NCBI GenBank assembly: GCA_017461345.1
Contig: JAFTYP010000007.1
Span: 42,291 to 106,290, forward strand
Direction of reading: 5' to 3'
DNA length: 64,000 bases
Origin: Bacteroidaceae bacterium
GTDB lineage: Bacteria > Bacteroidota > Bacteroidia > Bacteroidales > Bacteroidaceae
Each line of letters begins with the position of its first letter. The stretch's first letter is position 1. Shown here in pieces: positions 1 through 64,000 of this stretch. The notes beneath the pieces are model-generated. The model had not been told where the DNA came from and made no database searches. It saw only the letters and a program-made list of their open reading frames with translations. Both the position numbers and the translations under genes were made by a program.

Positions 1-1175
1 ATGGTGCTGTCGATATTGACCAGAACGACTACCATACGCTTTCTTATAATTCACATTATTACGTCATGGCGCATGCCAGTCTTGCAGCCCATCCGGGTGC
101 CAGACGTATAGAGGCAACGCTTTCGAACAGTACTTCGGATGTCTCGTATGTTGCGTTTGAGAACCCCGACGGCAGTTATGGTGCAATCTTTTCCAATAGT
201 GCCAGTTCGAGTATCATGATGTCGATGGCTGTCACCAGCAGTGCCGTTGCACGCTTTACCTTGCCGGCCAAGAGTATCGTTACTGTGGTGCTTGGCGGAA
301 AGGAGGATGAGGATTTGCTGTTAGGCTCTACAACCATTAAGCCTACGAAGCGTTATGGCTGCTACAAGGGTACGGTGGAACTGGAACAACTGGAATGTCT
401 TTCGCAGAACTTCATAGACAATCCTGCCGATTGGCACATTGCCTCCGATTTCTTTTGGTACGATGATGCAGATGCCTCGCTCACTGTTCTGCCTGTCGAT
501 GGCAAGTATGAGGTGGAGATCGACAAGGCTGCGCGTACATTGCTGGCTGCCCCTGTTGCCGACGACTTGACGGACGATGTGCAGGGCAACATATATGTTT
601 GTGGTCCAGCCAGCAGTGTTGGGCGTGTCTTCTTCTATCCCGGTGCCGAGACTCTTCCGGAGAATGCTTTTGCTATGGCAGAGGTGAAGGATGGAATCTA
701 CGAGTACACCTTTGCCATAGGCACACAGTTGAACGACGAAGCCATCGATTTTGCCTTTTACCTGAAGGACGACCTTTCGGAGATGTTCTCGTCGAAGACT
801 GACGCTCCCTATTATCTTGTTTACGATTCGCAGCAGGGCAGCACTTACTTTGGCTTGGGCAAAGGCTTGTCGGGCCACGCTGACGGGCATATCTACAAGC
901 GCGTTTCGGGTGTTCGCCTCAAGGAGGGAAGCCTGTGGACGGCAGTCGTTGATGTCCGTAACGGGCTGAAGGGTGCTTCGGTTTATGTGAGGAAAGCCCG
1001 CAGCATCCCCACCGGCCTTGTGCCGTCTTTCCGTAATGCCGATGGCGAGAAATGGGGTGAAAGGTCTGCCAGGGCGTGTTTCGACTTGCAAGGGCGCAGG
1101 GTTGCCAACGACAAGCCAAAGGGCATTTACATTATCAGGGATAACCGTTCGACAAGGAAAATAGCAAGACAGTGA
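1..1175 (+). CDS. C-terminal part of a secreted GH30-family glycoside hydrolase (5' end outside the window)
   Basis: The reading frame is open from base 3, and the first ATG at 66 is internal. The first ~80 visible residues (YYVMAHASLAAHPGARRIEA, then VAFENPDGS) match the C-terminal beta-sandwich of GH30 glucosylceramidase/xylanase-type enzymes, where the 'Y.V.AHFS....PGA.RI' motif follows the catalytic barrel. The barrel itself lies upstream and is not visible. After this comes about 270 residues I cannot place, possibly starch-outer-membrane-protein-like or carbohydrate-binding beta domains. The last ~35 residues (CFDLQGRRV ... KGIYIIRDN) are the short exported-protein tail typical of Bacteroidetes. 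Inferred role: extracellular glycan hydrolysis. The GH30 assignment is moderately secure; the substrate is unknown. Confidence 0.7.
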   Translation, partial: GAVDIDQNDYHTLSYNSHYYVMAHASLAAHPGARRIEATLSNSTSDVSYVAFENPDGSYGAIFSNSASSSIMMSMAVTSSAVARFTLPAKSIVTVVLGGKEDEDLLLGSTTIKPTKRYGCYKGTVELEQLECLSQNFIDNPADWHIASDFFWYDDADASLTVLPVDGKYEVEIDKAARTLLAAPVADDLTDDVQGNIYVCGPASSVGRVFFYPGAETLPENAFAMAEVKDGIYEYTFAIGTQLNDEAIDFAFYLKDDLSEMFSSKTDAPYYLVYDSQQGSTYFGLGKGLSGHADGHIYKRVSGVRLKEGSLWTAVVDVRNGLKGASVYVRKARSIPTGLVPSFRNADGEKWGERSARACFDLQGRRVANDKPKGIYIIRDNRSTRKIARQ

Positions 1176-1462
1176 AACGGACGGCGTCTTTTTGCCGTTT
1201 GTTCCATATTGACATTTTGTTGTTTTTTCCGTTGTTTTGCTTACACCACGACTTTTTGCCGACTCGCCCAGATCGCTTAAAATTGTTCGGGTGGCACTTT
1301 TCTGCCTCCGATTCGAAATATGCGCTTAAATCGAATCGTTACTGAAAAACAGATACTTACAAGGAGAAAAATTTAGGAGAAAAGCATGAATTGACAACTC
1401 TGCCTTGCAAAAATAGGTCGTTTTTCTGTGTTTTCACCCGATTTTTGCCTTACAATTTTGGT

Positions 1463-1594
1463 GAACTTCTACAGCCTGAATGAGAGACATCTACTGCCTT
1501 GTTGCAAATAATGCTGAACCATTATTTGCGAGAAGCCATTCCCCGTTGCTGCAAAGGCTGCTTTTTGTTGCAAAACATGCTGCTCCCGATTCTG
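1463..1594. repeat. 22-bp-period intergenic array, six units
   Basis: Units start at 1463, 1485, 1507, 1529, 1551 and 1573, each exactly 22 bp. Unit 2 carries ACATCTACTGCC, the word also found at 58273 and 61441. Unit 3 carries ATAATGCTGAACCATTAT, close to the word at 9186, 33440 and 37328. Several units end in a TTGC-type linker. The array fills much of the 480-bp gap between the converging GH30 and MBL genes; I see no gene and no ordinary terminator in that gap. Confidence 0.75.
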
Positions 1595-1655
1595 ACAAAA
1601 CGATAGGCTAAACGGCTTTTTCCTGACAATTTGTTTTCACGGAAGGCGAAAGGTG

Positions 1656-2294
1656 TCAGGCATAAGGATTGTTCTGTTTCTCCCAGCCGATAGTGGTGGA
1701 CGGTCCGTGTCCCGTAAGTACAACGGTGTCGTCCGGCAGGCAGAAAAGTTTGTTCTTAATGCTGTCCAACTCATCTTCGTAACTTCCTCCAGGCAAATCG
1801 GTGCGCCCAATGCTCTCTCGGAAGAGAGTGTCGCCACTGAAGAGCAGTCCTGCATCGGGAATGTAGAATACAGAAGAACCGGGCGTGTGGCCGGGCGTGT
1901 GGATGAGACGAACGGCAGTTGTGCCGAGAAGCAGTTCGTCGCCGTCGGAAAGCAGTTGCCCGATGGCCGGCATACCACCTCCCATGTTCAGCCCGAACCT
2001 CGCCGCCATGCTCGGCATCTGGCGGTAAACGTCGGCTTCGTCCTTATGTAAAATGGGCTTCAGCCCGTATGTGCGGTGTACGAATGGCAGGCCGAAGGTG
2101 TGGTCGAAGTGTGCGTGCGTCTGCAAGACATACTTCAATTTCAGCCCAAGTGCCTCTATGCTGCCTGCCAGCGACTGCTCCTCCTGCCTGTCCCAGGCGC
2201 CGGTATCCACAATGGCAGCCTCCAGTGTCTGCTCGTCCCAAAGCAGATAGGTGTTCTCCTGGACAGGGTTGAATGTAAAAGATTGATATTTCAT
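1656..2294 (-). CDS. MBL-fold metallo-hydrolase, glyoxalase II-like
   Basis: A 212-residue single-domain metallo-beta-lactamase-fold protein. The metal-binding motif THAHFDH lies near residues 59-65, and the later ligands are in HTPGHTPGS (~133) and the SGDTLF and TGHG segments. Family members hydrolyse thioesters such as S-lactoylglutathione or bacillithiol/persulfide adducts; the true substrate cannot be read from sequence. The length fits the short stand-alone YcbL-like group. It precedes rsmG on the same strand by 70 bp, so the two may be co-transcribed. Start ATG at 2294. No signal peptide, so cytoplasmic. Confidence 0.85.
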   Translation of the reverse strand: MKYQSFTFNPVQENTYLLWDEQTLEAAIVDTGAWDRQEEQSLAGSIEALGLKLKYVLQTHAHFDHTFGLPFVHRTYGLKPILHKDEADVYRQMPSMAARFGLNMGGGMPAIGQLLSDGDELLLGTTAVRLIHTPGHTPGSSVFYIPDAGLLFSGDTLFRESIGRTDLPGGSYEDELDSIKNKLFCLPDDTVVLTGHGPSTTIGWEKQNNPYA

Positions 2295-2363
2295 GTTGCA
2301 ATGAGGCTTTAGGTTGTGTAAGAATAAGATTGACGGTTGATGGGTTTTAATAGCAGTTCGTCC

Positions 2364-2990
2364 TCAAAGAGGCAGATAGACCACTTTCTTCGTCTCGAAG
2401 AATTCCTCCTCGAAAAATTCGTTGAGCGAAGTAATTTGGGCTGCTTTCCCAAAAGGCTTCGCCTCCTGCTCCAGTTCGCCACCCTTAAGGCAGATGAGGC
2501 CGTTGGGCAGACCATTGAACTGCTCGCCGCTGATAGATTTGCGAATTATCTTTACGAGGTCGGGCAAAGGCATAACGGCTCTCGACACAACGAAGTGGAA
2601 CTTCTGCTTCACCTCCTCGGCACGGCACCACTGTGTCGTTACGTTCTCCAACCCCAAAGCACTCGTCACCTCCTGACACACACGTATCTTCTTGCCAATG
2701 GAGTCAACCAGATGGAACCGAACCTCCGGAAACATGATGGCAAGCGGAATGCCCGGAAAGCCGCCACCCGTGCCGAGGTCCATAATGCTCGTGCCGGGTT
2801 TGAAGCGAATCAGTTCGGCAATGGCAAGGCTGTGCAGAACATGATGTTCGTAGAGGTTGTCGATGTCCTTGCGCGAGATGACGTTAATCTTGCTGTTCCA
2901 GTCGCGATAAAGCGCATCGAGGGCAGCAAACTGCTTCTTCTGCCTCTCGGTCAGAGAAGGAAAGTATTTGGAAATAATCTCGTTGTTCAC
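2364..2990 (-). CDS. rsmG: 16S rRNA (guanine-527-N7)-methyltransferase RsmG
   Basis: Methylates G527 of 16S rRNA using S-adenosylmethionine. The Rossmann SAM motif DLGTGGGFPGIPLA is clear, preceded by NVISRKDIDNLYEHHVLHSL, which is characteristic of RsmG/GidB. About 208 residues, the usual length. The open frame runs upstream to 3212 but there overlaps the antiporter gene in another frame. Homology begins at VNNEIISKYFPSLTERQKK, so I place the start at a GTG at 2990; there is no ATG nearby. It follows the antiporter by ~32 bp and is probably in the same operon. Confidence 0.9.
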   Translation of the reverse strand: MNNEIISKYFPSLTERQKKQFAALDALYRDWNSKINVISRKDIDNLYEHHVLHSLAIAELIRFKPGTSIMDLGTGGGFPGIPLAIMFPEVRFHLVDSIGKKIRVCQEVTSALGLENVTTQWCRAEEVKQKFHFVVSRAVMPLPDLVKIIRKSISGEQFNGLPNGLICLKGGELEQEAKPFGKAAQITSLNEFFEEEFFETKKVVYLPL

Positions 2991-3022
2991 GTATGTATAA
3001 TTGATGTTTGTTGACTTATGTG

Positions 3023-4339
3023 TTATTCTTTGCCAGCCTTGCCTCTCCTCCAGAAGCGGGGAAGCGGAGAGAAAATAATGTAGAGCAAGGCAACGGCTCC
3101 AAGTATGTAGGGGTAATAGAGATACGGAATGATGTCGATAGGCGCAACAGCCGACAAGCCACTGGCAATGAGCATCTGCGCACCATAAGGGATAATACCC
3201 TGCGCCAGACAACTGAAAGTGTCGAGAATGCTCGCCGCACGTTTCGGCTCAATGCCGTATCGTTTCGCCAAATGCTTTGCCAACGGACCGACACTCAGTA
3301 TGGCAATCGTATTGTTCGCAGTGCAAAAATCCGTCAGCATCACTAAAGAAGCCATGCTCAGTTCAGCCTTTTTGCGCGACCCTCCACGGCTGTTGAAGAG
3401 TTGCATCAGCCAATCAATGCCACCGGCATAGCGGATGACCTGCATCAAACCGGCAGCCATAAGCGTCACAATAATCAGTTCGCTCATGCCCATGATGCCC
3501 TCGTTCATGGCACGAAGCCAATCAAATGGCGTCAGAGCATCCAGCGAAATGCCAATAATACCAGCCAGAATTGTTGCCGAAGCCAAAACAAGCATCACAT
3601 TCATGCCACTCAATGCCGCAACAATAATGTAGATATATGGTATAATGGAAAAGTAAGACACCTTGCCCGACAACTCCGGTTCCATCCCCGTGGCAGGCAA
3701 ACAAGAGTAAAGTGCAAGGCAGACGAGGGCAGCCGGCACCGCAATCCAAACGTTAGCACTGAACTTGTCACGCATTTTGCACCCTTGAGTCTGTGTCGCC
3801 ACAATCGTCGTGTCGGAAATGAAACTCAGGTTGTCGCCAAAGTAAGCACCGCCAACCACAATGCCAACCATCATGGCAGCATTGCTTCCCGTTTGCGTAG
3901 CCATGCTCCCAGCAATGGGTGCAAGAGCAGCAATCGTGCCAACACTGGTGCCGGTGGCAAGCGAAATGAAACAGGCAGCAAGGAAAAGACTGCTCATAAT
4001 AAAGTCGGGAGGGACAATTTTCAATGCCAATTGTATCGTGGCATCAATGGCCCCCATCTGCTTTGCCGTTGCAGCAAAGGCACCCGCCAAGATGAAAATC
4101 CACAACATCTGCATCACACTTGGCGAAGCAGCCCCGGCAGTCAGTTGCTCAAAGCGCTGGGCTATGGGAATACCTCGCATGATGAACAGACTGTAAAGCG
4201 ATGCCGCCAAGAATGCAACCGTCAGCGGAACGGCATAGAAATCATCGGCTACAAGACTCAAAAACAAGTAGAGCAGTAGGAAAATTCCAAGTGGACTCAA
4301 CGCAAGAAGTCCTTTTTTGCTTGAAATGACACCTTTCAT
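3023..4339 (-). CDS. NhaC-family Na+/H+ antiporter
   Basis: A 438-residue inner-membrane protein with about 11 hydrophobic helices. Family-typical segments include SLATGTSVGTIAALAPIAG and GGAYFGDNLSFISDTTIVAT, the conserved core of the NhaC/ArsB-like ion transporter superfamily; the helix-break regions hold Asp and Asn residues expected in ion binding. Exchange of Na+ for protons would fit a cell that also runs a Na+-pumping NADH reductase (19-25 kb). First gene of a probable operon with rsmG and perhaps the MBL hydrolase. Substrate specificity is inferred from the family only. Confidence 0.85.
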   Translation of the reverse strand: MKGVISSKKGLLALSPLGIFLLLYLFLSLVADDFYAVPLTVAFLAASLYSLFIMRGIPIAQRFEQLTAGAASPSVMQMLWIFILAGAFAATAKQMGAIDATIQLALKIVPPDFIMSSLFLAACFISLATGTSVGTIAALAPIAGSMATQTGSNAAMMVGIVVGGAYFGDNLSFISDTTIVATQTQGCKMRDKFSANVWIAVPAALVCLALYSCLPATGMEPELSGKVSYFSIIPYIYIIVAALSGMNVMLVLASATILAGIIGISLDALTPFDWLRAMNEGIMGMSELIIVTLMAAGLMQVIRYAGGIDWLMQLFNSRGGSRKKAELSMASLVMLTDFCTANNTIAILSVGPLAKHLAKRYGIEPKRAASILDTFSCLAQGIIPYGAQMLIASGLSAVAPIDIIPYLYYPYILGAVALLYIIFSPLPRFWRRGKAGKE

Positions 4340-4447
4340 GCTGCGAAGTTACAACTTTTTTCTTTTTTAATGCCACCGTAGTGATTAAAAACATATCAAA
4401 TGCATAAATTAAGGTTTCCATTATTTTATAAATTCGAAAGTTTTATA

Positions 4448-4455
4448 TACTTTTG
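4448..4455 (+). promoter_or_regulatory. -7 promoter element for kdgK-eda
   Basis: TACTTTTG matches the Bacteroidetes -7 consensus TAnnTTTG and lies 41 bp before the kdgK ATG. The -33 element is weak. It is in the 156-bp divergent gap between the NhaC gene and kdgK, which holds nothing else I can name. Confidence 0.55.
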
Positions 4456-4495
4456 CATCTTGAAATGAAAAATTAAGGCAATAAAGCATATCTTA

Positions 4496-5518
4496 ATGGC
4501 AAAAATAGTCACATTTGGAGAGATCATGTTACGCCTCTCTTCTCCAGGGTTCAGCAGAATTGTTCAATCAGATAGTTTCGATGTTAACTATGGCGGTGGC
4601 GAAGCAAATGTAGCCGTTAGCCTTCAGAATTACGGAAACGAAGCATTCTTTGTAAGTAAGTTGCCTTCACACGAAGTAGGCCAAGCAGCCATCAACAGTT
4701 TACGCCGTTTCGGCGTACAAACAAACTTTGTGGCTCGAGGTGGAGAACGTGTGGGTATTTACTATCTCGAAACAGGTAGCAGCCTTCGTCCCAGCAAGGT
4801 TATCTATGATCGCAAATATAGTAGTATCAGCGAAGCCACACCCGATGATTTCGATTTCGATACCATTTTCCAAGGTGTCGACTGGTTTCATTGGAGTGGA
4901 ATAACACCAGCATTGAGCAAAAGCACAGCAAAGTGTGTAGAAAAAGCATGCATTGCAGCAAAAAAGGCCGGTGTTATCATCAGTTGCGACCTTAACTATC
5001 GTAAGAAACTTTGGACACCGGAAGAGGCAAGATCCATCATGCGTCCGTTGATGCAATACGTAGATGTCTGCATCGGAAACGAAGAAGATGCTGAGAACTG
5101 TTTAGGCTTTTGTCCCGATGCGGATGTGGAAAACGGCCAGACAGATGCTAATGGTTATATGGATATCTTCAAGCGTATGGCAGAAGAGTTCGACTTCAAG
5201 TATGTTGTAAGCACTCTTCGAGAAAGTTTCAGCGCTACCCATAATGGCTGGAAGGCTTTGATGTACGACGGAAAGGAGTTCTACGAAAGTCGTCGTTACG
5301 ATATAAATCCAATCGTTGACCGTGTTGGTGGAGGCGACAGTTTCAGCGCAGGCATAATTCATGGGCTGGCAAATGGCAAGCCAATGGAGTGGGCATTGGA
5401 GTTTGCGGTAGCAGCAAGTGCCCTTAAACACTCTATTCCCGGCGATGTCAATCTCGTTTCTATAGCGGAAGTGGAGAGCCTTATGGCCGGTAATTGTAAT
5501 GGAAGAGTACAAAGATAA
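4496..5518 (+). CDS. kdgK: 2-keto-3-deoxygluconate kinase, PfkB family
   Basis: Phosphorylates 2-keto-3-deoxygluconate to the 6-phosphate (KDPG), the step before aldolase cleavage. The 340-residue PfkB ribokinase fold shows the N-terminal [11 protein letters not shown] and [13 protein letters not shown] motifs that bind the sugar, and the C-terminal signature [12 protein letters not shown] with the catalytic Asp (GGGD in place of the more common GAGD). The KDG assignment rests mainly on the next gene, a KDPG aldolase 8 bp downstream. Together they convert uronate-derived KDG into pyruvate and glyceraldehyde-3-phosphate in the cytoplasm. Confidence 0.88.
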
Positions 5519-5526
5519 AGCAGAAT

Positions 5527-6195
5527 ATGGCAAAATTCGACAAGATACAAGTTCTCGGAAAGATGCAGGCAACGCCTATGGTGCCTGTCTTCTATCATGC
5601 AAATGCTGAGGTTGCGAAACAAGTTATTAAGGCTTGCTATGAGGGTGGAGTACGTGCTTTTGAATTTACAAACAGAGGCGACTTTGCTCATGAGGTCTTT
5701 GCCGAATGTGTTAAGTTTGCGGCAAAAGAGTGTCCGGAGTTGGCGATGGGCGTTGGTTCTATTGTAGATGCTCCTACGGCTGCCCTATATATTCAACTTG
5801 GTGCCTGCTTTGTAGTAGGTCCTTTGTTTAACCCGGAAATCGCTCATGTTTGTAATCGTCGCCTCGTTCCTTATGTTCCTGGATGCGGGACTGTGAGTGA
5901 AATTGGTATGGCACAAGAATTAGGTTGTGACGTTGTGAAGGTCTTTCCCGGCGATGTCTATGGCCCTGCTTTTGTGAAAGGCATGATGGCTCCATGTCCG
6001 TGGAGCAAGATTATGGTTACGGGCGGTGTGTCTCCCGACGAGAAGAACCTTTCCTCTTGGTTTAATGCCGGAGCGTTTTGCGTAGGAATGGGCAGCAAAC
6101 TTTTCCCGAAGGATAGGGTAGAGGCAGAGGATTGGCAGTATGTGACCGACCAATGCCGTCTGTCTTTTGATTACATTGCTGCTGCAAGGAAATAG
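5527..6195 (+). CDS. eda: KDPG/KHG aldolase
   Basis: Cleaves 2-keto-3-deoxy-6-phosphogluconate to pyruvate and glyceraldehyde-3-phosphate. The 222-residue TIM-barrel class I aldolase has the Schiff-base lysine in [14 protein letters not shown] and phosphate-binding glycines in [26 protein letters not shown] carries the catalytic Glu region. Starts 8 bp after kdgK, so the pair is almost certainly one transcript, ended by the hairpin at 6264. This is the usual end of galacturonate/glucuronate (pectin) degradation in Bacteroidales. Confidence 0.92.
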
Positions 6196-6263
6196 TTTCA
6201 GAACGGTTTTGTGGCTTTTTCGGCCGTTTTATTTAGTATAGGCCGTATAGGATTCGATACACA

Positions 6264-6297
6264 AAGGAAGGCCAAAGTATATGCTTTGGCCTTCCTT
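6264..6297. terminator. Bidirectional hairpin between eda and the sodium symporter
   Basis: A perfect 14-bp stem (AAGGAAGGCCAAAG paired with its complement at 6284-6297) with a TATATG loop, between two converging genes. It probably ends both transcripts. It does not fit the 22-bp unit scheme seen elsewhere. Confidence 0.8.
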
Positions 6298-6312
6298 GTA
6301 TATTATAAGATG

Positions 6313-7836
6313 CTATTTGTAGCAGTCGAATATCTTGTCGATGTAACTTTTGGGTAGTTTCGGACTGACAAGACTGACTATCCATGCTATGGGGAATCCG
6401 CCTATCATGGCGAGTGCTCCGCAGTTGATGGGGTTGATTGGGCTTCCGATAAGCATGTTGATGCCTGTGAGTCCTACACCCCAGACGAAGCATGCCCAGA
6501 TGGCCGACGTTGTTATTCCACGCCAATATAGTCCGAGCATGAAGGGTGCGAGGAAGGCTCCTGCCAGTGCTCCCCAGGAGATGCCCATGAGTTGTGCAAT
6601 GAAGGTTGGTGGATTGAGGGCTATCATTAGGGAGATGATGACGAAGAAGACGATGAGAACTCGCATGATGATGACTTTCCGACGTTCTACTTTTTCGGAA
6701 ACTGTGTCGTTGATGCTGCCTTCTTCCACTTCGCCGGGCAGTGATTTTTTATCGCGATATATGATGTCGAGGGTCAGGGTGCTGGCCGATGTCAGCACCA
6801 GTGATGCCAGTGTTGACATTGATGCTGAGAGGACGAGCAGTATGACGAGGGCTATGAGGATGTCGGGCAATGTGATGAGCATTGAGGGTACTATGGCGTC
6901 GAAGTCCAGTCGGCCGTTGGGAAGGAGTGGGGGTGTCCCGAACAGTCGTCCGAAGCCTCCGAGGAAGTAGCAGCCTCCTGCCACGACAATGGCGAAGATG
7001 GTGGAGATGATGGCGCCTCGTGTGATGGCTTTTTCGTCGTTGATGCTGTAGAATTTGCCCACCATTTGTGGCAGGCCCCATGTGCCTAATGATGTGAGGA
7101 TGACTACGCCGATGAGGTTTTTGATGTCGGGACCGAATAGTGTGGCAAAGCCGCCGTTAGTGTTTGGGTTGTCGTCGGCTGGGAGTGTTGCCATCTTTTC
7201 TATGGCTTGTGTTAGTCCGCCTTGTGTGGAAAGCACTGCTGCGATGACGGTGATAATGCCGAAGAGCATGATGATGCCTTGTATGAAGTCGTTTATGGCT
7301 GTTGCTTTGTAGCCTCCGAAGATTACGTAGATTGCGGTGAAGAGTGCCATGCCGACGGCGCAATACTCGTAGGGTATGTTGAATCCCATTTCGAAGAGTG
7401 TCGAGATGCCTTTATAGACTCCGGCAGTGTAGGGGATGAGGAATGCGAAGACTATGGCGGAAGCCACGATGCGCAGGCTTTGGCTGTTGAAGCGTGTGCC
7501 GAAGAAGTCGGGCATTGTGCGGCTTTCTATGTGTTGTGTCATGAGTTTTGTTCTGCGTCCGAGCACTATCCATGCCAGCAGTGATCCTATGATGGCATTG
7601 CCGATTCCTATCCAGGTTGCTGCCAATCCGTACTTCCATCCGAATTGTCCGGCATAGCCTACGAAGACGACTGCCGAGAAGTATGATGTGCCGTAGGAGA
7701 AGGCTGTCAGCCAGGGGCCTACGGAGCGTCCGCCGAGAACGAAGCCTTCGACGTTGGCTGCTTGCTTTCTGGAGTAGATGCCAACGCCTACCATTATGAC
7801 GAGGAAGATGATGGTGAGTATGATTTTTGTTATCAT
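6313..7836 (-). CDS. Sodium:solute symporter (SSS family)
   Basis: A 507-residue inner-membrane protein with about 13 predicted helices, starting with a membrane segment (IILTIIFLVIMVGVGIYSR). Segments such as GRSVGPWLTAFSYGTSYFSA and WIGIGNAIIGSLLAW, and TSASTLTLDIIYRD after helix 8, are typical of the SSS (PutP/SGLT/PanF) family, which uses the Na+ gradient for uptake. Substrate is unknown: sugars, sialic acid or carboxylates are all possible. The OprP-like porin starts upstream (12 bp gap), so porin and symporter probably form a two-gene operon moving one solute across both membranes. Convergent with kdgK-eda. Confidence 0.85.
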   Translation of the reverse strand: MITKIILTIIFLVIMVGVGIYSRKQAANVEGFVLGGRSVGPWLTAFSYGTSYFSAVVFVGYAGQFGWKYGLAATWIGIGNAIIGSLLAWIVLGRRTKLMTQHIESRTMPDFFGTRFNSQSLRIVASAIVFAFLIPYTAGVYKGISTLFEMGFNIPYEYCAVGMALFTAIYVIFGGYKATAINDFIQGIIMLFGIITVIAAVLSTQGGLTQAIEKMATLPADDNPNTNGGFATLFGPDIKNLIGVVILTSLGTWGLPQMVGKFYSINDEKAITRGAIISTIFAIVVAGGCYFLGGFGRLFGTPPLLPNGRLDFDAIVPSMLITLPDILIALVILLVLSASMSTLASLVLTSASTLTLDIIYRDKKSLPGEVEEGSINDTVSEKVERRKVIIMRVLIVFFVIISLMIALNPPTFIAQLMGISWGALAGAFLAPFMLGLYWRGITTSAIWACFVWGVGLTGINMLIGSPINPINCGALAMIGGFPIAWIVSLVSPKLPKSYIDKIFDCYK

Positions 7837-7848
7837 TTGTGTGTGTGT

Positions 7849-8970
7849 TTAATTGAATCTTACTTGCATTTGGCATTGTATGCCGTGATTGGCGCCGTGT
7901 ATGAATTGGTTGTTTTTAATGAAGGTGTTTTTGTAGACGTACTGGACTTGCATGCGACATCTTTTGTAGAACCAGTATTGCAGGCCGCCTATGGCTTTGT
8001 GTTGTGCCATGTTGCGGTCGGTGTTGTAGTTGAAGAAGTCGTACGAGGCTATGAGTTCCAGTTTTGGTGTGCCAAGGGGGATTGCGCTTGTGACGTAGGC
8101 TCCCCAACTGTGTGCGTCGCCGTCCCATCCGGCGAGGTATTCGCTGCGCAGTTTGATGGCTTTGCCTCTGTAGTCGGCACCTGCTGTCAGGCGGTTTCTT
8201 TTGTAGTCTTGTCCGTTGAGGATGGTTGGGTTATAGACGGATGTTTTGCCGTCGGTCAGGATGTTGTGGCCGCGTCCTATTTGTCCGGAGGTTACGATGT
8301 TGAGTCCTTCGAGTGGTCGATATTCGAGGCGGGCTATGATGTCTTTGAAGTTGTTTCCGTCCTTTTTGTTGACGCCTTGTCCGTTCATGACGTTCAGTTC
8401 GTAGCGAAACTTGCCGTTGTTGGTTTCGCCGAAGAGTGAGAGTCCCAGGTCGCGTCCGGTCTGTGTGCCGAGGAGTGGGTCGCTGCTGCAACCGGTGAGG
8501 TAGTTGACGCCTTCGCTGTAGAGGTCGATGGCCTCCAGGTAGGAGCAGGAGAGGGGACCTTCTATTGAGAGTCCGTTCTTGAATTGTCCGAGCCGGACGT
8601 TGAGTGCTTTGTTTCTTGTGATGCGGTAGGTGGTGTAATATTCAAGGGCGAAACCTGTGAAATTGTGCATGAAGAGGCACGACCACCTGTCGGTTATTTT
8701 GGCTTCTACCCAGAAGATGACGCGTTTGAGGTTGAAGGCGTTTTCGTTTGTGCCGCCCTGGTGCGAGTAGTTGTAGCCGCCTTGGGCATAGCCGTGCAGT
8801 TTGATTCGGTCCGACAACTCCTGGAACCATTTCTTTTCTTTTATTTCCTTGAACTCTACACGCCCGTTTTTGCTGATGCTGATTTCTTGTGAGTTCTGTT
8901 GCCCCATTGCTGCTGTACTGCTGAAGATGGCCAGCATTACAGCAAGCGTCGTCTTTACAAGTGAATTCAT
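7849..8970 (-). CDS. Outer-membrane porin of the phosphate-selective porin O/P family
   Basis: 373 residues with a cleavable signal peptide (KTTLAVMLAIFSSTAAMGQ). The mature part is rich in alternating aromatic beta-strands (RVIFWVEAKITDRWSCLFMH, YYTTYRITRNKALNVRLGQ) and contains the 'RLGQFKNGLSIE' stretch seen in Porin O/P family barrels. It ends in strand-like VRFN. A short N-terminal KNGRVEFKEI may be periplasmic. First gene of the operon with the sodium symporter; the promoter is at 9011. Actual substrate may not be phosphate. Confidence 0.75.
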   Translation of the reverse strand: MNSLVKTTLAVMLAIFSSTAAMGQQNSQEISISKNGRVEFKEIKEKKWFQELSDRIKLHGYAQGGYNYSHQGGTNENAFNLKRVIFWVEAKITDRWSCLFMHNFTGFALEYYTTYRITRNKALNVRLGQFKNGLSIEGPLSCSYLEAIDLYSEGVNYLTGCSSDPLLGTQTGRDLGLSLFGETNNGKFRYELNVMNGQGVNKKDGNNFKDIIARLEYRPLEGLNIVTSGQIGRGHNILTDGKTSVYNPTILNGQDYKRNRLTAGADYRGKAIKLRSEYLAGWDGDAHSWGAYVTSAIPLGTPKLELIASYDFFNYNTDRNMAQHKAIGGLQYWFYKRCRMQVQYVYKNTFIKNNQFIHGANHGIQCQMQVRFN

Positions 8971-9010
8971 TTGTTGAGGGATATTGATTCGTTTCCTGTG
9001 TTTTTCTCCG

Positions 9011-9018
9011 CAAAGGTA
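9011..9018 (-). promoter_or_regulatory. -7 promoter element for the porin-symporter operon
   Basis: CAAAGGTA on the plus strand reads TACCTTTG on the minus strand, an exact TAnnTTTG match, 41 bp before the porin ATG. Confidence 0.6.
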
Positions 9019-9141
9019 CGAAGATGCGGGCGAAATACAAAATTATTACATAAAAAACATTCAATCCTTTTCTCTCTTGAAACATACCTTGCGGAGCACT
9101 GTGCTTTGGCCTTATGGAAGCCCCCTTGATGTATGCCGTCG

Positions 9142-9229
9142 GGAAAGGTTAAGCATTATTGGCATAATGCTTAACCTTTCCGGCCATAATGCTTAACCAT
9201 TATCGCAAAAATGGTTAACCTAATTCCTG
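9142..9229. repeat. 22-bp-period intergenic array, four units
   Basis: Units start at 9142, 9164, 9186 and 9208. The first two are exact inverted partners: the 18-bp word GGAAAGGTTAAGCATTAT and its reverse complement, separated by the 4-bp linker TGGC, giving a perfect 18-bp hairpin. Unit 3 carries ATAATGCTTAACCATTAT, a self-complementary word shared with 33440 and 37328. Linkers are TGGC, GGCC and CGCA. It lies in the 448-bp divergent gap between the porin and map, where it cannot be a simple 3'-end terminator. Nothing else is seen in the gap besides the promoters. Confidence 0.85.
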
Positions 9230-9385
9230 CGACACCTGCAGCAGTCTTCTCGCGTTGCTCTAAGTCGTTAATTATAAATATGGTATCCGATGGGCGAATG
9301 GCCTAACATATCTGCCTGTTGCCGTGCGGGAGATAAAACTCAATCAAATTCCAATCCCCGATTTCCGTATCTCAATAATTCTTTG

Positions 9386-9393
9386 TAATTTTG
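9386..9393 (+). promoter_or_regulatory. -7 promoter element for map-tsaD
   Basis: TAATTTTG, an exact TAnnTTTG match, 26 bp before the map ATG. Confidence 0.6.
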
Positions 9394-9418
9394 CAGACGA
9401 ATTGCAAAGAGGCAGTCA

Positions 9419-10291
9419 ATGGCAAAAAAGAAAACAAAGAAGCAGCGATGGACCGTTCCTGCAGGCTTGGAGCCGACGGCAATGGACCTCAAAATAATGG
9501 AGTGGGAGGCAAAAGGCAAACTCGTGCCAACCCGTAAACTCATCAAGACGCCCGAACAGATAGCAGGCATACGTAAGGCCGGACAACTCAATACGGCAGT
9601 TCTCGACGCCGTAGCCGAACAGATACGCGAAGGCATGACAACGGCAGAAATAGACCGCATCGTCTACGACTACACAACGGCACACGGCGGCATACCCGCA
9701 CCACTCAACTACAACGGATTCCCTGCCAGTTGCTGCACCAGCATCAACGACGTCGTATGCCACGGACTGCCTTCGCCGGACGATGTGCTCGAAGAGGGAG
9801 ACATCATAAACGTGGATTGCACCACCATACTCGACGGATTCTATGCCGATGCCAGTCGCATGTTTGTCATAGGAAAGACCACTCCCGAACGACAACGCCT
9901 GGTGGATGTGGCATGGGAATGCCTCAAGATAGGCGAACAGGTATGCTCCGAACCATACGTCTTCGTGGGCGACATGGGCAGCGCCATTGCCAAACACGCT
10001 CACGACAACGGTTACACCGTAGTGCGTGACCTTTGCGGACACGGCGTGGGCAACGCCTTCCACGAAGAGCCCGACGTAGAACACCACGGCAAGAAAGGCA
10101 CAGGCATGCTCCTCGTGCCAGGCATGACGTTCACCATAGAACCCATGATAAACGGAGGCGACTGGTATGTATGTGGCGACGAGGAAGACGAAACCGGATG
10201 GATTGTCCTGACCGAAGACGAAGAAGACAGCGCTCAGTGGGAACACACATACCTGATGACAGAAAACGGCGTAGAGATAATCACACACTGA
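9419..10291 (+). CDS. map: Methionine aminopeptidase, type I
   Basis: Removes the initiator methionine from nascent proteins in the cytoplasm. 290 residues: a Lys-rich start (AKKKTKKQR) and ~45-residue extension precede the pita-bread catalytic domain. Metal ligands are visible in NVDCTTILDGFYADASR (two Asp), DLCGHGVGNAFHEEP (His), and GMTFTIEPMI (Glu), with the final Glu in the C-terminal part. An acidic loop (WYVCGDEEDETGW, TEDEEDSAQWEHT) replaces the usual tail, a form common in Bacteroidales. Followed after 61 bp by tsaD on the same strand. Confidence 0.93.
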   Translation: MAKKKTKKQRWTVPAGLEPTAMDLKIMEWEAKGKLVPTRKLIKTPEQIAGIRKAGQLNTAVLDAVAEQIREGMTTAEIDRIVYDYTTAHGGIPAPLNYNGFPASCCTSINDVVCHGLPSPDDVLEEGDIINVDCTTILDGFYADASRMFVIGKTTPERQRLVDVAWECLKIGEQVCSEPYVFVGDMGSAIAKHAHDNGYTVVRDLCGHGVGNAFHEEPDVEHHGKKGTGMLLVPGMTFTIEPMINGGDWYVCGDEEDETGWIVLTEDEEDSAQWEHTYLMTENGVEIITH

Positions 10292-10352
10292 CAAGCACCT
10301 CTCCAACACACACACTCTGCTTGACACCCAACACAAAAAGCCAAATCCGGAA

Positions 10353-11447
10353 ATGAAAGAAAACACCATACAAAACAACCCCGAACCACTCTGCCAAACA
10401 GAGAGTCGGAAAACAACCGCTCCGGTCTACATACTCGGCATAGAAAGCAGTTGCGACGACACATCGGCGGCAGTCCTTCGCGACGGCATACTGCTTTCCA
10501 ACGTCACAGCAAGCCAGGCCGTCCACGAAGCATACGGCGGCGTAGTGCCCGAACTTGCCAGCCGCGCCCATCAGCAGAACATCGTGCCAGTGGTGGATGC
10601 CGCACTGAAACAAGCCGGCATCGAACGCGAACAACTGAGCGCAATCGCCTTCACACGAGGCCCCGGCCTGATGGGCTCCCTGCTCGTAGGCGTTTCCTTT
10701 GCCAAAGGATTGGCAGCCTCGTTGGGCATCCCAATGATAGATGTCAACCATCTTCATGGCCATGTATTGGCACATTTCATACACGCCGAAGGCGACGATT
10801 ACGAGTCGCCCGAATTCCCATTCCTGTGCTTGCTGGTCAGCGGAGGCAACAGTCAGATTATACTCGTCAAGAGTTACAAGGAAATGGAAATCATCGGTCA
10901 GACCATCGACGATGCAGCCGGCGAGGCAATCGACAAGTGCTCTAAGGTGATGGGGCTGGGCTATCCCGGCGGACCAATCATCGACAAACTCGCCCGTCAA
11001 GGCAATCCCGAGGCATATACCTTTGCCAAACCAAACATCGCAGGCTACGACTATAGTTTCAGCGGACTGAAGACAAGTTTTCTCTACAACTTGAGAGACT
11101 GGATAAAAGACGACCCCGATTTCATAGAAAACCATAAGTGCGACCTTGCCGCCTCACTCGAAAAGACCATCGTGGACATACTGATGAAGAAACTCCGGCT
11201 GGCCGCAAAAGACCTGAAGATACGCCAAGTGGCTGTGGCAGGCGGCGTTTCTGCCAACACAGGCTTACGCAATGCCTTCCACGACTACGCCAAACGTTAC
11301 GGATGGAAAGTGTTCATCCCTCGTTTCAGTTATACAACAGATAATGCCGCCATGATAGCAATCACCGGTTATTACAAGTTCCTCGACAAAGACTACTGCC
11401 CAATGTCGGCACCAGCCTATAGCCGAGTGACGGAAGAACGCCTGTAA
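10353..11447 (+). CDS. tsaD: tRNA N6-threonylcarbamoyladenosine transferase TsaD
   Basis: Catalytic subunit that attaches the threonylcarbamoyl group to A37 of ANN-decoding tRNAs. 364 residues: the conserved start LGIESSCDDTSAA, the metal-binding NHLHGH (two His) and the ASKH-fold motifs SGGNSQI and AVAGGVSANTGLR are all present. The ~25-residue leader before YILGIESS is longer than usual; the ATG at 10353 is the only good start in frame. Converges on tamB across an inverted-repeat terminator at 11478. Confidence 0.94.
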   Translation: MKENTIQNNPEPLCQTESRKTTAPVYILGIESSCDDTSAAVLRDGILLSNVTASQAVHEAYGGVVPELASRAHQQNIVPVVDAALKQAGIEREQLSAIAFTRGPGLMGSLLVGVSFAKGLAASLGIPMIDVNHLHGHVLAHFIHAEGDDYESPEFPFLCLLVSGGNSQIILVKSYKEMEIIGQTIDDAAGEAIDKCSKVMGLGYPGGPIIDKLARQGNPEAYTFAKPNIAGYDYSFSGLKTSFLYNLRDWIKDDPDFIENHKCDLAASLEKTIVDILMKKLRLAAKDLKIRQVAVAGGVSANTGLRNAFHDYAKRYGWKVFIPRFSYTTDNAAMIAITGYYKFLDKDYCPMSAPAYSRVTEERL

Positions 11448-11477
11448 TAACCGTCAACACCGCGAGTCAACCATACA

Positions 11478-11521
11478 AATTAAGCCTGTTAGGTTCGCAG
11501 ACCTAACAGGCTTAATTTACC
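11478..11521. repeat. Two inverted 22-bp units forming a bidirectional terminator
   Basis: AAATTAAGCCTGTTAGGT (11477-11494) pairs perfectly with 11501-11518 across a 6-base loop, an 18-bp stem between the stops of tsaD and tamB. Divided at 11500 it becomes two 22-bp units with linkers CGCA and TACC. The second word, GACCTAACAGGCTTAATT, differs at only three positions from the unit word at 46395 (GACTTAACAGGTTAAGTT). So this terminator appears to be a minimal two-unit version of the arrays found at the other intergenic sites. Confidence 0.8.
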
Positions 11522-11530
11522 TATATACCC

Positions 11531-14500
11531 TTACTTCTTTTCCTTTTTCTTTGTTCGGCGGAAGAGTTCCTGCCAACGACTGAAATCGCGTTGGAACTTG
11601 ATGCCGATGCCTTGCGTTGTGAGTGACGACTGGGTGAAGTAACGGTCGTTGGTCTGATTGTATGCCTTCAGAGAGAATGGGCTTCGTGGCGAAAGACGAT
11701 ACTGTATGTCGAAGTCGCCAATGAAGTTGCTGTTCCCCATCTTATACTTGTTTTCCCTATAACCAAAATTGCCATTGAAAATTAGTCTTCCGGACAACAT
11801 CTTGCCACTCACCAAACCCTCAACGTCCAATTCCTGCCAGCCATCTTCGCCCGTTCGCAGGTTCGTTCCGAACGTCCAGCCGGTGCCACCCAATGCTTTC
11901 GACATGATTTGGTTGAAACGAGAACTCAGTGCTCCGCTCAATACGGAGTTCATAGCCATACCACCTTGTCCTTGTTTGCTGTCGAGCATGCTGCCGTAAC
12001 TGTAGAATCTGCCTACACCCAGCAGATAGACAGCTTGCATGTCGCGCTCTTCTTCGCTGCTCAGCATCGACCGTACCATTTGCTTCTCATCCTCGTTTGC
12101 ATTGGGAATGTCGAAGTCGAAACTGATGGATGGCTCACGAGCGATACCTCCAATGTTCATGATACAATCGACACGTGTATTGGAAAGCCCAAGTCCGGTG
12201 GAAGAAAGGTCGTCGAGCGAAACATTGGGAACAGTGTGTATTGCCTTCAAATTCAAAGCCGCTTGCATTGCATTGCCGCCAAATACGATGGTGCCATCCG
12301 GCTGGAAAGTGAAATCTTTGCGAATGACGTCGCGAATGGACATGCGGTAGTTGCCTTCCTCCACTCGGTAAGTTCCGAAGAGTTGAAAGCGACCTTTATT
12401 ATAATAGTTGGCTCTGAGACGCCCGTTGCCATAAAGCGAAATGTTATCTCCTGTTTGCGGATCCATTAGAATCCGTATCTCTGCATTCGGATTGGCATCG
12501 ATGTTAAAGTTGATACGAAGATCGGAAGAGGAGGAAGACTCTTCTTTTTCGTTCGACTTTTCATCTTTTGTGGCACCGTTTTTCTCTCCATTTTTAGAAG
12601 CAGAGGCAGGTTGAATATATGTTATGAACTCGGATTCCTCGATTGTTCCCGTTGTTACCGTATTGTAGTTGATGGTCGTTCCGGGCATAGGCGTTGCATC
12701 GACGTTGATGTTCACGCTGCCAGGTTCGCCGCTTAAATGAACTTTTGCATTGGCATAAACCGTGCCGAAGAAACTCATGTTGCCTTGGTTCGGGAAGTTA
12801 TAGCCAAGCATATTGTTGGCATCGACGTTGACATCGAAACGAAGATTCTTTAGAGAATTGTGTCTGAAGTGTGCATCGACGGTTCCTACATGCTCGGTCA
12901 TGCCTGGCATTCCCAAATAGTCGTAGATGCGAGCACCGCGCAACCAGATGTTGTCTGGCCGCAGAATTACACTGTCTCCGGCGAGGTGATAGTCCGTTCC
13001 GGTAGCCAATACGTGTGTCTTCAGTTCGTTGATATACATATCTCCTTCAAGGTTTATGAACTTGAAGGGACCGTAAATGCGCGTCCAGCCTGAGGCTCGT
13101 CCTTGCAGATTGCTAAAGATGCTGCCTGTAAACTTACTGAGGAAGGAGAGGTCGAAATAACTTGTGCGGACGTTCAGGTTGAGGCCGTCCTTCTTCCCCT
13201 TGCCAGGAATGATGGTGCCATGCACCAGAGTCCGGTGCTGGGGTATGGGACCTTTCATGTCTGCATCGAGTGTGATGGCTCTTTCTTGCTTTCCCCAGTT
13301 TGCATAAAGGTCCATGTTCCCAAGGTTGGCACTGTTGAAGGTGAAGTCTTTTACCTGCAGGAAAGCATCGGCAAAAGGCTTTTCCATTACCGATGTGGCA
13401 TAGATGCTTCCCGTTATACTGCCGTCGAATTCGACTTTATGGAAGTTCACAAGGTCCATGATGTAGGAGACATCGATGTTGGCAAGTTCGGCTTTCAGCG
13501 TGTCTGATGCTTGATTTGATATCCGACCGCCTATGTTGATATGTTTGTCGGCTTGGCTGATGCACAGATTTTCTACATCGATAATCTTATTGTGGTACTT
13601 GATTGTTGCTGGTTTGATGTCCCAGATTGTGTCGCTTATAACGATGTTCGAGTTGTTTATCTTGGCATCGACGATTGCTCCTGTTGTGGGGTCGTTTCGG
13701 ATGATACTGGTTATGCTGACATCTCCCGTGTTGGCTTTCGTGCTATTGTTGTTCCATCGGAGTCGTGACGTCACTTTATCTGTTTTTGCATACGCATCGA
13801 TATTGAGTAGAATGGGCTTCCCTTTCATGATGCGTTCACCTTGTAGGCTTGTTTGCAGAGCCGTGTTTCCTGTTTCGATACGACAGTTGATGTTCTGTAA
13901 TCGCTGGCCGGAAAACGTCACTTGTGGAATGTCTATCTGTATGGCGTTTTGTCCGATGGCATCGTTTATGGTTCCTTCGAATGTGCTTTTTTGTGGTATA
14001 TGCAGACTCAACCCCAGCAATCGTTTTGCGATGACTGTGTCTTGAACTTGAACAAAGAAGCGGAAATCGTTGCCATATGGATGTTGGTGTTTGCTGCTTG
14101 TAGTGAAAAGATTAGGCAGATTCTGTTGCACTGGCCAAATGAAGGAAGTAGGTAAGGTCTTCCAATTGAAGTTTCCGTCGGCTTTGATGTTGAGGAAATT
14201 GCTTTGTACAGTTATGTGTTGTCCAGTGTTTGTTATTATGCTATTGAGTGTGACGTCGCCTATTTCTACTTTCTCTTTACTTTCTGAATTCAGTTCAAGG
14301 TCTGTCAGCAAGAGTTTTCCTTGCAGGTTGTTGAGGTCCAGGTTTTGGAAATCTGCATCGATATGACCGGAGAAGTATTCGCCTTCGAACTTTTTGGTGA
14401 GGTTCATCTTGTGTGGGGCGAAGTCTTTCAGAGTCGCCAGACACGTCAAGATGCGCCTGTCTTGTTGCTTCGAGGTTTGTAAGTCAATATCGGCAAGGCC

Positions 14501-15883
14501 ATTAAGTTCTTCTATCTTTACTTTGCCGCCGATTGTTTCTCCGTCGAGAGTTGCAGAGAATGGTATGTTGCGATGCTCGTAGTTGTTGAAAACAAAACTT
14601 TTGAGTACGCCTTTTGCTTGTAGTTTTGCAGGGTTATCCTTGTTGGGCAGGCTGCCGCTGACGCTTGCTTCTACTGATGCTGTTGTGCCTTTTGCTTTGT
14701 TTTTAAGGCTTAACAGTTGTCCTATTTTAAGGTTTGCAAGAAGTATTTTTGCATCGACATTCTGCATGTTCTTCAGGGAGCCTTCAATCAGTACGTTTCC
14801 TTGATTGCTTTCTGTCTGCAGATTTGTGCGGAGGTTCTTGTCTTGCCAGGCAACCGTACCGGATGATTTTGTGCTCCCGAGTTGTGTGAGGATTGGACTT
14901 AACTCCTTTTCTTCGCCTTGCAGGTTACGTGTCAGGAATTGCTGAAGGTTTGTACCAGTATAGAGTTCTTTGATGTCGGCAAAGAGGGCTGGTGTGCTGC
15001 CGATGTTCCGTACAGAAGCATTAAGAAACAATGAAAGGTTGCCGTTGTTGTCGGAGAGTGAGATGTTGGGCAATCGCAATGTTCCGTCCGACATTTTTGC
15101 ACTGGCCGAGAGGTTAAGTGCGTCGTCGAAAGTCGCTAATTTGGGGATGATACAAGCCAGGTCATTCGGGCAGATGTTTGCTGCCATGACTGCTTCTGCG
15201 TTCAGCGTCTTTATGAAGTTCTCCTTTTGTTTGAAGGATTGCAGCCCGACATTTCCTGTGATTTGAGCAAGGCTGACAGTCGAATTCGGCAGTCCGATTA
15301 TGAGGTTATGGACTGTTGAGTTGTTTTTTCCTGCCTCGGCTTCGAGTGATAGTTTCCGTACTTGCAGTCCGCTTTGCTCTTTGAATGTGAGGTTTCTGAG
15401 GTCGATGTAGAGTGAGTCTTCCTTTTTGAAATGTACTCTTGTGGTCAGGCTTAAGTCGGTCAGGTGCAGATGATTTGTGTCGAACTTCGAGCCTTTTCCT
15501 TTGGACGGAGTTTTGCCGAGCATGTTGAAACGGACTTCTCCTCTTCTGATGACCAATGCACCTATCATGAGGTCGAGTGGGGAAGAGGTTGTGTCTTTCG
15601 ACGAGAAGGCGTCTATGAAGAACTGGAAGTTGAATGGTGCATCGCCGTCTTTATAGAGGTTTGCTTTTGCACCGATGAGTTGTGCTGCGCTGATGCGTAT
15701 CTTTTTCCTGAAGAGTGGGGCGAAGTCTATTTTTGCTGCAATGCGTGAGGCTTGCAGCATCAGCGTGTCTTGCCGGTCGTAGAGTTTGACATTGTCCAGG
15801 ATGACATGGCCGAGCATGTTCAGACGCATGTTTCCGATGTCGACTTTGCTTTCGATTTCCTTTTCCAGAAGTTGCGACGCCAC
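11531..15883 (-). CDS. tamB: TamB-type translocation/assembly module protein
   Basis: A very large periplasm-spanning protein (1450 residues from GTG 15883) with the long beta-helical repeats of AsmA/TamB proteins and a C-terminal DUF490/TamB domain (IMNIGGIAREPSISFDFDIP, MVRSMLSSEEERDMQAVYLL, GEDGWQELDVEG). TamB helps move lipids or outer-membrane proteins across the envelope. A Ser/Glu/Lys-rich linker (EKNGATKDEKSNEKEESSSS) lies around residue 1110. The frame stays open upstream of 15883 and encodes a good N-terminal membrane anchor (KYIFRILVGLLAFFYLSLLL), but no ATG, GTG or TTG precedes it. The true start may be a rare codon near 15985-15994. Confidence 0.85.
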   Translation of the reverse strand: MASQLLEKEIESKVDIGNMRLNMLGHVILDNVKLYDRQDTLMLQASRIAAKIDFAPLFRKKIRISAAQLIGAKANLYKDGDAPFNFQFFIDAFSSKDTTSSPLDLMIGALVIRRGEVRFNMLGKTPSKGKGSKFDTNHLHLTDLSLTTRVHFKKEDSLYIDLRNLTFKEQSGLQVRKLSLEAEAGKNNSTVHNLIIGLPNSTVSLAQITGNVGLQSFKQKENFIKTLNAEAVMAANICPNDLACIIPKLATFDDALNLSASAKMSDGTLRLPNISLSDNNGNLSLFLNASVRNIGSTPALFADIKELYTGTNLQQFLTRNLQGEEKELSPILTQLGSTKSSGTVAWQDKNLRTNLQTESNQGNVLIEGSLKNMQNVDAKILLANLKIGQLLSLKNKAKGTTASVEASVSGSLPNKDNPAKLQAKGVLKSFVFNNYEHRNIPFSATLDGETIGGKVKIEELNGLADIDLQTSKQQDRRILTCLATLKDFAPHKMNLTKKFEGEYFSGHIDADFQNLDLNNLQGKLLLTDLELNSESKEKVEIGDVTLNSIITNTGQHITVQSNFLNIKADGNFNWKTLPTSFIWPVQQNLPNLFTTSSKHQHPYGNDFRFFVQVQDTVIAKRLLGLSLHIPQKSTFEGTINDAIGQNAIQIDIPQVTFSGQRLQNINCRIETGNTALQTSLQGERIMKGKPILLNIDAYAKTDKVTSRLRWNNNSTKANTGDVSITSIIRNDPTTGAIVDAKINNSNIVISDTIWDIKPATIKYHNKIIDVENLCISQADKHINIGGRISNQASDTLKAELANIDVSYIMDLVNFHKVEFDGSITGSIYATSVMEKPFADAFLQVKDFTFNSANLGNMDLYANWGKQERAITLDADMKGPIPQHRTLVHGTIIPGKGKKDGLNLNVRTSYFDLSFLSKFTGSIFSNLQGRASGWTRIYGPFKFINLEGDMYINELKTHVLATGTDYHLAGDSVILRPDNIWLRGARIYDYLGMPGMTEHVGTVDAHFRHNSLKNLRFDVNVDANNMLGYNFPNQGNMSFFGTVYANAKVHLSGEPGSVNINVDATPMPGTTINYNTVTTGTIEESEFITYIQPASASKNGEKNGATKDEKSNEKEESSSSSDLRINFNIDANPNAEIRILMDPQTGDNISLYGNGRLRANYYNKGRFQLFGTYRVEEGNYRMSIRDVIRKDFTFQPDGTIVFGGNAMQAALNLKAIHTVPNVSLDDLSSTGLGLSNTRVDCIMNIGGIAREPSISFDFDIPNANEDEKQMVRSMLSSEEERDMQAVYLLGVGRFYSYGSMLDSKQGQGGMAMNSVLSGALSSRFNQIMSKALGGTGWTFGTNLRTGEDGWQELDVEGLVSGKMLSGRLIFNGNFGYRENKYKMGNSNFIGDFDIQYRLSPRSPFSLKAYNQTNDRYFTQSSLTTQGIGIKFQRDFSRWQELFRRTKKKEKK

Positions 15884-16022
15884 TCCTGCTCCCCAACTTT
15901 GTAGGGCAGGAACCGATGACAGCAGAAGCAGACTCAGGTAGAAGAATGCCAGCAGACCAACGAGGATTCGGAATATGTATTTCAGTGTTCGGATATGTGT
16001 CCTGTTTTATGTGTGTGGTGTT

Positions 16023-17405
16023 CTACATCAGTCCGTTGAGCATGCCGTAGAAGAACATGGGTTTCAGGAAGTGTTTTTTCAGCATCCATGCAGATGCTTG
16101 TTCCTTCGACATGTCTTGAAGTGTGAACGGGAAGGTGATGTCGGGGTTCTTGTCGTAGTCGAATTCGCACAGCAGGACATGGCCGTAGTCCGTTACGATG
16201 GGACAGCAGGCGTATCCGTTGTACTCTTTCGTGGGTTCTTTGCCTTGCATGATGCTGAGCAGGTTGTCGACGGCGATGGGCAACTGAATGCGGATTGCCG
16301 ACGATGTCTTGCTGGTGGGTATTCCGGCAACGTCTCCCAAGCAGACGATGTTAGGGTAGGCAAGATGGACGAGTGTCTTCTTGTCCACCATGGCCCATCC
16401 GTCCTTTGCTAGTTTGCCTTCAGTCCAGGAGAGGCCGGCATTGCGTACGAAGTCGGGTGCCGACTGTGGGGGAACGAAACTCAACAAGTCGTAATCCTCG
16501 ACGCGAGGCGTAACGATTTCGCGTTCCACCTCTATCTCGTTGCCTTGTGCGTCCGTCTGTGTTTCTTTTACTTTCTCGTAGTGTTCCAGATAGACCTTCT
16601 TTGCCAGCGTGTCGATGCCCTTAACGCGGTGACGTACTTCCAGTCCGATGTTGCGTTCTTCGTATATCTGAAGCAGTCGGGGCGTGTAGAGAGGCACGTC
16701 GTAGAGTGCCTTCTCGGAGCAGAAATAGTCCAGTTGCACGCCGTCGCGTTTGCCTTCTTTGCGGGCAAGATGCTCGGTGAGCATGCAGATTTTCTTTGGT
16801 GCACCGCCGCATTTGTGCTTGGTGTATGTGTCGGTGAAGACGCCTCGTCCGCCTTTTGCCACCAGTTCCTGGATGGCGGGCCAAATGCGTTGTGCGCCCA
16901 TAAAGTCGTAGATGCAGTGTGCATTCCCCTGTCCCAGGGTTTCGCGGCTGATGCCTTCCACCTTGTCCCAGTTGATTTGCAGACCCGGTGTCAGCACCAG
17001 GAAGTCATATTCCACCATTTGTCCGCCGGCAGTGCGTGCCGTCTGTTTCACGGGGTCTAATTCGATAACCGAGTCCTTTATCCACTTCACGCCGCTTGGG
17101 ATGCACTTCGACATGGGCTTCCACACCTCGTCGGGCTTGAAGATGCCGGCGGCGATGAAGGTGAAGCCCGGCTGATAGTATTGTCTGTCGGCAGGGTCGA
17201 TCAGCGTGATGTCTGGGTTGCTGAGGCGGCGCATGAGGCGTGCGGCGAAACTGCATCCTGCAGCGCCACCGCCAATGATGAGGATGCGTCCCTTCGCATC
17301 TACCATATTCAAATGGTGCATTACTCCGCCTCCAATGCCTAAGACGGCAGCAGTGCCAACTCCTGCTTTCAGGAAGGTGCGGCGGTTCATGGTTGTCTTT
17401 TTCAT
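16023..17405 (-). CDS. FAD-dependent sulfide:quinone oxidoreductase-like flavoprotein with Tat-type signal
   Basis: About 460 residues from the ATG at 17405. The open frame continues upstream to 17498, but homology starts at MNRRTFLKAGVGTAAVLGIG, a twin-arginine (Tat) signal. FAD-binding GRILIIGGGAAGCSFAARL and the second dinucleotide region (NIVCLGDVAG) are typical of SQR/FCC-B proteins. Cysteines in KCGGAPKKIC and YACCPIV are candidates for the redox-active or persulfide-carrying pair. Such enzymes oxidise sulfide or persulfides and pass electrons to quinone. Located 5' of tamB on the same strand. Membrane/periplasmic location is inferred from the signal. Confidence 0.8.
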   Translation of the reverse strand: MKKTTMNRRTFLKAGVGTAAVLGIGGGVMHHLNMVDAKGRILIIGGGAAGCSFAARLMRRLSNPDITLIDPADRQYYQPGFTFIAAGIFKPDEVWKPMSKCIPSGVKWIKDSVIELDPVKQTARTAGGQMVEYDFLVLTPGLQINWDKVEGISRETLGQGNAHCIYDFMGAQRIWPAIQELVAKGGRGVFTDTYTKHKCGGAPKKICMLTEHLARKEGKRDGVQLDYFCSEKALYDVPLYTPRLLQIYEERNIGLEVRHRVKGIDTLAKKVYLEHYEKVKETQTDAQGNEIEVEREIVTPRVEDYDLLSFVPPQSAPDFVRNAGLSWTEGKLAKDGWAMVDKKTLVHLAYPNIVCLGDVAGIPTSKTSSAIRIQLPIAVDNLLSIMQGKEPTKEYNGYACCPIVTDYGHVLLCEFDYDKNPDITFPFTLQDMSKEQASAWMLKKHFLKPMFFYGMLNGLM

Positions 17406-17464
17406 TTGGTATATTCGATTGTTAGTTTTTGACTTGTGCCTTTTGAAAAATATATTTATTTTTA

Positions 17465-17472
17465 CAAAGATA
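17465..17472 (-). promoter_or_regulatory. -7 promoter element for the SQR-like gene
   Basis: CAAAGATA on the plus strand is TATCTTTG on the minus strand, an exact TAnnTTTG match, 60 bp before the chosen start at 17405. Its position supports that start over the longer open frame beginning at 17498. Confidence 0.55.
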
Positions 17473-17692
17473 CGAAACTTTTTCTTTTCGGCCACCAATT
17501 CGGCACAATTATTTTCGTTTCTGCCATGGTTTAGACATTAGTATGGTAAAAAACAGTTAGTTTCGCCATGGTCAATAGGAGTTTGGTGTGGCTGAATAAA
17601 TCGGGAAAAAGTATTACAAAAAGTGGCTTTTCTGTAGAAGAGAAACGACTTAAAATGTTGTAAAGAATTTTCCAAAGCACCGAAAAATTCCG

Positions 17693-17824
17693 TTCACATA
17701 AGAACTGTTTCCCGACTTGGCAGTAGATGTTTCCATGTCTCTGCAGTAATTTACAAATTACACTCGTGTAGTTTGAGAAGTTCACACGTCCGTTTTCCTG
17801 TTTTCACGCGTCTATTTTGGCGAA
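17693..17824. repeat. 22-bp-period intergenic array, six or more units
   Basis: Units start at 17693, 17715, 17737, 17759, 17781 and 17803. The second holds ACTTGGCAGTAGATGTT, shared with 46462, 58317 and 61507. The last three share a TTCACACG/TACACTCG start like the units at 43931 and 54033. Units 3 and 6 are degenerate, and weaker in-phase sequence may continue to about 17868. This is the 777-bp divergent gap between the SQR-like gene and the 259-residue hypothetical gene. The rest is AT-rich with no convincing gene. Confidence 0.65.
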
Positions 17825-17918
17825 AGGACTCTACTTTTCTGTCAATTTTACATGAGTTTTACCGTCCGTCGAAATGTAATCTCCTGATGCATAATTAGTT
17901 CCCTTGTGTGAAAAACAA

Positions 17919-17960
17919 CGGTTCTTTTTGACGAACGACCCGTTCCGCCAAAAAGAACCG
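17919..17960. other. Long-loop inverted repeat
   Basis: CGGTTCTTTTTG at 17919-17930 is exactly complementary to 17949-17960, with an 18-base loop. It lies upstream of the hypothetical gene at 18183 in AT-rich DNA. It could be a hairpin, an operator or a remnant of an inserted element; nothing decides between these. Confidence 0.5.
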
Positions 17961-18126
17961 CTTCTCACGAGGCAGGGCTCATGCAAAAAACTTGACAAGA
18001 ATTTAAGAAATTTCTTTAGACGCCAGAAACAAAAATACTCAGCATTTTCTTTGATAGTTCAATTATTTTATCAATTAAATGTATAAATTAATATGTGAAA
18101 TCGTTTTAAGGTTTACTATTTTTTGC

Positions 18127-18134
18127 TATTTTTG
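18127..18134 (+). promoter_or_regulatory. -7 promoter element for the 259-residue hypothetical gene
   Basis: TATTTTTG, an exact TAnnTTTG match, 49 bp before the ATG at 18183. Confidence 0.55.
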
Positions 18135-18182
18135 CAAAAGAAATAATGGTTTATTCGAACAATTCAATACGACATTAGAGAG

Positions 18183-18962
18183 ATGACTGACGAAGAAAAA
18201 AAAGAATTTGAGGAATTCTTACAATGGAAGAAAGAAAGAGCAGCCCAAACAAAAGCAGGTGAAAAGGACTCAACAATACCATCAAACCAAGAAAGCAAGG
18301 AGGTTGCTCCAGAAGAAATAGGAAATGCTGGAAAGGCGAACTATAGTATTATAGGATGGCTTGTTATTGCTCTTCTTATTTTTTTTGTAATAGCTGGTAT
18401 TACTGAATATCGCAAACATACTTCAACGAGCCTCCAAACGCATGAAGTTTCTCAAGTGTCAACTTCCGATGCTATAGAAGAGGTAGATACTTTAGCTGAA
18501 GTAGAAGTCGCAACGCCAGAGCCATCGATTGTAACTTGGTACATCAGGACAGAAAAAGATGAAATGACAGATACGAAAAATATCTGGGCCAGTATAACAA
18601 GCGACAACTATATATATCAAGATTTTCCGTATGAAGGAATGACGCGCGCGAAAATCATTGTAAGATACATGAAAAAATATGGTTACGATGTTCTTATAGA
18701 AATATCTCAGGGACAAATATACGGAAAAGAATATAATGTTCAGAATTATATCACAGCTAGGTTCGACGAAGCATCTCCCAAAAGGTACTACTTTAACGAA
18801 GCTGCTGATGGGAGTTCAGAAGTAGTATTCCTAAATAACCGTTCCGATTTTATGAAACGATGCAAACAAGCCAAGGATATAAAAATAGATATTCCTATAT
18901 GGCAAGAAGGTAGGCCTGTTTTCACTTTCCATGTTGACGAACCATTGGTATGGCCCCAATAA
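18183..18962 (+). CDS. Hypothetical single-pass membrane protein
   Basis: I do not recognise this 259-residue protein. It starts with a highly charged stretch (TDEEKKEFEEFLQWKKERA) like the short cytoplasmic heads of small Bacteroidales membrane proteins. One strong membrane helix follows at about residues 54-74 (YSIIGWLVIALLIFFVIAGI), then an acidic Thr/Val-rich linker. A folded extracytoplasmic domain of ~150 residues begins at VTWYIRTEKDEM. There are no cysteines in the outer domain and no recognisable catalytic motif. The gene is more AT-rich than its neighbours. It stands alone between the SQR-like gene and nqrA; its function is unknown. Confidence 0.75.
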   Translation: MTDEEKKEFEEFLQWKKERAAQTKAGEKDSTIPSNQESKEVAPEEIGNAGKANYSIIGWLVIALLIFFVIAGITEYRKHTSTSLQTHEVSQVSTSDAIEEVDTLAEVEVATPEPSIVTWYIRTEKDEMTDTKNIWASITSDNYIYQDFPYEGMTRAKIIVRYMKKYGYDVLIEISQGQIYGKEYNVQNYITARFDEASPKRYYFNEAADGSSEVVFLNNRSDFMKRCKQAKDIKIDIPIWQEGRPVFTFHVDEPLVWPQ

Positions 18963-19013
18963 TAAACCAAAAGGTGGCATGTCAACCGTTTTATTGAGAG
19001 AAAACTTTTAACT

Positions 19014-19085
19014 ATGTTCTATATGAAACAATTATTGCTTTTAGTTTTGTCTGCAATTGTCATCGTAGCTCGCAATGCAGGATAG
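19014..19085 (+). pseudogene. Possible remnant: isolated signal-peptide-like short ORF
   Basis: A 23-codon ORF (internal ATG at 19023) encodes MKQLLLLVLSAIVIVARNAG and then stops at once. It looks like the signal peptide of a lipoprotein or secreted protein with nothing after it. It may be the start of a decayed gene in the 361-bp gap between the hypothetical gene and nqrA, or chance. No other gene is seen in the gap. Confidence 0.25.
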
Positions 19086-19280
19086 AATAAATATGGTACG
19101 TTTTTAAAAACTTGTAAAAATTCAACATGTTACTTTCTACCATTAAAGGCGACAGCAATGCCGCTTTTATTTTTTTCAGCTGTAATAACCATAATAAACT
19201 ATTTCGACACATAATTTCTCAGAAAACATTCTTTTCGTGGAAAAACTTTTGGAATGTTCGTTTTTCTTTTCTTTTTTTTG

Positions 19281-19288
19281 TAATTTTG
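19281..19288 (+). promoter_or_regulatory. -7 promoter element for the nqr operon
   Basis: TAATTTTG, an exact TAnnTTTG match, 36 bp before the nqrA ATG, preceded by a T-rich stretch. Confidence 0.6.
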
Positions 19289-19323
19289 TGGCGCGAAAAT
19301 AAACATTATTAACAATCCCAGAT

Positions 19324-20652
19324 ATGGCAAAAGTAATTAAGTTACGCAAAGGCCTCGACGTCAATCTCAAGGGCAAAGCCACGAAGGAAACAGCAACAGT
19401 GAATTGTCCCGGCGAGTATGCACTCGTGCCAGACGATTTCACAGGCGTGAAACCTAAGGTGGTTTGCAAGGAGGGCGATGTCGTAAAGGCTGGTGATGCC
19501 TTGTTTGTAGACAAGTTGCATCCCGAGGTGAAGTTCGTGAGCCCTGTCAGCGGAACAGTCAGTTTGGTGGAACGCGGCGACCGTCGCAAACTGCTGAGCA
19601 TCCGTGTGAAGGCTGATGGCAAGCAAGAAGCTCGCGAGTTCGACACAAAGGGCGACGTAAAGACACTTATGCTGGAGAGCGGCTTGTTTGCTTTCCTGCG
19701 TCAACGTCCCTATGATGTAGTGGCAAATCCGGAAGATGCGCCAAAGGCAATCTTCGTGAGTGCCTTCAACAGCATGCCGCTCAGCCAGGACTTCGAGTAT
19801 GTGCTCGAAGGTCAGGAAGCAGAGTTCCAAGCAGGTCTCTCCGCTTTGGCAAAACTCGCCAAGGTTTATCTTGGCGTAAGCGCAAAGCAGACAGCAAAGG
19901 CGCTGACAGAGGCAAAGGATTGCGAAGTGAATATCTTCGACGGTCCTGCTCCTGCAGGCAATGTCGGTGTTCAAATCAATCATGTCAGCCCCATCAACAA
20001 GGGCGAAGTGGTATGGACACTCGGCGCAGAAGAAGTTATCTTCCTTGGTCGCCTCATGAAGACTGGCAAGGTGGATTTCACCCGCACTATTGCACTTGCC
20101 GGTAGCGAAGTGAAGGCTCCAAAGTACTACAAGGTGAAGGTCGGCCAGAAGTTGACAACGCTCCTCGACGGCACAATCAACGCCGAAGGTGCTCGCATCA
20201 TCAGCGGTAACGTAATGACGGGTCTCAAGACCACTGCCGAAGGCTTCCTCGGTGCTCATGCAACAGAAGTGAACGTTATTCCCGAAGGCGATCATGCCGA
20301 CGAGATGTTGGGTTGGATTATGCCCCGCTTCAATACCTTCAGCACACATCGCAGTTACTTCTCCTGGCTCTTTGGCAAGAAGAAGGAATATGTCTTCGAT
20401 GCACGCATCAAGGGTGGCGAACGTCACATGATAATGAGCGGAGAATACGACAAAGTCTTCCCAATGGACATCTACGCAGGCTATCTCGTGAAAGCCATCA
20501 TCGCTGGCGACATCGACCGTCAGGAGGCACTTGGCATCTACGAGGTTGCTCCCGAAGACTTCGCCATCGCAGAGTTTGTGGACAGTTCTAAACTTGAACT
20601 GCAACGCATCGTTCGCGAAGGACTGGATATCCTCAGAAAGGAAAATGCTTAA
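19324..20652 (+). CDS. nqrA: Na+-translocating NADH:quinone reductase subunit A
   Basis: Cytoplasmic-side subunit of the Na+-NQR, the respiratory complex that couples NADH oxidation and quinone reduction to Na+ export. At 442 residues it is the usual length. The N-terminal barrel-sandwich region (LRKGLDVNLKGKA, KPKVVCKEGDVVKAGDALFV, VSPVSGTVSLVERGDRRK) and the later EGDHADEMLGWIMPRF are characteristic of NqrA. First of six nqr genes in the conserved order A-B-C-D-E-F. The A-B gap (128 bp) is unusually large and filled with an AT-rich inverted repeat. The long opposite-strand frame here is a shadow. Confidence 0.95.
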   Translation: MAKVIKLRKGLDVNLKGKATKETATVNCPGEYALVPDDFTGVKPKVVCKEGDVVKAGDALFVDKLHPEVKFVSPVSGTVSLVERGDRRKLLSIRVKADGKQEAREFDTKGDVKTLMLESGLFAFLRQRPYDVVANPEDAPKAIFVSAFNSMPLSQDFEYVLEGQEAEFQAGLSALAKLAKVYLGVSAKQTAKALTEAKDCEVNIFDGPAPAGNVGVQINHVSPINKGEVVWTLGAEEVIFLGRLMKTGKVDFTRTIALAGSEVKAPKYYKVKVGQKLTTLLDGTINAEGARIISGNVMTGLKTTAEGFLGAHATEVNVIPEGDHADEMLGWIMPRFNTFSTHRSYFSWLFGKKKEYVFDARIKGGERHMIMSGEYDKVFPMDIYAGYLVKAIIAGDIDRQEALGIYEVAPEDFAIAEFVDSSKLELQRIVREGLDILRKENA

Positions 20653-20656
20653 TAAC

Positions 20657-20755
20657 AATTCAAATTTTATAAATTCAAAAATCAAAATGAGGCTTCGCCC
20701 TCAGTTCTGCGAGAAGGATGCAAGTTTGAAATTTGAATTTAATAATTTTGAATTT
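20657..20755. repeat. AT-rich inverted-repeat insertion between nqrA and nqrB
   Basis: Left arm at 20657-20680 (AATTCAAATTTTATAAATTC and following) is roughly complementary to the right arm at 20729-20755. A small TGAGG/CCTCA hairpin sits at 20688-20703 between them. A close relative of the left arm, in the opposite orientation, occurs at 40012-40041 before lysS. The layout resembles a miniature inverted-repeat element or a degraded insertion. All other gaps in this operon are 1-20 bp. Confidence 0.55.
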
Positions 20756-20780
20756 ACAACTACACATTATTTATATAGAT

Positions 20781-21953
20781 ATGAATCCAATTAAGAAACT
20801 ATTCGATAACATACATCCCTACGTTGAGGAAGGTGGCAAGTTCCACGCATTCCGCTCGTTGGTGGACGGTTTCGAAACGTTTGCTTTCGTTCCCAATACC
20901 ACCAGTCGCGTAGGTAGTGTGAACATCCACGATGCTATTGACAGCAAGCGCATCATGAGTTTCGTCGTGATTGCTCTTCTGCCAGCACTGCTCTTCGGTA
21001 TGTTCAATGTGGGTTACCAGAACGCTCTTGCTTGCGGAGGCGATATGACAGACTATGTCGGCATGTTCCTCTACGGCCTTCTTGCCGTTCTGCCCAAGAT
21101 TATTGTCAGTTACGTTGTAGGTCTTGGCATCGAGTTCGTGGTTGCACAGTGGAAAAATGAAGAGATTCAGGAAGGTTACCTCGTATCCGGTATCATCATT
21201 CCCATGATTGTTCCCGTTACTTGTCCTCTCTGGATGCTTGCCGTTGCTGTTGCTTTCAGCGTTATCCTCGCAAAGGAAATCTTCGGCGGTACAGGTATGA
21301 ACATCTTCAACCCTGCTCTTATTGCACGTGCTTTCCTGTTCTTCAGTTATCCTACAGCAATGACAGGCGACGCTACCGTTTGGGTGGCACAGGACACAAT
21401 CTTCGGTCTTGGTTACAAGGCAACCGATGCCTACACCGCAGCAACTCCTCTTGGCGAAGCAGCTGTGGCAGGCTTCCAGGGCTTTACTCCCGAAACGATT
21501 CAAGACGCAGTCATTGGTCTTGTTCCCGGCTGTATTGGTGAGACAAGTGTCATTGCCATCGCTCTTGGCGGTTTGCTGCTTCTCTATACGGGAATTGCAA
21601 GTTGGAAGATTATGTTGAGTGTCTTTGTCGGCGGTGCTGCAACAGGTTATCTGATGCAGGCTCTCGGCTTGACAGAGATTCAATGGTACGAGCAATTGGT
21701 TCTTGGCGGCTTTGCTTTCGGTGCTGTCTTCATGGCAACCGACCCCGTTACAAGCTGTCGTACAGAATGCGGCAAGTATGTCTATGGCCTGCTCATCGGT
21801 TTCATTGCAGTATTGGTTCGTGTGCTCAACCCCGGTTATCCCGAAGGTATGATGCTCGCCATCCTGCTCTTGAACCTCTTTGCAAGTCTCATTGACTATT
21901 GCTTTGTACAGAGCAATATTAATATGCGTGCTAAGCGTGTTTCAAAAAAATAA
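20781..21953 (+). CDS. nqrB: Na+-NQR subunit B (covalent FMN, Na+ channel subunit)
   Basis: Inner-membrane subunit of ~390 residues with about ten helices. The covalent FMN site is visible in AYTAATPLGEAAV, the flavinylated Thr being near residue 222. KEIFGGTGMNIFNPALIARAF and FMATDPVTSCRTECGKYVYG are family signatures. I start it at the ATG at 20781 (MNPIKKLFDNIHPYVEEGGK, the conserved N-terminus) and not at 20733, whose extra 16 residues come from the AT-rich insert. Flavinylation needs an ApbE transferase, which is not in this window. Confidence 0.95.
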   Translation: MNPIKKLFDNIHPYVEEGGKFHAFRSLVDGFETFAFVPNTTSRVGSVNIHDAIDSKRIMSFVVIALLPALLFGMFNVGYQNALACGGDMTDYVGMFLYGLLAVLPKIIVSYVVGLGIEFVVAQWKNEEIQEGYLVSGIIIPMIVPVTCPLWMLAVAVAFSVILAKEIFGGTGMNIFNPALIARAFLFFSYPTAMTGDATVWVAQDTIFGLGYKATDAYTAATPLGEAAVAGFQGFTPETIQDAVIGLVPGCIGETSVIAIALGGLLLLYTGIASWKIMLSVFVGGAATGYLMQALGLTEIQWYEQLVLGGFAFGAVFMATDPVTSCRTECGKYVYGLLIGFIAVLVRVLNPGYPEGMMLAILLLNLFASLIDYCFVQSNINMRAKRVSKK

Positions 21954-21959
21954 ACAGAT

Positions 21960-22829
21960 ATGGCAAAGAAATTTATATGCGAAATATGCAACCAAACATT
22001 CGAGGCTGCATCAATGCCCGATAAGTGCCCTATCTGCGGCGCTGACTCTTCCCATATAAAGGAAGTTAAGTCGAAGGGTAAGGGTATTAATACAAACAGT
22101 AATGTCTATACTGTAGTTTATGCCTCAGTAATGGTTATCATCGTTGCTTTCATGCTTGCATTTGTTGCTTCTGCATTGAAGGAGACACAGGATGCCAATG
22201 TGGCAAACGATACGAAAGGACAGATTCTTACCGCTCTGGGTTATGACAAGGCTGCCATCAATGTGGCAGAGGTGTACTCGGAAAAGGTACAGGACAATCT
22301 TTTTGTTGACGGCGAACTGAAGGCATACGAAGGTGATTTCAATACGACATATGGTGCTCTCATCAAGAATGGAGAACTTCATGTCTTTACAGCAACAACT
22401 GCTCAAGGTGAGACGGCATACGTGATTCCTGTTGTAGGTCGTGGCCTTTGGGGTGGCCTTTGGGGCTACATTGCTGTAAACGAGACGAAAGACAAGGTGC
22501 TCGGCACATACTTCTATCACGAAAGCGAGACTGCCGGTCTCGGTGCTCGTATCGGTGAGAAGTGGTTCCAGGACCAGTTCATCGGAAAGCCCATCTTCGA
22601 CGAGAATGGCAATGTTGCTCTTACTGTTGTCAAGGCCGGTGCCGCTCAGGCAGAAAACGAAGTCGATGGCGTGACAGGTGCAACCTTAACCGTCAATGGC
22701 GTTAGTGCAATGGTTAAGGATGGCCTGACAACTTATGCCAAGTTCTTGTCTGGTGACGAGTGCCCTGTTGAGGCTACCGACGAAAAGAGTCAGGAGGCAG
22801 AGTGTGAACAAACCGATGTTGAACAATAA
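21960..22829 (+). CDS. nqrC: Na+-NQR subunit C with an N-terminal rubredoxin-like zinc ribbon
   Basis: 289 residues. The C-terminal two-thirds is a standard NqrC: one membrane helix at ~49-75, a periplasmic FMN-binding domain, ETAGLGARIGEKWF and the covalent FMN site DGVTGATLTVNG with the modified Thr near residue 242. The first ~35 residues are extra: C7-x2-C10 and C23-x2-C26 in a pattern (CEIC...PDKCPICGA) like the rubredoxin-type domain at the end of rubrerythrins. This would sit on the cytoplasmic side and could bind iron or zinc. An acidic Glu/Cys-containing tail (residues ~268-289) is also unusual. Starts 6 bp after nqrB. Confidence 0.93.
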   Translation: MAKKFICEICNQTFEAASMPDKCPICGADSSHIKEVKSKGKGINTNSNVYTVVYASVMVIIVAFMLAFVASALKETQDANVANDTKGQILTALGYDKAAINVAEVYSEKVQDNLFVDGELKAYEGDFNTTYGALIKNGELHVFTATTAQGETAYVIPVVGRGLWGGLWGYIAVNETKDKVLGTYFYHESETAGLGARIGEKWFQDQFIGKPIFDENGNVALTVVKAGAAQAENEVDGVTGATLTVNGVSAMVKDGLTTYAKFLSGDECPVEATDEKSQEAECEQTDVEQ

Positions 22830-22849
22830 GAAAAGAGGAGGAAAAGAAT

Positions 22850-23485
22850 ATGAGTAAATTGTTTTCTAACGAGAATAAGGCCGCATTCACCAATCCCCTT
22901 AACATGGACAATCCAGTTACCGTTCAGGTGCTTGGTATTTGTTCGGCATTGGCTGTAACGAGTCAGTTGAAGCCCGCCATTGTGATGGGACTCAGTGTGA
23001 CAGTTATTACGGCATTCTCCAATGTAATTATATCTTTGTTACGCAAAACTATTCCCAATCGTATTCGTATTATAGTGCAGTTGGTTGTAGTTGCTGCGCT
23101 TGTTACGATTGTAAGCCAGTTGCTCAAGGCATACGTTTACGACGTAAGCGTTCAGTTGAGTGTATATGTTGGTCTTATCATTACGAACTGTATCCTTATG
23201 GGTCGTCTCGAGGCTTTTGCTATGCAGAATGGTCCTTGGCCTTCGTTCCTCGATGGTATTGGTAACGGTTTGGGCTATGCTGCCATTTTGGTTATCGTAG
23301 GTTTTGTTCGTGAACTTCTTGGCTTCGGCACACTTCTGGGTTTCCAAATTATCCCCCAGAGCTGGTATGTGGTGAACGGAGGCTGGTACATGAACAATGG
23401 TATGATGGTAATGCCGGCTATGAGTCTTATTATCGTAGGTTGTGTAATCTGGGCACACCGCTCAATAAATAAGGAGAAGAAGTAA
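22850..23485 (+). CDS. nqrD: Na+-NQR subunit D
   Basis: A 211-residue membrane protein with about six helices, homologous to RnfE/NqrE. Core segments [20 protein letters not shown] and [20 protein letters not shown] (with the conserved Cys near the intramembrane iron-sulfur site shared between D and E) are present. It starts 20 bp after nqrC and is followed by nqrE after 1 bp. Confidence 0.95.
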
Positions 23486-23486
23486 T

Positions 23487-24113
23487 ATGGAACATATGAT
23501 TAGTCTTTTTGTCCGCAGTATTTTTGTGGACAATATGATTTTCGCTTTCTTCTTGGGTATGTGTTCTTATTTGGCAGTATCCAAGAATGTCAAGACAGCA
23601 TTTGGTTTGGGCGTGGCAGTAACATTCGTGTTGCTCGTTACGGTACCTGTTGACTATGCTTTGCAGACCTATGTACTTGGTCCTGGTGCTATTGTTACAG
23701 GCGTTGACCTGACGTTCCTTGCCTTCATTCTGTTCATTGCCGTCATTGCCGGTATGGTGCAGTTGGTGGAGATGATAGTAGAACGCTTCAGTCCTTCGCT
23801 CTATGCATCTTTGGGTATCTTCCTGCCTCTTATTGCAGTGAACTGCGCCATCATGGGTGCCAGCCTGTTCATGCAGCAGCGTGTTACGATGGAGCCTACT
23901 AATGCTCAGTTCATCGGTGGCTTTGGCGATGCAATCGCTTATGCTCTCGGTTCTGGTATCGGTTGGCTGTTGGCTATTGTCGGTCTTGCTGCTATACGCG
24001 AGAAGATGGCTTACACCGATGTGCCCAAGCCCCTGCAAGGTCTCGGCATTACATTCATTACAGTTGGTCTGATGGCACTTGCTTTCATGTGCTTCTCTGG
24101 CCTTAACATCTAA
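23487..24113 (+). CDS. nqrE: Na+-NQR subunit E
   Basis: A 208-residue six-helix membrane protein. It begins [20 protein letters not shown], with the conserved Cys in the first half, and continues with [16 protein letters not shown], the second conserved Cys motif. Together with NqrD these cysteines hold the intramembrane Fe centre. Starts 1 bp after nqrD and precedes nqrF by 19 bp. Confidence 0.95.
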
Positions 24114-24132
24114 TAATAGGAGGAAACAGAAT

Positions 24133-25422
24133 ATGGATATGAATTTGATTTTAGCCAGTATTGCTGTCTTCCTGGGCATCATACTGATATTGGTAGTCAT
24201 TCTGCTTATTGCGAAGGCATATCTTTCGCCGAGTGGCAATGTTACTGTAACGATTAATGGTAAGGACAAAATCTCTGTTCCTCAAGGCGGTTCTCTTTTG
24301 AGCACATTGAGTCAGGAGGGTATCTTCTTGCCTTCTGCCTGTGGCGGTAAGGGTTCTTGCGGACAGTGCAAACTTCAGGTTCCTGCCGGCGGTGGTGATA
24401 TTCTCGATTCGGAGAAGGGTCACTTCACTCGCAAGCAAGTTAAGGAGAACTGGCGTCTTGGTTGTCAGTGTAAGGTTAAGGGCGACCTTGAGGTTACGGT
24501 TGACGACTCTGTAATGGGTGTTAAGGAATGGGAATGCACCGTTATCGGCAACAGAAACGTTGCTACCTTCATCAAGGAGTACAAGGTGGCTCTGCCTCCA
24601 GGCGAACACATGGACTTCGAGCCCGGTTCTTATGCACAGATTAAGATTCCTGCATTCGATTGCATCGACTACGATAAGGATTTCGACAAGAGTCTTATCG
24701 GCGAGACTTATCTGCCTGCATGGGAGAAGTTCGGTCTCTTCCCACTCAAGTGTACTAACCCAACGGAAACCATCCGTGCTTACTCAATGGCGAACTATCC
24801 TGATGAGGGTGACATTATCACTCTTAATGTTCGTATTGCTACACCTCCTTTCAAGCCGAAGGAGCAGGGTCCTGGTTTCATGGATGTTAACCCTGGTATC
24901 GCTTCGTCTTACATCTTTAGCCTGAAGCCCGGCGACAAGGTTATCATGAGTGGTCCTTACGGAGAATTCCGTCCGCAATATGGCACAGGCAGAGAGATGA
25001 TTTGGGTTGGCGGTGGTGCCGGTATGGCTCCTCTGCGTGCTCAGATTATGCACATGCTCAAGGGCAACGGCATTAAGGATGAAGACCGTCAGCGCCCCAT
25101 GCACTACTTCTATGGTACACGCGCTTTGGAGGAAATCCCGTTCCTCGACGACTTCCTGCAGTTGGAGAAGGACTTCCCCAACTTCCACTTCCATCTGGCT
25201 CTCGACCGTCCCGATCCGAAGGCAGATGCAGCAGGCATCAAGTACACGCCGGGCTTCGTAGCACCAGTGATGGGCGACACCTATCTCAAGGCTCACGAGG
25301 CTCCCGAAGACTGCGAATACTACCTCTGTGGTCCTCCAATGATGGCCAAGACTGTGCTCGACCTCTTGCACTCTCTCGGTGTAGAAGACGACATGATTCG
25401 CTTCGACAACTTCGGCGGTTAA
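24133..25422 (+). CDS. nqrF: Na+-NQR subunit F (NADH dehydrogenase, 2Fe-2S, FAD)
   Basis: Electron-entry subunit that oxidises NADH. 429 residues: an N-terminal membrane helix, a plant-type 2Fe-2S ferredoxin domain (LPSACGGKGSCGQCKLQVP, last Cys in GCQCKV), then a ferredoxin-NADP-reductase-like module with the FAD motif RAYSMANYPDEG and NAD-binding VGGGAGMAPLRAQIM and YLCGPPMM. Start at ATG 24133, since homology begins at MNLILASIAVFLGIILIL; the frame is open to 24079 but overlaps nqrE there. Ends the operon at the hairpin at 25458. Confidence 0.95.
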   Translation: MDMNLILASIAVFLGIILILVVILLIAKAYLSPSGNVTVTINGKDKISVPQGGSLLSTLSQEGIFLPSACGGKGSCGQCKLQVPAGGGDILDSEKGHFTRKQVKENWRLGCQCKVKGDLEVTVDDSVMGVKEWECTVIGNRNVATFIKEYKVALPPGEHMDFEPGSYAQIKIPAFDCIDYDKDFDKSLIGETYLPAWEKFGLFPLKCTNPTETIRAYSMANYPDEGDIITLNVRIATPPFKPKEQGPGFMDVNPGIASSYIFSLKPGDKVIMSGPYGEFRPQYGTGREMIWVGGGAGMAPLRAQIMHMLKGNGIKDEDRQRPMHYFYGTRALEEIPFLDDFLQLEKDFPNFHFHLALDRPDPKADAAGIKYTPGFVAPVMGDTYLKAHEAPEDCEYYLCGPPMMAKTVLDLLHSLGVEDDMIRFDNFGG

Positions 25423-25457
25423 TAGAATCGTAGGTTCTTCCTACAATAACCTATACT

Positions 25458-25499
25458 AATCGGCTGCATGCTTGATGCTAAATCAAGTGGCAGCCGATT
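25458..25499 (+). terminator. Terminator of the nqr operon
   Basis: AATCGGCTGC pairs with GCAGCCGATT (25490-25499), with an inner CTTGAT/ATCAAG stem, followed by a short T run. It starts 36 bp after the nqrF stop. Confidence 0.75.
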
Positions 25500-25585
25500 T
25501 TCTGTATTATCTTTTTGCCTTGTGCGCCATGGTGTGACTTAAATCCGCTCTGTTTGATTCATCGATGAATTCAGGGCGATATTCA

Positions 25586-25739
25586 GACTTCTACAAAGGT
25601 GTAGAATTGTTATCCTATGCGTGCTTGAAAATCATATACTGCTAAATTGCTCAATTAGGCGTGCCTAATCCGCCAATTAGGTGTACCTTGTTTGCAAACT
25701 TTGCAGTAGATGTTTTCGAGGATTGTATGCTTTTAATCG
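25586..25739. repeat. 22-bp-period intergenic array, up to seven units
   Basis: In-phase starts at 25586, 25608, 25630, 25652, 25674, 25696 and 25718. Clear units are 25586 (dyad TTCTAC-GTAGAA), 25652 (perfect dyad ATTAGGCGTGCCTAAT, linker CCGC), 25674 (AATTAGGTGTACCTTGT, linker TTGC) and 25696 (ACTTTGCAGTAGATGTT). Those between are weak and are counted only because the phase is kept. The array occupies the 575-bp gap between nqrF and the large surface protein; otherwise the gap holds the nqr terminator and one promoter. Confidence 0.7.
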
Positions 25740-25847
25740 GTCACTGATTTTTATATATACAAGAAATCCTTATAATCCCATTATAAAAAGGAAAACGATT
25801 CTGTTCTTTTTGCTACCAAAATAGAGTAAATAAAATACCGAAATATG

Positions 25848-25878
25848 TTGTCTTTCTGCCAAAATTTTAGTAATTTTG
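25848..25878 (+). promoter_or_regulatory. Promoter of the 1156-residue surface protein gene
   Basis: TTG at 25848-25850, 20 bp, then TAATTTTG at 25871-25878: a good -33/-7 Bacteroidetes promoter. The ATG lies 120 bp further on, leaving a long 5' leader. Confidence 0.6.
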
Positions 25879-25997
25879 CATCTCATTTTGGACTAATATC
25901 CCTTTTCGTGGAGTCAACTGTGGCTCAATGAAGAGGAGAATAAGGCGCATTAATAGGAGTAAAAACAAAAGGAAACAATTATTTAATTATTTACATT

Positions 25998-28900
25998 ATG
26001 AATTATTTAAAAATTAGTCGTATTCTTATTGCGACATGCTTTTGCATGATTGCCGGACAGAATGCTGTCAAAGCACAGAACGGCAATCCACATACCCTGG
26101 TAGGGGATGTGACATTTAACAATGTTGTCCTTAGTTGGAAGGCACCTGCCACTGACATTACATTGCAATGGCACGATGGCGAAGACTACAATGGCACGGA
26201 CGGTGTTTTGTCAGACCCTCAAGGTAGTGTGGTTTATTACGTTGCCAACAAGTTCACGAAAGAAGATCTCCAGAATTATGTCGGCGAAGTTATAGACAGC
26301 ATGTCTTTCTTCGAGTATCGTCCTGCTTATAAGGTTACAGCCCTGATTTATGAGAATGGAGAACCTGTTGTAGAGCAGAATGTAGACTTGTCAAACTTCA
26401 AAAAGAACACAGTTCGTAAGTTTGCCCTGAGCAGCCCTTATACTATTCCGGCAGAGAAGGAACTAATGTTTGTCATTAGGTACGAATATGGTAGCAACCA
26501 GGATTTCATGGCTATCTGCGACAGGACTCCCACACCTGGAAAGGGCAACCTCTATTCCTATGATGGCAAGACATGGAACAACGACGGCCCTGGCGACTAT
26601 CTCGTTACTGCTTATATCAAGAACAATACCGCTGCTGATGCAACTCCCGAAGGATATAATGTGTACAGAGATGGTGTTAAGGTAAACGAGGCTCCTGTTG
26701 CTGAAACCACAGCCACTCTCAATGGCGAGACAACAGGAACACATCAATACTATGTTGCTGCTGTATATGGCACAACAGAAAAGCAATCAAAGCCCGTTTC
26801 TCTTTATTGCGCACCGGTGACTGATTTTGTTCCCCCTGTTTCTTCCATAAAAGCATCTAAAGAAGACCTTAACGGCACAATAGAATGGACTGCACCTCTT
26901 GGCCGTTCAAACGAAATCACCTGGTCAAACAAAGAGTACAGCACTACCATTGGCGGTACCAGTTCCAGCCCCAAAGTATGGATTAAACAGGAATTCGATG
27001 CAAACGACATGATAGCATATCCCAATCATAAGATTACTGCCATCAACTCATTCATCAATGGTCCTATAACCGGCATTACCTTGTTTGTTATCAAGAATGG
27101 TGTCATCGACTACCATCAGCCCATTGAGGCTGCTGCGTTAGAGAGCATTGTAAACAACTCTTGGAACAAGTTCACACTCACTACTCCCTATAAGTTCGAG
27201 GCAGGCAATAAGTATTCATTCGGTATTTATTATACACATGCTAAGGGTGAGAAACCCATCGCGGTTGACAACTCTGCCGGCGTAGATGTAAAGGGTAACA
27301 GTTTCTCTACTTCTTCACCCAAATCTGCAGGTTTCGAAAAGACCACTCCTTCTTGGAAAACATTGGCATCCGGCAACATCCCCGGTAACTTCATGCTTAC
27401 CGCAGACATCGAGGCTGATGGCGAAGTCGCTCCAGCATCAGAAATCACCGGATATGACATCTATCGTGACGGCAACCTGATTGCTTCTGATGTGAAGGAG
27501 TTGAAGTACACCGACACCGTAACAGATCTCGGTACGTATCTCTATGGAGTAGTCAGCAAAGGTAAGGACGGCAAGGTTTCGCCGGCCAAGGAAATCAGCA
27601 TCACTTACACTCTCCCTGCTACCTACGAGGCTCCTGTCATTATCTCCAGTTCTTACGAGAACAACGAGTTGAATATCTCATACACCTCTGACGCCTATGA
27701 ACTCAAGCACTATGGCACACCAACATATATGGCCGGATTCGCTGAGGAGATGCCCGACCTTCTCTATGGTGCCAAGTTTACGAAGGAGGAACTTGCCGAC
27801 TATGTTGGATATGAATTCAATTCCTTGAAGTTTGCTATCGGTTCCGGTATTACAACCTTCAACCTTGAGGTTTATGAGTCTGGCAATACTACTCCCATTT
27901 ATTCCGAAAAGATGGAAGGAATAGAGGCAGGCTATCTTTACACCACATCTCCTTCTTCAAAGATTGTCATTCCTGCAGACAAAGACCTCTATCTCGTTTA
28001 CAAAGCAACACTGCCTGCAAGTGCTTCTGGCATTATCCTCGACGATGGTCCTGCTCATGAGAACGGTGCTGTCGTTAGTCTTAGCGGAGGTGCAAATTGG
28101 TTGAAGTTGGGAACCATCTCTCCCGACCTGAAGGACTACAATATCGTTATCAGCGCCATTGCAGTTCCTTCTTCTGACGATGCCAAGGGTGCCGCCAAGG
28201 CCAAGCAAGTAGTTTTGGGCAACAATCCCGAAAAGTTGGCTGGTATGTCCGAGAGAATTGTCAGCAAGGTAAATACTGCAAATGCTTCTGCAGACGACGA
28301 GTTTGGCATCGAGGCAGCCGTTAAGCCTGCCAAGAAGGCTGTGAAGAAAGCTGCAGGCAAGCCCAAAGCCGTATCCTACCGTGTTTATTGCAACAACGAG
28401 ATTAAGTACGAAGGTACATCTGCAACCTACACAGAAACTATCAGCGAGTATGGCGTGTTCAACTATTACGTTACAGCCATCTTCGAGAAGGGTTGGGAAT
28501 CTCCTGCAAGCCGCATCATCACTGTTGAGAATGAAATCAAGCAGGCAACTCCTGCTCCATTCGATCTCGTCGGATACGAGCAGGACGAGAAGTTCAACCT
28601 TACATGGAAGTCTGTTTCGGAGGCTCCAGTGCTGAAGGTTCACAATGGCGATATTGACTGGGTGAATGGTTGTGGCATGACACACTCCAGCGGTACCTCT
28701 AGCGGCTATCAGACCATGTTGATTCCTGCTGCCGATGTTGCCGACAAGGCTGGCATGGAAATCAGCCACATCCGCTTTGGTTTGCTCGACCCCAATGTCT
28801 ATACAGCCTCTGTGATAGTAATGAAGAACGAAAACATTGTCTACGAACAGGCTGTAGATGTTGCCACACTCGTTAAGGGTTGGAACGAGGTTCGCCTTAA

Positions 28901-29468
28901 CACCCCTGTTACTATCGAGGCAGGTCAGGACCTCTATGTAGGCTACCATCTTTCATATAAGAGCGGTCTCCACCCGATGGCGGGCGACAAGGGTCCTGCA
29001 GTTCCCGGTTACGGCGACCTCATCTCGTCTACTGGTTCTAACGGCTATTGGTATTCTTTGAAGAACAAGTACAAACTTGACTTCAACTGGGTTATCGAGG
29101 CTGTGCTTAAGACTCCCAACACATCTGCTCGCAAGGCTCCAATGCGCACTGAAGATGCCGTTACATACAATGTATATTGCGATGGCGTGGCAGTGGCTAC
29201 AGGTCTTACCACCACCAGTTATGTGGCAGAAAAGGGTGCTTATGGCGATTACACTGTTACAGCAGTTTCAGCAGGTGTAGAGTCAGCCGAGTCAAATGTT
29301 GTAAGTTATGTTGTTTCTGTTGGAATTGATTCAGTTGAAGGTGACAACGCAGCAGAGAACACTGCAGTTTACAGCATCGATGGCCAACTCGTCAACAAGA
29401 GCGGCGAAGTAAACGCTTTGAAGAAAGGCCTCTATATCGTAAACGGCAAGAAATACGTTGTAAAATAA
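25998..29468 (+). CDS. Large secreted modular protein with fibronectin-type and adhesin-like repeats
   Basis: 1156 residues with a signal peptide (ILIATCFCMIAGQNAVKAQ). Four related units of roughly 200-250 residues follow. Each combines a beta-sandwich module recalling cleaved-adhesin (gingipain/hemagglutinin) domains (e.g. VANKFTKEDLQNYVGEVIDS, FTKEELADYVGYEFNSLKFA, IPAADVADKAGMEISHIRFG) with a fibronectin-III-like 'Y.VY.DG' module (YNVYRDGVKV, YDIYRDGNLI, YRVYCNNEIK, YNVYCDGVAV). A Lys/Ala-rich linker (VKPAKKAVKKAAGKPKA) sits near residue 780. It ends with KKGLYIVNGKKYVVK, the exported-protein tail. Probably surface-exposed or secreted, in adhesion or glycan/protein binding; no enzyme domain is seen. 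Confidence 0.75.
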   Translation: MNYLKISRILIATCFCMIAGQNAVKAQNGNPHTLVGDVTFNNVVLSWKAPATDITLQWHDGEDYNGTDGVLSDPQGSVVYYVANKFTKEDLQNYVGEVIDSMSFFEYRPAYKVTALIYENGEPVVEQNVDLSNFKKNTVRKFALSSPYTIPAEKELMFVIRYEYGSNQDFMAICDRTPTPGKGNLYSYDGKTWNNDGPGDYLVTAYIKNNTAADATPEGYNVYRDGVKVNEAPVAETTATLNGETTGTHQYYVAAVYGTTEKQSKPVSLYCAPVTDFVPPVSSIKASKEDLNGTIEWTAPLGRSNEITWSNKEYSTTIGGTSSSPKVWIKQEFDANDMIAYPNHKITAINSFINGPITGITLFVIKNGVIDYHQPIEAAALESIVNNSWNKFTLTTPYKFEAGNKYSFGIYYTHAKGEKPIAVDNSAGVDVKGNSFSTSSPKSAGFEKTTPSWKTLASGNIPGNFMLTADIEADGEVAPASEITGYDIYRDGNLIASDVKELKYTDTVTDLGTYLYGVVSKGKDGKVSPAKEISITYTLPATYEAPVIISSSYENNELNISYTSDAYELKHYGTPTYMAGFAEEMPDLLYGAKFTKEELADYVGYEFNSLKFAIGSGITTFNLEVYESGNTTPIYSEKMEGIEAGYLYTTSPSSKIVIPADKDLYLVYKATLPASASGIILDDGPAHENGAVVSLSGGANWLKLGTISPDLKDYNIVISAIAVPSSDDAKGAAKAKQVVLGNNPEKLAGMSERIVSKVNTANASADDEFGIEAAVKPAKKAVKKAAGKPKAVSYRVYCNNEIKYEGTSATYTETISEYGVFNYYVTAIFEKGWESPASRIITVENEIKQATPAPFDLVGYEQDEKFNLTWKSVSEAPVLKVHNGDIDWVNGCGMTHSSGTSSGYQTMLIPAADVADKAGMEISHIRFGLLDPNVYTASVIVMKNENIVYEQAVDVATLVKGWNEVRLNTPVTIEAGQDLYVGYHLSYKSGLHPMAGDKGPAVPGYGDLISSTGSNGYWYSLKNKYKLDFNWVIEAVLKTPNTSARKAPMRTEDAVTYNVYCDGVAVATGLTTTSYVAEKGAYGDYTVTAVSAGVESAESNVVSYVVSVGIDSVEGDNAAENTAVYSIDGQLVNKSGEVNALKKGLYIVNGKKYVVK

Positions 29469-29517
29469 ACGATAAAACGTAGTCCGATTTCCTCACAGGA
29501 CTGAGGACATTCTATAG

Positions 29518-29555
29518 AACCGTGGCATGGAACAAGAACCATGTCACGGTTTTTT
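29518..29555 (+). terminator. Terminator of the surface protein gene
   Basis: A 13-bp stem, AACCGTGGCATGG with 29539-29551 (one G-T pair), followed by a run of T, 50 bp after the stop codon. Confidence 0.8.
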
Positions 29556-29580
29556 ATGTCTTTATTACATTATACAAGAA

Positions 29581-29615
29581 AAGGGCGGATATTGCTGTTT
29601 GCAATGTCCGCCCTT
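29581..29615 (-). terminator. Terminator of the TrpB2-type gene
   Basis: AAGGGCGGATATTGC pairs with 29601-29615 (one wobble) across a TGTTT loop. On the minus strand it is followed by a T-rich run, 21 bp after the stop at 29637. Confidence 0.75.
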
Positions 29616-29636
29616 GTTGTGTGGAGTGTATGATGC

Positions 29637-31004
29637 TTAAACTTTTGGCAGTCTTTCGAGTGCGGTGTTGATTTCTTCGTCGGTGGGTATGTAGTCGCCC
29701 ATGGTGCCGTCGTTGAATGCTTTGTAGGCGTAGAGGTCGAAGTATCCAGTGCCGGAGAGGTTGAAGACGATGACTTTCTCTTCGCCGGTTTCTTTGCACT
29801 TGAGTGCTTCGTCGATGGCTGCGCGGATGGCATGGCTGCTTTCGGGTGCCGGCAATGTGCCTTCGGCTCGGGCGAATATCTCTGCTGCTTCGAAGATGGC
29901 TGTCTGCTCGTAGGCGCGGGCTTCGAAGAGTCCCTGGTCGTACAACTCGGAGAGGACGGGGCTCATGCCGTGGAAGCGGAGTCCGCCTGCATGGCTGGCA
30001 GAGGGGATGAATTGGCTGCCGACGGTGTACATCTTGGCAAGCGGACAAATCATGCCCGTGTCGCAATAGTCGTAGGCAAACTTGCCGCGTGTGAAACTGG
30101 GGCATGAGGCAGGTTCGGCACCTATAATCTTATAGTTGGCTTCGCCTCTGAGCATTTCGCCGAGGAAGGGCGATGCAAAGCCGCCGAGGTTGCTGCCGCC
30201 ACCGGTGCAGGCGATGAGGATGTCGGGCTTGATGTTATACTTTTGGAGTGCCTTTTGTGTTTCGAGTCCGATGATTGTCTGGTGGAGCAGTACCTGGTTG
30301 AGCACGCTGCCCAGTTCGTAGCGATAGCCTTCGTTTGTGACTGCTGCCTCTACGGCTTCGGAGATGGCGCATCCCAGCGAGCCTGTCGTGCCCGGGTGTT
30401 CGGCCAGAATCTTGCGTCCAACCTCTGTCGTGTCGCTGGGGGAGGGGACAATGCTTGCACCAAACGTGCGTATTACTTCGCGGCGGAAGGGTTTCTGCTC
30501 GTATGAGCATTTCACCATGTAAACCTTCAGGTCGAGGCCAAAGTGCTGGCAGGCCATGCTCAAGGCAGTGCCCCATTGTCCGGCACCTGTTTCTGTGGTT
30601 ACACCTTTCAAGCCCTGTTTCTTGGCATAATAGGCCTGTGCGATGGCGGAGTTCAGTTTGTGTGAGCCGCTTGTGTTGTTGCCTTCGAACTTGTAGAATA
30701 TCTTTGCAGGTGTGTCGAGAGCCTGTTCCAGAAACTTTGCATGCACGAGTGGGCTGGGACGGAACATCTTGTAGAAGTTGAGCACCTCTTCGGGGATGTC
30801 GAACCACTTGGTTTGGTCGTCGAGTTCTTGTGCCACGAGTTCTTTGCAGAAGATGGGTTCCAGTTCTGCATGGGTGAATGCTTTGCCGGTTTGTGGGTTG
30901 AGCAGTGGTTCGGGCTTCTTCTTCATGTCGGCACGCACGTTGTACCACTGGGTGGGCATCTCTTCTTCGCTCAGATAAATCTTGTATGGTATTTCTTCTT
31001 TCAT
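29637..31004 (-). CDS. TrpB2-type tryptophan synthase beta-like PLP enzyme
   Basis: 455 residues from the ATG at 31004; the frame is open to 31145 but homology begins at MKEEIPYKIYLSEEEMPTQWYN. PLP-dependent fold type II: the Schiff-base Lys lies in NNTSGSHKLNSAIAQA and the cofactor phosphate loop is IACTGGGSNLGG. The N-terminal 'PYKIYLSEEEMPTQWYN' and SYEQKPFRREVIRTFGA are features of the TrpB2 group, which is longer than TrpB1. No trpA or other trp gene is adjacent, so it may recycle indole, or make tryptophan or a related amino acid, on its own. Confidence 0.85.
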   Translation of the reverse strand: MKEEIPYKIYLSEEEMPTQWYNVRADMKKKPEPLLNPQTGKAFTHAELEPIFCKELVAQELDDQTKWFDIPEEVLNFYKMFRPSPLVHAKFLEQALDTPAKIFYKFEGNNTSGSHKLNSAIAQAYYAKKQGLKGVTTETGAGQWGTALSMACQHFGLDLKVYMVKCSYEQKPFRREVIRTFGASIVPSPSDTTEVGRKILAEHPGTTGSLGCAISEAVEAAVTNEGYRYELGSVLNQVLLHQTIIGLETQKALQKYNIKPDILIACTGGGSNLGGFASPFLGEMLRGEANYKIIGAEPASCPSFTRGKFAYDYCDTGMICPLAKMYTVGSQFIPSASHAGGLRFHGMSPVLSELYDQGLFEARAYEQTAIFEAAEIFARAEGTLPAPESSHAIRAAIDEALKCKETGEEKVIVFNLSGTGYFDLYAYKAFNDGTMGDYIPTDEEINTALERLPKV

Positions 31005-31049
31005 TTCTTTTTTGTTAGGATTACGAGTGGTATTTCCATAAATCCGTCG

Positions 31050-31057
31050 CAAAGGTA
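31050..31057 (-). promoter_or_regulatory. -7 promoter element for the TrpB2-type gene
   Basis: CAAAGGTA reads TACCTTTG on the minus strand, with TTG about 19 bp upstream. It lies 46 bp before ATG 31004 and supports that start, because the longer frame would begin upstream of it. The rest of the 338-bp gap to blaI (31005-31342) shows nothing I can name. Confidence 0.6.
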
Positions 31058-31342
31058 CAAAGAATAGTTGACACTTCAATGTAAAAGATGCCGTTTGATG
31101 GTTTTTTCTCAATAAAATGCTATAATTTCCTTTTCGATGCCTCAATAATACAATCTTCCTATTCTTTTCAATGTGGCGCCTTGTGTGGTGTGTTGCGGAG
31201 CAATGCTTTGTTAACTACTAAGAATTGTTGGGGCTAAACTAATTATAAATGTTAAAAAACGGGCTCTGTTGTTGCTTTTGACATTTTTTTCTTTGGTGTG
31301 TGTGCATAAAGTCTGTTCCTTTGCGGTAGAAAGACAAATGTT

Positions 31343-31726
31343 ATGACGGAAAAGAAGACTTTGAAGCCGCTCACCCGGGCAGAGATGGATGTGATGAATG
31401 TACTTTGGGATGCCACTCATGCCCTTACGGTCAATCAGATTGTCGATGGCTACCGGGAGCCTCGTCCTGCTTATACCACGGTTGCAACCTTCCTGAAGAT
31501 ACTCGAAGCGAAGGGTTATGTGGAGCATCAGAAGAAGGCGGAGACCGGCCGCACCTTTTACTATTCGCCCATGCTTTCGCGCGAAAAGTATATCACGCAC
31601 ATATTGAAGGATGTGAAGGATACGCTCTTCGGCAGTTCGGCCAAGAACCTTTGCTCCTTTCTCATACAGAATGAAGAACTTTCCGACGAGGATTTGCAGG
31701 AGATTCTTGCTTTAATACAGGGTTAA
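31343..31726 (+). CDS. BlaI/MecI/CopY-family transcriptional repressor
   Basis: A 127-residue winged-helix DNA-binding protein. LTRAEMDVMNVLWDATHALTVNQIVDGY and PAYTTVATFLKILEAKGYVEHQKK are the classical BlaI/CopY N-terminal domain; the C-terminal half mediates dimerisation. In the known systems the repressor is released when the M56 membrane protease partner is activated. Here that partner follows after 3 bp. No beta-lactamase or other obvious target gene is next to it, so the regulated gene is unknown; autoregulation is likely. Confidence 0.92.
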   Translation: MTEKKTLKPLTRAEMDVMNVLWDATHALTVNQIVDGYREPRPAYTTVATFLKILEAKGYVEHQKKAETGRTFYYSPMLSREKYITHILKDVKDTLFGSSAKNLCSFLIQNEELSDEDLQEILALIQG

Positions 31727-31729
31727 GAG

Positions 31730-33367
31730 ATGATGTTGTATTTATTGAAGTCTGCTTTGCTGCTGGCACTGCTTTACGGGGCTTTCGCTTTGTTGCTGAG
31801 CCGTGAGACGTTCCATCGCCTGAATCGTCTGGCATTGCTCTGCGTGCTTGTTGCTTCTGTGGTGCTGCCTGCAGTGCAGATTAGCCTGGAGATGCCCGAC
31901 CTTTTGGGTTTTCTGGATGCTCGGGACCTGTATGTCGAGACCAATGCTACTACGGCTTTGCCGGTGATTCCTGACACCATTTCGGACCATGCGGCACTGC
32001 CTGCCACGGATAAGGTTGAGCAGGAATCGGACTTTCGCAACGAGATGATGCTTTTTCTCCGGTGCCTTTATGTTGCCGGTCTGCTGGTGAGTCTGTCGCT
32101 GTTCCTTGTCCAGATGTTTCGTCTTATGCGGGATATCAGGGGAGGAGTGCATACGAAAGACGAGGCGGGCAATACGGTTGTCATCCACGCCGGAGACTTC
32201 GCGCCTTACAGTTTCCTACATTATATATTTATTAATGCTTCGGATTATGAGACTTTGCGCCGTCCTATTCTGGCTCACGAACAGGCTCATATCCGCCTGT
32301 GCCATACCTTCGACCTCCTGCTCTTCGAGGTTGTGAAGGCCATCCAATGGTTCAATCCGTTTGTCTATCTCTTGGGGCGTGACCTGAAGGCTGTCCACGA
32401 ATACGAGGCAGACAATGCTGTACTAAACTTTGGCATCGATGCAAAGACATATCAACTGTTACTTGTGACGAAGGCTGTAGGAGGCCGACTGCAGACGGTC
32501 TGCAACAACTTGAGTCACCACTCACTGAAAAAACGAATCAAAATGATGCAAAAAAACGAATCCAACTGCTGGCTGATGGGCAAAGTGCTTGTGCTGCCGG
32601 CACTTATGGCAATGGCTGTCGTGGCTTTTGCCAAACCCAAGACGACCATAGACGACGGCGACAAGAGGAACATTACTACGCTGACCACAGGAGACGGCAC
32701 GGCGTATGTTTCTGCCGCCGACAACTCCGAGCGTAAGATGCTCACTGCTTTCCGTATGCCAAAGAAGGGCGTGAATCCGGTGATTGCCAAACGTGGCGAC
32801 GGCATTATCATCACTTGGCTCAAGGGCACGTGGGTGGAGAAGGACTCCGGCTCGTACGTAGAGGAGCGTCCCGTCTGCGAGTCTCCTTATCTCTTCCACA
32901 CCGCTTACGGCAAGATTCTGCTCGACGGCAAAGAGGTTGACATCGACAATCTGCCAGACCTGCCTGCCTCGGCTCTGAAGAAGATGGAGATACGCTTCAA
33001 TGATGGCCGACAGATAAACCTCATCACTACGCCCGTCCGGATTCCCGCCAACGTGAAGGGCAACATCAGTCGCGAGGTGACAATCCTCCTCACCGGTACG
33101 GTTCCCCCGGATGCCTACATGCGTTCGTCGATTTACGTCAATACCGACGGCATACTGCAGAGTTTCAACTGGAAGGACTACGACAGTTACACCTCGTGGA
33201 CAGGCAAGGCTGAGAATGTGCGCCGACACATAAAAGACTTGAAATACATCGACGACTACAACGTGCGCGTTAATGTTCGCAAAGGCGTTTCGCAGGAGCA
33301 TATCGACCGCCTGAAAGGCATCTTCCGCGAGTGTGGCGTGACCCGGTTCAACTTCGCCCGAGAGTAG
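31730..33367 (+). CDS. M56-family (BlaR1-like) membrane metallopeptidase
   Basis: 545 residues. The N-terminal half has about four membrane helices, with the zinc-protease motif HEQAH (in ILAHEQAHIRLCHTFDLLLF) followed by AVHEYEADNAVL, which supplies the third ligand. Another hydrophobic segment near residue 285 (VLVLPALMAMAVVAFAKP) leads into an extracytoplasmic C-terminal region of ~250 residues. That region is not a penicillin-binding sensor; it ends in VRKGVSQEHIDRLKGIFREC. Presumed to sense an envelope signal and inactivate the BlaI-like repressor encoded 3 bp upstream. Confidence 0.88.
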   Translation: MMLYLLKSALLLALLYGAFALLLSRETFHRLNRLALLCVLVASVVLPAVQISLEMPDLLGFLDARDLYVETNATTALPVIPDTISDHAALPATDKVEQESDFRNEMMLFLRCLYVAGLLVSLSLFLVQMFRLMRDIRGGVHTKDEAGNTVVIHAGDFAPYSFLHYIFINASDYETLRRPILAHEQAHIRLCHTFDLLLFEVVKAIQWFNPFVYLLGRDLKAVHEYEADNAVLNFGIDAKTYQLLLVTKAVGGRLQTVCNNLSHHSLKKRIKMMQKNESNCWLMGKVLVLPALMAMAVVAFAKPKTTIDDGDKRNITTLTTGDGTAYVSAADNSERKMLTAFRMPKKGVNPVIAKRGDGIIITWLKGTWVEKDSGSYVEERPVCESPYLFHTAYGKILLDGKEVDIDNLPDLPASALKKMEIRFNDGRQINLITTPVRIPANVKGNISREVTILLTGTVPPDAYMRSSIYVNTDGILQSFNWKDYDSYTSWTGKAENVRRHIKDLKYIDDYNVRVNVRKGVSQEHIDRLKGIFRECGVTRFNFARE

Positions 33368-33373
33368 TCCGAA

Positions 33374-33483
33374 AACATCCAACACCCTTATGACCGGAGA
33401 GGTTAACCGTTATCGTTGGAAAGGTTAACCTTTTCGGTCATAATGCTTAACCATTATTTCAGACATGGCAAGCCCTTTTATAA
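33374..33483. repeat. 22-bp-period intergenic array, five units
   Basis: Starts at 33374, 33396, 33418, 33440 and 33462, the first only 7 bp after the M56 stop codon. Unit 2 has GAGAGGTTAACCGTTAT, unit 3 GGAAAGGTTAACCTTTTC and unit 4 ATAATGCTTAACCATTAT; each is a dyad. Unit 1 begins AACATC like the word at 58273. Located between the converging M56 and permease genes. Confidence 0.8.
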
Positions 33484-33506
33484 ATAAGGCTTTTTTCTTA
33501 TAGCAA

Positions 33507-33537
33507 AGATGTCTGTCGGACCATTCGGCAGACATCT
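33507..33537. terminator. Hairpin between the M56 and permease genes
   Basis: AGATGTCTGTCG pairs with 33526-33537 (one G-T pair) across a 7-base loop. It lies 25 bp beyond the permease stop and probably terminates that gene. Confidence 0.65.
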
Positions 33538-33561
33538 GATTGTTTGTGCCGAAATCTGTAG

Positions 33562-34821
33562 TCAGTCGGGGGTTTTGCTTGCCTTAAAGCCGATGCTCTC
33601 CACGGCTTGCATTATCTCTTCTTCTTTGGCAGAACCGGCTACGCTTGCCGTTCCCTCGTGCAACGACACATCCACTTGTTCTACGCCCTCGACGGCTGCA
33701 ATGGCCTTCCGCACGTTTTCGGCACAATGGTTGCAGTTCATGCCTTCCACACGATAGATGGTGCATGCCGATTCTGCATGGTGGTGATGATGGTGATGCT
33801 GCTTCCATGGCCAAAAGGCACGCACCAGGCAGGCGAGCAAGAAGGCAGTGCAGAGGTAGGAGAACAAGCCTACGCCTTCTTCGTGGCAGGCGGCATAGTG
33901 GGAGATGGGCGCATTGAACCACTCGCGAGGCAGCAGGTGGTCGATGCCGAAACCAAAGACGATGGCTCCCACAACTATGGAAACCAGATAGATGAGCATG
34001 GTGCGTTTACCTAACACTTTACCCACAACCAGTATGCTGGCAGCATTGCATGCCGGCCCAGCCATGAGCAGAACCAGGGCGGCTCCAGGTGTCAAGCCTT
34101 TCAGCATCAGCGCCATTGCAATAGGGATGCTGCCAGTGGCGCAAAGGTACATGGGGATGCTGAAGACGAGCACGAAGAGAATGCTGTAGAGCGTATTGTC
34201 CTGAAAGATATTAAACCACGAATTGGGGACGGCGGCCGTTATGATGCCTGCCACAACAAGGCCTATTGCCAGCCATTTCCCAATATCCTCCATCATCTCC
34301 CCGAAAGCATAGGCAAAAGCACGACGAAGTCTTTTTGACGAAGACGTTGACGTTGACTTTTTGCCATCATTAGCGTTAAGGTTAGCGTTAGGGTTAAGGT
34401 TATCGTTATCGTCAACGTCAACGTTCTCAACCACATTGCAAAGCGTTCCTCCGAAGATGGCCGTCAGCAAAGCCACAACAGGACGTATCACAGCAAAGGG
34501 TAGGCCCATCAGGCTATAGGTGGCTATGATGCTGTCCACACCCGTTTGTGGCGTGGCAATAAGAAAAGATATGGTTGCTCCCTTGCTTGCACCTTCTCGC
34601 CTTATACCCATTGCCGTGGGGATTACACCGCAGGAGCAAAGAGGAAGAGGAACACCGAAAAGAGCAGCCAACACCACACTCCTAAACGACGGTTTGCCCA
34701 GATATCTCGTATAAAGAGTATTGGGAATAAACTCATGCATCAGTCCTGCCAACAGAAAACCAAGCAGCAGAAAAGGCGACATCTCGCATAGCAAAAACCA
34801 TATTTCCGATAGTATATTCAT
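33562..34821 (-). CDS. Permease (SO_0444/YraQ-like) with C-terminal heavy-metal-associated domain
   Basis: 419 residues from the ATG at 34821 (the frame opens earlier but upstream of the promoter). About eight to ten membrane helices in two blocks, with paired FGVPLPLCSCGVIPTAMGIR and ATGSIPIAMALMLKGLTPGA motifs typical of the permease family linked to divalent-metal or organoarsenic efflux. A soluble linker with KKSTSTSSSKRLRR separates the blocks. The last ~75 residues form an HMA domain with the metal-binding GMNCNHCAENV, preceded by seven consecutive His (HHHHHHH). The Cys and His sites suggest copper, zinc or cadmium export; the exact metal is unknown. Confidence 0.85.
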   Translation of the reverse strand: MNILSEIWFLLCEMSPFLLLGFLLAGLMHEFIPNTLYTRYLGKPSFRSVVLAALFGVPLPLCSCGVIPTAMGIRREGASKGATISFLIATPQTGVDSIIATYSLMGLPFAVIRPVVALLTAIFGGTLCNVVENVDVDDNDNLNPNANLNANDGKKSTSTSSSKRLRRAFAYAFGEMMEDIGKWLAIGLVVAGIITAAVPNSWFNIFQDNTLYSILFVLVFSIPMYLCATGSIPIAMALMLKGLTPGAALVLLMAGPACNAASILVVGKVLGKRTMLIYLVSIVVGAIVFGFGIDHLLPREWFNAPISHYAACHEEGVGLFSYLCTAFLLACLVRAFWPWKQHHHHHHHAESACTIYRVEGMNCNHCAENVRKAIAAVEGVEQVDVSLHEGTASVAGSAKEEEIMQAVESIGFKASKTPD

Positions 34822-34843
34822 CTTTCTGTATTCCTTTTTACTG

Positions 34844-34851
34844 CAAAGGTA
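34844..34851 (-). promoter_or_regulatory. -7 promoter element for the metal permease
   Basis: CAAAGGTA reads TACCTTTG on the minus strand, 22 bp before ATG 34821, with TTG 18 bp upstream. It faces away from the mtn promoter at 34895; the two are 43 bp apart. Confidence 0.6.
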
Positions 34852-34894
34852 CGAAAAACTCCAAACTCCCAACTCATAAATCTTAACTTTTTCG

Positions 34895-34902
34895 TACCTT
34901 TG
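34895..34902 (+). promoter_or_regulatory. -7 promoter element for mtn-luxS
   Basis: TACCTTTG, an exact TAnnTTTG match, 17 bp before the mtn ATG at 34920. Confidence 0.6.
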
Positions 34903-34919
34903 CACCAAAATCATTATAT

Positions 34920-35615
34920 ATGACTATGCGCAAGACAATAGGAGTGCTGACTGCCATGAGTGTAGAATACAGCCAAGTGGCTGCCATGATGCACGACAAA
35001 GAGACAGTGGAAAAAGGTCCGCAGACATTTCTCGTCGGCACGATAGGGGAGAACAAAGTCGTCTTGCTCCAGTGTGGTATCGGCAAGACAAATGCAGCCA
35101 TGGGCGTGACGAGCCTCATCATGTCGTTCAGTCCCGACTACATTATCTCCACTGGTGTGGCAGGAGGCATCGATGCAAGGCTCAACGTAATGGACGTTGT
35201 GGTAGGCCTTCAGGTCTGCTATCACGACGTCTTTTGTGGCGACAACTGCGACCCCGGACAGGTACAAGGCTTGCCCAAACTCTTCAGTGGCAACGAAAAC
35301 CTCATCAACATAGCCACCTCTTTGCAGACTGAGGTGCGCATCGTCCCCGGACTCATCTGTACCGGCGACCAGTTCATCACCAGCCGCCAAGAACTCGACA
35401 CAATCAAAACAAAATATCCCGAAGGCCTTGCCGTCGACATGGAGAGTGCTGCCATAGCACAGGTCTGCCACCTCTGGAATGTGCCGTTCCTGAGTTTCCG
35501 CATCATTAGCGACACCCCAGGCGTGAAAGCCCACTTCGACCAGTACCTCAATTTCTGGGAAACAATGGCAGACAATAGTTTCACAATCACAAAAGAATTC
35601 TTAAATAATATATGA
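34920..35615 (+). CDS. mtnN: 5'-methylthioadenosine/S-adenosylhomocysteine nucleosidase
   Basis: Removes adenine from S-adenosylhomocysteine and methylthioadenosine, giving S-ribosylhomocysteine for LuxS. 231 residues, the normal size. IGVLTAMSVEYSQVAAMM at the start, STGVAGGIDARLNVMDVVVG, and the active-site AVDMESAAIAQVCH are diagnostic; the catalytic Asp lies in RIISDTPG. Its last 4 bases overlap the luxS start (ATGA), so translation is probably coupled. An ATG two codons later (34926) is an alternative start. Confidence 0.94.
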   Translation: MTMRKTIGVLTAMSVEYSQVAAMMHDKETVEKGPQTFLVGTIGENKVVLLQCGIGKTNAAMGVTSLIMSFSPDYIISTGVAGGIDARLNVMDVVVGLQVCYHDVFCGDNCDPGQVQGLPKLFSGNENLINIATSLQTEVRIVPGLICTGDQFITSRQELDTIKTKYPEGLAVDMESAAIAQVCHLWNVPFLSFRIISDTPGVKAHFDQYLNFWETMADNSFTITKEFLNNI

Positions 35616-36091
35616 ACAAGATACCCAGTTTCAACATCAACCACATCCGTTTGCTGCGTGGCATTTATGTGAGTCGCCGCGACAAGGTCGGCACAGAAGA
35701 GATAACAACCTTCGACATCCGCATGAAAGAACCGAATCGTGAGCCGGCATTACACCCCGGTGCACTCCATACGATAGAGCATCTGGCTGCAACCTATCTT
35801 CGTAACAATCCGGAATGGAAGGACTCTATCGTCTATTGGGGACCGATGGGTTGTCTCACGGGCAATTATCTCCTGATGAGAGGCCGTCTCGAACCGGCCG
35901 ACATCCTGACCTTAATGCAAGACACCTTCCGCTTTGTTGCCGAATTTGAAGGCGAAATACCTGGTGCAGCCCCCATGGATTGTGGCAACTGGGTGCTTCA
36001 TGATTTGCCAATGGCACGACTGGAAGCACGCCGTTACCTCGAAGAAGTTCTCCTCAACTGCAAGCCCGAGAACTTGGTTTACCCGGAATGA
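35612..36091 (+). CDS. luxS: S-ribosylhomocysteine lyase LuxS
   Basis: Splits S-ribosylhomocysteine into homocysteine and DPD, the precursor of autoinducer-2. 159 residues; zinc ligands in LHTIEHLAATYLRN (HxxEH) and the later DCGNW region, with the catalytic Cys in GPMGCLTGNYLL. Overlaps mtnN and the next transporter gene by 4 bp each. The arrangement makes a complete two-step detoxification of S-adenosylhomocysteine. Confidence 0.96.
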   Translation: MNKIPSFNINHIRLLRGIYVSRRDKVGTEEITTFDIRMKEPNREPALHPGALHTIEHLAATYLRNNPEWKDSIVYWGPMGCLTGNYLLMRGRLEPADILTLMQDTFRFVAEFEGEIPGAAPMDCGNWVLHDLPMARLEARRYLEEVLLNCKPENLVYPE

Positions 36092-37011
36092 GCGGCGAAC
36101 TGCTTTCCCTCCTCGTTGCTGTGATGTGGACCTTCACGGCACTTTTTGCAGAAGTTGCCAGCAAACGCATGGGCACACTCGTGCTCAATGTTTGGCGAAT
36201 GTTGTTCACAATACTTCTGCTCGGCCTGCTCCTCTGGTGGACATGTGGAAAACCATGGCCCCAACATGCCAGTCCGGAAGTGTGGAAATGGTTCTTGGCA
36301 AGCGGCTTCATGGGTTTCGTCTTCGGCGACTATTGCCTCTTCAACGCATATATCGTCATGGGAAGCCGTTACGGCCAACTCTTCATGACACTTGCCAGCC
36401 CCTTTGCAGCCATTGCCGCCTGGCTCATGATGGGCGAAACAATGGGCCTCATGGCATTGCTCGGAATGATAGTGACACTGACAGGTATCATCATCTCCAT
36501 CATGGGAAAAGACGATGCGGGCAGCCGACAACTGAAACTTCCACGTCGTGGAATCCTGCTCGGAATAGGAGCAGGACTGGGACAAGGCGTAGGTCTTGTA
36601 CTCAGCAAACAGGGTTTGTTGCACTATGCAGCGGAGATTCCTGCCGAAGCAACAGAGGTGGCAGCCATGATGCCTTTTGCCGGCACGCAAATGCGAGCAA
36701 TCATGGGACTTGTAGGCTTTGGCGTAACACTGTTGTTTCTGCGAAGATGGCAGACGATGTCCCGTTTCTTTACCGATTTCAAGGGTGCCTTTGCGGCAAT
36801 GGGTGCCATACTGCTCGGCCCATTCTTTGGCGTAAGTCTTAGTCTAATGGCAGTCGGCATGACAAATACCGGCATTGCACAAACCCTGATGTCGCTCACC
36901 CCAATCCTCATCCTATGGCCCTCCCGACTGATGTTTGGCACAAAGGTCAGCATGCAAGAACTCGTTGGAGCCATCATCGCAGTAGCAGGAGCCTCACTTT
37001 TCTTTCTGTAG
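36088..37011 (+). CDS. EamA/DMT-family transporter
   Basis: A 307-residue inner-membrane protein with ten predicted helices in two EamA repeats (LLSLLVAVMWTFTALFAEVA to MALLGMIVTLTGIIISIMG, then a second half from ~155). Drug/metabolite transporters of this type export amino acids, nucleotide sugars or related small molecules. Its ATGA overlap with luxS suggests it moves a product of this pathway, such as homocysteine, an amino acid or DPD, but that is only context. Ends ~50 bp before the tRNA gene. Confidence 0.85.
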   Translation: MSGELLSLLVAVMWTFTALFAEVASKRMGTLVLNVWRMLFTILLLGLLLWWTCGKPWPQHASPEVWKWFLASGFMGFVFGDYCLFNAYIVMGSRYGQLFMTLASPFAAIAAWLMMGETMGLMALLGMIVTLTGIIISIMGKDDAGSRQLKLPRRGILLGIGAGLGQGVGLVLSKQGLLHYAAEIPAEATEVAAMMPFAGTQMRAIMGLVGFGVTLLFLRRWQTMSRFFTDFKGAFAAMGAILLGPFFGVSLSLMAVGMTNTGIAQTLMSLTPILILWPSRLMFGTKVSMQELVGAIIAVAGASLFFL

Positions 37012-37012
37012 A

Positions 37013-37044
37013 TTTGGCAGGTTCGAAAGATTATTGTAATTTTG
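37013..37044 (+). promoter_or_regulatory. Promoter of tRNA-Ser
   Basis: TTTG at 37013-37016, a 20-bp spacer, then TAATTTTG at 37037-37044: one of the best -33/-7 matches in the window. The tRNA begins 18 bp later. Confidence 0.7.
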
Positions 37045-37062
37045 CAGACGCACTAATAAAAC

Positions 37063-37152
37063 GGAGAGATGCCAGAGTGGTCGAATGGACCGCACTCGAA
37101 ATGCGGCGTACTCTTACGGGTACCCTGGGTTCGAATCCCAGTCTCTCCGCCA
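37063..37152 (+). tRNA. tRNA-Ser (anticodon CGA)
   Basis: Acceptor stem GGAGAGA (37063-37069) pairs with TCTCTCC (37142-37148), with discriminator G and encoded CCA. Anticodon stem CCGCA/TGCGG encloses the loop CTCGAAA with anticodon CGA at 37097-37099, reading UCG. A long variable arm, as expected for tRNA-Ser, precedes the T arm GGGTTCGAATCCC. Confidence 0.97.
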
Positions 37153-37156
37153 AGAT

Positions 37157-37180
37157 AGGACACCATCGAGGTGTCCTTTC
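37157..37180 (+). terminator. Terminator of tRNA-Ser
   Basis: AGGACACC pairs with GGTGTCCT across ATCGA, followed by TTC, just 4 bp after the tRNA CCA. Confidence 0.75.
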
Positions 37181-37261
37181 TGCCTTACTTGTGTTGTCTT
37201 CCGCAAACAATTCCTCGGGGGAAATGTATCTTTCTTGAATTCGTCCCAATCGTAATGAAAA

Positions 37262-37349
37262 ATAATGGTTAAGCATTATTGGCAAAATGCTTAACCATTA
37301 TGGGCGGAAAGGTTAACCTTTATTATAATAATGCTTAACCATTATTTAT
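37262..37349. repeat. 22-bp-period intergenic array, four units
   Basis: Starts at 37262, 37284, 37306 and 37328. Units 1 and 2 are inverted partners: ATAATGGTTAAGCATTAT against AAAATGCTTAACCATTAT, across the linker TGGC. Unit 3 holds the dyad GGAAAGGTTAACCTTT, unit 4 ATAATGCTTAACCATTAT. Located between tRNA-Ser and the converging SLC13-type gene. Confidence 0.85.
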
Positions 37350-37384
37350 GAGAAGGTCAGGCATCGCGTTTCTATTCTGTCTCT

Positions 37385-39220
37385 TCAGAACGGGAACAGG
37401 AGTGGCAGGAGCAGCACCATCGCTATGCCGATGATGAGTTGCAGTGGCAGTCCGACCTTGATGTAGTCCATAAACTTATATCCTCCGGCTTTCATGACGA
37501 GCGCATTGGGTGGGGTGGAGAAGGGCGAAGCGAAGCACATGCTTGCTGCTACGGCTACGGCAAACAGCATTGCCATTGGGTTTACTCCCACCTCTTGGGC
37601 TGAGGCAATGGCTATGGGCGACATCAAAACTGCTGTTGCTGTATTGGAGATGAAGAATGTGAGCAACGAGGTTGTGAGGTATATGCCAGCAAGAAGCAGT
37701 ATGGGACCAAAGTCGCCCAGACTGTTGACCAATCCGTGAGAGACGATGGCGGCTGCACCTGTCTTCTCGATAGCCACAGACATTGGCATCATTGCGGCAA
37801 TGAGGATGATGCTTTCCCAGTTGATGGTCTTGTAGGCAGCCTCTACGCTTCGGAAACATCCCATGAGTATCATCAGCACGCTGGCCAGCAGGACGGCCGT
37901 AACGGGTGCTACGGGGATGAAGTCGAAGACCATCATGCAGATCATCAGGAGCATGATGCTTGCAGCAATAGGTGCTTTGTGGTCGAAGGTGACGCGTGCG
38001 GCTTCTTCCAACGGCTGCCCCAAAACAACCCAGTGGTCTTCGTCGTTTGCCAGTCTGCCTATCTGCTGCCATGTTCCTTGCACGAGGAGGACGTCGCCTT
38101 GCATCATTTTCTGTTCCGACAGATTCTCGCGGATGTATTCGTTGTTCCTTCTGATGGCCAGCACATTTATACTGTATTTCGAGCGGAAACCGGAGTCCTT
38201 CAGTTTCTTTCCGACGAACATGGATTGTTGCAGAAGTACTATTTCTGCCAGGCCGATGTCGTAGAAGTCGAGCGAATCGGTGTCGAAGGCCAGGGGCATT
38301 CGGTTCTCTCTTGCAAATCTGGCGGCGGCCTCTTCGGGTCCGGAGAAATAGATGATGTCGTCCTCTTGCAGTTTGGTGTCGGGCGTTGCCATCTTTTGTG
38401 CAATGTCCTTTATAATGCCTCTTTGCCTTGAACGCTGGCGTCTTACCTCAAGAACGGTGAGTTTGTATTCTTGTTGTATGTTTAGTTCTGCTATTGTTTT
38501 GCCTATGATGGGGCTGTTTTTGACGACGGTACTTCTTGTGACACGTTCGGCCAGATGGTATTCTTTTACCAGTTCTTTGAGCGTTTTGTTTTGGCTGACG
38601 TTTTTTTCTGACTTGCTTCCTCGGTTGCCAAGGAACCATTTTGTCAGCGGCAGGAGTACGACGATGCCTATGGCAAGGCAGATGAGGCCTACGGGCAGGA
38701 AGGAGAAGAAGGAGAGGTTGCCATAGCCGGCGTCCTGGAGGGCTGCATCTATAACCAGATTGGGTGGTGTACCGATGAGTGTAAGCATGCCGCCCATTGA
38801 ACTTGCGAAAGCCAATGGCATGAGCAGTCTGCGGGAGTCTATGCTTGTGCTTGCTGACATGGAAACGACGATGGGCAGCATCAGGGCGACGGTTCCTGTG
38901 TTGCTCACGAATGCTCCTATGCCGCTTGTCACCAGCATGACGAGGAGGAAGAGCCGTATCTCGCTGTCGCCCGCCAGACTCATCAGTCGGCTGGATATCA
39001 TTTTGGCAAGCCCGGTCTGGAATATGCCTCCACCAACGATGAAGAGTCCTGCCATCATGATGACTACAGGGTTAGAGAATCCGCTCAATGCCTCTTCGGG
39101 TGTGAGGATTCCGAACAGCAGCAGGGTAATAACGGCGCACAGGGCTACGATGTCGGCTCTGACTTTATTTAAGGCAAACAGGGTTGCCGTGATGGCGAGT
39201 ACGATGAGTGTTATATACAT
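37385..39220 (-). CDS. SLC13/DASS-type anion transporter with two TrkA-C domains
   Basis: 611 residues. Two membrane blocks of the divalent anion:sodium symporter fold (FSNPVVIMMAGLFIVGGGIF, TGTVALMLPIVVSMS, LTLIGTPPNLVIDAAL, and near the end ISNTATAVLMSPIAIASAQ, FSTPPNALVMKAGGY) are separated by ~200 cytoplasmic residues. These contain two TrkA-C (RCK-C) regulatory domains (SPIIGKTIAELNIQQEYKLT, MFVGKKLKDSGFRSKYSINV). Homologues carry sulfate or carboxylates with Na+. The TPPN motifs match the family's Na+/substrate sites. Transported anion unknown. Stands alone, converging on tRNA-Ser. Confidence 0.88.
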   Translation of the reverse strand: MYITLIVLAITATLFALNKVRADIVALCAVITLLLFGILTPEEALSGFSNPVVIMMAGLFIVGGGIFQTGLAKMISSRLMSLAGDSEIRLFLLVMLVTSGIGAFVSNTGTVALMLPIVVSMSASTSIDSRRLLMPLAFASSMGGMLTLIGTPPNLVIDAALQDAGYGNLSFFSFLPVGLICLAIGIVVLLPLTKWFLGNRGSKSEKNVSQNKTLKELVKEYHLAERVTRSTVVKNSPIIGKTIAELNIQQEYKLTVLEVRRQRSRQRGIIKDIAQKMATPDTKLQEDDIIYFSGPEEAAARFARENRMPLAFDTDSLDFYDIGLAEIVLLQQSMFVGKKLKDSGFRSKYSINVLAIRRNNEYIRENLSEQKMMQGDVLLVQGTWQQIGRLANDEDHWVVLGQPLEEAARVTFDHKAPIAASIMLLMICMMVFDFIPVAPVTAVLLASVLMILMGCFRSVEAAYKTINWESIILIAAMMPMSVAIEKTGAAAIVSHGLVNSLGDFGPILLLAGIYLTTSLLTFFISNTATAVLMSPIAIASAQEVGVNPMAMLFAVAVAASMCFASPFSTPPNALVMKAGGYKFMDYIKVGLPLQLIIGIAMVLLLPLLFPF

Positions 39221-39287
39221 TGTCTGTTGTTTCTTTTTTCGTTATATATTTGGGAGACTACCCGGAACGTGCATTTCTAATTTTGTG

Positions 39288-39295
39288 CAAAAGTA
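39288..39295 (-). promoter_or_regulatory. -7 promoter element for the SLC13-type gene
   Basis: CAAAAGTA reads TACTTTTG on the minus strand, 68 bp before the ATG at 39220. Confidence 0.5.
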
Positions 39296-39568
39296 GATAA
39301 AAAATGCGAAACCTCAAAGCATATTCCAGAATGGCACATGGGGCTTTATGTTTTTTTATTTAAAAACATGAAGAAAATGATGAGGAATGAGGATTGATGG
39401 CATAGTTTTACGACGAATTGTTTTGTGCATATATGCTTTTATGTATGTAGTAGGAGCGCATAATTCAGGAAGAAACAAACCGACAAAATGTAAGTTTTTC
39501 TCAGGTATTTCGGTCTTTTTGTTAATTCTTCCATTGTAAAGAAATGCGACAAAACAAGCCGATTTTTG

Positions 39569-39656
39569 TCATTAGGTACAGGATGTTTGCCAACGAGGCA
39601 CGTCATGTTGCCCAACATGCCACGTTAAGTCTGCCAACGAGGCACGTTAAGTTTTG
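39569..39656. repeat. 22-bp-period intergenic array, four units
   Basis: Starts at 39569, 39591, 39613 and 39635. Unit 1 (ATTAGGTACAGGATGTTTGC) resembles the unit at 25674. Units 2 and 4 share CAACGAGGCACGT, and units 3 and 4 share CACGTTAAGT. Linkers are TTGC, TGCC, CTGC and TTTG. A weaker in-phase unit may follow to 39678. It lies in the 864-bp divergent gap before lysS; see also the gene remnant at 39761. Confidence 0.75.
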
Positions 39657-39760
39657 AATTATCCTACTGCTTTTCGAGCGAAAAATAACGTCGAAAAGTA
39701 AGAATTACCCTATAAAATACGTAGTTTTAGCCAAGTGGAGATTCGGTTTTTCTTAATCAC

Positions 39761-39925
39761 TTATACAAACGAAACCACTAAGTTCTTGTCTTTCAGTATG
39801 TCTTTAATTTGAGAGAGATTTTCGAAAAAAACGCCCCAGGCCATGCCCGATGAGGTTTTAAGCCATTCTGACGCTTCGGCACGAAAACCTTCTGTAAGCA
39901 AATTGCCCAGTTTCGTAACAAATTG
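39761..39925 (-). pseudogene. Possible C-terminal gene remnant
   Basis: A 54-codon stretch with protein-like composition (e.g. TEGFRAEASEWLKTSSGMAW and FFENLSQIKDILKDKN) ends in a stop. On its 5' side it is directly preceded by an in-frame TGA, with no ATG except an internal one. I do not recognise the family. It looks like the tail of a gene whose beginning has been lost, though a small protein from an internal TTG or ATG cannot be excluded. Confidence 0.3.
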
Positions 39926-40011
39926 TCACCATGCAAAAGTCTGCATTTCCAGTGAATAACATCCATACCATAAACAGAAGGAAACAGCCCGACATTGAGG
40001 CTTTCGTGACA

Positions 40012-40041
40012 TTTTGAATTTATAAATTTTGAATTTTGAAA
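40012..40041. repeat. AT-rich repeat shared with the nqrA-nqrB gap
   Basis: TTTTGAATTTATAAATTTTG and the following bases match the reverse complement of the arm at 20657-20680 with minor differences. It overlaps the -33 region of the lysS promoter and so may supply part of it. Confidence 0.5.
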
Positions 40042-40058
40042 TATAAGTCGTACCTTTG
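40028..40058 (+). promoter_or_regulatory. Promoter of lysS-gpsA
   Basis: TTTG at 40028-40031, 19 bp, TACCTTTG at 40051-40058; 27 bp before the lysS ATG. Confidence 0.65.
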
Positions 40059-40084
40059 CCCTCGTATAATTTTATATAATAAAA

Positions 40085-41860
40085 ATGAATATACTCGAAT
40101 TGAGCGAGCAGGAAATCATCCGCCGCAATAACCTTCAGCAGTTGCGCGACTTGGGCATCGACCCATATCCCGCAGCAGAATATCCAACCAACGCATTCAG
40201 TACAGAAATAAAAGAAAGCTTCGTCGACCTGCCCGTAGTAGGTAAAGACGACGAAGGCAACGACATACGTGAAACCGCCACAAGCGAAAACAGTCGCAAT
40301 GTCTGCATTGCAGGTCGCATCATGTCGAAGCGAATCATGGGCAAGGCAGCCTTCGCAGAGCTGCAAGACAGCAAAGGCCGCATACAAGTCTACATCACAC
40401 GCGACGCCCTGGCAAACGGCGAAGACACAACACTCTACAATACCGTCTTCAAGAAACTGCTCGACCTCGGCGACTTCATCGGCATCAAAGGCTATGTCTT
40501 CCGTACACAAACAGGCGAGATCAGCGTGCATGCCATGGAACTGACCGTCCTCTCCAAGAGCCTCAAACCGCTGCCCATCGTCAAAACCGATGCCGAGGGC
40601 AATGTCTACGACTCCTTCGACGACCCAGAACTCCGCTATCGTCAGCGATATGTCGACCTCATTGTAAACGACGGCGTTAAGGATACATTCCTCAAGCGCA
40701 GCATTATCCTGAAAACAATGCGTGCCTTCTTCGACCGTCACGGCTACACAGAAGTGGAAACACCCACATTGCAAGCCATTGCAGGCGGTGCATCGGCACG
40801 CCCCTTCATCACCCACTTCAACGCACTCAACATACCCATGTACATGCGAATCGCCACCGAACTCTATCTCAAACGACTCATCGTCGGTGGTTTCGAAGGC
40901 GTATATGAAATAGGCAAGAACTTCCGTAACGAAGGCATGGACAAGAATCATAATCCGGAATTCACTTGTATGGAACTCTATGTCAGTTACAAGGACTACA
41001 ACTGGATGATGACTTTCACCGAACAACTTCTCGAAGAAATCTGTATTGCCGTCAACGGAAAACCCGAAACGGAAATAGATGGCAAGGTCATCAGTTTTAA
41101 GGCACCCTTCCGCCGACTGCCCATTCTCGACGCCATCAAAGAGAAAACCGGCTACGACCTCAATGGCATGAGCGAAGAAGAGATGCGCGAAGTTGCCAAG
41201 AAATGCGGCATAGAAGTGGATGACACCATGGGCAAAGGCAAACTCATCGACGAGATATTCGGCGAGACATGCGAAGGAACATTCATTCAGCCTACTTTCA
41301 TCACAGACTATCCCGTTGAGATGTCGCCCCTCACAAAAAAGCATCGCTCGAAACCGGGCCTTACCGAACGCTTCGAACTGATGGTGAACGGCAAGGAACT
41401 GGCAAATGCTTATTCCGAGTTGAACGACCCCATAGACCAGGAAGAACGCTTCATCGAACAGATGAAACTTGCAGACAAAGGCGACGACGAGGCAATGGTT
41501 ATCGACCACGACTTCCTGCGTGCACTGCAATATGGCATGCCTCCAACCAGCGGCATCGGCATCGGCATCGACCGTCTTGCAATGCTTCTGACAGGTAAGC
41601 CTTTTATTCAGGAAGTTCTTTTCTTCCCCCAAATGAAACCCGAAGTGAAGGCTCCTCGCGACAAAGACGAACTCTTCCTCGAGAAGGGTGTTCCTTTCGA
41701 CATCATTCCCATCCTCCGAAAAGCAGGCTACAACCTGGTCAGCACCTTGCAAGGCGTTGCTCCCGCCAAGATACAGCAGCAGATAATAGAAATCATCAAG
41801 AAGTATAAACTTGAGGTCGAAAAGCCCTCTCAAGACGTTATTGCTACTTGGACAGTTTAG
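40085..41860 (+). CDS. lysS: Lysyl-tRNA synthetase (class II)
   Basis: Charges tRNA-Lys with lysine. 591 residues: the N-terminal OB-fold anticodon-binding domain ([20 protein letters not shown]) and the class II catalytic core with motif 1 (around [15 protein letters not shown]-type sequence at 210), motif 2 ([20 protein letters not shown]) and motif 3 ([14 protein letters not shown]). The ~75 residues after motif 3 are longer than in E. coli LysS, as is common in Bacteroidetes. The reading frame overlaps gpsA by 13 bp. The long opposite-strand open frame is a shadow caused by codon bias. Confidence 0.96.
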
Positions 41861-42843
41861 GAAACATAGCAGTATTGGGCGGAGGCAGTTGGGCGACGGC
41901 CATTGCCAAGATGCTTCTCGAGAAGAACGACCATATCTGGTGGTACTTCCGACGCGACGACCGCATCGAAGACTTCAAGCGTCTCGGCCATAATCCTGCT
42001 TATCTTACCAGTGTTCACTTTGATGTGGACCGCATTACCTTTGAGAGCGACATCAATAAGGTTGTGGAGGCTTGCCAGACACTTATCTTTGTTACGCCTT
42101 CGCCCTACTTGAAGGGACATCTCAAACGCCTTCATGTTCGTCTACGCGACAAACTGATTGTGACAGCCATCAAAGGCATCGTGCCCGACGAGAACCTCAT
42201 CTGTTCCGATTATTTCAATCAGATGTATAATGTTCCCGAAGAGAATCTTGCAGTACTTGGCGGTCCGAGTCATGCCGAAGAGGTTGCCTTGAACCGACTC
42301 ACCTACCTTACGATAGGCTGTTCTGACCTTGAAAAGGCCAGACTGTTTGCCAAGATGCTTTCCAGCGACTACGTGAAAGCAAAGACAAGCGATGATGTTA
42401 TTGGCATAGAATATGCAAGCGTTCTGAAGAACGTCTATGCCATTGCCTCGGGTATCTGTCATGGATTGAAGTATGGCGACAACTTCCAGGCCGTCCTCAT
42501 CAGTAATGCAATCCAGGAGATGGACCGTTTCCTTAATACCGTACACCCAATAGAACGCAGTATTATCGAAAGCGTTTATACAGGCGACTTACTTGTGACG
42601 GGATACTCCAACTTCAGCCGTAACCGTGTTTTTGGCACTATGATAGGGCAGGGATATAGTGTGAAGAGCGCCCAACTCGAGATGGAAATGATTGCCGAAG
42701 GCTACTTCGCCACCAAGTGCATGAAGGATATCAACAAGCATCTGCACGTCAATATGCCTATCCTCGATGCCGTCTATAACATCCTTTACGAACGTATCAG
42801 TCCCACCATCGAGATTAAACTCCTGAGCGAAGCGTTCAGATAG
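41848..42843 (+). CDS. gpsA: NAD(P)H-dependent glycerol-3-phosphate dehydrogenase
   Basis: Reduces dihydroxyacetone phosphate to glycerol-3-phosphate for phospholipid synthesis. 331 residues; Rossmann motif [17 protein letters not shown], the conserved FVTPSP and TAIKGI, the catalytic Lys region ([18 protein letters not shown]) and NFSRNRVFG. The start is a TTG at 41848 inside the end of lysS (13-bp overlap), since the Rossmann strand begins only six residues later and no ATG is nearby. Co-transcribed with lysS. Confidence 0.93.
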
Positions 42844-42870
42844 ACCCCCTCTAACTCCAAGACCCCCTAA

Positions 42871-42884
42871 CCCCCTTTAGGGGG
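42871..42884. other. C-run/G-run hairpin after gpsA
   Basis: CCCCCTTTAGGGGG, preceded by two further CCCCCT runs, in the 69-bp gap between gpsA and the thioredoxin-like gene. It may act as a terminator. Similar C-rich hairpins are scattered in other Bacteroidetes genomes. Confidence 0.5.
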
Positions 42885-42912
42885 AATATATTATTAATAA
42901 GGTAAAAAGAGC

Positions 42913-43902
42913 ATGAACAGGACAATCTTCACTATCCTGCTTGCTTTCGTAGCTACGGCAAGTCAGGCACAGGGAAACAGTTACACCATTAGAGGAACCG
43001 TTGACAATCCAGACGTCACAGTCGTCTATCTCGAGCAAGAAGGGAAAGGCTACGAGACCTTGGACTCTGCCATCGTGACAAATGGAGAGTTTACAATGAA
43101 GGGCAAAGTCGATAAGCCCGTTCCTGCCGTTGTCATCAACAAATATCGGAATGTGCTTAACTTGTTTATCCTTGAGCCAGGAGACCTAACGCTCAAATAT
43201 CCGTTCTCTGCAGTCGGCGGAACTCTTAATGACAGCTTGACATATTTGGCAACAGAATACCCTCGGTCGATTGACAGCACACTCGATGATGAGGCAAGGA
43301 GTAAGCACTTCGAGCAGTATGCCGAGGCAATGTACCTTCGTCACAAAGACGATGCTCTCGGCCTAAGGATACTTGACATGTGTTTTGCTTCGCCCACCGA
43401 CAAGTTGCGTCTTTACAACATGGGAGGCCCTATGATAAAGGAGTATCCATCCTTCATCAGCAGCAAGGAGACGTGGGCAAAATACGAAGCCACCAGTGAA
43501 GGCAAGAAGATGCTGGACATCCAGAGTGCTTTCGACGGCAAGCGACTCTCCGACTATGTGGGCAAAGGGAAGTATGTCCTGATAGATTTCTGGGCAAGTT
43601 GGTGTCCGCCTTGCAGGGAAGAGATACCCAACATTGTTGCCGCCCATGAGAAGTACAAAGAGCGCGGCCTGCAGGTGCTCGGATTGATAGTCAATGACGA
43701 CAAGGAAGATGCCGACAAGGCCATAGAACAGATGGGCATCTCGTATCCGCAGATATTCGGCATCACCTTCGAACAGATAGCTTCTTATGGCATCAACGGC
43801 ATCCCCCACATCATCCTCTTCTCCCCCGACGGCACCATACTCAAGCGCGGTTTGCGAGGCGATGGCATCGAAGAGGCTTTGAAGGAAATCTTCGGGGAGT
43901 AA
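42913..43902 (+). CDS. TlpA/ResA-like thiol:disulfide oxidoreductase with DUF4369-type N-terminal domain
   Basis: 329 residues with a signal peptide (TILLAFVATASQAQ). The N-terminal ~100 residues are a beta domain of the DUF4369 kind (YTIRGTVDNPDVTVVYLEQE, GEFTMKGKV), common in Bacteroidetes envelope thioredoxins. The C-terminal ~130 residues are a thioredoxin fold with the redox-active WCPPC in YVLIDFWASWCPPCREEIPN and the cis-Pro region GINGIPHIILF. Presumed periplasmic or lipid-anchored reductase for cytochromes or misfolded proteins; its partners are unknown. Confidence 0.88.
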   Translation: MNRTIFTILLAFVATASQAQGNSYTIRGTVDNPDVTVVYLEQEGKGYETLDSAIVTNGEFTMKGKVDKPVPAVVINKYRNVLNLFILEPGDLTLKYPFSAVGGTLNDSLTYLATEYPRSIDSTLDDEARSKHFEQYAEAMYLRHKDDALGLRILDMCFASPTDKLRLYNMGGPMIKEYPSFISSKETWAKYEATSEGKKMLDIQSAFDGKRLSDYVGKGKYVLIDFWASWCPPCREEIPNIVAAHEKYKERGLQVLGLIVNDDKEDADKAIEQMGISYPQIFGITFEQIASYGINGIPHIILFSPDGTILKRGLRGDGIEEALKEIFGE

Positions 43903-43908
43903 AACAAG

Positions 43909-44018
43909 CCAAGCAGTAGCGTCTTCAAACTACACACGTGAAGTTTGCAATTTACACACGTGAAGTTTGTGATTTATCCACGTGTCGTTTTGCAATTACC
44001 TACATCTTTCTTTGCGCT
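43909..44018. repeat. 22-bp-period intergenic array, five units
   Basis: Starts at 43909, 43931, 43953, 43975 and 43997, beginning 7 bp after a stop codon. The middle three are near-identical: CACACGTGAAGTTTGCAATT, CACACGTGAAGTTTGTGATT and a variant with CCACGTGTCG. The central CACGTG is itself a palindrome. Units 1 and 5 are weak but hold CAGTAG and CTACATC pieces found in other arrays. Between two plus-strand genes. Confidence 0.8.
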
Positions 44019-44118
44019 TTTATTTTTGTTGTAACTCTACAGGTGCTCAGGCTCAGGCGGAAGACATACATCGAAAGTTCTCTTGCTCGACAATAAGGAG
44101 AAAAACTTAGGTAATTCT

Positions 44119-44149
44119 TTTGTGTTGTGCTTGCTTCTTTGTACCTTTG
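44119..44149 (+). promoter_or_regulatory. Promoter of pgi
   Basis: TTTG at 44119-44122, 19 bp, TACCTTTG at 44142-44149; 37 bp before the pgi ATG. Confidence 0.65.
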
Positions 44150-44185
44150 CGCGCGAATTAGAAATCAACATATAGGTATAAAGAT

Positions 44186-45517
44186 ATGATTAAACTTGAC
44201 TATTCAAAGGCTCTGCTGAGTGCAGAGCAGATTGCTGCTTTCGCACCGAAGGCAGAGGAGGCACAGAAGGCTCTCGAGGCCGGAACCTGTGCAGGTAACG
44301 ATTTCCTTGGCTGGCTCCATTTGCCCTCCAGCATTACAGCCGAGTTCATGACGAAGTTGCAGGAATGCACCCAGACACTTCGCGACAACTGCGACACAGT
44401 TGTTGTTGCAGGCATTGGCGGTTCCTATCTTGGCGCCCGCGCCATCATCGAGGCTTTGGGAAACAGTTTCCAGTGGCTCACCAACAAGGGTGAAAATCCC
44501 AACATCCTCTTTGCCGGCAACAACATCGGCGAGGATTATCTCTACGAACTCACAGAGTATCTGAAGGACCGCAAGTTCGGTGTCATCAATATCTCCAAGA
44601 GTGGTACTACAACTGAGACGGCTCTTGCTTTCCGTTTGCTCAAGAAGCAGTGCGAGGAACAACGTGGTAAGGAGATGGCCCGCAAGGTCATTGTTGCCAT
44701 TACCGATGCCAAGAAGGGCGCAGCCCGCACTTGTGCCGACAAGGAAGGTTACACTTCTTTCGTAATTCCCGACAATGTAGGCGGCCGTTTCAGCGTGCTT
44801 ACTCCCGTAGGTTTGCTGCCCATTGCTGTTGCAGGCTTTGATATTGCCAAACTTGTTCAAGGTGCTGCCGACATGGAGAAGGCTGTCGCTGCCGACGTTC
44901 CTTTCGAGCAGAATATCTGCCTTCAATATGCTGCAGTGCGCAATGCACTCTACCAGGAAGGCAAGAAGATTGAGATTCTCGTCAACTTCCAGCCTAAGCT
45001 TCACTACATGAACGAGTGGTGGAAACAACTTTACGGCGAGAGCGAAGGCAAGGATGGCAAGGGCATCTTCACTGCTGCCGTTGACTTCTCTACCGACCTT
45101 CACTCAATGGGCCAATGGATTCAGGAAGGCGAGCGCAGCATTTTCGAGACCGTTGTAAGCGTAGAAGAGACAGAACACAAGTTGCTTTTCCCCAGCGACG
45201 ACGAGAATCTCGACGGTCTGAACTTCCTGGCAGGCAAGCGTGTGGACGAGGTAAACAAGATGGCAGAACTCGGCACCCAGTTGGCTCACGTCGATGGTGG
45301 TGTACCAAACATGCGCCTCATCGTGCCTCGTTTGAACGAATACTACATCGGTCAGTTGATTTACTTCTTCGAGAAGGCCTGTGGCGTCAGTGGTCTTATC
45401 CTTGGTGTCAACCCCTTCAATCAGCCCGGTGTTGAGGCTTACAAGAAGAATATGTTCGCTCTTCTCGGCAAGCCCGGCTACGAAAAAGAAACAGAAGCCA
45501 TTAAGGCAAGACTCTAA
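44186..45517 (+). CDS. pgi: Glucose-6-phosphate isomerase
   Basis: Interconverts glucose-6-phosphate and fructose-6-phosphate in glycolysis. 443 residues, the shorter form shared with Firmicutes. [16 protein letters not shown] and [19 protein letters not shown] form the sugar-phosphate site; the two family signatures are [17 protein letters not shown] and [19 protein letters not shown]. The stop codon TAA shares one base with the ATG of the following HAD gene (TAATG), so the pair is translationally coupled. Confidence 0.95.
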
Positions 45518-46227
45518 TGCTTTGCAATTTCGAATTAACAGCACGGCCAAAAGCCGTGCTGTTTGATATGGACGGCGTGCTGTTCGACAGCATGCCGAAC
45601 CATGCTTATGCGTGGTCTCATGCCATGACGCAGTTCGGACTGGAGATGACGGCCTACGAGGCTTACCTTCACGAAGGGCGGACGGGTAGCGGTACCATCA
45701 ACATTCTTGCCCAACGCTTTTGGGGGCGCGATGCGACGGACGAGGAGAAGGCACGCATCTATGCTGCCAAGTCGGAGGTTTTCAATGCCTGTCCGGAGGC
45801 GAAGCCTATGCCCGGTGCGTTTGAGGCCTTGACTGCAGCGAAGGAGTTGGGCTGCAAAATTGTCCTTGTTACCGGCAGTGCTCAGGTTTCTTTGCTCGAG
45901 CGTCTGGAGGAACACTATCCGGGTTTCTTTTGTCAGGACTTGATGGTAACGGGCTTCGACGTCAAACAGGGCAAGCCGCATCCGGAGCCCTATCTCATGG
46001 GATTGCAGAAGGCGGGTGTCTGTGTAGAGGAGGCCATCGTTGTGGAGAATGCACCTCTTGGCGTGGAATCGGCACACAATGCAGGTATTTTCACTGTGGC
46101 TGCCAATACGGGGCCGCTGGAAGATGCTTGCCTCAAGGATGCCGGAGCGGACATTGTGCTTCCAGGAATGATGGATGTTGCCAAGTTTCTTCGTGCATAT
46201 ACCAAACCTTCTGTCGGTATAGACTAA
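45517..46227 (+). CDS. HAD-superfamily sugar-phosphatase/beta-phosphoglucomutase-like
   Basis: A 236-residue HAD hydrolase. The catalytic DMDGVLFDSMPNHAYAW contains the nucleophilic Asp and the acid/base Asp two residues later; VTGSAQVSLLERL is motif II and VVENAPLGVESAHNAGIF motif III/IV. The helical cap is of the beta-phosphoglucomutase subfamily. Members act on sugar phosphates; coupling to pgi suggests a role in hexose-phosphate metabolism, but the substrate is undetermined. Confidence 0.85.
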   Translation: MLCNFELTARPKAVLFDMDGVLFDSMPNHAYAWSHAMTQFGLEMTAYEAYLHEGRTGSGTINILAQRFWGRDATDEEKARIYAAKSEVFNACPEAKPMPGAFEALTAAKELGCKIVLVTGSAQVSLLERLEEHYPGFFCQDLMVTGFDVKQGKPHPEPYLMGLQKAGVCVEEAIVVENAPLGVESAHNAGIFTVAANTGPLEDACLKDAGADIVLPGMMDVAKFLRAYTKPSVGID

Positions 46228-46351
46228 TTGACTTTTTTCTTCCGAAACAGGCTGTTTCACTTTCTTTTTGCTACTATGTTTTTCGATGTCTTACGGTGCA
46301 AAATAGAGTGAAAAACGGCTGATTAATCGACATAAAACGGGTTGTTTTACA

Positions 46352-46483
46352 ACTTAACGTGCGCAGTCGGCAAACTTAACAGTAGAAGTTGTTCGACTTA
46401 ACAGGTTAAGTTTTCGTTTTACCTGTACCTTGTTGGGCAGAAAGGCATGGGAAATTTATCCACTTGGCAGTAGATGTTGGGCG
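46352..46483. repeat. 22-bp-period intergenic array, six consecutive units
   Basis: Starts at 46352, 46374, 46396, 46418, 46440 and 46462 with no slip. Four units begin with ACTT: the words are ACTTAACGTGCGCAGT, ACTTAACAGTAGAAGTT, ACTTAACAGGTTAAGT (a perfect dyad around AG) and ACTTGGCAGTAGATGTT. Units 4 and 5 are degenerate but keep the phase. It lies in the 549-bp gap between the converging HAD and GH2 genes, which also holds a terminator at 46623 and no gene. Confidence 0.85.
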
Positions 46484-46622
46484 TTTCCTTTTTCCGATTT
46501 GGATTTTGTGGTTTTTAATGTGTATAGAATCAGCGTGTTATAAATTATTGAAAATTTTTGGATAATCTGTACAGGGGTACAGGCTTATGATTTCGTTGCC
46601 CTTCTCGTGCAACAGAAAAAGA

Positions 46623-46663
46623 ACAGGATGTAAGCAAAAACGACGATTTTGCTTACATCCTGT
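46623..46663. terminator. Long hairpin downstream of the GH2 gene
   Basis: ACAGGATGTAAGCAAAA (46623-46639) is perfectly complementary to 46647-46663 across a 7-base loop. It lies about 114 bp beyond the GH2 stop. It is probably the terminator for the minus-strand glycan operon. Confidence 0.65.
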
Positions 46664-46776
46664 CAAATGCCTTTTGCTCTATTGCAGTGTTGCTCCTTCG
46701 GAATTCAAGAGCCTTCCGTCAACTCGTATGCCTCGGGAAAAACCATTCAGAGCAAGTAGTAGAAACGAAGAGGTGT

Positions 46777-49700
46777 TCAGTAAAGAACTTTCTTTCCGTT
46801 GATGATGTACACGCCATTCTGTAACTTGTTGTCAGCCACAGTATGGCTCATTCTCTGTCCGCTCAGGTTGTACACTCCTTCGTGGTTCAGGTCTTGGGCG
46901 CTTTCCTTCAGATGGTCGTTGATGCTTGTTGGGATGATACGGATGCCATTCAGTCCGAAGTCGATGTACTGTCCACCGCCGTTGTTCTTACATTCTATGG
47001 CAATGATGTTCGTGTCGTCGGGAGTAAGAGCGTCCAGGGCAGCCTGATTGAGAGAAACATTCTTGTAGTTACTCAAGTAGCCTGTAGCCTGGAATGCCAC
47101 AACACCATTGAAGTAAACCGTAACATCTTCGTCGTGATGAATTCTTCCGACAAGGGCGTTAATCTGTTCGGCTGTGAATCCGGTGAGATCCAGCCGGTAA
47201 CGTATTCGAATGACCGATGTGTTCCATGTCGTGTTTGTCTTGCTCCCTGGAGGATTTCCACTGCCAAATCCGGCCGTTCCTTCTGCCCAGTTGGTGTCGC
47301 GGTATGTCTTCTTCGTCCAATTTGTAGTTGTGGCAATGCTGGATGCAGTCTGGTATTTCCACGTTTGTGGCGTTGTTTCTGCAGTCGGCAGCACTTCGCA
47401 TTCCTCATAGTTGAACTTCTCCAGAAGGGCGGCAAGTTCGTCTGTCGTGATAACCAGCACTGAGCCTTCTTCGATATCATCGGGGAGAGACAACTCGTTT
47501 TCGTCGCACGGATACCATTTGTTCTCTGCCACATTGCCTGTATGGCTCATGGTCGGTCCACCATTCTCGGTGTAATTGTAGAGCACGAACCAGCCGGAAC
47601 CGTCCAAAGCAGGGAATGTCTGGGGTGTACGGCTTTTGGGAATCTGCGAACTGAAGATGCGTTGTGGTTCCGAGAAGGTTGTGCCGGCTAACCTAATTGC
47701 CGGGGTCTGCATCTGGCAGAGGTTCCTTTCAGAACAATAGTACATGGCAGTGTAGTTGTCGCCCGTCTTTTCAATGTGCATGTCGTAGATGGAGTAGTTG
47801 TTGGAATAGAGCACGCGTGGTGTGCTGAGACGATTCCAATCCTTTGTGCTTGCAAGGTAGATGTTGTTTCTCTCGCCATTCTTCGCGCTCCAGTACACAA
47901 AGTAGTTTGCAGACTTTTCGTCATATATCCATTCGGGCGACTCTGCCTTACTGATGTCCGTACTGGTAGGTTTGAGCAAGATATTGCCATTTGGGCCGGT
48001 TTGCCAGTTGATGAGATCCTCGCTTTGCCAATGGTAAATACCCGGCTGAGTATCGTCGGTCAGGTCTGCTGTCAGATGGAAAATGTCTTTCCCCTCAACC
48101 TGTACTCTGCGAATGAAAGGCGTCTTTAACTCCACATCAGCAAACTCCTCGGGCATTACGCTGCGGTTGGCATTGATAGGCAACCATTTTGCTCCGTCCA
48201 TACTATATGCATAGTGCAGTTTCTTACTCTCCGGAAGGGTATAGGTCAACAGGTAAGCCTTACCATTGACACGGGAGAATTCCGGCGCAGGAGTCTTTTC
48301 CGGCATCGGAGATACCTGCAAGTCATCGTTGGGAGTATATGTGCGAAGTTTCAAGCCACAGTCTATAAACTGACCGCCGCTGGTCTGCTTGCAATGGATG
48401 GCAATAACATTGTCCGAACCATCAAGTTTCAAAGAGTTGAGTCCTTCCGGCAACAATGGCCACATTTCATATCCATGGTTAAATCCTGTTACCTTTGCCG
48501 CCAGTTTCCCGTTAATGTAAATCTCGGCATCCTCGTCATGGAAGAGCCACAGACGCAAGTCGTTCAACTGGGAAGCCTCAATGCCGTTGACCTTGAAACT
48601 ACGACGTATCCAGATATCACTGCTCGTCCATGAAGTCTGTCCGCCTCCGCCGAATCCGGCATTGCCGCTTTTCCAGTCGGAAGTATTATAGTCTGTGGCG
48701 TACCAATCTGCTTGAGGTTCTGTTGTGGTGTATTTCCATTGGATGCTCGAATTCTCGTCTGCAGCAGCAACGACGGTGACGTCTTTGGCATATCGGCTGT
48801 TGATGGTACGTAGAATCTTAGCCTTCATGCCGGCAAGTTGTGCCGGAGAGATTTTAAGGACTTTACGGTCATAAGTCATGATGCCGTTACATTCTTGTTC
48901 CACATCAGTAATCTGAGTGTAAACCGACATCCAAAGTCCTTTCTCTTTCTGTAGTTCTTGCAGACGATCGGTATATCGGTCATACAGATTCACATAGGTG
49001 TCGGCATCGTCCACTGTTGTATAGTTAACATCTGAACCAGCCCACATGTGACCATCGATGAAGAGGTTGATGCCACCAAACTCTCCACACGAAGCGATGC
49101 GCTCGTTCACCGGATTGGAGGCAGCGTTAGGAGCGGGGTAGGAGTGTACATCAAGGAAGTCGCCCATTTCTACGTCAACCCATCCTGTTACGGCATGAAC
49201 GAAACGACCAGGGTCGTGATTAGCCTGTATGACACTGTTGACACCTCTTCTTGTGTGTGCCATGCCCAGTTCAGGATATTGTCCCCAACTTTCGTTCCAT
49301 ACTACCCATGCACCGATGCTTGGGTGGTGGCGTGTTGCGTCTATTATTTCTTCGTTTTCGCGATAGAAGTTTTGCATTCCATAATCAAGGCTGCCTATCA
49401 GTCCACCTCCACAGCCGGAAGGCATATCCTGCCATACAACAAGTCCATTTCTGTTGCACCAGTCGAACCATAAATCGTTTTCCACTTTGATATGCTTGCG
49501 GACCATATTCATGCCGAGGTCTTTCATTACTTGCAAGTCATACACCATTGCTTCGTATGATGGCGGTGTCAGAAGTCCATCGGGCCACCAGCCTTGGTCG
49601 AGAGGTCCATAGAGGTAGAGTGGTTTGTTGTTTAGCAATAAGCATGGCTTACCGTCTGCTATAGCACGAGAGAACTTTCTCATGCCAAAGTATCCGCTGA

Positions 49701-50634
49701 CTTTGTCTGTTTCTTCGCCTTGTTCGTTTATTGTTATGTCGAGGTCGTAAAGATTCGGTTCGTCGGGGCTCCATAGTTTTGCAGAAGGTATGGATAGTGT
49801 GAATACTTGGTCTGATGGTCCGGTCTGTTCGGCAATCTTGTTGTTGCCGTCTTTTACTGTAAGTGTTACGGTGCATGGTGCAGAGGTCTTCACTTTTATG
49901 GAGACGCAGGAGTTGTCTATGTCGGGTATTGGTTCGTAACTTATTATGTGTGCAGGTTTTACTGGTTCTAACCATACAGTCTGCCAAATGCCGCTGTTGG
50001 GCGTGTACCATATTCCGCTTGGCGAAACGCTTTGCTTGCCATTGGGTTGTCCGCCATCGGTGGGGTCCCATACGGCGACTTGCAGTTCTTGCTCGGCACC
50101 TTTCTCTTCGTTAAGGAAGGGTGTAATGTCGAAGAAGAATGGAACTGAGCCTCCGTCGTGTGTGCCTGCCAGTTGTCCGTTTACATATACATAGCATCGC
50201 CAATCTACTGCACCGAAATGCAGTAGGATATTATTCCCCGCAAAGTTTTCCGGCAATGTGAAGGTTCTGCGATACATGTGGGTGGACTTTCTGTTTCCGG
50301 AGAAGTTCTTATCCATTATTCCGGAAAGTGCAGACTCTACGGGGAATGGCACAAGAATGGCTTTAGAGAATAGTCTTGTACTACTTTCGTAGTCATACTT
50401 GATAGACGAACGTTTGAAGTATTGCCATACGCCATTCAGGTTCATCCAATCTTGTCTTTTCATGGAAGGGCGTGGGTATTCTTTCCAGACATCGTTTTCT
50501 GTCAGTTGTTCGCCCCAGGGTGTCATCACAGGTGCAGTCTGTTTTACCCATTCTCCTTGTCCATAGACGTTGCCTGCACCAACTGACATGATGGCTGCAA
50601 GGGCAACGATACACTGTTGAATTCTTTTTTTCAT
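46777..50634 (-). CDS. Secreted GH2-family glycoside hydrolase with GH43-like segment and duplicated C-terminal modules
   Basis: 1285 residues with a signal peptide (QQCIVALAAIMSVGAGNVYG). GH2 sugar-binding, immunoglobulin-like and TIM-barrel domains occupy ~30-600: the acid/base Glu is near 448 (WVVWNESWGQYPE) and the likely nucleophile near 518 (ASCGEFGGIN). Two related ~140-residue beta modules (~630-767 and ~1090-1234, sharing IHHDED/LFHDEDAEIYING and IAIxCKxxxGGQxID) bracket a ~270-residue stretch resembling a five-bladed GH43/GH32-type propeller (WIYDEKSANYFVYWSAKNGE). It ends with the exported-protein tail (YNLSGQR ... NGVYIINGKKV). Beta-galactosidase, mannosidase or glucuronidase activity is possible. 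Confidence 0.82.
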   Translation of the reverse strand: MKKRIQQCIVALAAIMSVGAGNVYGQGEWVKQTAPVMTPWGEQLTENDVWKEYPRPSMKRQDWMNLNGVWQYFKRSSIKYDYESSTRLFSKAILVPFPVESALSGIMDKNFSGNRKSTHMYRRTFTLPENFAGNNILLHFGAVDWRCYVYVNGQLAGTHDGGSVPFFFDITPFLNEEKGAEQELQVAVWDPTDGGQPNGKQSVSPSGIWYTPNSGIWQTVWLEPVKPAHIISYEPIPDIDNSCVSIKVKTSAPCTVTLTVKDGNNKIAEQTGPSDQVFTLSIPSAKLWSPDEPNLYDLDITINEQGEETDKVSGYFGMRKFSRAIADGKPCLLLNNKPLYLYGPLDQGWWPDGLLTPPSYEAMVYDLQVMKDLGMNMVRKHIKVENDLWFDWCNRNGLVVWQDMPSGCGGGLIGSLDYGMQNFYRENEEIIDATRHHPSIGAWVVWNESWGQYPELGMAHTRRGVNSVIQANHDPGRFVHAVTGWVDVEMGDFLDVHSYPAPNAASNPVNERIASCGEFGGINLFIDGHMWAGSDVNYTTVDDADTYVNLYDRYTDRLQELQKEKGLWMSVYTQITDVEQECNGIMTYDRKVLKISPAQLAGMKAKILRTINSRYAKDVTVVAAADENSSIQWKYTTTEPQADWYATDYNTSDWKSGNAGFGGGGQTSWTSSDIWIRRSFKVNGIEASQLNDLRLWLFHDEDAEIYINGKLAAKVTGFNHGYEMWPLLPEGLNSLKLDGSDNVIAIHCKQTSGGQFIDCGLKLRTYTPNDDLQVSPMPEKTPAPEFSRVNGKAYLLTYTLPESKKLHYAYSMDGAKWLPINANRSVMPEEFADVELKTPFIRRVQVEGKDIFHLTADLTDDTQPGIYHWQSEDLINWQTGPNGNILLKPTSTDISKAESPEWIYDEKSANYFVYWSAKNGERNNIYLASTKDWNRLSTPRVLYSNNYSIYDMHIEKTGDNYTAMYYCSERNLCQMQTPAIRLAGTTFSEPQRIFSSQIPKSRTPQTFPALDGSGWFVLYNYTENGGPTMSHTGNVAENKWYPCDENELSLPDDIEEGSVLVITTDELAALLEKFNYEECEVLPTAETTPQTWKYQTASSIATTTNWTKKTYRDTNWAEGTAGFGSGNPPGSKTNTTWNTSVIRIRYRLDLTGFTAEQINALVGRIHHDEDVTVYFNGVVAFQATGYLSNYKNVSLNQAALDALTPDDTNIIAIECKNNGGGQYIDFGLNGIRIIPTSINDHLKESAQDLNHEGVYNLSGQRMSHTVADNKLQNGVYIINGKKVLY

Positions 50635-50686
50635 GATATCTCTATAATTTTGAATTCTGTTCTTGAATAATACGTAAATGTATGAA

Positions 50687-51223
50687 TCAGATGCTTGGTA
50701 CTTCGTCGTCTTCTACCGTGGTGTCGTCCTCGATTGCATAACTTCCATCGGGGCCGATGATGAGGAGGAAGGGGCAGGTCATGTCGCTTTCGGGGTAACT
50801 GATGCAGGTGTTGAAATAGAGTTTGCCTTCCTCGGCACGATTGAAACGCATTCCGTCCATGATGCCTAAATCTTGGAAATTCTCCGAGAGTTTCGATTTG
50901 AAGTCTGCTTTTGTGAATTGTTTGCTGAACAACTTTGTGCCGTCCTTTGTGATGTTCAATGTGTAGCGGTTGTCCTTATACTTTATGCCTTCCTCGTCTT
51001 CTACGATTGGCAGGTCTTCGGCACATTCTCTTTCAATGTGGTAAACCACTTTATGGCTACCCTGCATCAGCGAATCGACGTATGAATAGGCAGGCAGAGA
51101 ATGTACTTCGTCTATGGTTTGTTCTGTTTGCACAGTTGCTTCTGTTTTAGTATTCTGTTGCGTACAGGAGGATAATGCAAAGAGAGCAGAAGTGAATAAG
51201 AGTGTTAGAGAGGGCTTTTTCAT
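50687..51223 (-). CDS. DUF4738-like lipoprotein
   Basis: 178 residues with a lipoprotein signal (LTLLFTSALFALSSC, lipobox SSC). The mature part has an acidic stretch, then DLPIVEDEEGIKYKDNRYTL and KLFSKQFTKADFKSKL, recalling the Bacteroidales lipoprotein family DUF4738; this placement is from memory of the pattern. It ends in an acidic tail (DDTTVEDDEVPSI). Anchored in the periplasm or outer membrane. It lies between GH2 and GH92 on the same strand and may be part of the same glycan locus; function unknown. Confidence 0.8.
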   Translation of the reverse strand: MKKPSLTLLFTSALFALSSCTQQNTKTEATVQTEQTIDEVHSLPAYSYVDSLMQGSHKVVYHIERECAEDLPIVEDEEGIKYKDNRYTLNITKDGTKLFSKQFTKADFKSKLSENFQDLGIMDGMRFNRAEEGKLYFNTCISYPESDMTCPFLLIIGPDGSYAIEDDTTVEDDEVPSI

Positions 51224-51259
51224 ATTTATAAACTTGTGATGTGAATAGTTAGTGATGCA

Positions 51260-53299
51260 TTAAAAGTGAAACTTGAGTTCGCCGCCATCTTTGAGTTGCT
51301 TGTGAGAGATGCGGAAGTCAGACAATTTTTTGCCGTTCCATGTTACTTTTTTTATTTGTTGTTTATCTGATGTTCGACCTATAGTGCTGATGACAACCTT
51401 TGTCCGACGGTCTGCGCCAAGATGGAGTGTCACTTTGTCGAACAGGGGGGCGAAGACTTCGTAGGTGGCTTCGCCTACAACAAGTGGGTACATGCCGATG
51501 CTGGCAAAGACATACCATGCGCTCATGGCGCCGTCGTCCTCGTCCATTTCTGGGCAATAACCGCGAGGCTCGTTCACGAAGGCACAGCCAATGAACGGGG
51601 TGGGGTAGGTGTCGTTGCCGCCGTATCTGTGTGTAATGCTTTCTGTGGCGAGGCTTCTTACTATGTTTCCCGTTATTTGTGGCATCCCGAGGCGTCCGAA
51701 GAGGAAAGGCACATGAATGTCAGGCTCATTGCCTTGGTTGTAAAGTTCCTTTTGGAAGAACGTCTGCAACTGTTCGGCAAGTTCTTTCTTCCCTGCCATT
51801 TCAATCATACGGGGCAGATACATAGGTGCGCCCCAACGGTACTGCCAACGTGTTCCCTGATAGAGTCCGTTGCCGCGCATCTTTGTATATGTTTCGTTGA
51901 TGTTTTGGAACTCTTTTGGCCAAATGCTGTCGAAGATTTCATTTCCCCGTTTTGTCCAGCGAACGGCATCTTCCGTCATTCCCAATTCCTCAGCAAGTTG
52001 CCCTAAAGCCCAAAAGTCGCCACTTGCCTCGAGGCATTGGTCGGGACTCCGCAGGCTGAGTCGTTTTACTTCTGCAACCATGCCGGGATAGGCATCGCGA
52101 AGCGAAGGGATACTAATTCCCTGTCGATATGCGTCTAATAGGGTTGCAATGGCATGTTCGGTACGAACGGTTGGTACGCATTCGTTACGCGTGCTCCAAT
52201 CCTTCTTCCCTGTAATATAAAGTTGAGAGAGTGACTGCATGATGTCGGATGAGTGTGCCGCATCGAGTAGCGTAATGAGCGGGAACTTCGTGCGATACGT
52301 GTCCCAAAGCGACCACGAACTGTAATATTGGAATCCTTTCGCCTCATGAACATTGCCATCAGTGCCGAGGTATTTCCTGAAAGAACGGTCGGTGACTTGG
52401 AAAGGGCTGTGAAAGGTTCGGTAGAGTGAAGTGTAGAAGATGGTTTGCTGGTCTGTTGTCCCACCTTCAATCTCTACCGTAGAGAGCAACTGATTCCATT
52501 GACGTTTGGCACGTTCTACTATTGTCGGAAAATCTGTCCGCCATACAGCCTGTTCAGTCATGTTGTCCAATTCATCGGCAAGGCCCGTTGAAACAACGAT
52601 TCTGACCTCTACATATCGTGAAGACAGTTCGGGGAAAGTAAGACGTTTGCGTCCGTCGGCAATCGTGTCGAGCACGAATGGAGAACTGGTATAAAGGCGA
52701 TAATGCAGATGATAACGACCATGTCCACAGGTGTTGGCACATTCCGCAAAGCCTTGTCCCATGCGAGAAGTCTTCTGTTGAAAATCGGCATCAAAGATTC
52801 TGTCGAATGCGGAACGTGGATTGAGTAGCAGGACTGCTTCCGAAGGATTGGGGAAGGAGAAACGCTCGACAGCCATGCGTCGGTCGGCAGTAGCAGTAAA
52901 CCATACGCCGTTACTCAATTTCACGCTATAATAGCCTGGTGTAGCCTGTTCTGTGTGTTTAAGGAGTCTTATATCTTTGCCTGTTGCATCTGGCATCAAG
53001 GAAACGTTGCCACCGCATCCGCTACCGCCAACTCCGGAAAGTCGGTTTATGCTAAAGCCCGATATTGTTGGTACTTCGTAATCATAACCCGGGTGCTGGC
53101 GGGGTTTGCTGTCAGGGCATATTTGTATTTGACTGTAGGGGACTGTGGCGCCAGGGGTCATCTGCCCGTAGTCGGACGCAGTTCCAATAAACAGGTTTAC
53201 TTTGTCAAGCAGAGAATTTTCCTGAGCGTTTGCTCCGGTGCAATACAATAATGTAAGCAGTAGAAAAAGTTTCAGACTCCTAAAAGGTTTGGTCTTCAT
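51260..53299 (-). CDS. Secreted GH92 alpha-1,2-mannosidase
   Basis: Calcium-dependent exo-mannosidase acting on N-glycans or yeast mannan. 679 residues from the ATG at 53299; an earlier ATG at 53320 overlaps the promoter. Signal peptide SLKLFLLLTLLYCTGANAQ. The N-terminal beta domain starts VNLFIGTASDYGQMTPGATV. The (alpha/alpha)6 barrel has HPGYDYEVPTISGFSINRLSG, FQYYSSWSLWDTYRTKFPL, WKYR-type RWQYRWGAPMYL, and the catalytic region NEPRGYCPEMDEDDGAMSAW with its acid residues. With GH2 and the lipoprotein it suggests a host-glycan or mannan-degrading locus, although no SusC/D pair is present. Confidence 0.9.
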   Translation of the reverse strand: MKTKPFRSLKLFLLLTLLYCTGANAQENSLLDKVNLFIGTASDYGQMTPGATVPYSQIQICPDSKPRQHPGYDYEVPTISGFSINRLSGVGGSGCGGNVSLMPDATGKDIRLLKHTEQATPGYYSVKLSNGVWFTATADRRMAVERFSFPNPSEAVLLLNPRSAFDRIFDADFQQKTSRMGQGFAECANTCGHGRYHLHYRLYTSSPFVLDTIADGRKRLTFPELSSRYVEVRIVVSTGLADELDNMTEQAVWRTDFPTIVERAKRQWNQLLSTVEIEGGTTDQQTIFYTSLYRTFHSPFQVTDRSFRKYLGTDGNVHEAKGFQYYSSWSLWDTYRTKFPLITLLDAAHSSDIMQSLSQLYITGKKDWSTRNECVPTVRTEHAIATLLDAYRQGISIPSLRDAYPGMVAEVKRLSLRSPDQCLEASGDFWALGQLAEELGMTEDAVRWTKRGNEIFDSIWPKEFQNINETYTKMRGNGLYQGTRWQYRWGAPMYLPRMIEMAGKKELAEQLQTFFQKELYNQGNEPDIHVPFLFGRLGMPQITGNIVRSLATESITHRYGGNDTYPTPFIGCAFVNEPRGYCPEMDEDDGAMSAWYVFASIGMYPLVVGEATYEVFAPLFDKVTLHLGADRRTKVVISTIGRTSDKQQIKKVTWNGKKLSDFRISHKQLKDGGELKFHF

Positions 53300-53317
53300 T
53301 TGGCTATTATTTTTATG

Positions 53318-53325
53318 CAAAGATA
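53318..53325 (-). promoter_or_regulatory. -7 promoter element for the GH92 gene
   Basis: CAAAGATA reads TATCTTTG on the minus strand, 19 bp before ATG 53299. It overlaps the ATG at 53320, arguing that the latter is not used. Confidence 0.6.
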
Positions 53326-53347
53326 CTATTAATCCAAAAAATATGAT

Positions 53348-53355
53348 TACCTTTG
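53348..53355 (+). promoter_or_regulatory. -7 promoter element for the SlyD-like gene
   Basis: TACCTTTG, an exact match, 32 bp before the ATG at 53387. Divergent from the GH92 promoter 23 bp away. Confidence 0.6.
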
Positions 53356-53386
53356 CATATTATTTTATAATAATTAAAGAAATTTT

Positions 53387-53971
53387 ATGGCAACAGAGAA
53401 TAAAAACAAGTACATCTCTGTGATGTATAGGCTTTACACAAGTGCTCCAGGTGTTGAACCGGAATTGGTGGAAGAAACGGCAGAAGGCGATCCGTTTGTT
53501 TTTGTCAGTGCACTTGGCATGACGCTCGATGCTTTTGAGAATCAGATTGTACCATTGAACGAAGGAGACAAATTCGACTTTACACTTGCTCCCGATGATG
53601 CTTATGGCGAATACGACGAGGCAGGAAAGCAAACCTTGCCGCGTAAAGCATTCGAGATAAACGGCAAACTTGATTCGCGTTTCGTGTTTGAAGGTGCTGT
53701 TGTACCTTTGAGCAGTGCAGACGGCGCACGTTTCAATGGAACAATTATAGAAATAGGCGACGAAACAGTTACCGTCGATTTGAATCATCCTCTTGCAGGC
53801 AAAAGTCTCAACTTCGTTGGTGAAGTCGTTGCAACTCGCGAAGCGACGAACGACGAGGTTCGTGATGCTCTCAATCAAATAACCGGCTGCGGAGGCGGTT
53901 GCGGCGGTTGCGGCGGCGAAAGTTGCGATGGCTGTAGCAGCAAAGGCGAGAGTTGTGGCGGTTGCCAATAA
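53387..53971 (+). CDS. SlyD-like FKBP peptidyl-prolyl isomerase with Cys/Gly-rich tail
   Basis: 194 residues. FKBP core with inserted chaperone flap: [21 protein letters not shown] and [19 protein letters not shown] are the SlyD/FKBP signatures. The last ~30 residues form a Gly-Cys tail ([18 protein letters not shown]) with about nine cysteines, where enterobacterial SlyD has a His-rich nickel-binding tail. Likely a cytoplasmic folding helper that also binds metal through thiols. Followed directly by a 22-bp-period array and aroC. Confidence 0.88.
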
Positions 53972-53988
53972 AGCCAACTCAAAATCGT

Positions 53989-54090
53989 CTCCAGAGAAGT
54001 TGGCAAATTACTCCAGAGAAGTTGGCAAACTTCACACGAGAACTTTGCAATTTACTCACGAGAAGTTTACGAACTTCACACGTGACAATT
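53989..54090. repeat. 22-bp-period tandem array between slyD-like gene and aroC, 4.6 units
   Basis: Units start at 53989, 54011, 54033, 54055 and 54077 (partial). The first two are nearly identical (CTCCAGAGAAGTTGGCAAA). The next two are CACACGAGAACTTTGCAA and CTCACGAGAAGTTTACGAA. The fifth begins CACACGTGAC, like the units at 43931. Begins 18 bp after the stop and ends 31 bp before the aroC start. The array is open in the aroC frame, which creates a false N-terminal extension. Confidence 0.88.
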
Positions 54091-54120
54091 CAGAAACAAA
54101 ACAGCAACGTTAATAAAACG

Positions 54121-55203
54121 GTGAATACGATAGGTACACTTTTCCGTCTTACATCATTTGGCGAAAGTCATGGTTCGGCCATCGGTGGAGTTATCGACGG
54201 CATGCCGGCAGGCATCGAAGTAGATTTGTCCTTCATTCAAAGCGAATTGGCTCGCCGTAAACCCGGGCAGAGCATCCTGACCACCGCTCGAAAGGAAGAA
54301 GACGAAGTGGAATTGCTCAGTGGTGTCTTCGAAGGTAAAACCACAGGCACTCCTATTGGTTTCATTGTTCGCAATACCAATCAGCATAGCGAAGACTACG
54401 AGAATATGCGCAACGTCTTCCGACCTTCCCATGCAGATTTCACCTACGAACAAAAGTATGGCCTTCGCGATCATCGGGGAGGCGGACGCAGTTCGGCTCG
54501 CGAAACAATAAGTCGTGTCGTTGCCGGAGCATTTGCCAAACTTGTGCTTCGCCAAATAGGTATCAGCATCAAAGCATACACCCAACAGGTGGGCAATATC
54601 GCATTGCCGGGTACTTATAAAGATTACGACCTTGCAACGACAGAAGAGAATGCCGTGCGTTGCCCTGATGCAAAAGTTGCAGACAAGATGTCGCAACTCA
54701 TCATGAACGTCAAAGAAAAGGGTGATACGGTTGGAGGCGTTATTGCTTGTGTTATAACTGGTTGTCCCGTTGGACTTGGAGAACCTGTTTTCGATAGGCT
54801 TCAAGTTAAACTCGGGGCAGCCATGCTCAGCATCAATGCAGTAAAAGGCTTTGAGTATGGTCTTGGCTTCGATGGCTCAAGTGGTCGTGGCAGTGAACAG
54901 AACGATATCTTCGAACCGGATGGCAAAGGTGGTATCACCACAAAAACAAACAACAGCGGAGGTATTCAGGGCGGCATCTCCAACGGACAGGATATCTACT
55001 TCCGTGTTGCCTTCAAGCCGGTTGCAACCTTGCTAAAAGAACAGGAAACGGTTGACAGGTTGGGTAATAAAACGACCTTGACTGCACGTGGTCGTCACGA
55101 TGCATGTGTCTTGCCGAGAGCCGTTCCGGTAGTGGAGGCAATGGCAGCCATAGCAATCCTTGATGCCTATTTGCTCAACAAATCAACCCAGATGGGTAAG
55201 TGA
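54121..55203 (+). CDS. aroC: Chorismate synthase
   Basis: Makes chorismate from EPSP using reduced FMN, the last step of the shikimate pathway. 360 residues from a GTG start at 54121; homology begins there ([17 protein letters not shown]), and the upstream open frame to 53953 is only translated repeat. Signatures: [35 protein letters not shown] and [20 protein letters not shown]. The 3' end overlaps the convergent nuclease gene by 37 bp. Confidence 0.95.
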
Positions 55204-56108
55204 TCGCTAAATCCTCCTTTATATACAGGTCCTTGAAAGGTACGCCACGGCGTACCTTTCTCTGTTAAAAGGAATGGGAAATCACCCACTTCTATTCTCT
55301 CCTCAGTGTATGGCGTGAGGTTTGGACTGACAAGAATGTGGTCAAGATATCCCCACAATTTACGAAAATAATACGTGCCTCGAGCCTGATTTAGTTCTTT
55401 GCGCTTTAGTGGCATGAGCGATGTCATGCGTTCATATATATCTTTGAATATCTTGTCGTCTGGTTCGGCATTGAAGTCGCCCATAAGCAATATCTTTTTT
55501 CCGTAAAGTTCGTCAAGCACACCGCATAATGTGGTGACAGCAATACGACGATGTCTTTCGCCTGTTCCTCCGTTCTTTGCACGACTTGGGAGGTGTACTA
55601 TAATAATATGTAACACATCGTTCAGTGAAGGACAATCACCCCAGACATGTAGGATGTCTCGTGTAGGTTGAGATATTCGTTTAGTAGAAAGTATGCGAAC
55701 TGTTTTATATCCATGCGGACGAAATCGTAATGAGTCGTAGAGCATTGCAACATCTACACCTCTTTTGTCCGGCCCTTCTTCATGAATATATGAATAACGT
55801 GCGATACGAAGAGGGCTTCGGCGAGTTAAATCACGAAGCACAGTATCGTTTTCCACTTCACACAGACCAATAATCATCGGCCATTTGTCTTCGTCGGCAA
55901 TAGCAGCAATCGTACGAGAAATGTTGTCGAGTTTCTTCCAATATCGTCCCTTTGTCCAGTGGTATTGCCCTTCAGGCAAGAAGTCATAGTCTTCTTTGAG
56001 CGAATCGTGTTGGCAGTCGAAAAGATTTTCCACGTTCCACCATACTATGCGCTGTGGCTTTGCCGTAAGACATAAGCAAAGTAAAAGAAAGGCCAGAATG
56101 TGTTTCAT
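55167..56108 (-). CDS. Secreted endonuclease/exonuclease/phosphatase-family protein
   Basis: 313 residues from ATG 56108, with a signal peptide ([17 protein letters not shown]). DNase I-like fold: [20 protein letters not shown] (Glu metal ligand), [14 protein letters not shown] (Asp/Asn) and [13 protein letters not shown] (catalytic His) are all present. Probably a periplasmic or extracellular phosphodiesterase or nuclease. The ATG overlaps the stop of the YgjP gene by 4 bp (ATGA). Its 3' end runs 37 bp into aroC on the other strand. Confidence 0.88.
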
Positions 56109-56623
56109 AGGAACGAAGTATTGTAACCTCTCATTTCCTTGCGCAGAGCCTTTGCTTTGCCGTCGCATACCTCATCGAGCCGAGCCCAGAAGCGTGGGCT
56201 GTGGTTCATCTCGATGAGGTGTGTCAGTTCGTGTTGCAAGACATAATCCTGCAAGTGTCTTGGCAAGAGGACAAGATATAGAGAGAGGTTGATATTCCCT
56301 GTTGAACTGCAACTCCCCCAGCGTCCTTTGGCCGATGACACTTTTACATTATTGAGGTTCAGACTCCGTTCTTTTGCCATATTGAGTAGGCGCGGAATGA
56401 GTCGTTCCTTTACTCTTTTGCGTGCAAAGGCTTCTAATGTCTTTGTTATCCAGGTTTGAATGTCGTTGTCAGTCAAGACTTCTGCCGATTGGTAGTAGCA
56501 GACGATGCCAGACTCATCCATTTCTGCTCTTACGTACGACACATCTTTTTGCTCGAACCTCAACATGAAGTCGGCGGAACTGATGTGTGTGTCTGGCGTA
56601 TAGCGTGGTAAGCAGCGGCTCAC
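56105..56623 (-). CDS. YgjP-like (DUF45) zinc metallopeptidase
   Basis: About 172 residues from a GTG at 56623 whose last two bases begin the stop of the preceding gene (GTGA); the open frame further upstream is only a shadow of that gene. The zinc motif HELTHLIEMNHSPRFW (HExxH plus downstream His) and AKGRWGSCSSTGNINLSLYL are diagnostic of the YgjP/DUF45 family. It is shorter than the ~230-residue norm, lacking some of the N-terminal beta region, so an alternative earlier start cannot be fully excluded. Middle gene of a three-gene overlapping operon. Confidence 0.85.
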   Translation of the reverse strand: MSRCLPRYTPDTHISSADFMLRFEQKDVSYVRAEMDESGIVCYYQSAEVLTDNDIQTWITKTLEAFARKRVKERLIPRLLNMAKERSLNLNNVKVSSAKGRWGSCSSTGNINLSLYLVLLPRHLQDYVLQHELTHLIEMNHSPRFWARLDEVCDGKAKALRKEMRGYNTSFL

Positions 56624-58101
56624 AACTTTACCTTCTTCTTGGCTGCTTTTGATTCGTTTTGCAAACGATCGAGTGCGGTAATGACGTAGGTGTATTTGGT
56701 TTCTCCGCCTTCGTATGTAAGAGGAAGCATGGTGTTCTTTGTGATGCAAAGGATATGCGTTGGGTCGTCCAGATTGACTTTTTCGCCTGGTCCGAAACGA
56801 TAGACAACGTATTGGTGTGCTTCGTCCATAATGTTTTTGGCTTTGGGTGCTGTCCAGAAGAGGACTGGGCCGTCTTCTGTCCATACTATTGCTGTCTTGC
56901 GAGGCTTCTTTGGTGCTTTGTCGTCAATCCAGGGCATTGCAGGCTGCAGGGCCGGTGTGTTGTGATATACCTGACGGAGCATGTCTTGATAGCCGGCAGG
57001 GTTCTCGCATACGGCAGCGGCATACCACTGACAACTGCCATGAATGCCGGGCAGTGAGCGTTGCAACTGGTATTTTCGGGCCATTTGGTGTTGTGTCGGG
57101 TTGTTGGGGTCTGGGTATTTTACTGTGCGACTTACGTCTTGGCCAACAAAGATGGGGCGTTGTCCGGCATTTTCGCTCCACCAGCGGATGCATGTTTCAT
57201 AGTCAGCAGCCTTGTTGCCTATCTCCCAATAGATCTGAGGGATGTTGTAGTCCACCCACCCCTGGCGCACCCATTCGAGGACGTCGGCATAGAGGTCGTC
57301 GTAGTTTTGCAGTCCGTTTGTTGCGCTGCCTTTCGGGTCGTTGCGTTGGTTGCGGTAGACGCCGAAGGGTGAAACACCGAACTTTACCCAGGGTTTTACT
57401 TCTCGTATCTGTCTGCACATCTGTTCCATGAACATGTTTACATTTTTGCGTCGCCAGTCGCCTCTGTTCATTCCTGCTCCGTATGCGTTGTATGATGCGT
57501 CGTCGGGGATGGCTACTCCGGCAACGGGGTAGGGGTAGAAGTAGTCGTCGATGTGTATGCCGTCCACGTCGTAGCGGCTTACGATGTCGCATGTCACCTT
57601 GCAGATGTAGTCGCGGTTCTCCGGACGTCCGGGGTCGAAGAGGAACAGTCCGTCGTAGTTGAAGAAGCGGTCGGGGTGACGTGTGTATTCGTGTGTTGCG
57701 GCAAGTGCTGTTGTGCCTTTTGTTTTGGCCCGATAGGGGTTAATCCAGGCATGTAGTTCCATGCCACGTGCGTGGCATTGTGTAATCATCCACTGCAGGG
57801 GGTCCCAATAGGGATTAGGGGGCATCCCTTGTTGTCCGGTGAGGTATCGGCTCCAGGGCTCAAGTTGACTGGCATAAAGTGCATCGCCTTCTACTCTCAC
57901 TTGGAAGAAGATGGCGTTGATGCCATCCTTTTGCAGGTCGTCGAGTTGGCTGATGAGCATTGCCTGCATGCGGTCGCGACCAAGGTTCTGGAACTGTCCG
58001 TTTACGGCTTGTATCCATGCGCCACGGAATTCTCTCTTGGGATTTTGTCCCATTGCTGTTGCTGCAACGAGGAGCAGCAGAATTAGTAGTTTGTGTTTCA
58101 T
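56620..58101 (-). CDS. GHL10-family (DUF187) secreted glycoside hydrolase-like protein
   Basis: 493 residues from the ATG at 58101, with signal peptide HKLLILLLLVAATAMGQ. The TIM barrel of the GHL10/YngK type is visible: FRGAWIQAVNG, DGINAIFFQVRVEGDALY, GMELHAWINPYRAKT, DVDGIHIDDYFYPYP (acidic pair) and WVKFGVSPFGVYR. A ~100-residue beta domain ends the protein (YTYVITALDRLQNES). Members cleave peptidoglycan-related or other glycans; specificity is uncertain. First gene of the operon with YgjP and the nuclease. It is paralogous to the gene at 61528. Confidence 0.88.
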   Translation of the reverse strand: MKHKLLILLLLVAATAMGQNPKREFRGAWIQAVNGQFQNLGRDRMQAMLISQLDDLQKDGINAIFFQVRVEGDALYASQLEPWSRYLTGQQGMPPNPYWDPLQWMITQCHARGMELHAWINPYRAKTKGTTALAATHEYTRHPDRFFNYDGLFLFDPGRPENRDYICKVTCDIVSRYDVDGIHIDDYFYPYPVAGVAIPDDASYNAYGAGMNRGDWRRKNVNMFMEQMCRQIREVKPWVKFGVSPFGVYRNQRNDPKGSATNGLQNYDDLYADVLEWVRQGWVDYNIPQIYWEIGNKAADYETCIRWWSENAGQRPIFVGQDVSRTVKYPDPNNPTQHQMARKYQLQRSLPGIHGSCQWYAAAVCENPAGYQDMLRQVYHNTPALQPAMPWIDDKAPKKPRKTAIVWTEDGPVLFWTAPKAKNIMDEAHQYVVYRFGPGEKVNLDDPTHILCITKNTMLPLTYEGGETKYTYVITALDRLQNESKAAKKKVKL

Positions 58102-58108
58102 AGTGATG

Positions 58109-58116
58109 CAAAGGTA
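58109..58116 (-). promoter_or_regulatory. -7 promoter element for the GHL10-ygjP-nuclease operon
   Basis: CAAAGGTA reads TACCTTTG on the minus strand, only 7 bp before ATG 58101, suggesting a very short or absent leader. The earlier in-frame ATG at 58206 lies upstream of it. Confidence 0.55.
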
Positions 58117-58272
58117 CGAAAAAACGCTGATACGACAAAGAAAAGAAATAAAAAAGCGAGCCTCCGGATGCAAACGAGTTCGCTTTCCTGCCGGCCGATG
58201 TGACAAGGTATGTTGTTTTGTGTTTTTATCACTTCAATTCCTTGCCTGCAAACGCCTTTTGGGCTGCCCGAA

Positions 58273-58360
58273 AACATCTACTGCCAAGTTGGGCAAAATG
58301 GTTAACCTTTCCGGGCGACTTGGCAGTGGATGTCGGGCAATTTGCCAGTAGATGTTTTCG
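58273..58360. repeat. 22-bp-period intergenic array, four units
   Basis: Starts at 58273, 58295, 58317 and 58339; linkers GGGC, GGGC, GGGC and TTCG. Unit 1 is AACATCTACTGCCAAGTT; unit 3 is close to its reverse complement (GACTTGGCAGTGGATGTC). Unit 2, between them, is AAAATGGTTAACCTTTCC from the other word class. Unit 4 is AATTTGCCAGTAGATGTT. It lies in the 387-bp divergent gap between the GHL10 gene and uvrA. Confidence 0.88.
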
Positions 58361-58392
58361 TGGAGGCAAAGGCTATATTTGAATCGCCTGAT

Positions 58393-58423
58393 TTTGTATA
58401 TCGGATTTTATTTCGTAACTTTG
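58393..58423 (+). promoter_or_regulatory. Promoter of uvrA
   Basis: TTTG at 58393-58396, 19 bp, TAACTTTG at 58416-58423; 65 bp before the ATG at 58489. Confidence 0.65.
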
Positions 58424-58488
58424 CAGTTTGAAACATTCGGCACCTGCACTGGAGGGTGTCTGCGTGAAGTGATAATGTGAGGTCAGAA

Positions 58489-61419
58489 ATGGAAGACAGC
58501 ATACAGATAAAAGGGGCTCGGGTCAATAACCTGAAGAACATCGACCTGAAAATTCCCCGTGGCAAACTGGTTGTCATAACGGGTTTGAGCGGCAGCGGAA
58601 AGAGCAGCCTGGCTTTCGATACGCTATATGCCGAAGGACAACGCCGCTATGTGGAAAGCCTTAGTTCATATGCCCGTCAGTTTCTGGGCAGAATGAACAA
58701 GCCGGAGTGTGACTACATCAAGGGCATTCCGCCAGCCATTGCCATAGAACAGAAGGTGACGAGCCGTAATCCCCGAAGCACAGTCGGCACCAGTACGGAG
58801 ATATACGAGTACCTTCGTCTGCTTTTTGCCCGCATTGGTCGCACCTTTTCGCCTGTCAGCGGAAAAGAAGTGAAACGCCATACCACCGAAGATGCCTTGC
58901 AGTGTATGCTCTCTCAGCCAGAGGGAACGAAACTCATGGTGATGTGTCCCATTCGTATGCCCAAAGGCAGAACACTCGCCGAGCAACTCGACATGTATCG
59001 CAAAAGCGGCTTTGCACGCATATATTCCAACGGAGAAGTTGCCCGGATAGAAGACGTCGATGCCTCGGCAGCCTCACCTTCCGCACTTTTTTTCCTGGTC
59101 ATCGACCGACTTTCCTGTGGCAACGATCGCGACACCATTGCCCGACTCGTAGATTCCTGTGAGACAGCATTCTACGAAGGTCATGGCGAAGCAGTCCTTC
59201 AGTTCGTACCTGGTGGCGAGAGACACGAGTTTTGTACCCGCTTTGAGGCAGACGGCATTACCTTCGAAGACCCTTCCGACAAACTCTTTGCCTTTAATTC
59301 TCCCATCGGAGCCTGTCCCGAATGCGAAGGCTTCGGCAAGGTCATCGGCATAGACGAAGAGATGGTCATACCCAACACCGCCTTGAGCCTCTACGACGGG
59401 GCAGTGATGTGCTGGCGAGGCGAAAAGATGAGTGAGTGGAAAACATGGTTCATCCGTTTCAATTCCGAACGCGGTTTCCCCATCTTCAAACCATACTTCG
59501 AACTGACACAAGAAGAGAAAGACTGGCTTTGGCACGGCGTTCCAACCATGTTCCCTGTGCCTTCCAATGGAACAGGGCAACTTAAGAAGGAAACTTTGGG
59601 CGGCAAAGAAGTGCTCGTCCCTGCCGATTGGCAGATATTTCCCGAGGAACGTGAGTGGGGATTGATGTCCATTGATGCCTTCTTCGACTTCCTCCGACAG
59701 GGACAATACAAGATACAGAACCGTGTTATGCTCGCCCGATATCGTGGAAAGACAGTCTGCCCCAAATGCCACGGCACACGACTCCGCCCCGAAGCGAACT
59801 ACGTGAAGGTAGGCGGCAAGAGCATTACCGAACTTGTCAACATATCTGTCAGCGAGTTGTTGCCTTGGGTGGAAAACCTCAACCTCAACGAACACGAGGA
59901 AAAGATTGCTAAACGCATCCTCACAGAGATAAGGAATCGACTGCAATACCTGTTGGATGTCGGTTTAGGTTACCTTACTCTCAATCGTACTTCCAACAGC
60001 CTTTCGGGCGGCGAGAGCCAGCGCATCAACCTTGCTACCTCTTTGGGAAGCAGTCTTGTGGGCAGCCTTTACATCCTGGATGAACCGAGTATCGGCCTGC
60101 ATAGCCGTGATACGGAACGTCTCATCAAGGTGCTGAAGCAGTTACGCGACCTGGGTAATACGGTTATTGTGGTAGAGCATGACGAAGACATCATACGGTC
60201 TGCCGACTGGCTTATCGACATCGGTCCGGAGGCTGGACGCTTGGGCGGTGAGGTGGTTTATCAAGGTCCTCCGCCAATGTCTGCTTCCGACTCTCCACAG
60301 GACATGGAGGGGAGCAAGTCTCATACTCTTGCTTTTCTGACGGCTTCCTCCGGCAATGCTGAAGCAGAGGGTGGTTATATTCCTCTTCCTGCTACTCGTA
60401 GGAAGACGAACAGTTATATCGAGGTGAAGGGGGCGCGCGCCAATAATCTGAAAGGTATTGATGTTCGTTTCCCGCTTGGCGTAATGACTTGTGTTACCGG
60501 GGTAAGCGGAAGTGGCAAGAGCAGTCTTGTTCGTGACATTTTCTATAATGCCATGAAACGGCAACTCGATGAGGTTGCCGATCGTCCGGGCGAGTTCATC
60601 GGCCTGGAAGGCGACACGAAGATGGTGAGTGCCATTGAGTTTGTCGACCAGAATCCTATAGGAAAGAGTACGCGCTCCAATCCTGTTACTTATGTCAAGG
60701 CCTGGGACGAGATACGCAAACTCTATGCCGACCAGCCTCTTGCCAAGCAGATGGGCTATACGCCTGCTTTCTTCAGTTTCAATACAGACGGCGGTCGTTG
60801 CGAGGAGTGTAAGGGCGATGGCACCGTCACCATCGAGATGCAGTTTATGGCCGACCTGGTGTTGCCCTGCGAAAGTTGTCATGGGCAGCGTTTCAAGCAG
60901 GAGATTCTGGATATACGCTACAATGACAAGAATGTCTGCGACGTACTTGATATGACCATCAACCAGGCCATTGAGTTCTTTACCCAGTACAAGCAGAAGC
61001 GTATTGTTTCGCTGCTCAAGCCTTTGCAGGACGTCGGTCTCGGTTACATCAAACTCGGCCAGTCTTCCTCTACGCTGTCGGGCGGTGAAAATCAGCGAGT
61101 GAAACTTGCCTACTACCTTGGCATGGAGAAGCATGCACCAACGGTTTTCATTTTCGACGAGCCTACGACGGGACTTCATTTCCACGACATACGTAAGTTG
61201 CTTGCCGCTTTCGATGCACTCATAGCGAGGGGGCATACGCTTGTCATCATCGAGCATAATCTGGAAGTCATCAAGTGTGCCGACCACATTATCGACCTCG
61301 GACCCGAAGGTGGCGACGCCGGCGGTAACCTTCTTGCCACAGGAACTCCCGAGGAAGTGGCAAGGTGCGAGGGCAGTTATACAGCACGGTTTTTGAAGGA
61401 GAAACTGCCTGCCGTCTGA
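58489..61419 (+). CDS. uvrA: Excinuclease ABC subunit A
   Basis: Damage-recognition ATPase of nucleotide excision repair. 976 residues from ATG 58489; an in-frame GTG four codons earlier is less likely. Two ABC modules: Walker A GLSGSGKSSL (~residue 35) and GVSGSGKSSL (~675), with signature sequences LSGGESQRINLA and LSGGENQRVKLA. Zinc-binding CPECEG/CPKCHG in the first half and CEECKG/CESCHG in the second. The length is normal. Ends 22 bp before the converging-gene array. Confidence 0.97.
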   Translation: MEDSIQIKGARVNNLKNIDLKIPRGKLVVITGLSGSGKSSLAFDTLYAEGQRRYVESLSSYARQFLGRMNKPECDYIKGIPPAIAIEQKVTSRNPRSTVGTSTEIYEYLRLLFARIGRTFSPVSGKEVKRHTTEDALQCMLSQPEGTKLMVMCPIRMPKGRTLAEQLDMYRKSGFARIYSNGEVARIEDVDASAASPSALFFLVIDRLSCGNDRDTIARLVDSCETAFYEGHGEAVLQFVPGGERHEFCTRFEADGITFEDPSDKLFAFNSPIGACPECEGFGKVIGIDEEMVIPNTALSLYDGAVMCWRGEKMSEWKTWFIRFNSERGFPIFKPYFELTQEEKDWLWHGVPTMFPVPSNGTGQLKKETLGGKEVLVPADWQIFPEEREWGLMSIDAFFDFLRQGQYKIQNRVMLARYRGKTVCPKCHGTRLRPEANYVKVGGKSITELVNISVSELLPWVENLNLNEHEEKIAKRILTEIRNRLQYLLDVGLGYLTLNRTSNSLSGGESQRINLATSLGSSLVGSLYILDEPSIGLHSRDTERLIKVLKQLRDLGNTVIVVEHDEDIIRSADWLIDIGPEAGRLGGEVVYQGPPPMSASDSPQDMEGSKSHTLAFLTASSGNAEAEGGYIPLPATRRKTNSYIEVKGARANNLKGIDVRFPLGVMTCVTGVSGSGKSSLVRDIFYNAMKRQLDEVADRPGEFIGLEGDTKMVSAIEFVDQNPIGKSTRSNPVTYVKAWDEIRKLYADQPLAKQMGYTPAFFSFNTDGGRCEECKGDGTVTIEMQFMADLVLPCESCHGQRFKQEILDIRYNDKNVCDVLDMTINQAIEFFTQYKQKRIVSLLKPLQDVGLGYIKLGQSSSTLSGGENQRVKLAYYLGMEKHAPTVFIFDEPTTGLHFHDIRKLLAAFDALIARGHTLVIIEHNLEVIKCADHIIDLGPEGGDAGGNLLATGTPEEVARCEGSYTARFLKEKLPAV

Positions 61420-61440
61420 ACAAGGCGTGGGTGGTAAAAA

Positions 61441-61528
61441 AACATCTACTGCCAAGTTGCCCGACTTGACAGTAGATGTTGGCCATAATGGTGTGCCAAG
61501 TTGCCCGACTTGGCAGTAGAAGTTTTTT
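61441..61528. repeat. 22-bp-period array filling the uvrA-GHL10 gap, four units
   Basis: Starts at 61441, 61463, 61485 and 61507; linkers GCCC, GGCC, GCCC and TTTT. Units 1 and 2 are inverted partners (AACATCTACTGCCAAGTT with 61464-61480, one mismatch), a 17-bp hairpin. Unit 3 fuses ATAATGG of one word class to TGCCAAGTT of another. Unit 4, GACTTGGCAGTAGAAGTT, pairs with unit 3's right half and is followed by T's. The array is essentially the whole gap between two converging stop codons and probably terminates both genes. Confidence 0.9.
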
Positions 61529-63066
61529 TACAACTGCATGGGAAGGCTTTCGTTGCCGTAGCGGTCGAGTGCGGTAACGGCAAGGTGATAGCCGTAACAG
61601 TATGCCCCAAGCAGGCTGTAAATGTAGCAGTTATCGCTTGTTACCTTGACGATATTCTTCGGATTGCTTGTGTCGACAGGCAGTTCTGAACTGGCATAAA
61701 TGACGTATCGGCAACCCTCCTGCTGCTCCCACTCAAGATATTCGTTGACACCATTTCTGCGTTCTCGTTTCACGAGGCGTGGCTTTTCTGGTGCCGATGT
61801 GCTTTGCCACGTCATGGGCGGCAGCAGAGCAGGGTAGGGGTAGAAGGTTGTTTGCAGATAATCGTAGATGCCTTTTGGGTTGTCCGTCAGGAAGCGACTG
61901 CGGAAATAGGCCTGCCCGCCAAGTCCCATCTCACGCAGATAGCAGAGTTCACGCTGTATGATGCCCCATTCCCAATCCTTCTCTTTCGGCGAAAGGAAGT
62001 AGATGCCGAGCCCGGGAGCAACAGTGCGGCCGTAACTTTTCTCCTGCCAGTCGGCAGCAAAAGGGTAGAAATGGTCGCCCTGGAAATACATCATCGGCAG
62101 CAGCATGTCCATGATTCCGTCGCGCATCCACCCCTGTGCATCCTGATAGACAGTGCCGTATGCCGACCAGCCACGAGCCGAGTAGCGGCTCACATCGTTA
62201 TATTTGCCTACGGGAGAACAACTTACACGCACCCAGGGCTTCAACTCCTTTATGGCTTCGTAAGCCTCTCTGACCATGTTTGAAATGTTGTTTCGCCTCC
62301 ATGCACGCTTGTTTTGCCCCTTGCCATACTTTTTGTATGAGGCACCATCGGCAAAGGATTCCGGGTTTTCGGGGTAGCGAATATAGTCGAAGTGTATGCC
62401 GTCTATGTCATAATTGCGTGTTATCTCACGACATATGGCAGTAAGATAGTCGGCAGAGCCCGGCAGACCCGGGTCGAGATAATATTGGTCGCCATGTCTT
62501 TTGAGCAGTTTCGGATTCGTCTTCATCAGGCTCCTTTTGCCCATCTTCTTTGCATTTGCAGTCTTGAAGGCAGGCACTGTCACCACCCAGGCATGTAGTT
62601 CCATGCCCCTTTTGTGTGTTTCTTCTATGGCAAAGGCAAGTGGGTCGTAGCCTGGATCACGGTCGAATTGTCCGGTCAGGCAGACATCCCAGGGCTCTAT
62701 CTTACTGGGATATATGACAGAACCACGTACACGCGTCTGCAACAGTACCGTGTTGATTCGGCAAGCCTGCAGGCGGTCGAGCAGACGGCACAGTTCTTCT
62801 TTCTGTTTTTCTCTGCTCTGTGCGTTCGTAGCCCTCGACGTCGGCCAGTCGAGTCCGCTGAGTGTCGTTACCCAAACTGCACGCACCTCACGCTTCGGAG
62901 CCGTAGGGGCAGCAAGAAAAAGATTGCATTCCTGGTCCGATACTTTGGGCTGCACAACAAGCGGCTTAGGCTTTGCGGCAAGGCCCCACTCAGGTATTTG
63001 GGCTCTTGTTTGAGTGCAGAAAAGAGCCGACGCAAAGCATACAAATATAAATAATATGTAATTCAC
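61528..63066 (-). CDS. Second GHL10-family (DUF187) secreted protein
   Basis: 512 residues with signal peptide (ILFIFVCFASALFCTQTRAQ). The same barrel as the 56620 gene: VRAVWVTTLSGLDWP, CRINTVLLQTRVRGSVIYP, GMELHAWVVTVPAF, DIDGIHFDYIRYPENP, WVRVSCSPVGKYN, and a C-terminal beta domain ending VTALDRYGNESLPMQL. An extra ~40-residue linker follows the signal peptide. The paralogue pair flanks uvrA. Likely an outer-membrane or secreted glycan hydrolase; substrate unknown. Confidence 0.88.
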   Translation of the reverse strand: MNYILFIFVCFASALFCTQTRAQIPEWGLAAKPKPLVVQPKVSDQECNLFLAAPTAPKREVRAVWVTTLSGLDWPTSRATNAQSREKQKEELCRLLDRLQACRINTVLLQTRVRGSVIYPSKIEPWDVCLTGQFDRDPGYDPLAFAIEETHKRGMELHAWVVTVPAFKTANAKKMGKRSLMKTNPKLLKRHGDQYYLDPGLPGSADYLTAICREITRNYDIDGIHFDYIRYPENPESFADGASYKKYGKGQNKRAWRRNNISNMVREAYEAIKELKPWVRVSCSPVGKYNDVSRYSARGWSAYGTVYQDAQGWMRDGIMDMLLPMMYFQGDHFYPFAADWQEKSYGRTVAPGLGIYFLSPKEKDWEWGIIQRELCYLREMGLGGQAYFRSRFLTDNPKGIYDYLQTTFYPYPALLPPMTWQSTSAPEKPRLVKRERRNGVNEYLEWEQQEGCRYVIYASSELPVDTSNPKNIVKVTSDNCYIYSLLGAYCYGYHLAVTALDRYGNESLPMQL

Positions 63067-63070
63067 GCTA

Positions 63071-63078
63071 CAAAGATA
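63071..63078 (-). promoter_or_regulatory. -7 promoter element for the second GHL10 gene
   Basis: CAAAGATA reads TATCTTTG on the minus strand, only 4 bp before ATG 63066, implying a leaderless or near-leaderless transcript if the start is right. Confidence 0.5.
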
Positions 63079-63121
63079 CTAAAAAGTTGAAATTTAGAAG
63101 TTGAAAGTTGAAAGTTTTTTA

Positions 63122-63129
63122 TAACTTTG
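63122..63129 (+). promoter_or_regulatory. -7 promoter element for cstA
   Basis: TAACTTTG, exact match, with TTG 18 bp upstream inside three AAGTTGAAA-like repeats; 28 bp before the ATG at 63158. Confidence 0.6.
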
Positions 63130-63157
63130 CAATGGAAAAATATAAATAAATCGGTAC

Positions 63158-64000
63158 ATGATTACATTTGTTATAGCATTGGTTTGTCTGGTGCTTGGAT
63201 ACTTTGTTTATGGCACTTTCGTGGAGAAAGTGTTTGGCATCGATGCAAATCGAAAGACACCTTGTTATACTATGCACGACGGAGCAGACTTTCTCCCCAT
63301 GCCAACGTGGAAGGTTTTCATGATACAGTTCCTCAACATTGCCGGCACAGGCCCTATCTTCGGTGCCATTATGGGTGCGAAGTTCGGCCCGGCAGCCTAT
63401 CTTTGGATAGTGTTGGGATGCATCTTTGCCGGAGCGACGCACGACTATCTCTCGGGTATGCTGTCCATTCGCAACGGGGGTGCTAATCTGCCCGAACTCA
63501 TCGGCAAGTATCTTGGCAGTGCTTCGAAGCGAGTGATGCTTGTCTTCTCTGTATTCTTGCTATTGATGGTCGGTGCCGTTTTCGTGTATAGTCCGGCGTC
63601 GTTGATGCAGAAACTGTGTATGGATAGCATACCTTCTGTTGAGTTTTTGAGTGGCAGTACATTCTGGATTATAGTCATCTTTGTATATTATATCATTGCA
63701 ACGATGATGCCTATCGACAAGATTATCGGCAAGATATATCCTTTGTTTGCCTTCTCACTGCTGTTTATGGCGGTGGCATTGATGGTGATGCTTTTCGTAA
63801 AGCAGCCGCAGATTCCCGAACTGTGGGAAGGTGTTGGCACAGCCTCGCTTACGACGAAGAGCATTTTCCCCTGTCTGTTCATCACCATTGCTTGCGGTGC
63901 CATCAGCGGTTTCCATGCTACGCAGAGTCCTTTGATGGCTCGTTGCCTCAAGAACGAGAAGTTGGCTCGCCCCGTTTTCTATGGTTCTATGATAACGGAA
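63158..64000 (+). CDS. cstA: CstA-type carbon starvation/peptide transporter (3' end outside the window)
   Basis: The first 281 codons of a membrane protein, open to the window edge. It begins MITFVIALVCLVLGYFVYGT and continues with FVEKVFGIDANRKTPCYTMHDGADF, FLNIAGTGPIFGAIMGAKFGPAAYLWIV, GATHDYLSGMLSIRNGG and AISGFHATQSPLMARCLKNE, all highly characteristic of CstA. Members take up pyruvate or peptides; the short CstA group of anaerobes is ~480 residues, so roughly 200 residues are missing here. Divergent from the second GHL10 gene. Confidence 0.93.
   Translation, partial: MITFVIALVCLVLGYFVYGTFVEKVFGIDANRKTPCYTMHDGADFLPMPTWKVFMIQFLNIAGTGPIFGAIMGAKFGPAAYLWIVLGCIFAGATHDYLSGMLSIRNGGANLPELIGKYLGSASKRVMLVFSVFLLLMVGAVFVYSPASLMQKLCMDSIPSVEFLSGSTFWIIVIFVYYIIATMMPIDKIIGKIYPLFAFSLLFMAVALMVMLFVKQPQIPELWEGVGTASLTTKSIFPCLFITIACGAISGFHATQSPLMARCLKNEKLARPVFYGSMITE

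Follow-up and report, generated by a model that had tools for sequence, protein, structure and literature searches.

The window, by which we mean the whole 64-kb stretch of DNA analysed here, from a gut bacterium of the Bacteroidaceae, carries intergenic arrays of short dyad units at thirteen sites (Table 1). The unit consists of a 7-bp arm, a 4-bp core, the inverted arm and a 4-bp linker, 22 bp in all, and four units make a typical array. A sequence-only reading had described an 18-bp word followed by a 4-bp linker, which is plain at all thirteen sites when they are laid out in 22-bp rows, and had rightly placed the sites between convergent, divergent and same-strand gene pairs alike. Tandem Repeats Finder reports period 22 at eight of the thirteen (9166, 37264, 39585, 43931, 46374, 53989, 58312 and 61454); a scan with profiles of the word classes finds in-phase arrays of at least two units at twelve, and none of at least two units in 15 of the 27 intergenic regions (IGRs) of at least 60 bp in the window. 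The sites themselves stand, with some starts moved: 1463 becomes 1486-1547, 25586 becomes 25653-25714, and the array placed at 53989 begins at 53984, 13 bp past a stop codon. The units are mostly of exactly 22 bp as claimed, the exceptions being the first step of the site listed at 17693, where 20 bp separate the unit at 17714 from a weak one (8.7 bits) at 17734, and a degenerate in-phase position at the site listed at 46352.

Comparisons were made with a sister species (G342, 91% identical to the source genome, G000) and with more distant relatives. The words of the 11478 pair, AATTAAGCCTGTTAGGTT and GACCTAACAGGCTTAATT, are members of no defined class, and the pair is scored as no array in the statistics; the orthologous intervals of G331 and G404 (1.6-1.8 kb) hold arrays built of other words. 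Arrays of other words also occupy the G373 gap (239 bp, 22-bp units) orthologous to that of the 33396 array, and the G408 and G331 intervals (1.1-1.3 kb) orthologous to that of the 61441 array, which fills its IGR with an A run on one side and a T run on the other. The 37262 array lies alongside a tRNA (37063-37149) in its IGR, and the 43928 array has one extra 22-bp unit in the sister species.

Table 1. Arrays of 22-bp units at the thirteen sites of the window; letters are word classes.
Feature	Position	Strand	Units	IGR	Sister species G342
array	1486..1547	.	3 in phase (D, A, weak E)	convergent, 1176-1655	kept
array	9142..9225	.	4, TTAA class	divergent, 8971-9418	kept
inverted two-unit pair, 22 bp	11478..11517	.	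2	convergent, 11448-11530	
array	17714..17817	.	one D (17714), then 4 in-phase B/C from 17734		
array	25653..25714	.	3 (E, E, D)	same-strand, 25423-26045	kept
array	33396..33479	.	4 (A, A, A, E)	convergent, 33368-33561	
array	37262..37345	.	4, TTAA class	convergent, 37012-37384	near-identical
array	39548..39653	.	5, E class, first two weak	divergent, 39221-40084	kept
array	43928..43989	.	CACG class; 2 by profile, third by eye	same-strand, 43903-44185	
array	46329..46478	.	4 + 2 in phase, one degenerate position between	convergent, 46228-46776	kept
array	53984..54067	.	4 (B, B, C, C)	same-strand, 53972-54081	kept
array	58273..58356	.	4 (D, A, D, D)	divergent, 58102-58488	kept
array	61441..61524	.	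4 (D, D, E, D)	convergent, 108 bp	alike

Phase and occupancy of gene gaps

Beyond the window, 852 kb of the same genome were sampled, with 347 IGRs of at least 60 bp, and a lag match was counted where an 18-mer recurred at the given lag with at least 14 of 18 identities. Lag 22 matches in 111 of the 347 IGRs, and the control lags 19, 20, 21, 23 and 24 in 0, 1, 5, 0 and 3; the intergenic phase first noted at thirteen sites is therefore real and much more widespread, with several hundred arrays in the genome by extrapolation. Autocorrelation against shuffled intergenic DNA, proposed earlier as a check, yields a very large excess: 2042 lag-22 windows in IGRs against none in a sample of coding sequence and 0, 3 and 0 in three mononucleotide shuffles. 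Words of at least 18 bits in the class-profile scan number 350 in IGRs, 4 in predicted coding sequences and 0 in shuffled IGRs; the arrays are restricted to intergenic DNA, and a second array in the same IGR is rare. 22-bp chains served to train the profiles, but the scan used for distances finds words singly with no spacing imposed. Successive words at most 66 bp apart are separated by 22 bp in 331 of 343 cases, by 44 in 9, by 66 in 2 and by 42 in 1, so that the variable spacing named beforehand as evidence against the phase was not found, and the phase is kept strictly across mixed word classes.

The 53 convergent IGRs of 120-1500 bp hold 44 arrays, with 12 IGRs empty (22.9 expected) and three holding two (10.7 expected). 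Divergent IGRs of at least 300 bp (n=39) hold 28 arrays, none with two (6.3 expected) and 11 without an array, and 37 of 72 same-strand IGRs of at least 250 bp have none; a boundary role would have to account for the array-free gaps, some of which may carry words missed by the class profiles, as at 11478. Arrays favour the 3' sides of genes and are absent from short divergent gaps. These two preferences would suit a selfish interspersed repeat of the REP, BIME or MITE type, spread in the past by some enzyme, tolerated downstream of genes, and growing or shrinking by whole units, as would the palindromes themselves, intergenic and by extrapolation in the hundreds, with their mosaic words and lineage-specific sequences. 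We consider this origin unlikely. Against it, the arrays are strongly under-dispersed across gaps and hold strict phase across mixed classes; the comparisons below bear on it from both sides.

Change between species

Among 86 IGRs orthologous between the source genome and its sister, arrays are present in both in 35, in neither in 51 and in one only in none. On this comparison of two species a recently active mobile element was rejected, and the constancy tells against a selfish repeat. The proposed search for gain or loss of units found whole-unit indels: all five indels within arrays are of 22 bp, while 28 of the 36 outside arrays are of 1 bp and two are of 21 and 23 bp, and unit number differs in 10 of the 35 shared IGRs. 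Differences fall on 166 of 1803 arm positions (9.2%), 36 of 516 core positions (7.0%), 91 of 388 linker positions (23.5%) and 1856 of 10628 positions in the rest of the same IGRs (17.5%). Arms and cores are under purifying selection and linkers are free, and selection on the arms again speaks against a selfish repeat.

Over longer distances the pattern is one of turnover at constant pitch. In 24 other members of the genus lag 22 matches in 56 of 352 IGRs and lags 19, 20, 23 and 24 in 4-5; when stretches chosen through a TTAA hit are removed, the figures are 33 of 251 against 2-4, and in 17 genomes of other genera lag 22 matches in 19 of 291 IGRs. Relatives thus retain the 22-bp pitch while the words differ. 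Position is not conserved at this range, which tells against the protein-site reading given below: where the source genome has an array, distant species have one in 4 of 10 gaps, and where it has none, in 5 of 18. Some of their array-bearing and array-free gaps differ by roughly a multiple of 22 bp (61 versus 127 and 224 versus 291 bp), as a selfish repeat would have it.

A further point for such a repeat comes from class D, whose words at 73 places form 25 minus-then-plus pairs within 130 bp (67 bp apart in 15, 45 in 7, 23 in 2 and 89 in 1) and no plus-then-minus pair. In this test for MITE-like terminal inverted repeats the other classes have no common array end beyond AA/TT. The outward inverted ends of class D are not expected of a simple array of sites and favour an element-like origin. 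The small mobile module suggested earlier is not supported over the divergence of the two sister species, but is kept alive by the older turnover and the class D ends. No match to PF01797 (RAYT / Y1 tyrosine transposase) was found in the source assembly, which is only 72.8% complete; this may speak against a selfish repeat. Also against it, the 37262 array matched no phage or plasmid record, and a viral contig collection contained a single B-word stretch and not one TTAA pair.

REP, BIME and REPIN families with RAYT transposases are likewise described as short intergenic palindromes in hundreds of lineage-specific copies, forming mosaic clusters whose copy number shifts by units (PMC2817692, PMC3733652, PMC3116915). 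The present arrays differ in their strict phase, in having several word classes on that phase, in a palindrome without compensatory conservation, and in constant presence between sister species. REP dimers are reported 20-100 bp apart, with a GTAG or CGTC tag adjoining the palindrome (PMC3733652); variable spacing was rejected here, 342 of 343 successive distances being multiples of 22, and so was the tag, as 9 of the 438 linkers contain CGTC or its complement and none GTAG or its complement.

Pairing and folding of the arms

Within words, 51 single changes between the two sister species break a pair, 51 create one and only two double changes keep one, and upkeep of the palindrome by complementary mutation, as in REPs, was rejected on the 2 compensated against 51 pair-breaking cases. 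This lack of compensation counts against a selfish palindrome, and also against bidirectional terminators or other RNA stem-loops, in which the 22-bp pitch would be made up of one 18-nt arm of the stem and a loop of 4 nt. We hold the RNA explanation to be improbable, despite stems with 4-nt loops that adjacent words form, by eye, with 18, 17 and 16 pairs of 18 at 9142, 11478 and 61441. With G-U pairs allowed, two-change compensations number 3, 2, 1, 0 and 0 at arm distances 1, 3, 5, 7 and 9 (6 in total), almost none at any distance. Single changes that preserve a pair through G-U, a point for RNA stems, number 41, 35, 21, 12 and 0 at the same distances. At arm distance 3, single differences leave a pair in the sister species only in 63 cases and in the source genome only in 28, an imbalance that counts against the protein-site reading given below.

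The real order of arms gives weaker hairpins than permutation within the array, both for TTAA arrays (-27.4 versus -30.1 kcal/mol, sd 0.8) and for the others (-25.2 versus -28.3 kcal/mol, sd 0.9), again contrary to RNA stem-loops. Arms dealt between non-TTAA arrays fold more weakly still (-23.1 versus the observed -25.2), so that for this set the anti-hairpin result is limited to within arrays, and part of it could be produced by tandem duplication of asymmetric units. Adjacent TTAA arms shun likeness, both within words (0.116 versus 0.179) and across linkers (0.058 versus 0.190).

Some convergent arrays, class D foremost, have terminator-like features: beside the class D arrays of convergent gaps lie A and T runs (about 2.4-2.5 of 4 bases per side versus a background of 1.2), and of the 90 stops that face a convergent array, 21 have a predicted terminator ending in or at it. 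The gap at 6196-6312, moreover, has a plain hairpin in the source genome where G331 has an array. Same-strand arrays (n=51), in contrast, have no oriented asymmetry (of 4 bases, 1.41 are A upstream and 1.39 are T downstream), on which intrinsic terminators, stems with a T run following in the sense of transcription, were rejected, and the 28 arrays in long divergent gaps stand where terminators are needless. At gathering scores the only Rfam match in the window is the tRNA, so known RNA families were likewise rejected for the arrays. RNA processing or termination, another earlier suggestion, is accordingly not supported as a general function, and the arrays are a caution for the calling of terminators or small RNAs in these genomes.

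Proposed protein sites and the placement of word classes

Constrained arms and cores, free linkers, 22-bp indels and the lack of compensatory pairing together make protein sites on double-stranded DNA a better reading than RNA hairpins or a mobile element that is active at present. The interpretation we prefer, at slightly less than even chances, is that the arrays are platforms of dyad sites for a putative cooperative dimeric protein, likely insulating transcription units; we infer the protein binding, its cooperative-dimer nature and the insulation. Of three readings offered from the sequence with no choice among them, partly upheld as a whole, this one has the best support, in the dyads, the selection pattern, the strict phase and the missing compensation. 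A dimer would occupy each 18-bp dyad, formed by one sequence-specific DNA-binding protein or by a small set of paralogues, and neighbouring dimers would touch on the DNA, which would explain sites exactly 22 bp apart; 22 bp is two turns of DNA supercoiled in vivo, at about 11 bp per turn. One rod would form in the majority of long gaps that are convergent or divergent and in about half of long same-strand gaps, its most likely job being to isolate adjacent transcription units by stopping read-through and the spread of supercoils. Binding specificity would drift fast between species, so that words change and geometry stays constant. As several word classes share one phase in one genome, paralogues must be assumed, one ordinary regulator being insufficient.

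Cooperative operator arrays at two-turn spacing, such as phage repressor operators, ArgR boxes and plasmid iterons, likewise have dyads or iterated sites on one face of the DNA, but each work at a single promoter or origin or at a handful of them, whereas the present arrays lie at a substantial fraction of gene boundaries and their words diverge between species. Other candidates were rejected: CRISPR arrays, as there are no spacers and the units are contiguous and diverged, and ParB/parS, as the 852-kb sample, in which parAB is present, has no match with up to 2 mismatches to the 16-bp parS, TGTTTCACGTGAAACA.

Word classes differ in their placement (class by contig permutation, p<5e-5). Class C is nearly confined to one chromosomal region: the 11 largest contigs among the 16 whose length is known hold 28 C-class arrays, 21 of them on C10 and C11 (p=5e-5 against length), and contig C12, left out since its length is not known, has 15 further C words. 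Class B alone is not regional (p=0.70) and class D is borderline (p=0.055). The sister species is zoned alike: its contigs C8, C10, C12 and C16 carry 80 of the 100 C words listed (from a total of 106) but 7 of 78 B words, and C1, C5, C15, C17 and C18 carry 4 C words and 52 B words (hand counts). A positional or segregation code, in which an organiser of the macrodomain type reads the word classes as labels of chromosome regions and insulation comes second, would account for this zoning. We think it very improbable: two classes are not clearly regional, neighbouring arrays are no more alike than chance (0.325 versus 0.305), and the sister's zoning is not independent, owing to orthology; the zoning is moreover read on unordered contigs on which origin and terminus are not placed. 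Rather unlikely, too, is a broader form of the protein-platform reading, a family-wide boundary code of 22-bp dyad arrays, one per gap, read by fast-evolving polymerising paralogues, the word classes being regional addresses and the arrays serving to insulate and position.

In E. coli, matS is a dispersed short palindrome rather than a phased array, and HU acts in trans without specific arrays; cis-encoded, sequence-specific boundary elements of the present kind are not known there. MatP/matS and MaoP/maoS are described as tied to one chromosome region, as class C is here, maoS being a single site and not a phased array (PMC5023128). HU is described as insulating transcription units by constraining supercoils, the function proposed here (PMC4992867), for which the arrays would offer cis-encoded, sequence-specific sites to a putative protein. 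Were the protein-platform reading true, part of the Bacteroidaceae would have such boundary elements at a substantial fraction of the borders between transcription units, the coupling of a constant geometry to words free to diverge would be a natural experiment in the co-evolution of DNA-binding specificity, and regional word classes would offer a handle on chromosome folding in the phylum. Even a selfish repeat would be of a new kind if it kept strict phase without maintaining its hairpin and seldom occurred twice in one gap.

BrickBuilt and other MITEs of Porphyromonas gingivalis, also Bacteroidales, are described as always intergenic, with tandem units of 22-23 nt (PMC4596501); the class D arrays, for their part, carry inverted end words. 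BrickBuilt has 23-nt direct repeats with a leader, a tail and IS5-type inverted ends, in 19 copies in ATCC 33277 (PMC4596501), unlike the 22-bp dyads in mixed words found here, in several hundred arrays by extrapolation; an IS5-type MITE of this kind was rejected, lag 23 matching in 0 of 347 IGRs. The same paper cites an earlier genome paper for 22-nt tandem direct repeats in P. gingivalis W83, with exact locations not identified there (PMC4596501). They belong to the same order and have the same unit length as the arrays, and may be an earlier record of the same phenomenon, though the description there mentions neither dyads nor phase.

Phase and anatomy of the 22-bp arrays

The source assembly comprises 2.07 Mb in 32 contigs and is 72.8% complete; our sample of it (the window, which is contig C24 from 42291 to 106290, plus further stretches; 851,710 bases) was divided with a home-made gene caller, leaving 347 intergenic regions (IGRs) of at least 60 bp, or 121,726 bases. 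The thirteen sites at which the sequence-only reading had described units of 22 bp all show that pattern when printed in rows of 22 bp, and the excess of this periodicity over shuffled intergenic DNA is borne out in the sample: 2042 windows match at lag 22, versus 0, 3 and 0 in three mononucleotide shuffles, 0 at lag 23, and 0 at lag 22 in the sampled coding sequence. An 18-mer match at lag 22 (at least 14 of 18 positions) occurs in 111 of the 347 IGRs and at lag 44 in 85, compared with 0, 1, 5, 0 and 3 at lags 19, 20, 21, 23 and 24.

In each unit an 18-bp word, made up of a 7-bp arm, a core of 4 bp and the arm in inverted form, is joined to a 4-bp linker, most commonly GCCC, GGGC, GGCA, TGCC or GGCC. 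The common cores are TTAA (237), CACG/CGTG (93), CTGC/GCAG (54) and ACTG/CAGT (52). Words were sorted into five classes, namely A (TTAA), B (AACTTCT.CTGC), C (AACTATA/AACTTAA.CACG), D (AACATCT.ACTG.CCAAGTT) and E (AACAAGG.CGTG), which may be mixed inside one array with the phase kept. With weak ends trimmed, arrays hold four units (74), five (26, several of which include one weak end unit), three (25), two (8) or six (1), and there are 11 single words.

Profiles of the five classes, trained on 22-bp chains of the sample, detected 145 arrays or single words in the IGRs themselves, compared with 1 after shuffling. They recovered an in-phase array of at least two units at 12 of the thirteen sites; the site at 11478, an inverted pair at 22 bp whose words lie outside classes A to E, went unmatched. 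When spacing was left unconstrained, 488 words reached 12 bits, and their successive pairs within 66 bp (n = 343) lay 22 bp apart in 331 cases, 44 in 9, 66 in 2 and 42 in 1. Training on 22-bp chains may favour words of that kind, but could not create the spacing. Words of at least 18 bits numbered 350 in IGRs, 0 in shuffled IGRs and 4 in predicted coding sequence, three of the latter being mutually in phase.

Conservation and turnover

The sister species (G342) is syntenic with the source genome at 91% identity (9.6 kb compared). Among 86 orthologous IGRs, arrays are present in both species in 35, in neither in 51, and in one only in none. The two species differ in unit number in 10 of the 35 shared-array IGRs, and in the presence of whole arrays in 0 of 86. 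For arrays of at least three units in IGRs of up to 900 bp (up to 1500 bp in the sister), the two sequences differ at 9.2% of arm positions (166/1803), 7.0% of core positions (36/516) and 23.5% of linker positions (91/388), against 17.5% for the remainder of those IGRs (1856/10628). All five indels within arrays are of 22 bp; the 36 outside include 28 of 1 bp, one of 21 bp and one of 23 bp.

Among 139 genomes of the genus, GSTTAACC-N14-GSTTAACC has 352 matches in the source genome, 370 in the sister, 34 and 32 in two relatives (G328 and G404) and never more than 3 in the rest; in the family, 8 of 301 genomes carry the TTAA pair, the source genome counted. The 22-bp pitch is general in genus members: in the ORF-free DNA of 24 others, 56 of 352 IGRs show lag 22 and 36 show lag 21, compared with 4 to 5 for lags 19, 20, 23 and 24. 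Part of these stretches were picked by a TTAA match; without them the counts are 33 of 251 IGRs at lag 22 and 26 at lag 21, versus 2 to 4 at the same four lags. Outside the genus, among 291 IGRs drawn from 17 genomes, 19 (in 9 of these genomes) show lag 22 and 14 show lag 44, compared with 1 to 9 for the remaining lags from 15 to 35.

The words of relatives are different ones; they include ATAAGTA.CACG.GACTTAT (G331), GTTTCAC.TCGA.GTCAAAC (G010), GCTTTTA.CATG.TACAAGC (G404) and, in G008, TCAAACA.N4.TGTTTGA together with CTAAGTA.N4.ACTTAGG, arranged in blocks of some 14 units. In distant relatives, where some compared intervals measure 1-2 kb and possibly span more than one gap, arrays were seen in 4 of 10 orthologous gaps that hold one in the source genome, with different words every time, and in 5 of 18 that are profile-empty there. 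Conservation of position at this distance was accordingly rejected, and array positions turn over across long times.

Two further forms were seen in relatives (see table). One is the very long array of G008, with blocks in the order AAACA-N4-TGTTT, AAGTA-N4-TACTT and AAACA-N4-TGTTT again; the other, a uniform three-unit repetition of GC.....CATG.....GC-AATT in four species (G404, G331, G166 and G408), may be a more element-like relative capable of forming a hairpin.

Features located in the window and in extracted stretches of the source genome and its relatives
Feature	Stretch	Position	Remark
Gap	Window	6196-6312	Plain hairpin in source genome; array at same place in G331
Gene leader	Window	40007-40059	Gene at 40085; ATTTTGA repeats and TACCTTTGC
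Period-7 arrays	Window	40011-40040, 63083-63116	
C-rich then G-rich stretch	Window	42843-42885	CCCCCTAACCCCCTTTAGGGGG
Very long arrays	L201 (G008)	8508-8815	About 12-14 units in blocks
Very long arrays	L200 (G008)	8380-8690	About 12-14 units in blocks
Uniform arrays	L113	8623-8701, 13719	GC.....CATG.....GC-AATT
Uniform arrays	L114	6785-6860	GC.....CATG.....GC-AATT
Uniform arrays	L179	3708, 15132	GC.....CATG.....GC-AATT
Uniform arrays	L188	3049, 17122	GC.....CATG.....GC-AATT
Uniform array	L218	330	GC.....CATG.....GC-AATT
ParA and ParB genes	L058 (source contig C26)	287-1971	Chromosomal

Gene gaps, hairpins and candidate mechanisms

Arrays had been placed between convergent, divergent and same-strand gene pairs, and the sample of the source genome has them in every gap type: those of at least two units stand in 130 IGRs, with 45 occupied among the 68 convergent gaps, 30 among the 73 divergent, 28 among the 106 plus-plus and 27 among the 100 minus-minus. 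Occupancy reaches 42 of 54 in convergent gaps of at least 120 bp; in divergent gaps it is 0 of 29 below 250 bp and 26 of 33 at 350 bp or more. Arrays of at least three units lie at a median of 35 bp from the nearest stop in convergent gaps, 51 bp from the upstream stop in same-strand gaps and 172 bp from the nearest start in divergent gaps. Distribution of the arrays over gaps is under-dispersed: 53 convergent gaps of 120-1500 bp hold 44 arrays (12 empty versus 22.9 expected, 3 with two arrays versus 10.7), and gaps with two arrays number 0 versus 6.3 expected among 39 divergent gaps of at least 300 bp (28 arrays), 0 versus 2.9 among 36 plus-plus gaps of at least 250 bp (17 arrays) and 1 versus 3.5 among 36 minus-minus gaps of at least 250 bp (19 arrays).

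The suggestion of an RNA element finds no support in the form of a maintained stem-loop, compensation between the two sister species being nearly absent. Inside the words of the arrays used for divergence, as many single changes disrupt a pair as create one (51 each), and 2 double changes preserve one. With G-U pairs allowed (32 arrays retained), arm distances of 1, 3, 5, 7 and 9 show 3, 2, 1, 0 and 0 two-change compensations and 41, 35, 21, 12 and 0 one-change G-U retentions. At distance 3, 63 single differences leave a pair in the sister only and 28 in the source genome only, for which we have no explanation. Arm correlation is positive for every arm pair in pooled and non-TTAA arrays, in our reading because of class composition, and the 35 all-TTAA arrays are the sole informative set: there no positive correlation exceeds z 1.8, and neighbouring arms are negatively correlated. 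Likeness of adjacent TTAA arms falls below chance, at 0.116 within words (0.179 by chance) and 0.058 across linkers (0.190 by chance). The real arm order folds more weakly than within-array permutations (TTAA -27.4 versus -30.1, others -25.2 versus -28.3); with arms dealt between arrays, TTAA arrays fold better (-31.1) and non-TTAA arrays worse (-23.1) than observed. If asymmetric units were duplicated in tandem, this could account for part of the identity and folding results but for none of the missing compensation. Taken together, the four lines of evidence lend support neither to nested nor to local nor to linker-centred pairing.

Convergent arrays have an excess of A and T at their flanks, strongest in class D; flanks are near background at divergent arrays and show no orientation at same-strand arrays; two small minus-minus groups (n = 5 and 6) likewise have A/T flanks near 2. 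Where a stop faces a convergent array (90 cases), an intrinsic terminator is predicted in 42, and in 21 it lies at the array; in array-free convergent gaps one is predicted for 11 of 46 stops. A second role as terminator is therefore probable for some arrays; as a general reading the terminator was rejected, since it fits no more than a subset of the convergent arrays.

The reading we tentatively favour, giving it slightly less than an even chance, is a boundary platform of phased dyads bound by a putative protein array. On this reading, which the evidence fits, a protein would hold the phased double-stranded dyads, each dimer being in contact with the next, and several classes sharing one phase suggest paralogous binders. 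Gaps are occupied whatever their orientation, and seldom by two or more arrays, which is our reason for proposing a boundary or insulating function. The arrays must have spread at some earlier time. The identity of the binder, once established, could place the arrays in a known protein class.

A selfish interspersed repeat of the REP, BIME or MITE kind, spread in the past, is a rather unlikely alternative that draws on class D. Among 73 places of class D words, those in minus-then-plus order lie 67 (15), 45 (7), 23 (2) or 89 bp (1) apart, and no plus-then-minus pair occurs within 130 bp; they are thus set as outward inverted ends resembling terminal inverted repeats, a possible trace of past spread. 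This orientation slightly raises the standing of the repeat and slightly lowers that of the boundary platform and of the boundary code considered below. Ongoing spread is not visible between the sister species.

The arrays lack defining features that were tested for REP/BIME, BrickBuilt, CRISPR, intrinsic terminators and Rfam families. REP/RAYT is not favoured; PF01797 has no match in the 72.8% complete source assembly. BrickBuilt was rejected; its published description also mentions 22-nt tandem repeats of P. gingivalis W83 without detail (PMC4596501). Lrp octamers, Tn7 ends and MraZ were considered as further candidates. Passages of PMC5771137 do not mention 22-bp repeats, and among the open-access PMC papers listed by our searches we recognised no prior description of such arrays.

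Regional word classes and other repeats

Word class and contig are non-randomly associated in the source genome (p<5e-5), and class C words (at most 2 mismatches, 71 matches) lie on contigs C10 (20), C11 (22), C12 (15), C1 (5), C32 (4) and elsewhere (5). By array, C10 and C11 hold 21 of 28 class C arrays (p=5e-5 against length). This test covers the 11 largest contigs among the 16 whose length is known; C12, like others without a known length, falls outside it. Class B alone is not regional (p=0.70), class D is borderline (p=0.055), and neighbouring arrays in the sample show no likeness of word class beyond chance. In the sister, by hand count, contigs C8, C10, C12 and C16 hold 80 of 100 class C words among the matches listed (106 in total) and 7 of 78 class B words; this zoning is inherited by descent and is not an independent test.

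Both classes are mixed on contigs C1 and C32 of the source genome and C19 of the sister, which suggests a gradient of word classes on one replicon; the alternative is that the class C zone is a second replicon. As to whether the class C zone marks the origin or the terminus, the dnaA gene lies inside it and parAB inside the other (A/B) zone, and GC skew shows no clear switch in the contigs read. ParB/parS was rejected as an explanation of the arrays: parAB is present, yet no canonical parS with up to 2 mismatches occurs in the 852-kb sample. That the phased dyads and regional classes form a boundary code of chromosome addresses, with paralogous putative binders, seems to us improbable.

In same-genus genomes lags 14, 21, 28 and 35 are over-represented as well, in keeping with intergenic tandem repeats of 7 bp, a second periodicity distinct from that of 22 bp. 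The C-rich then G-rich stretch of the window matches many places in several genus members (81-100% identity among the matches listed); from this similarity it appears to be a separate interspersed repeat whose sequence, unlike the 22-bp words, is kept across species. About 48 bp of the leader preceding the gene at 40085 likewise match many places in relatives (80-97% identity among the matches listed), and this leader resembles a stereotyped Bacteroidetes promoter.
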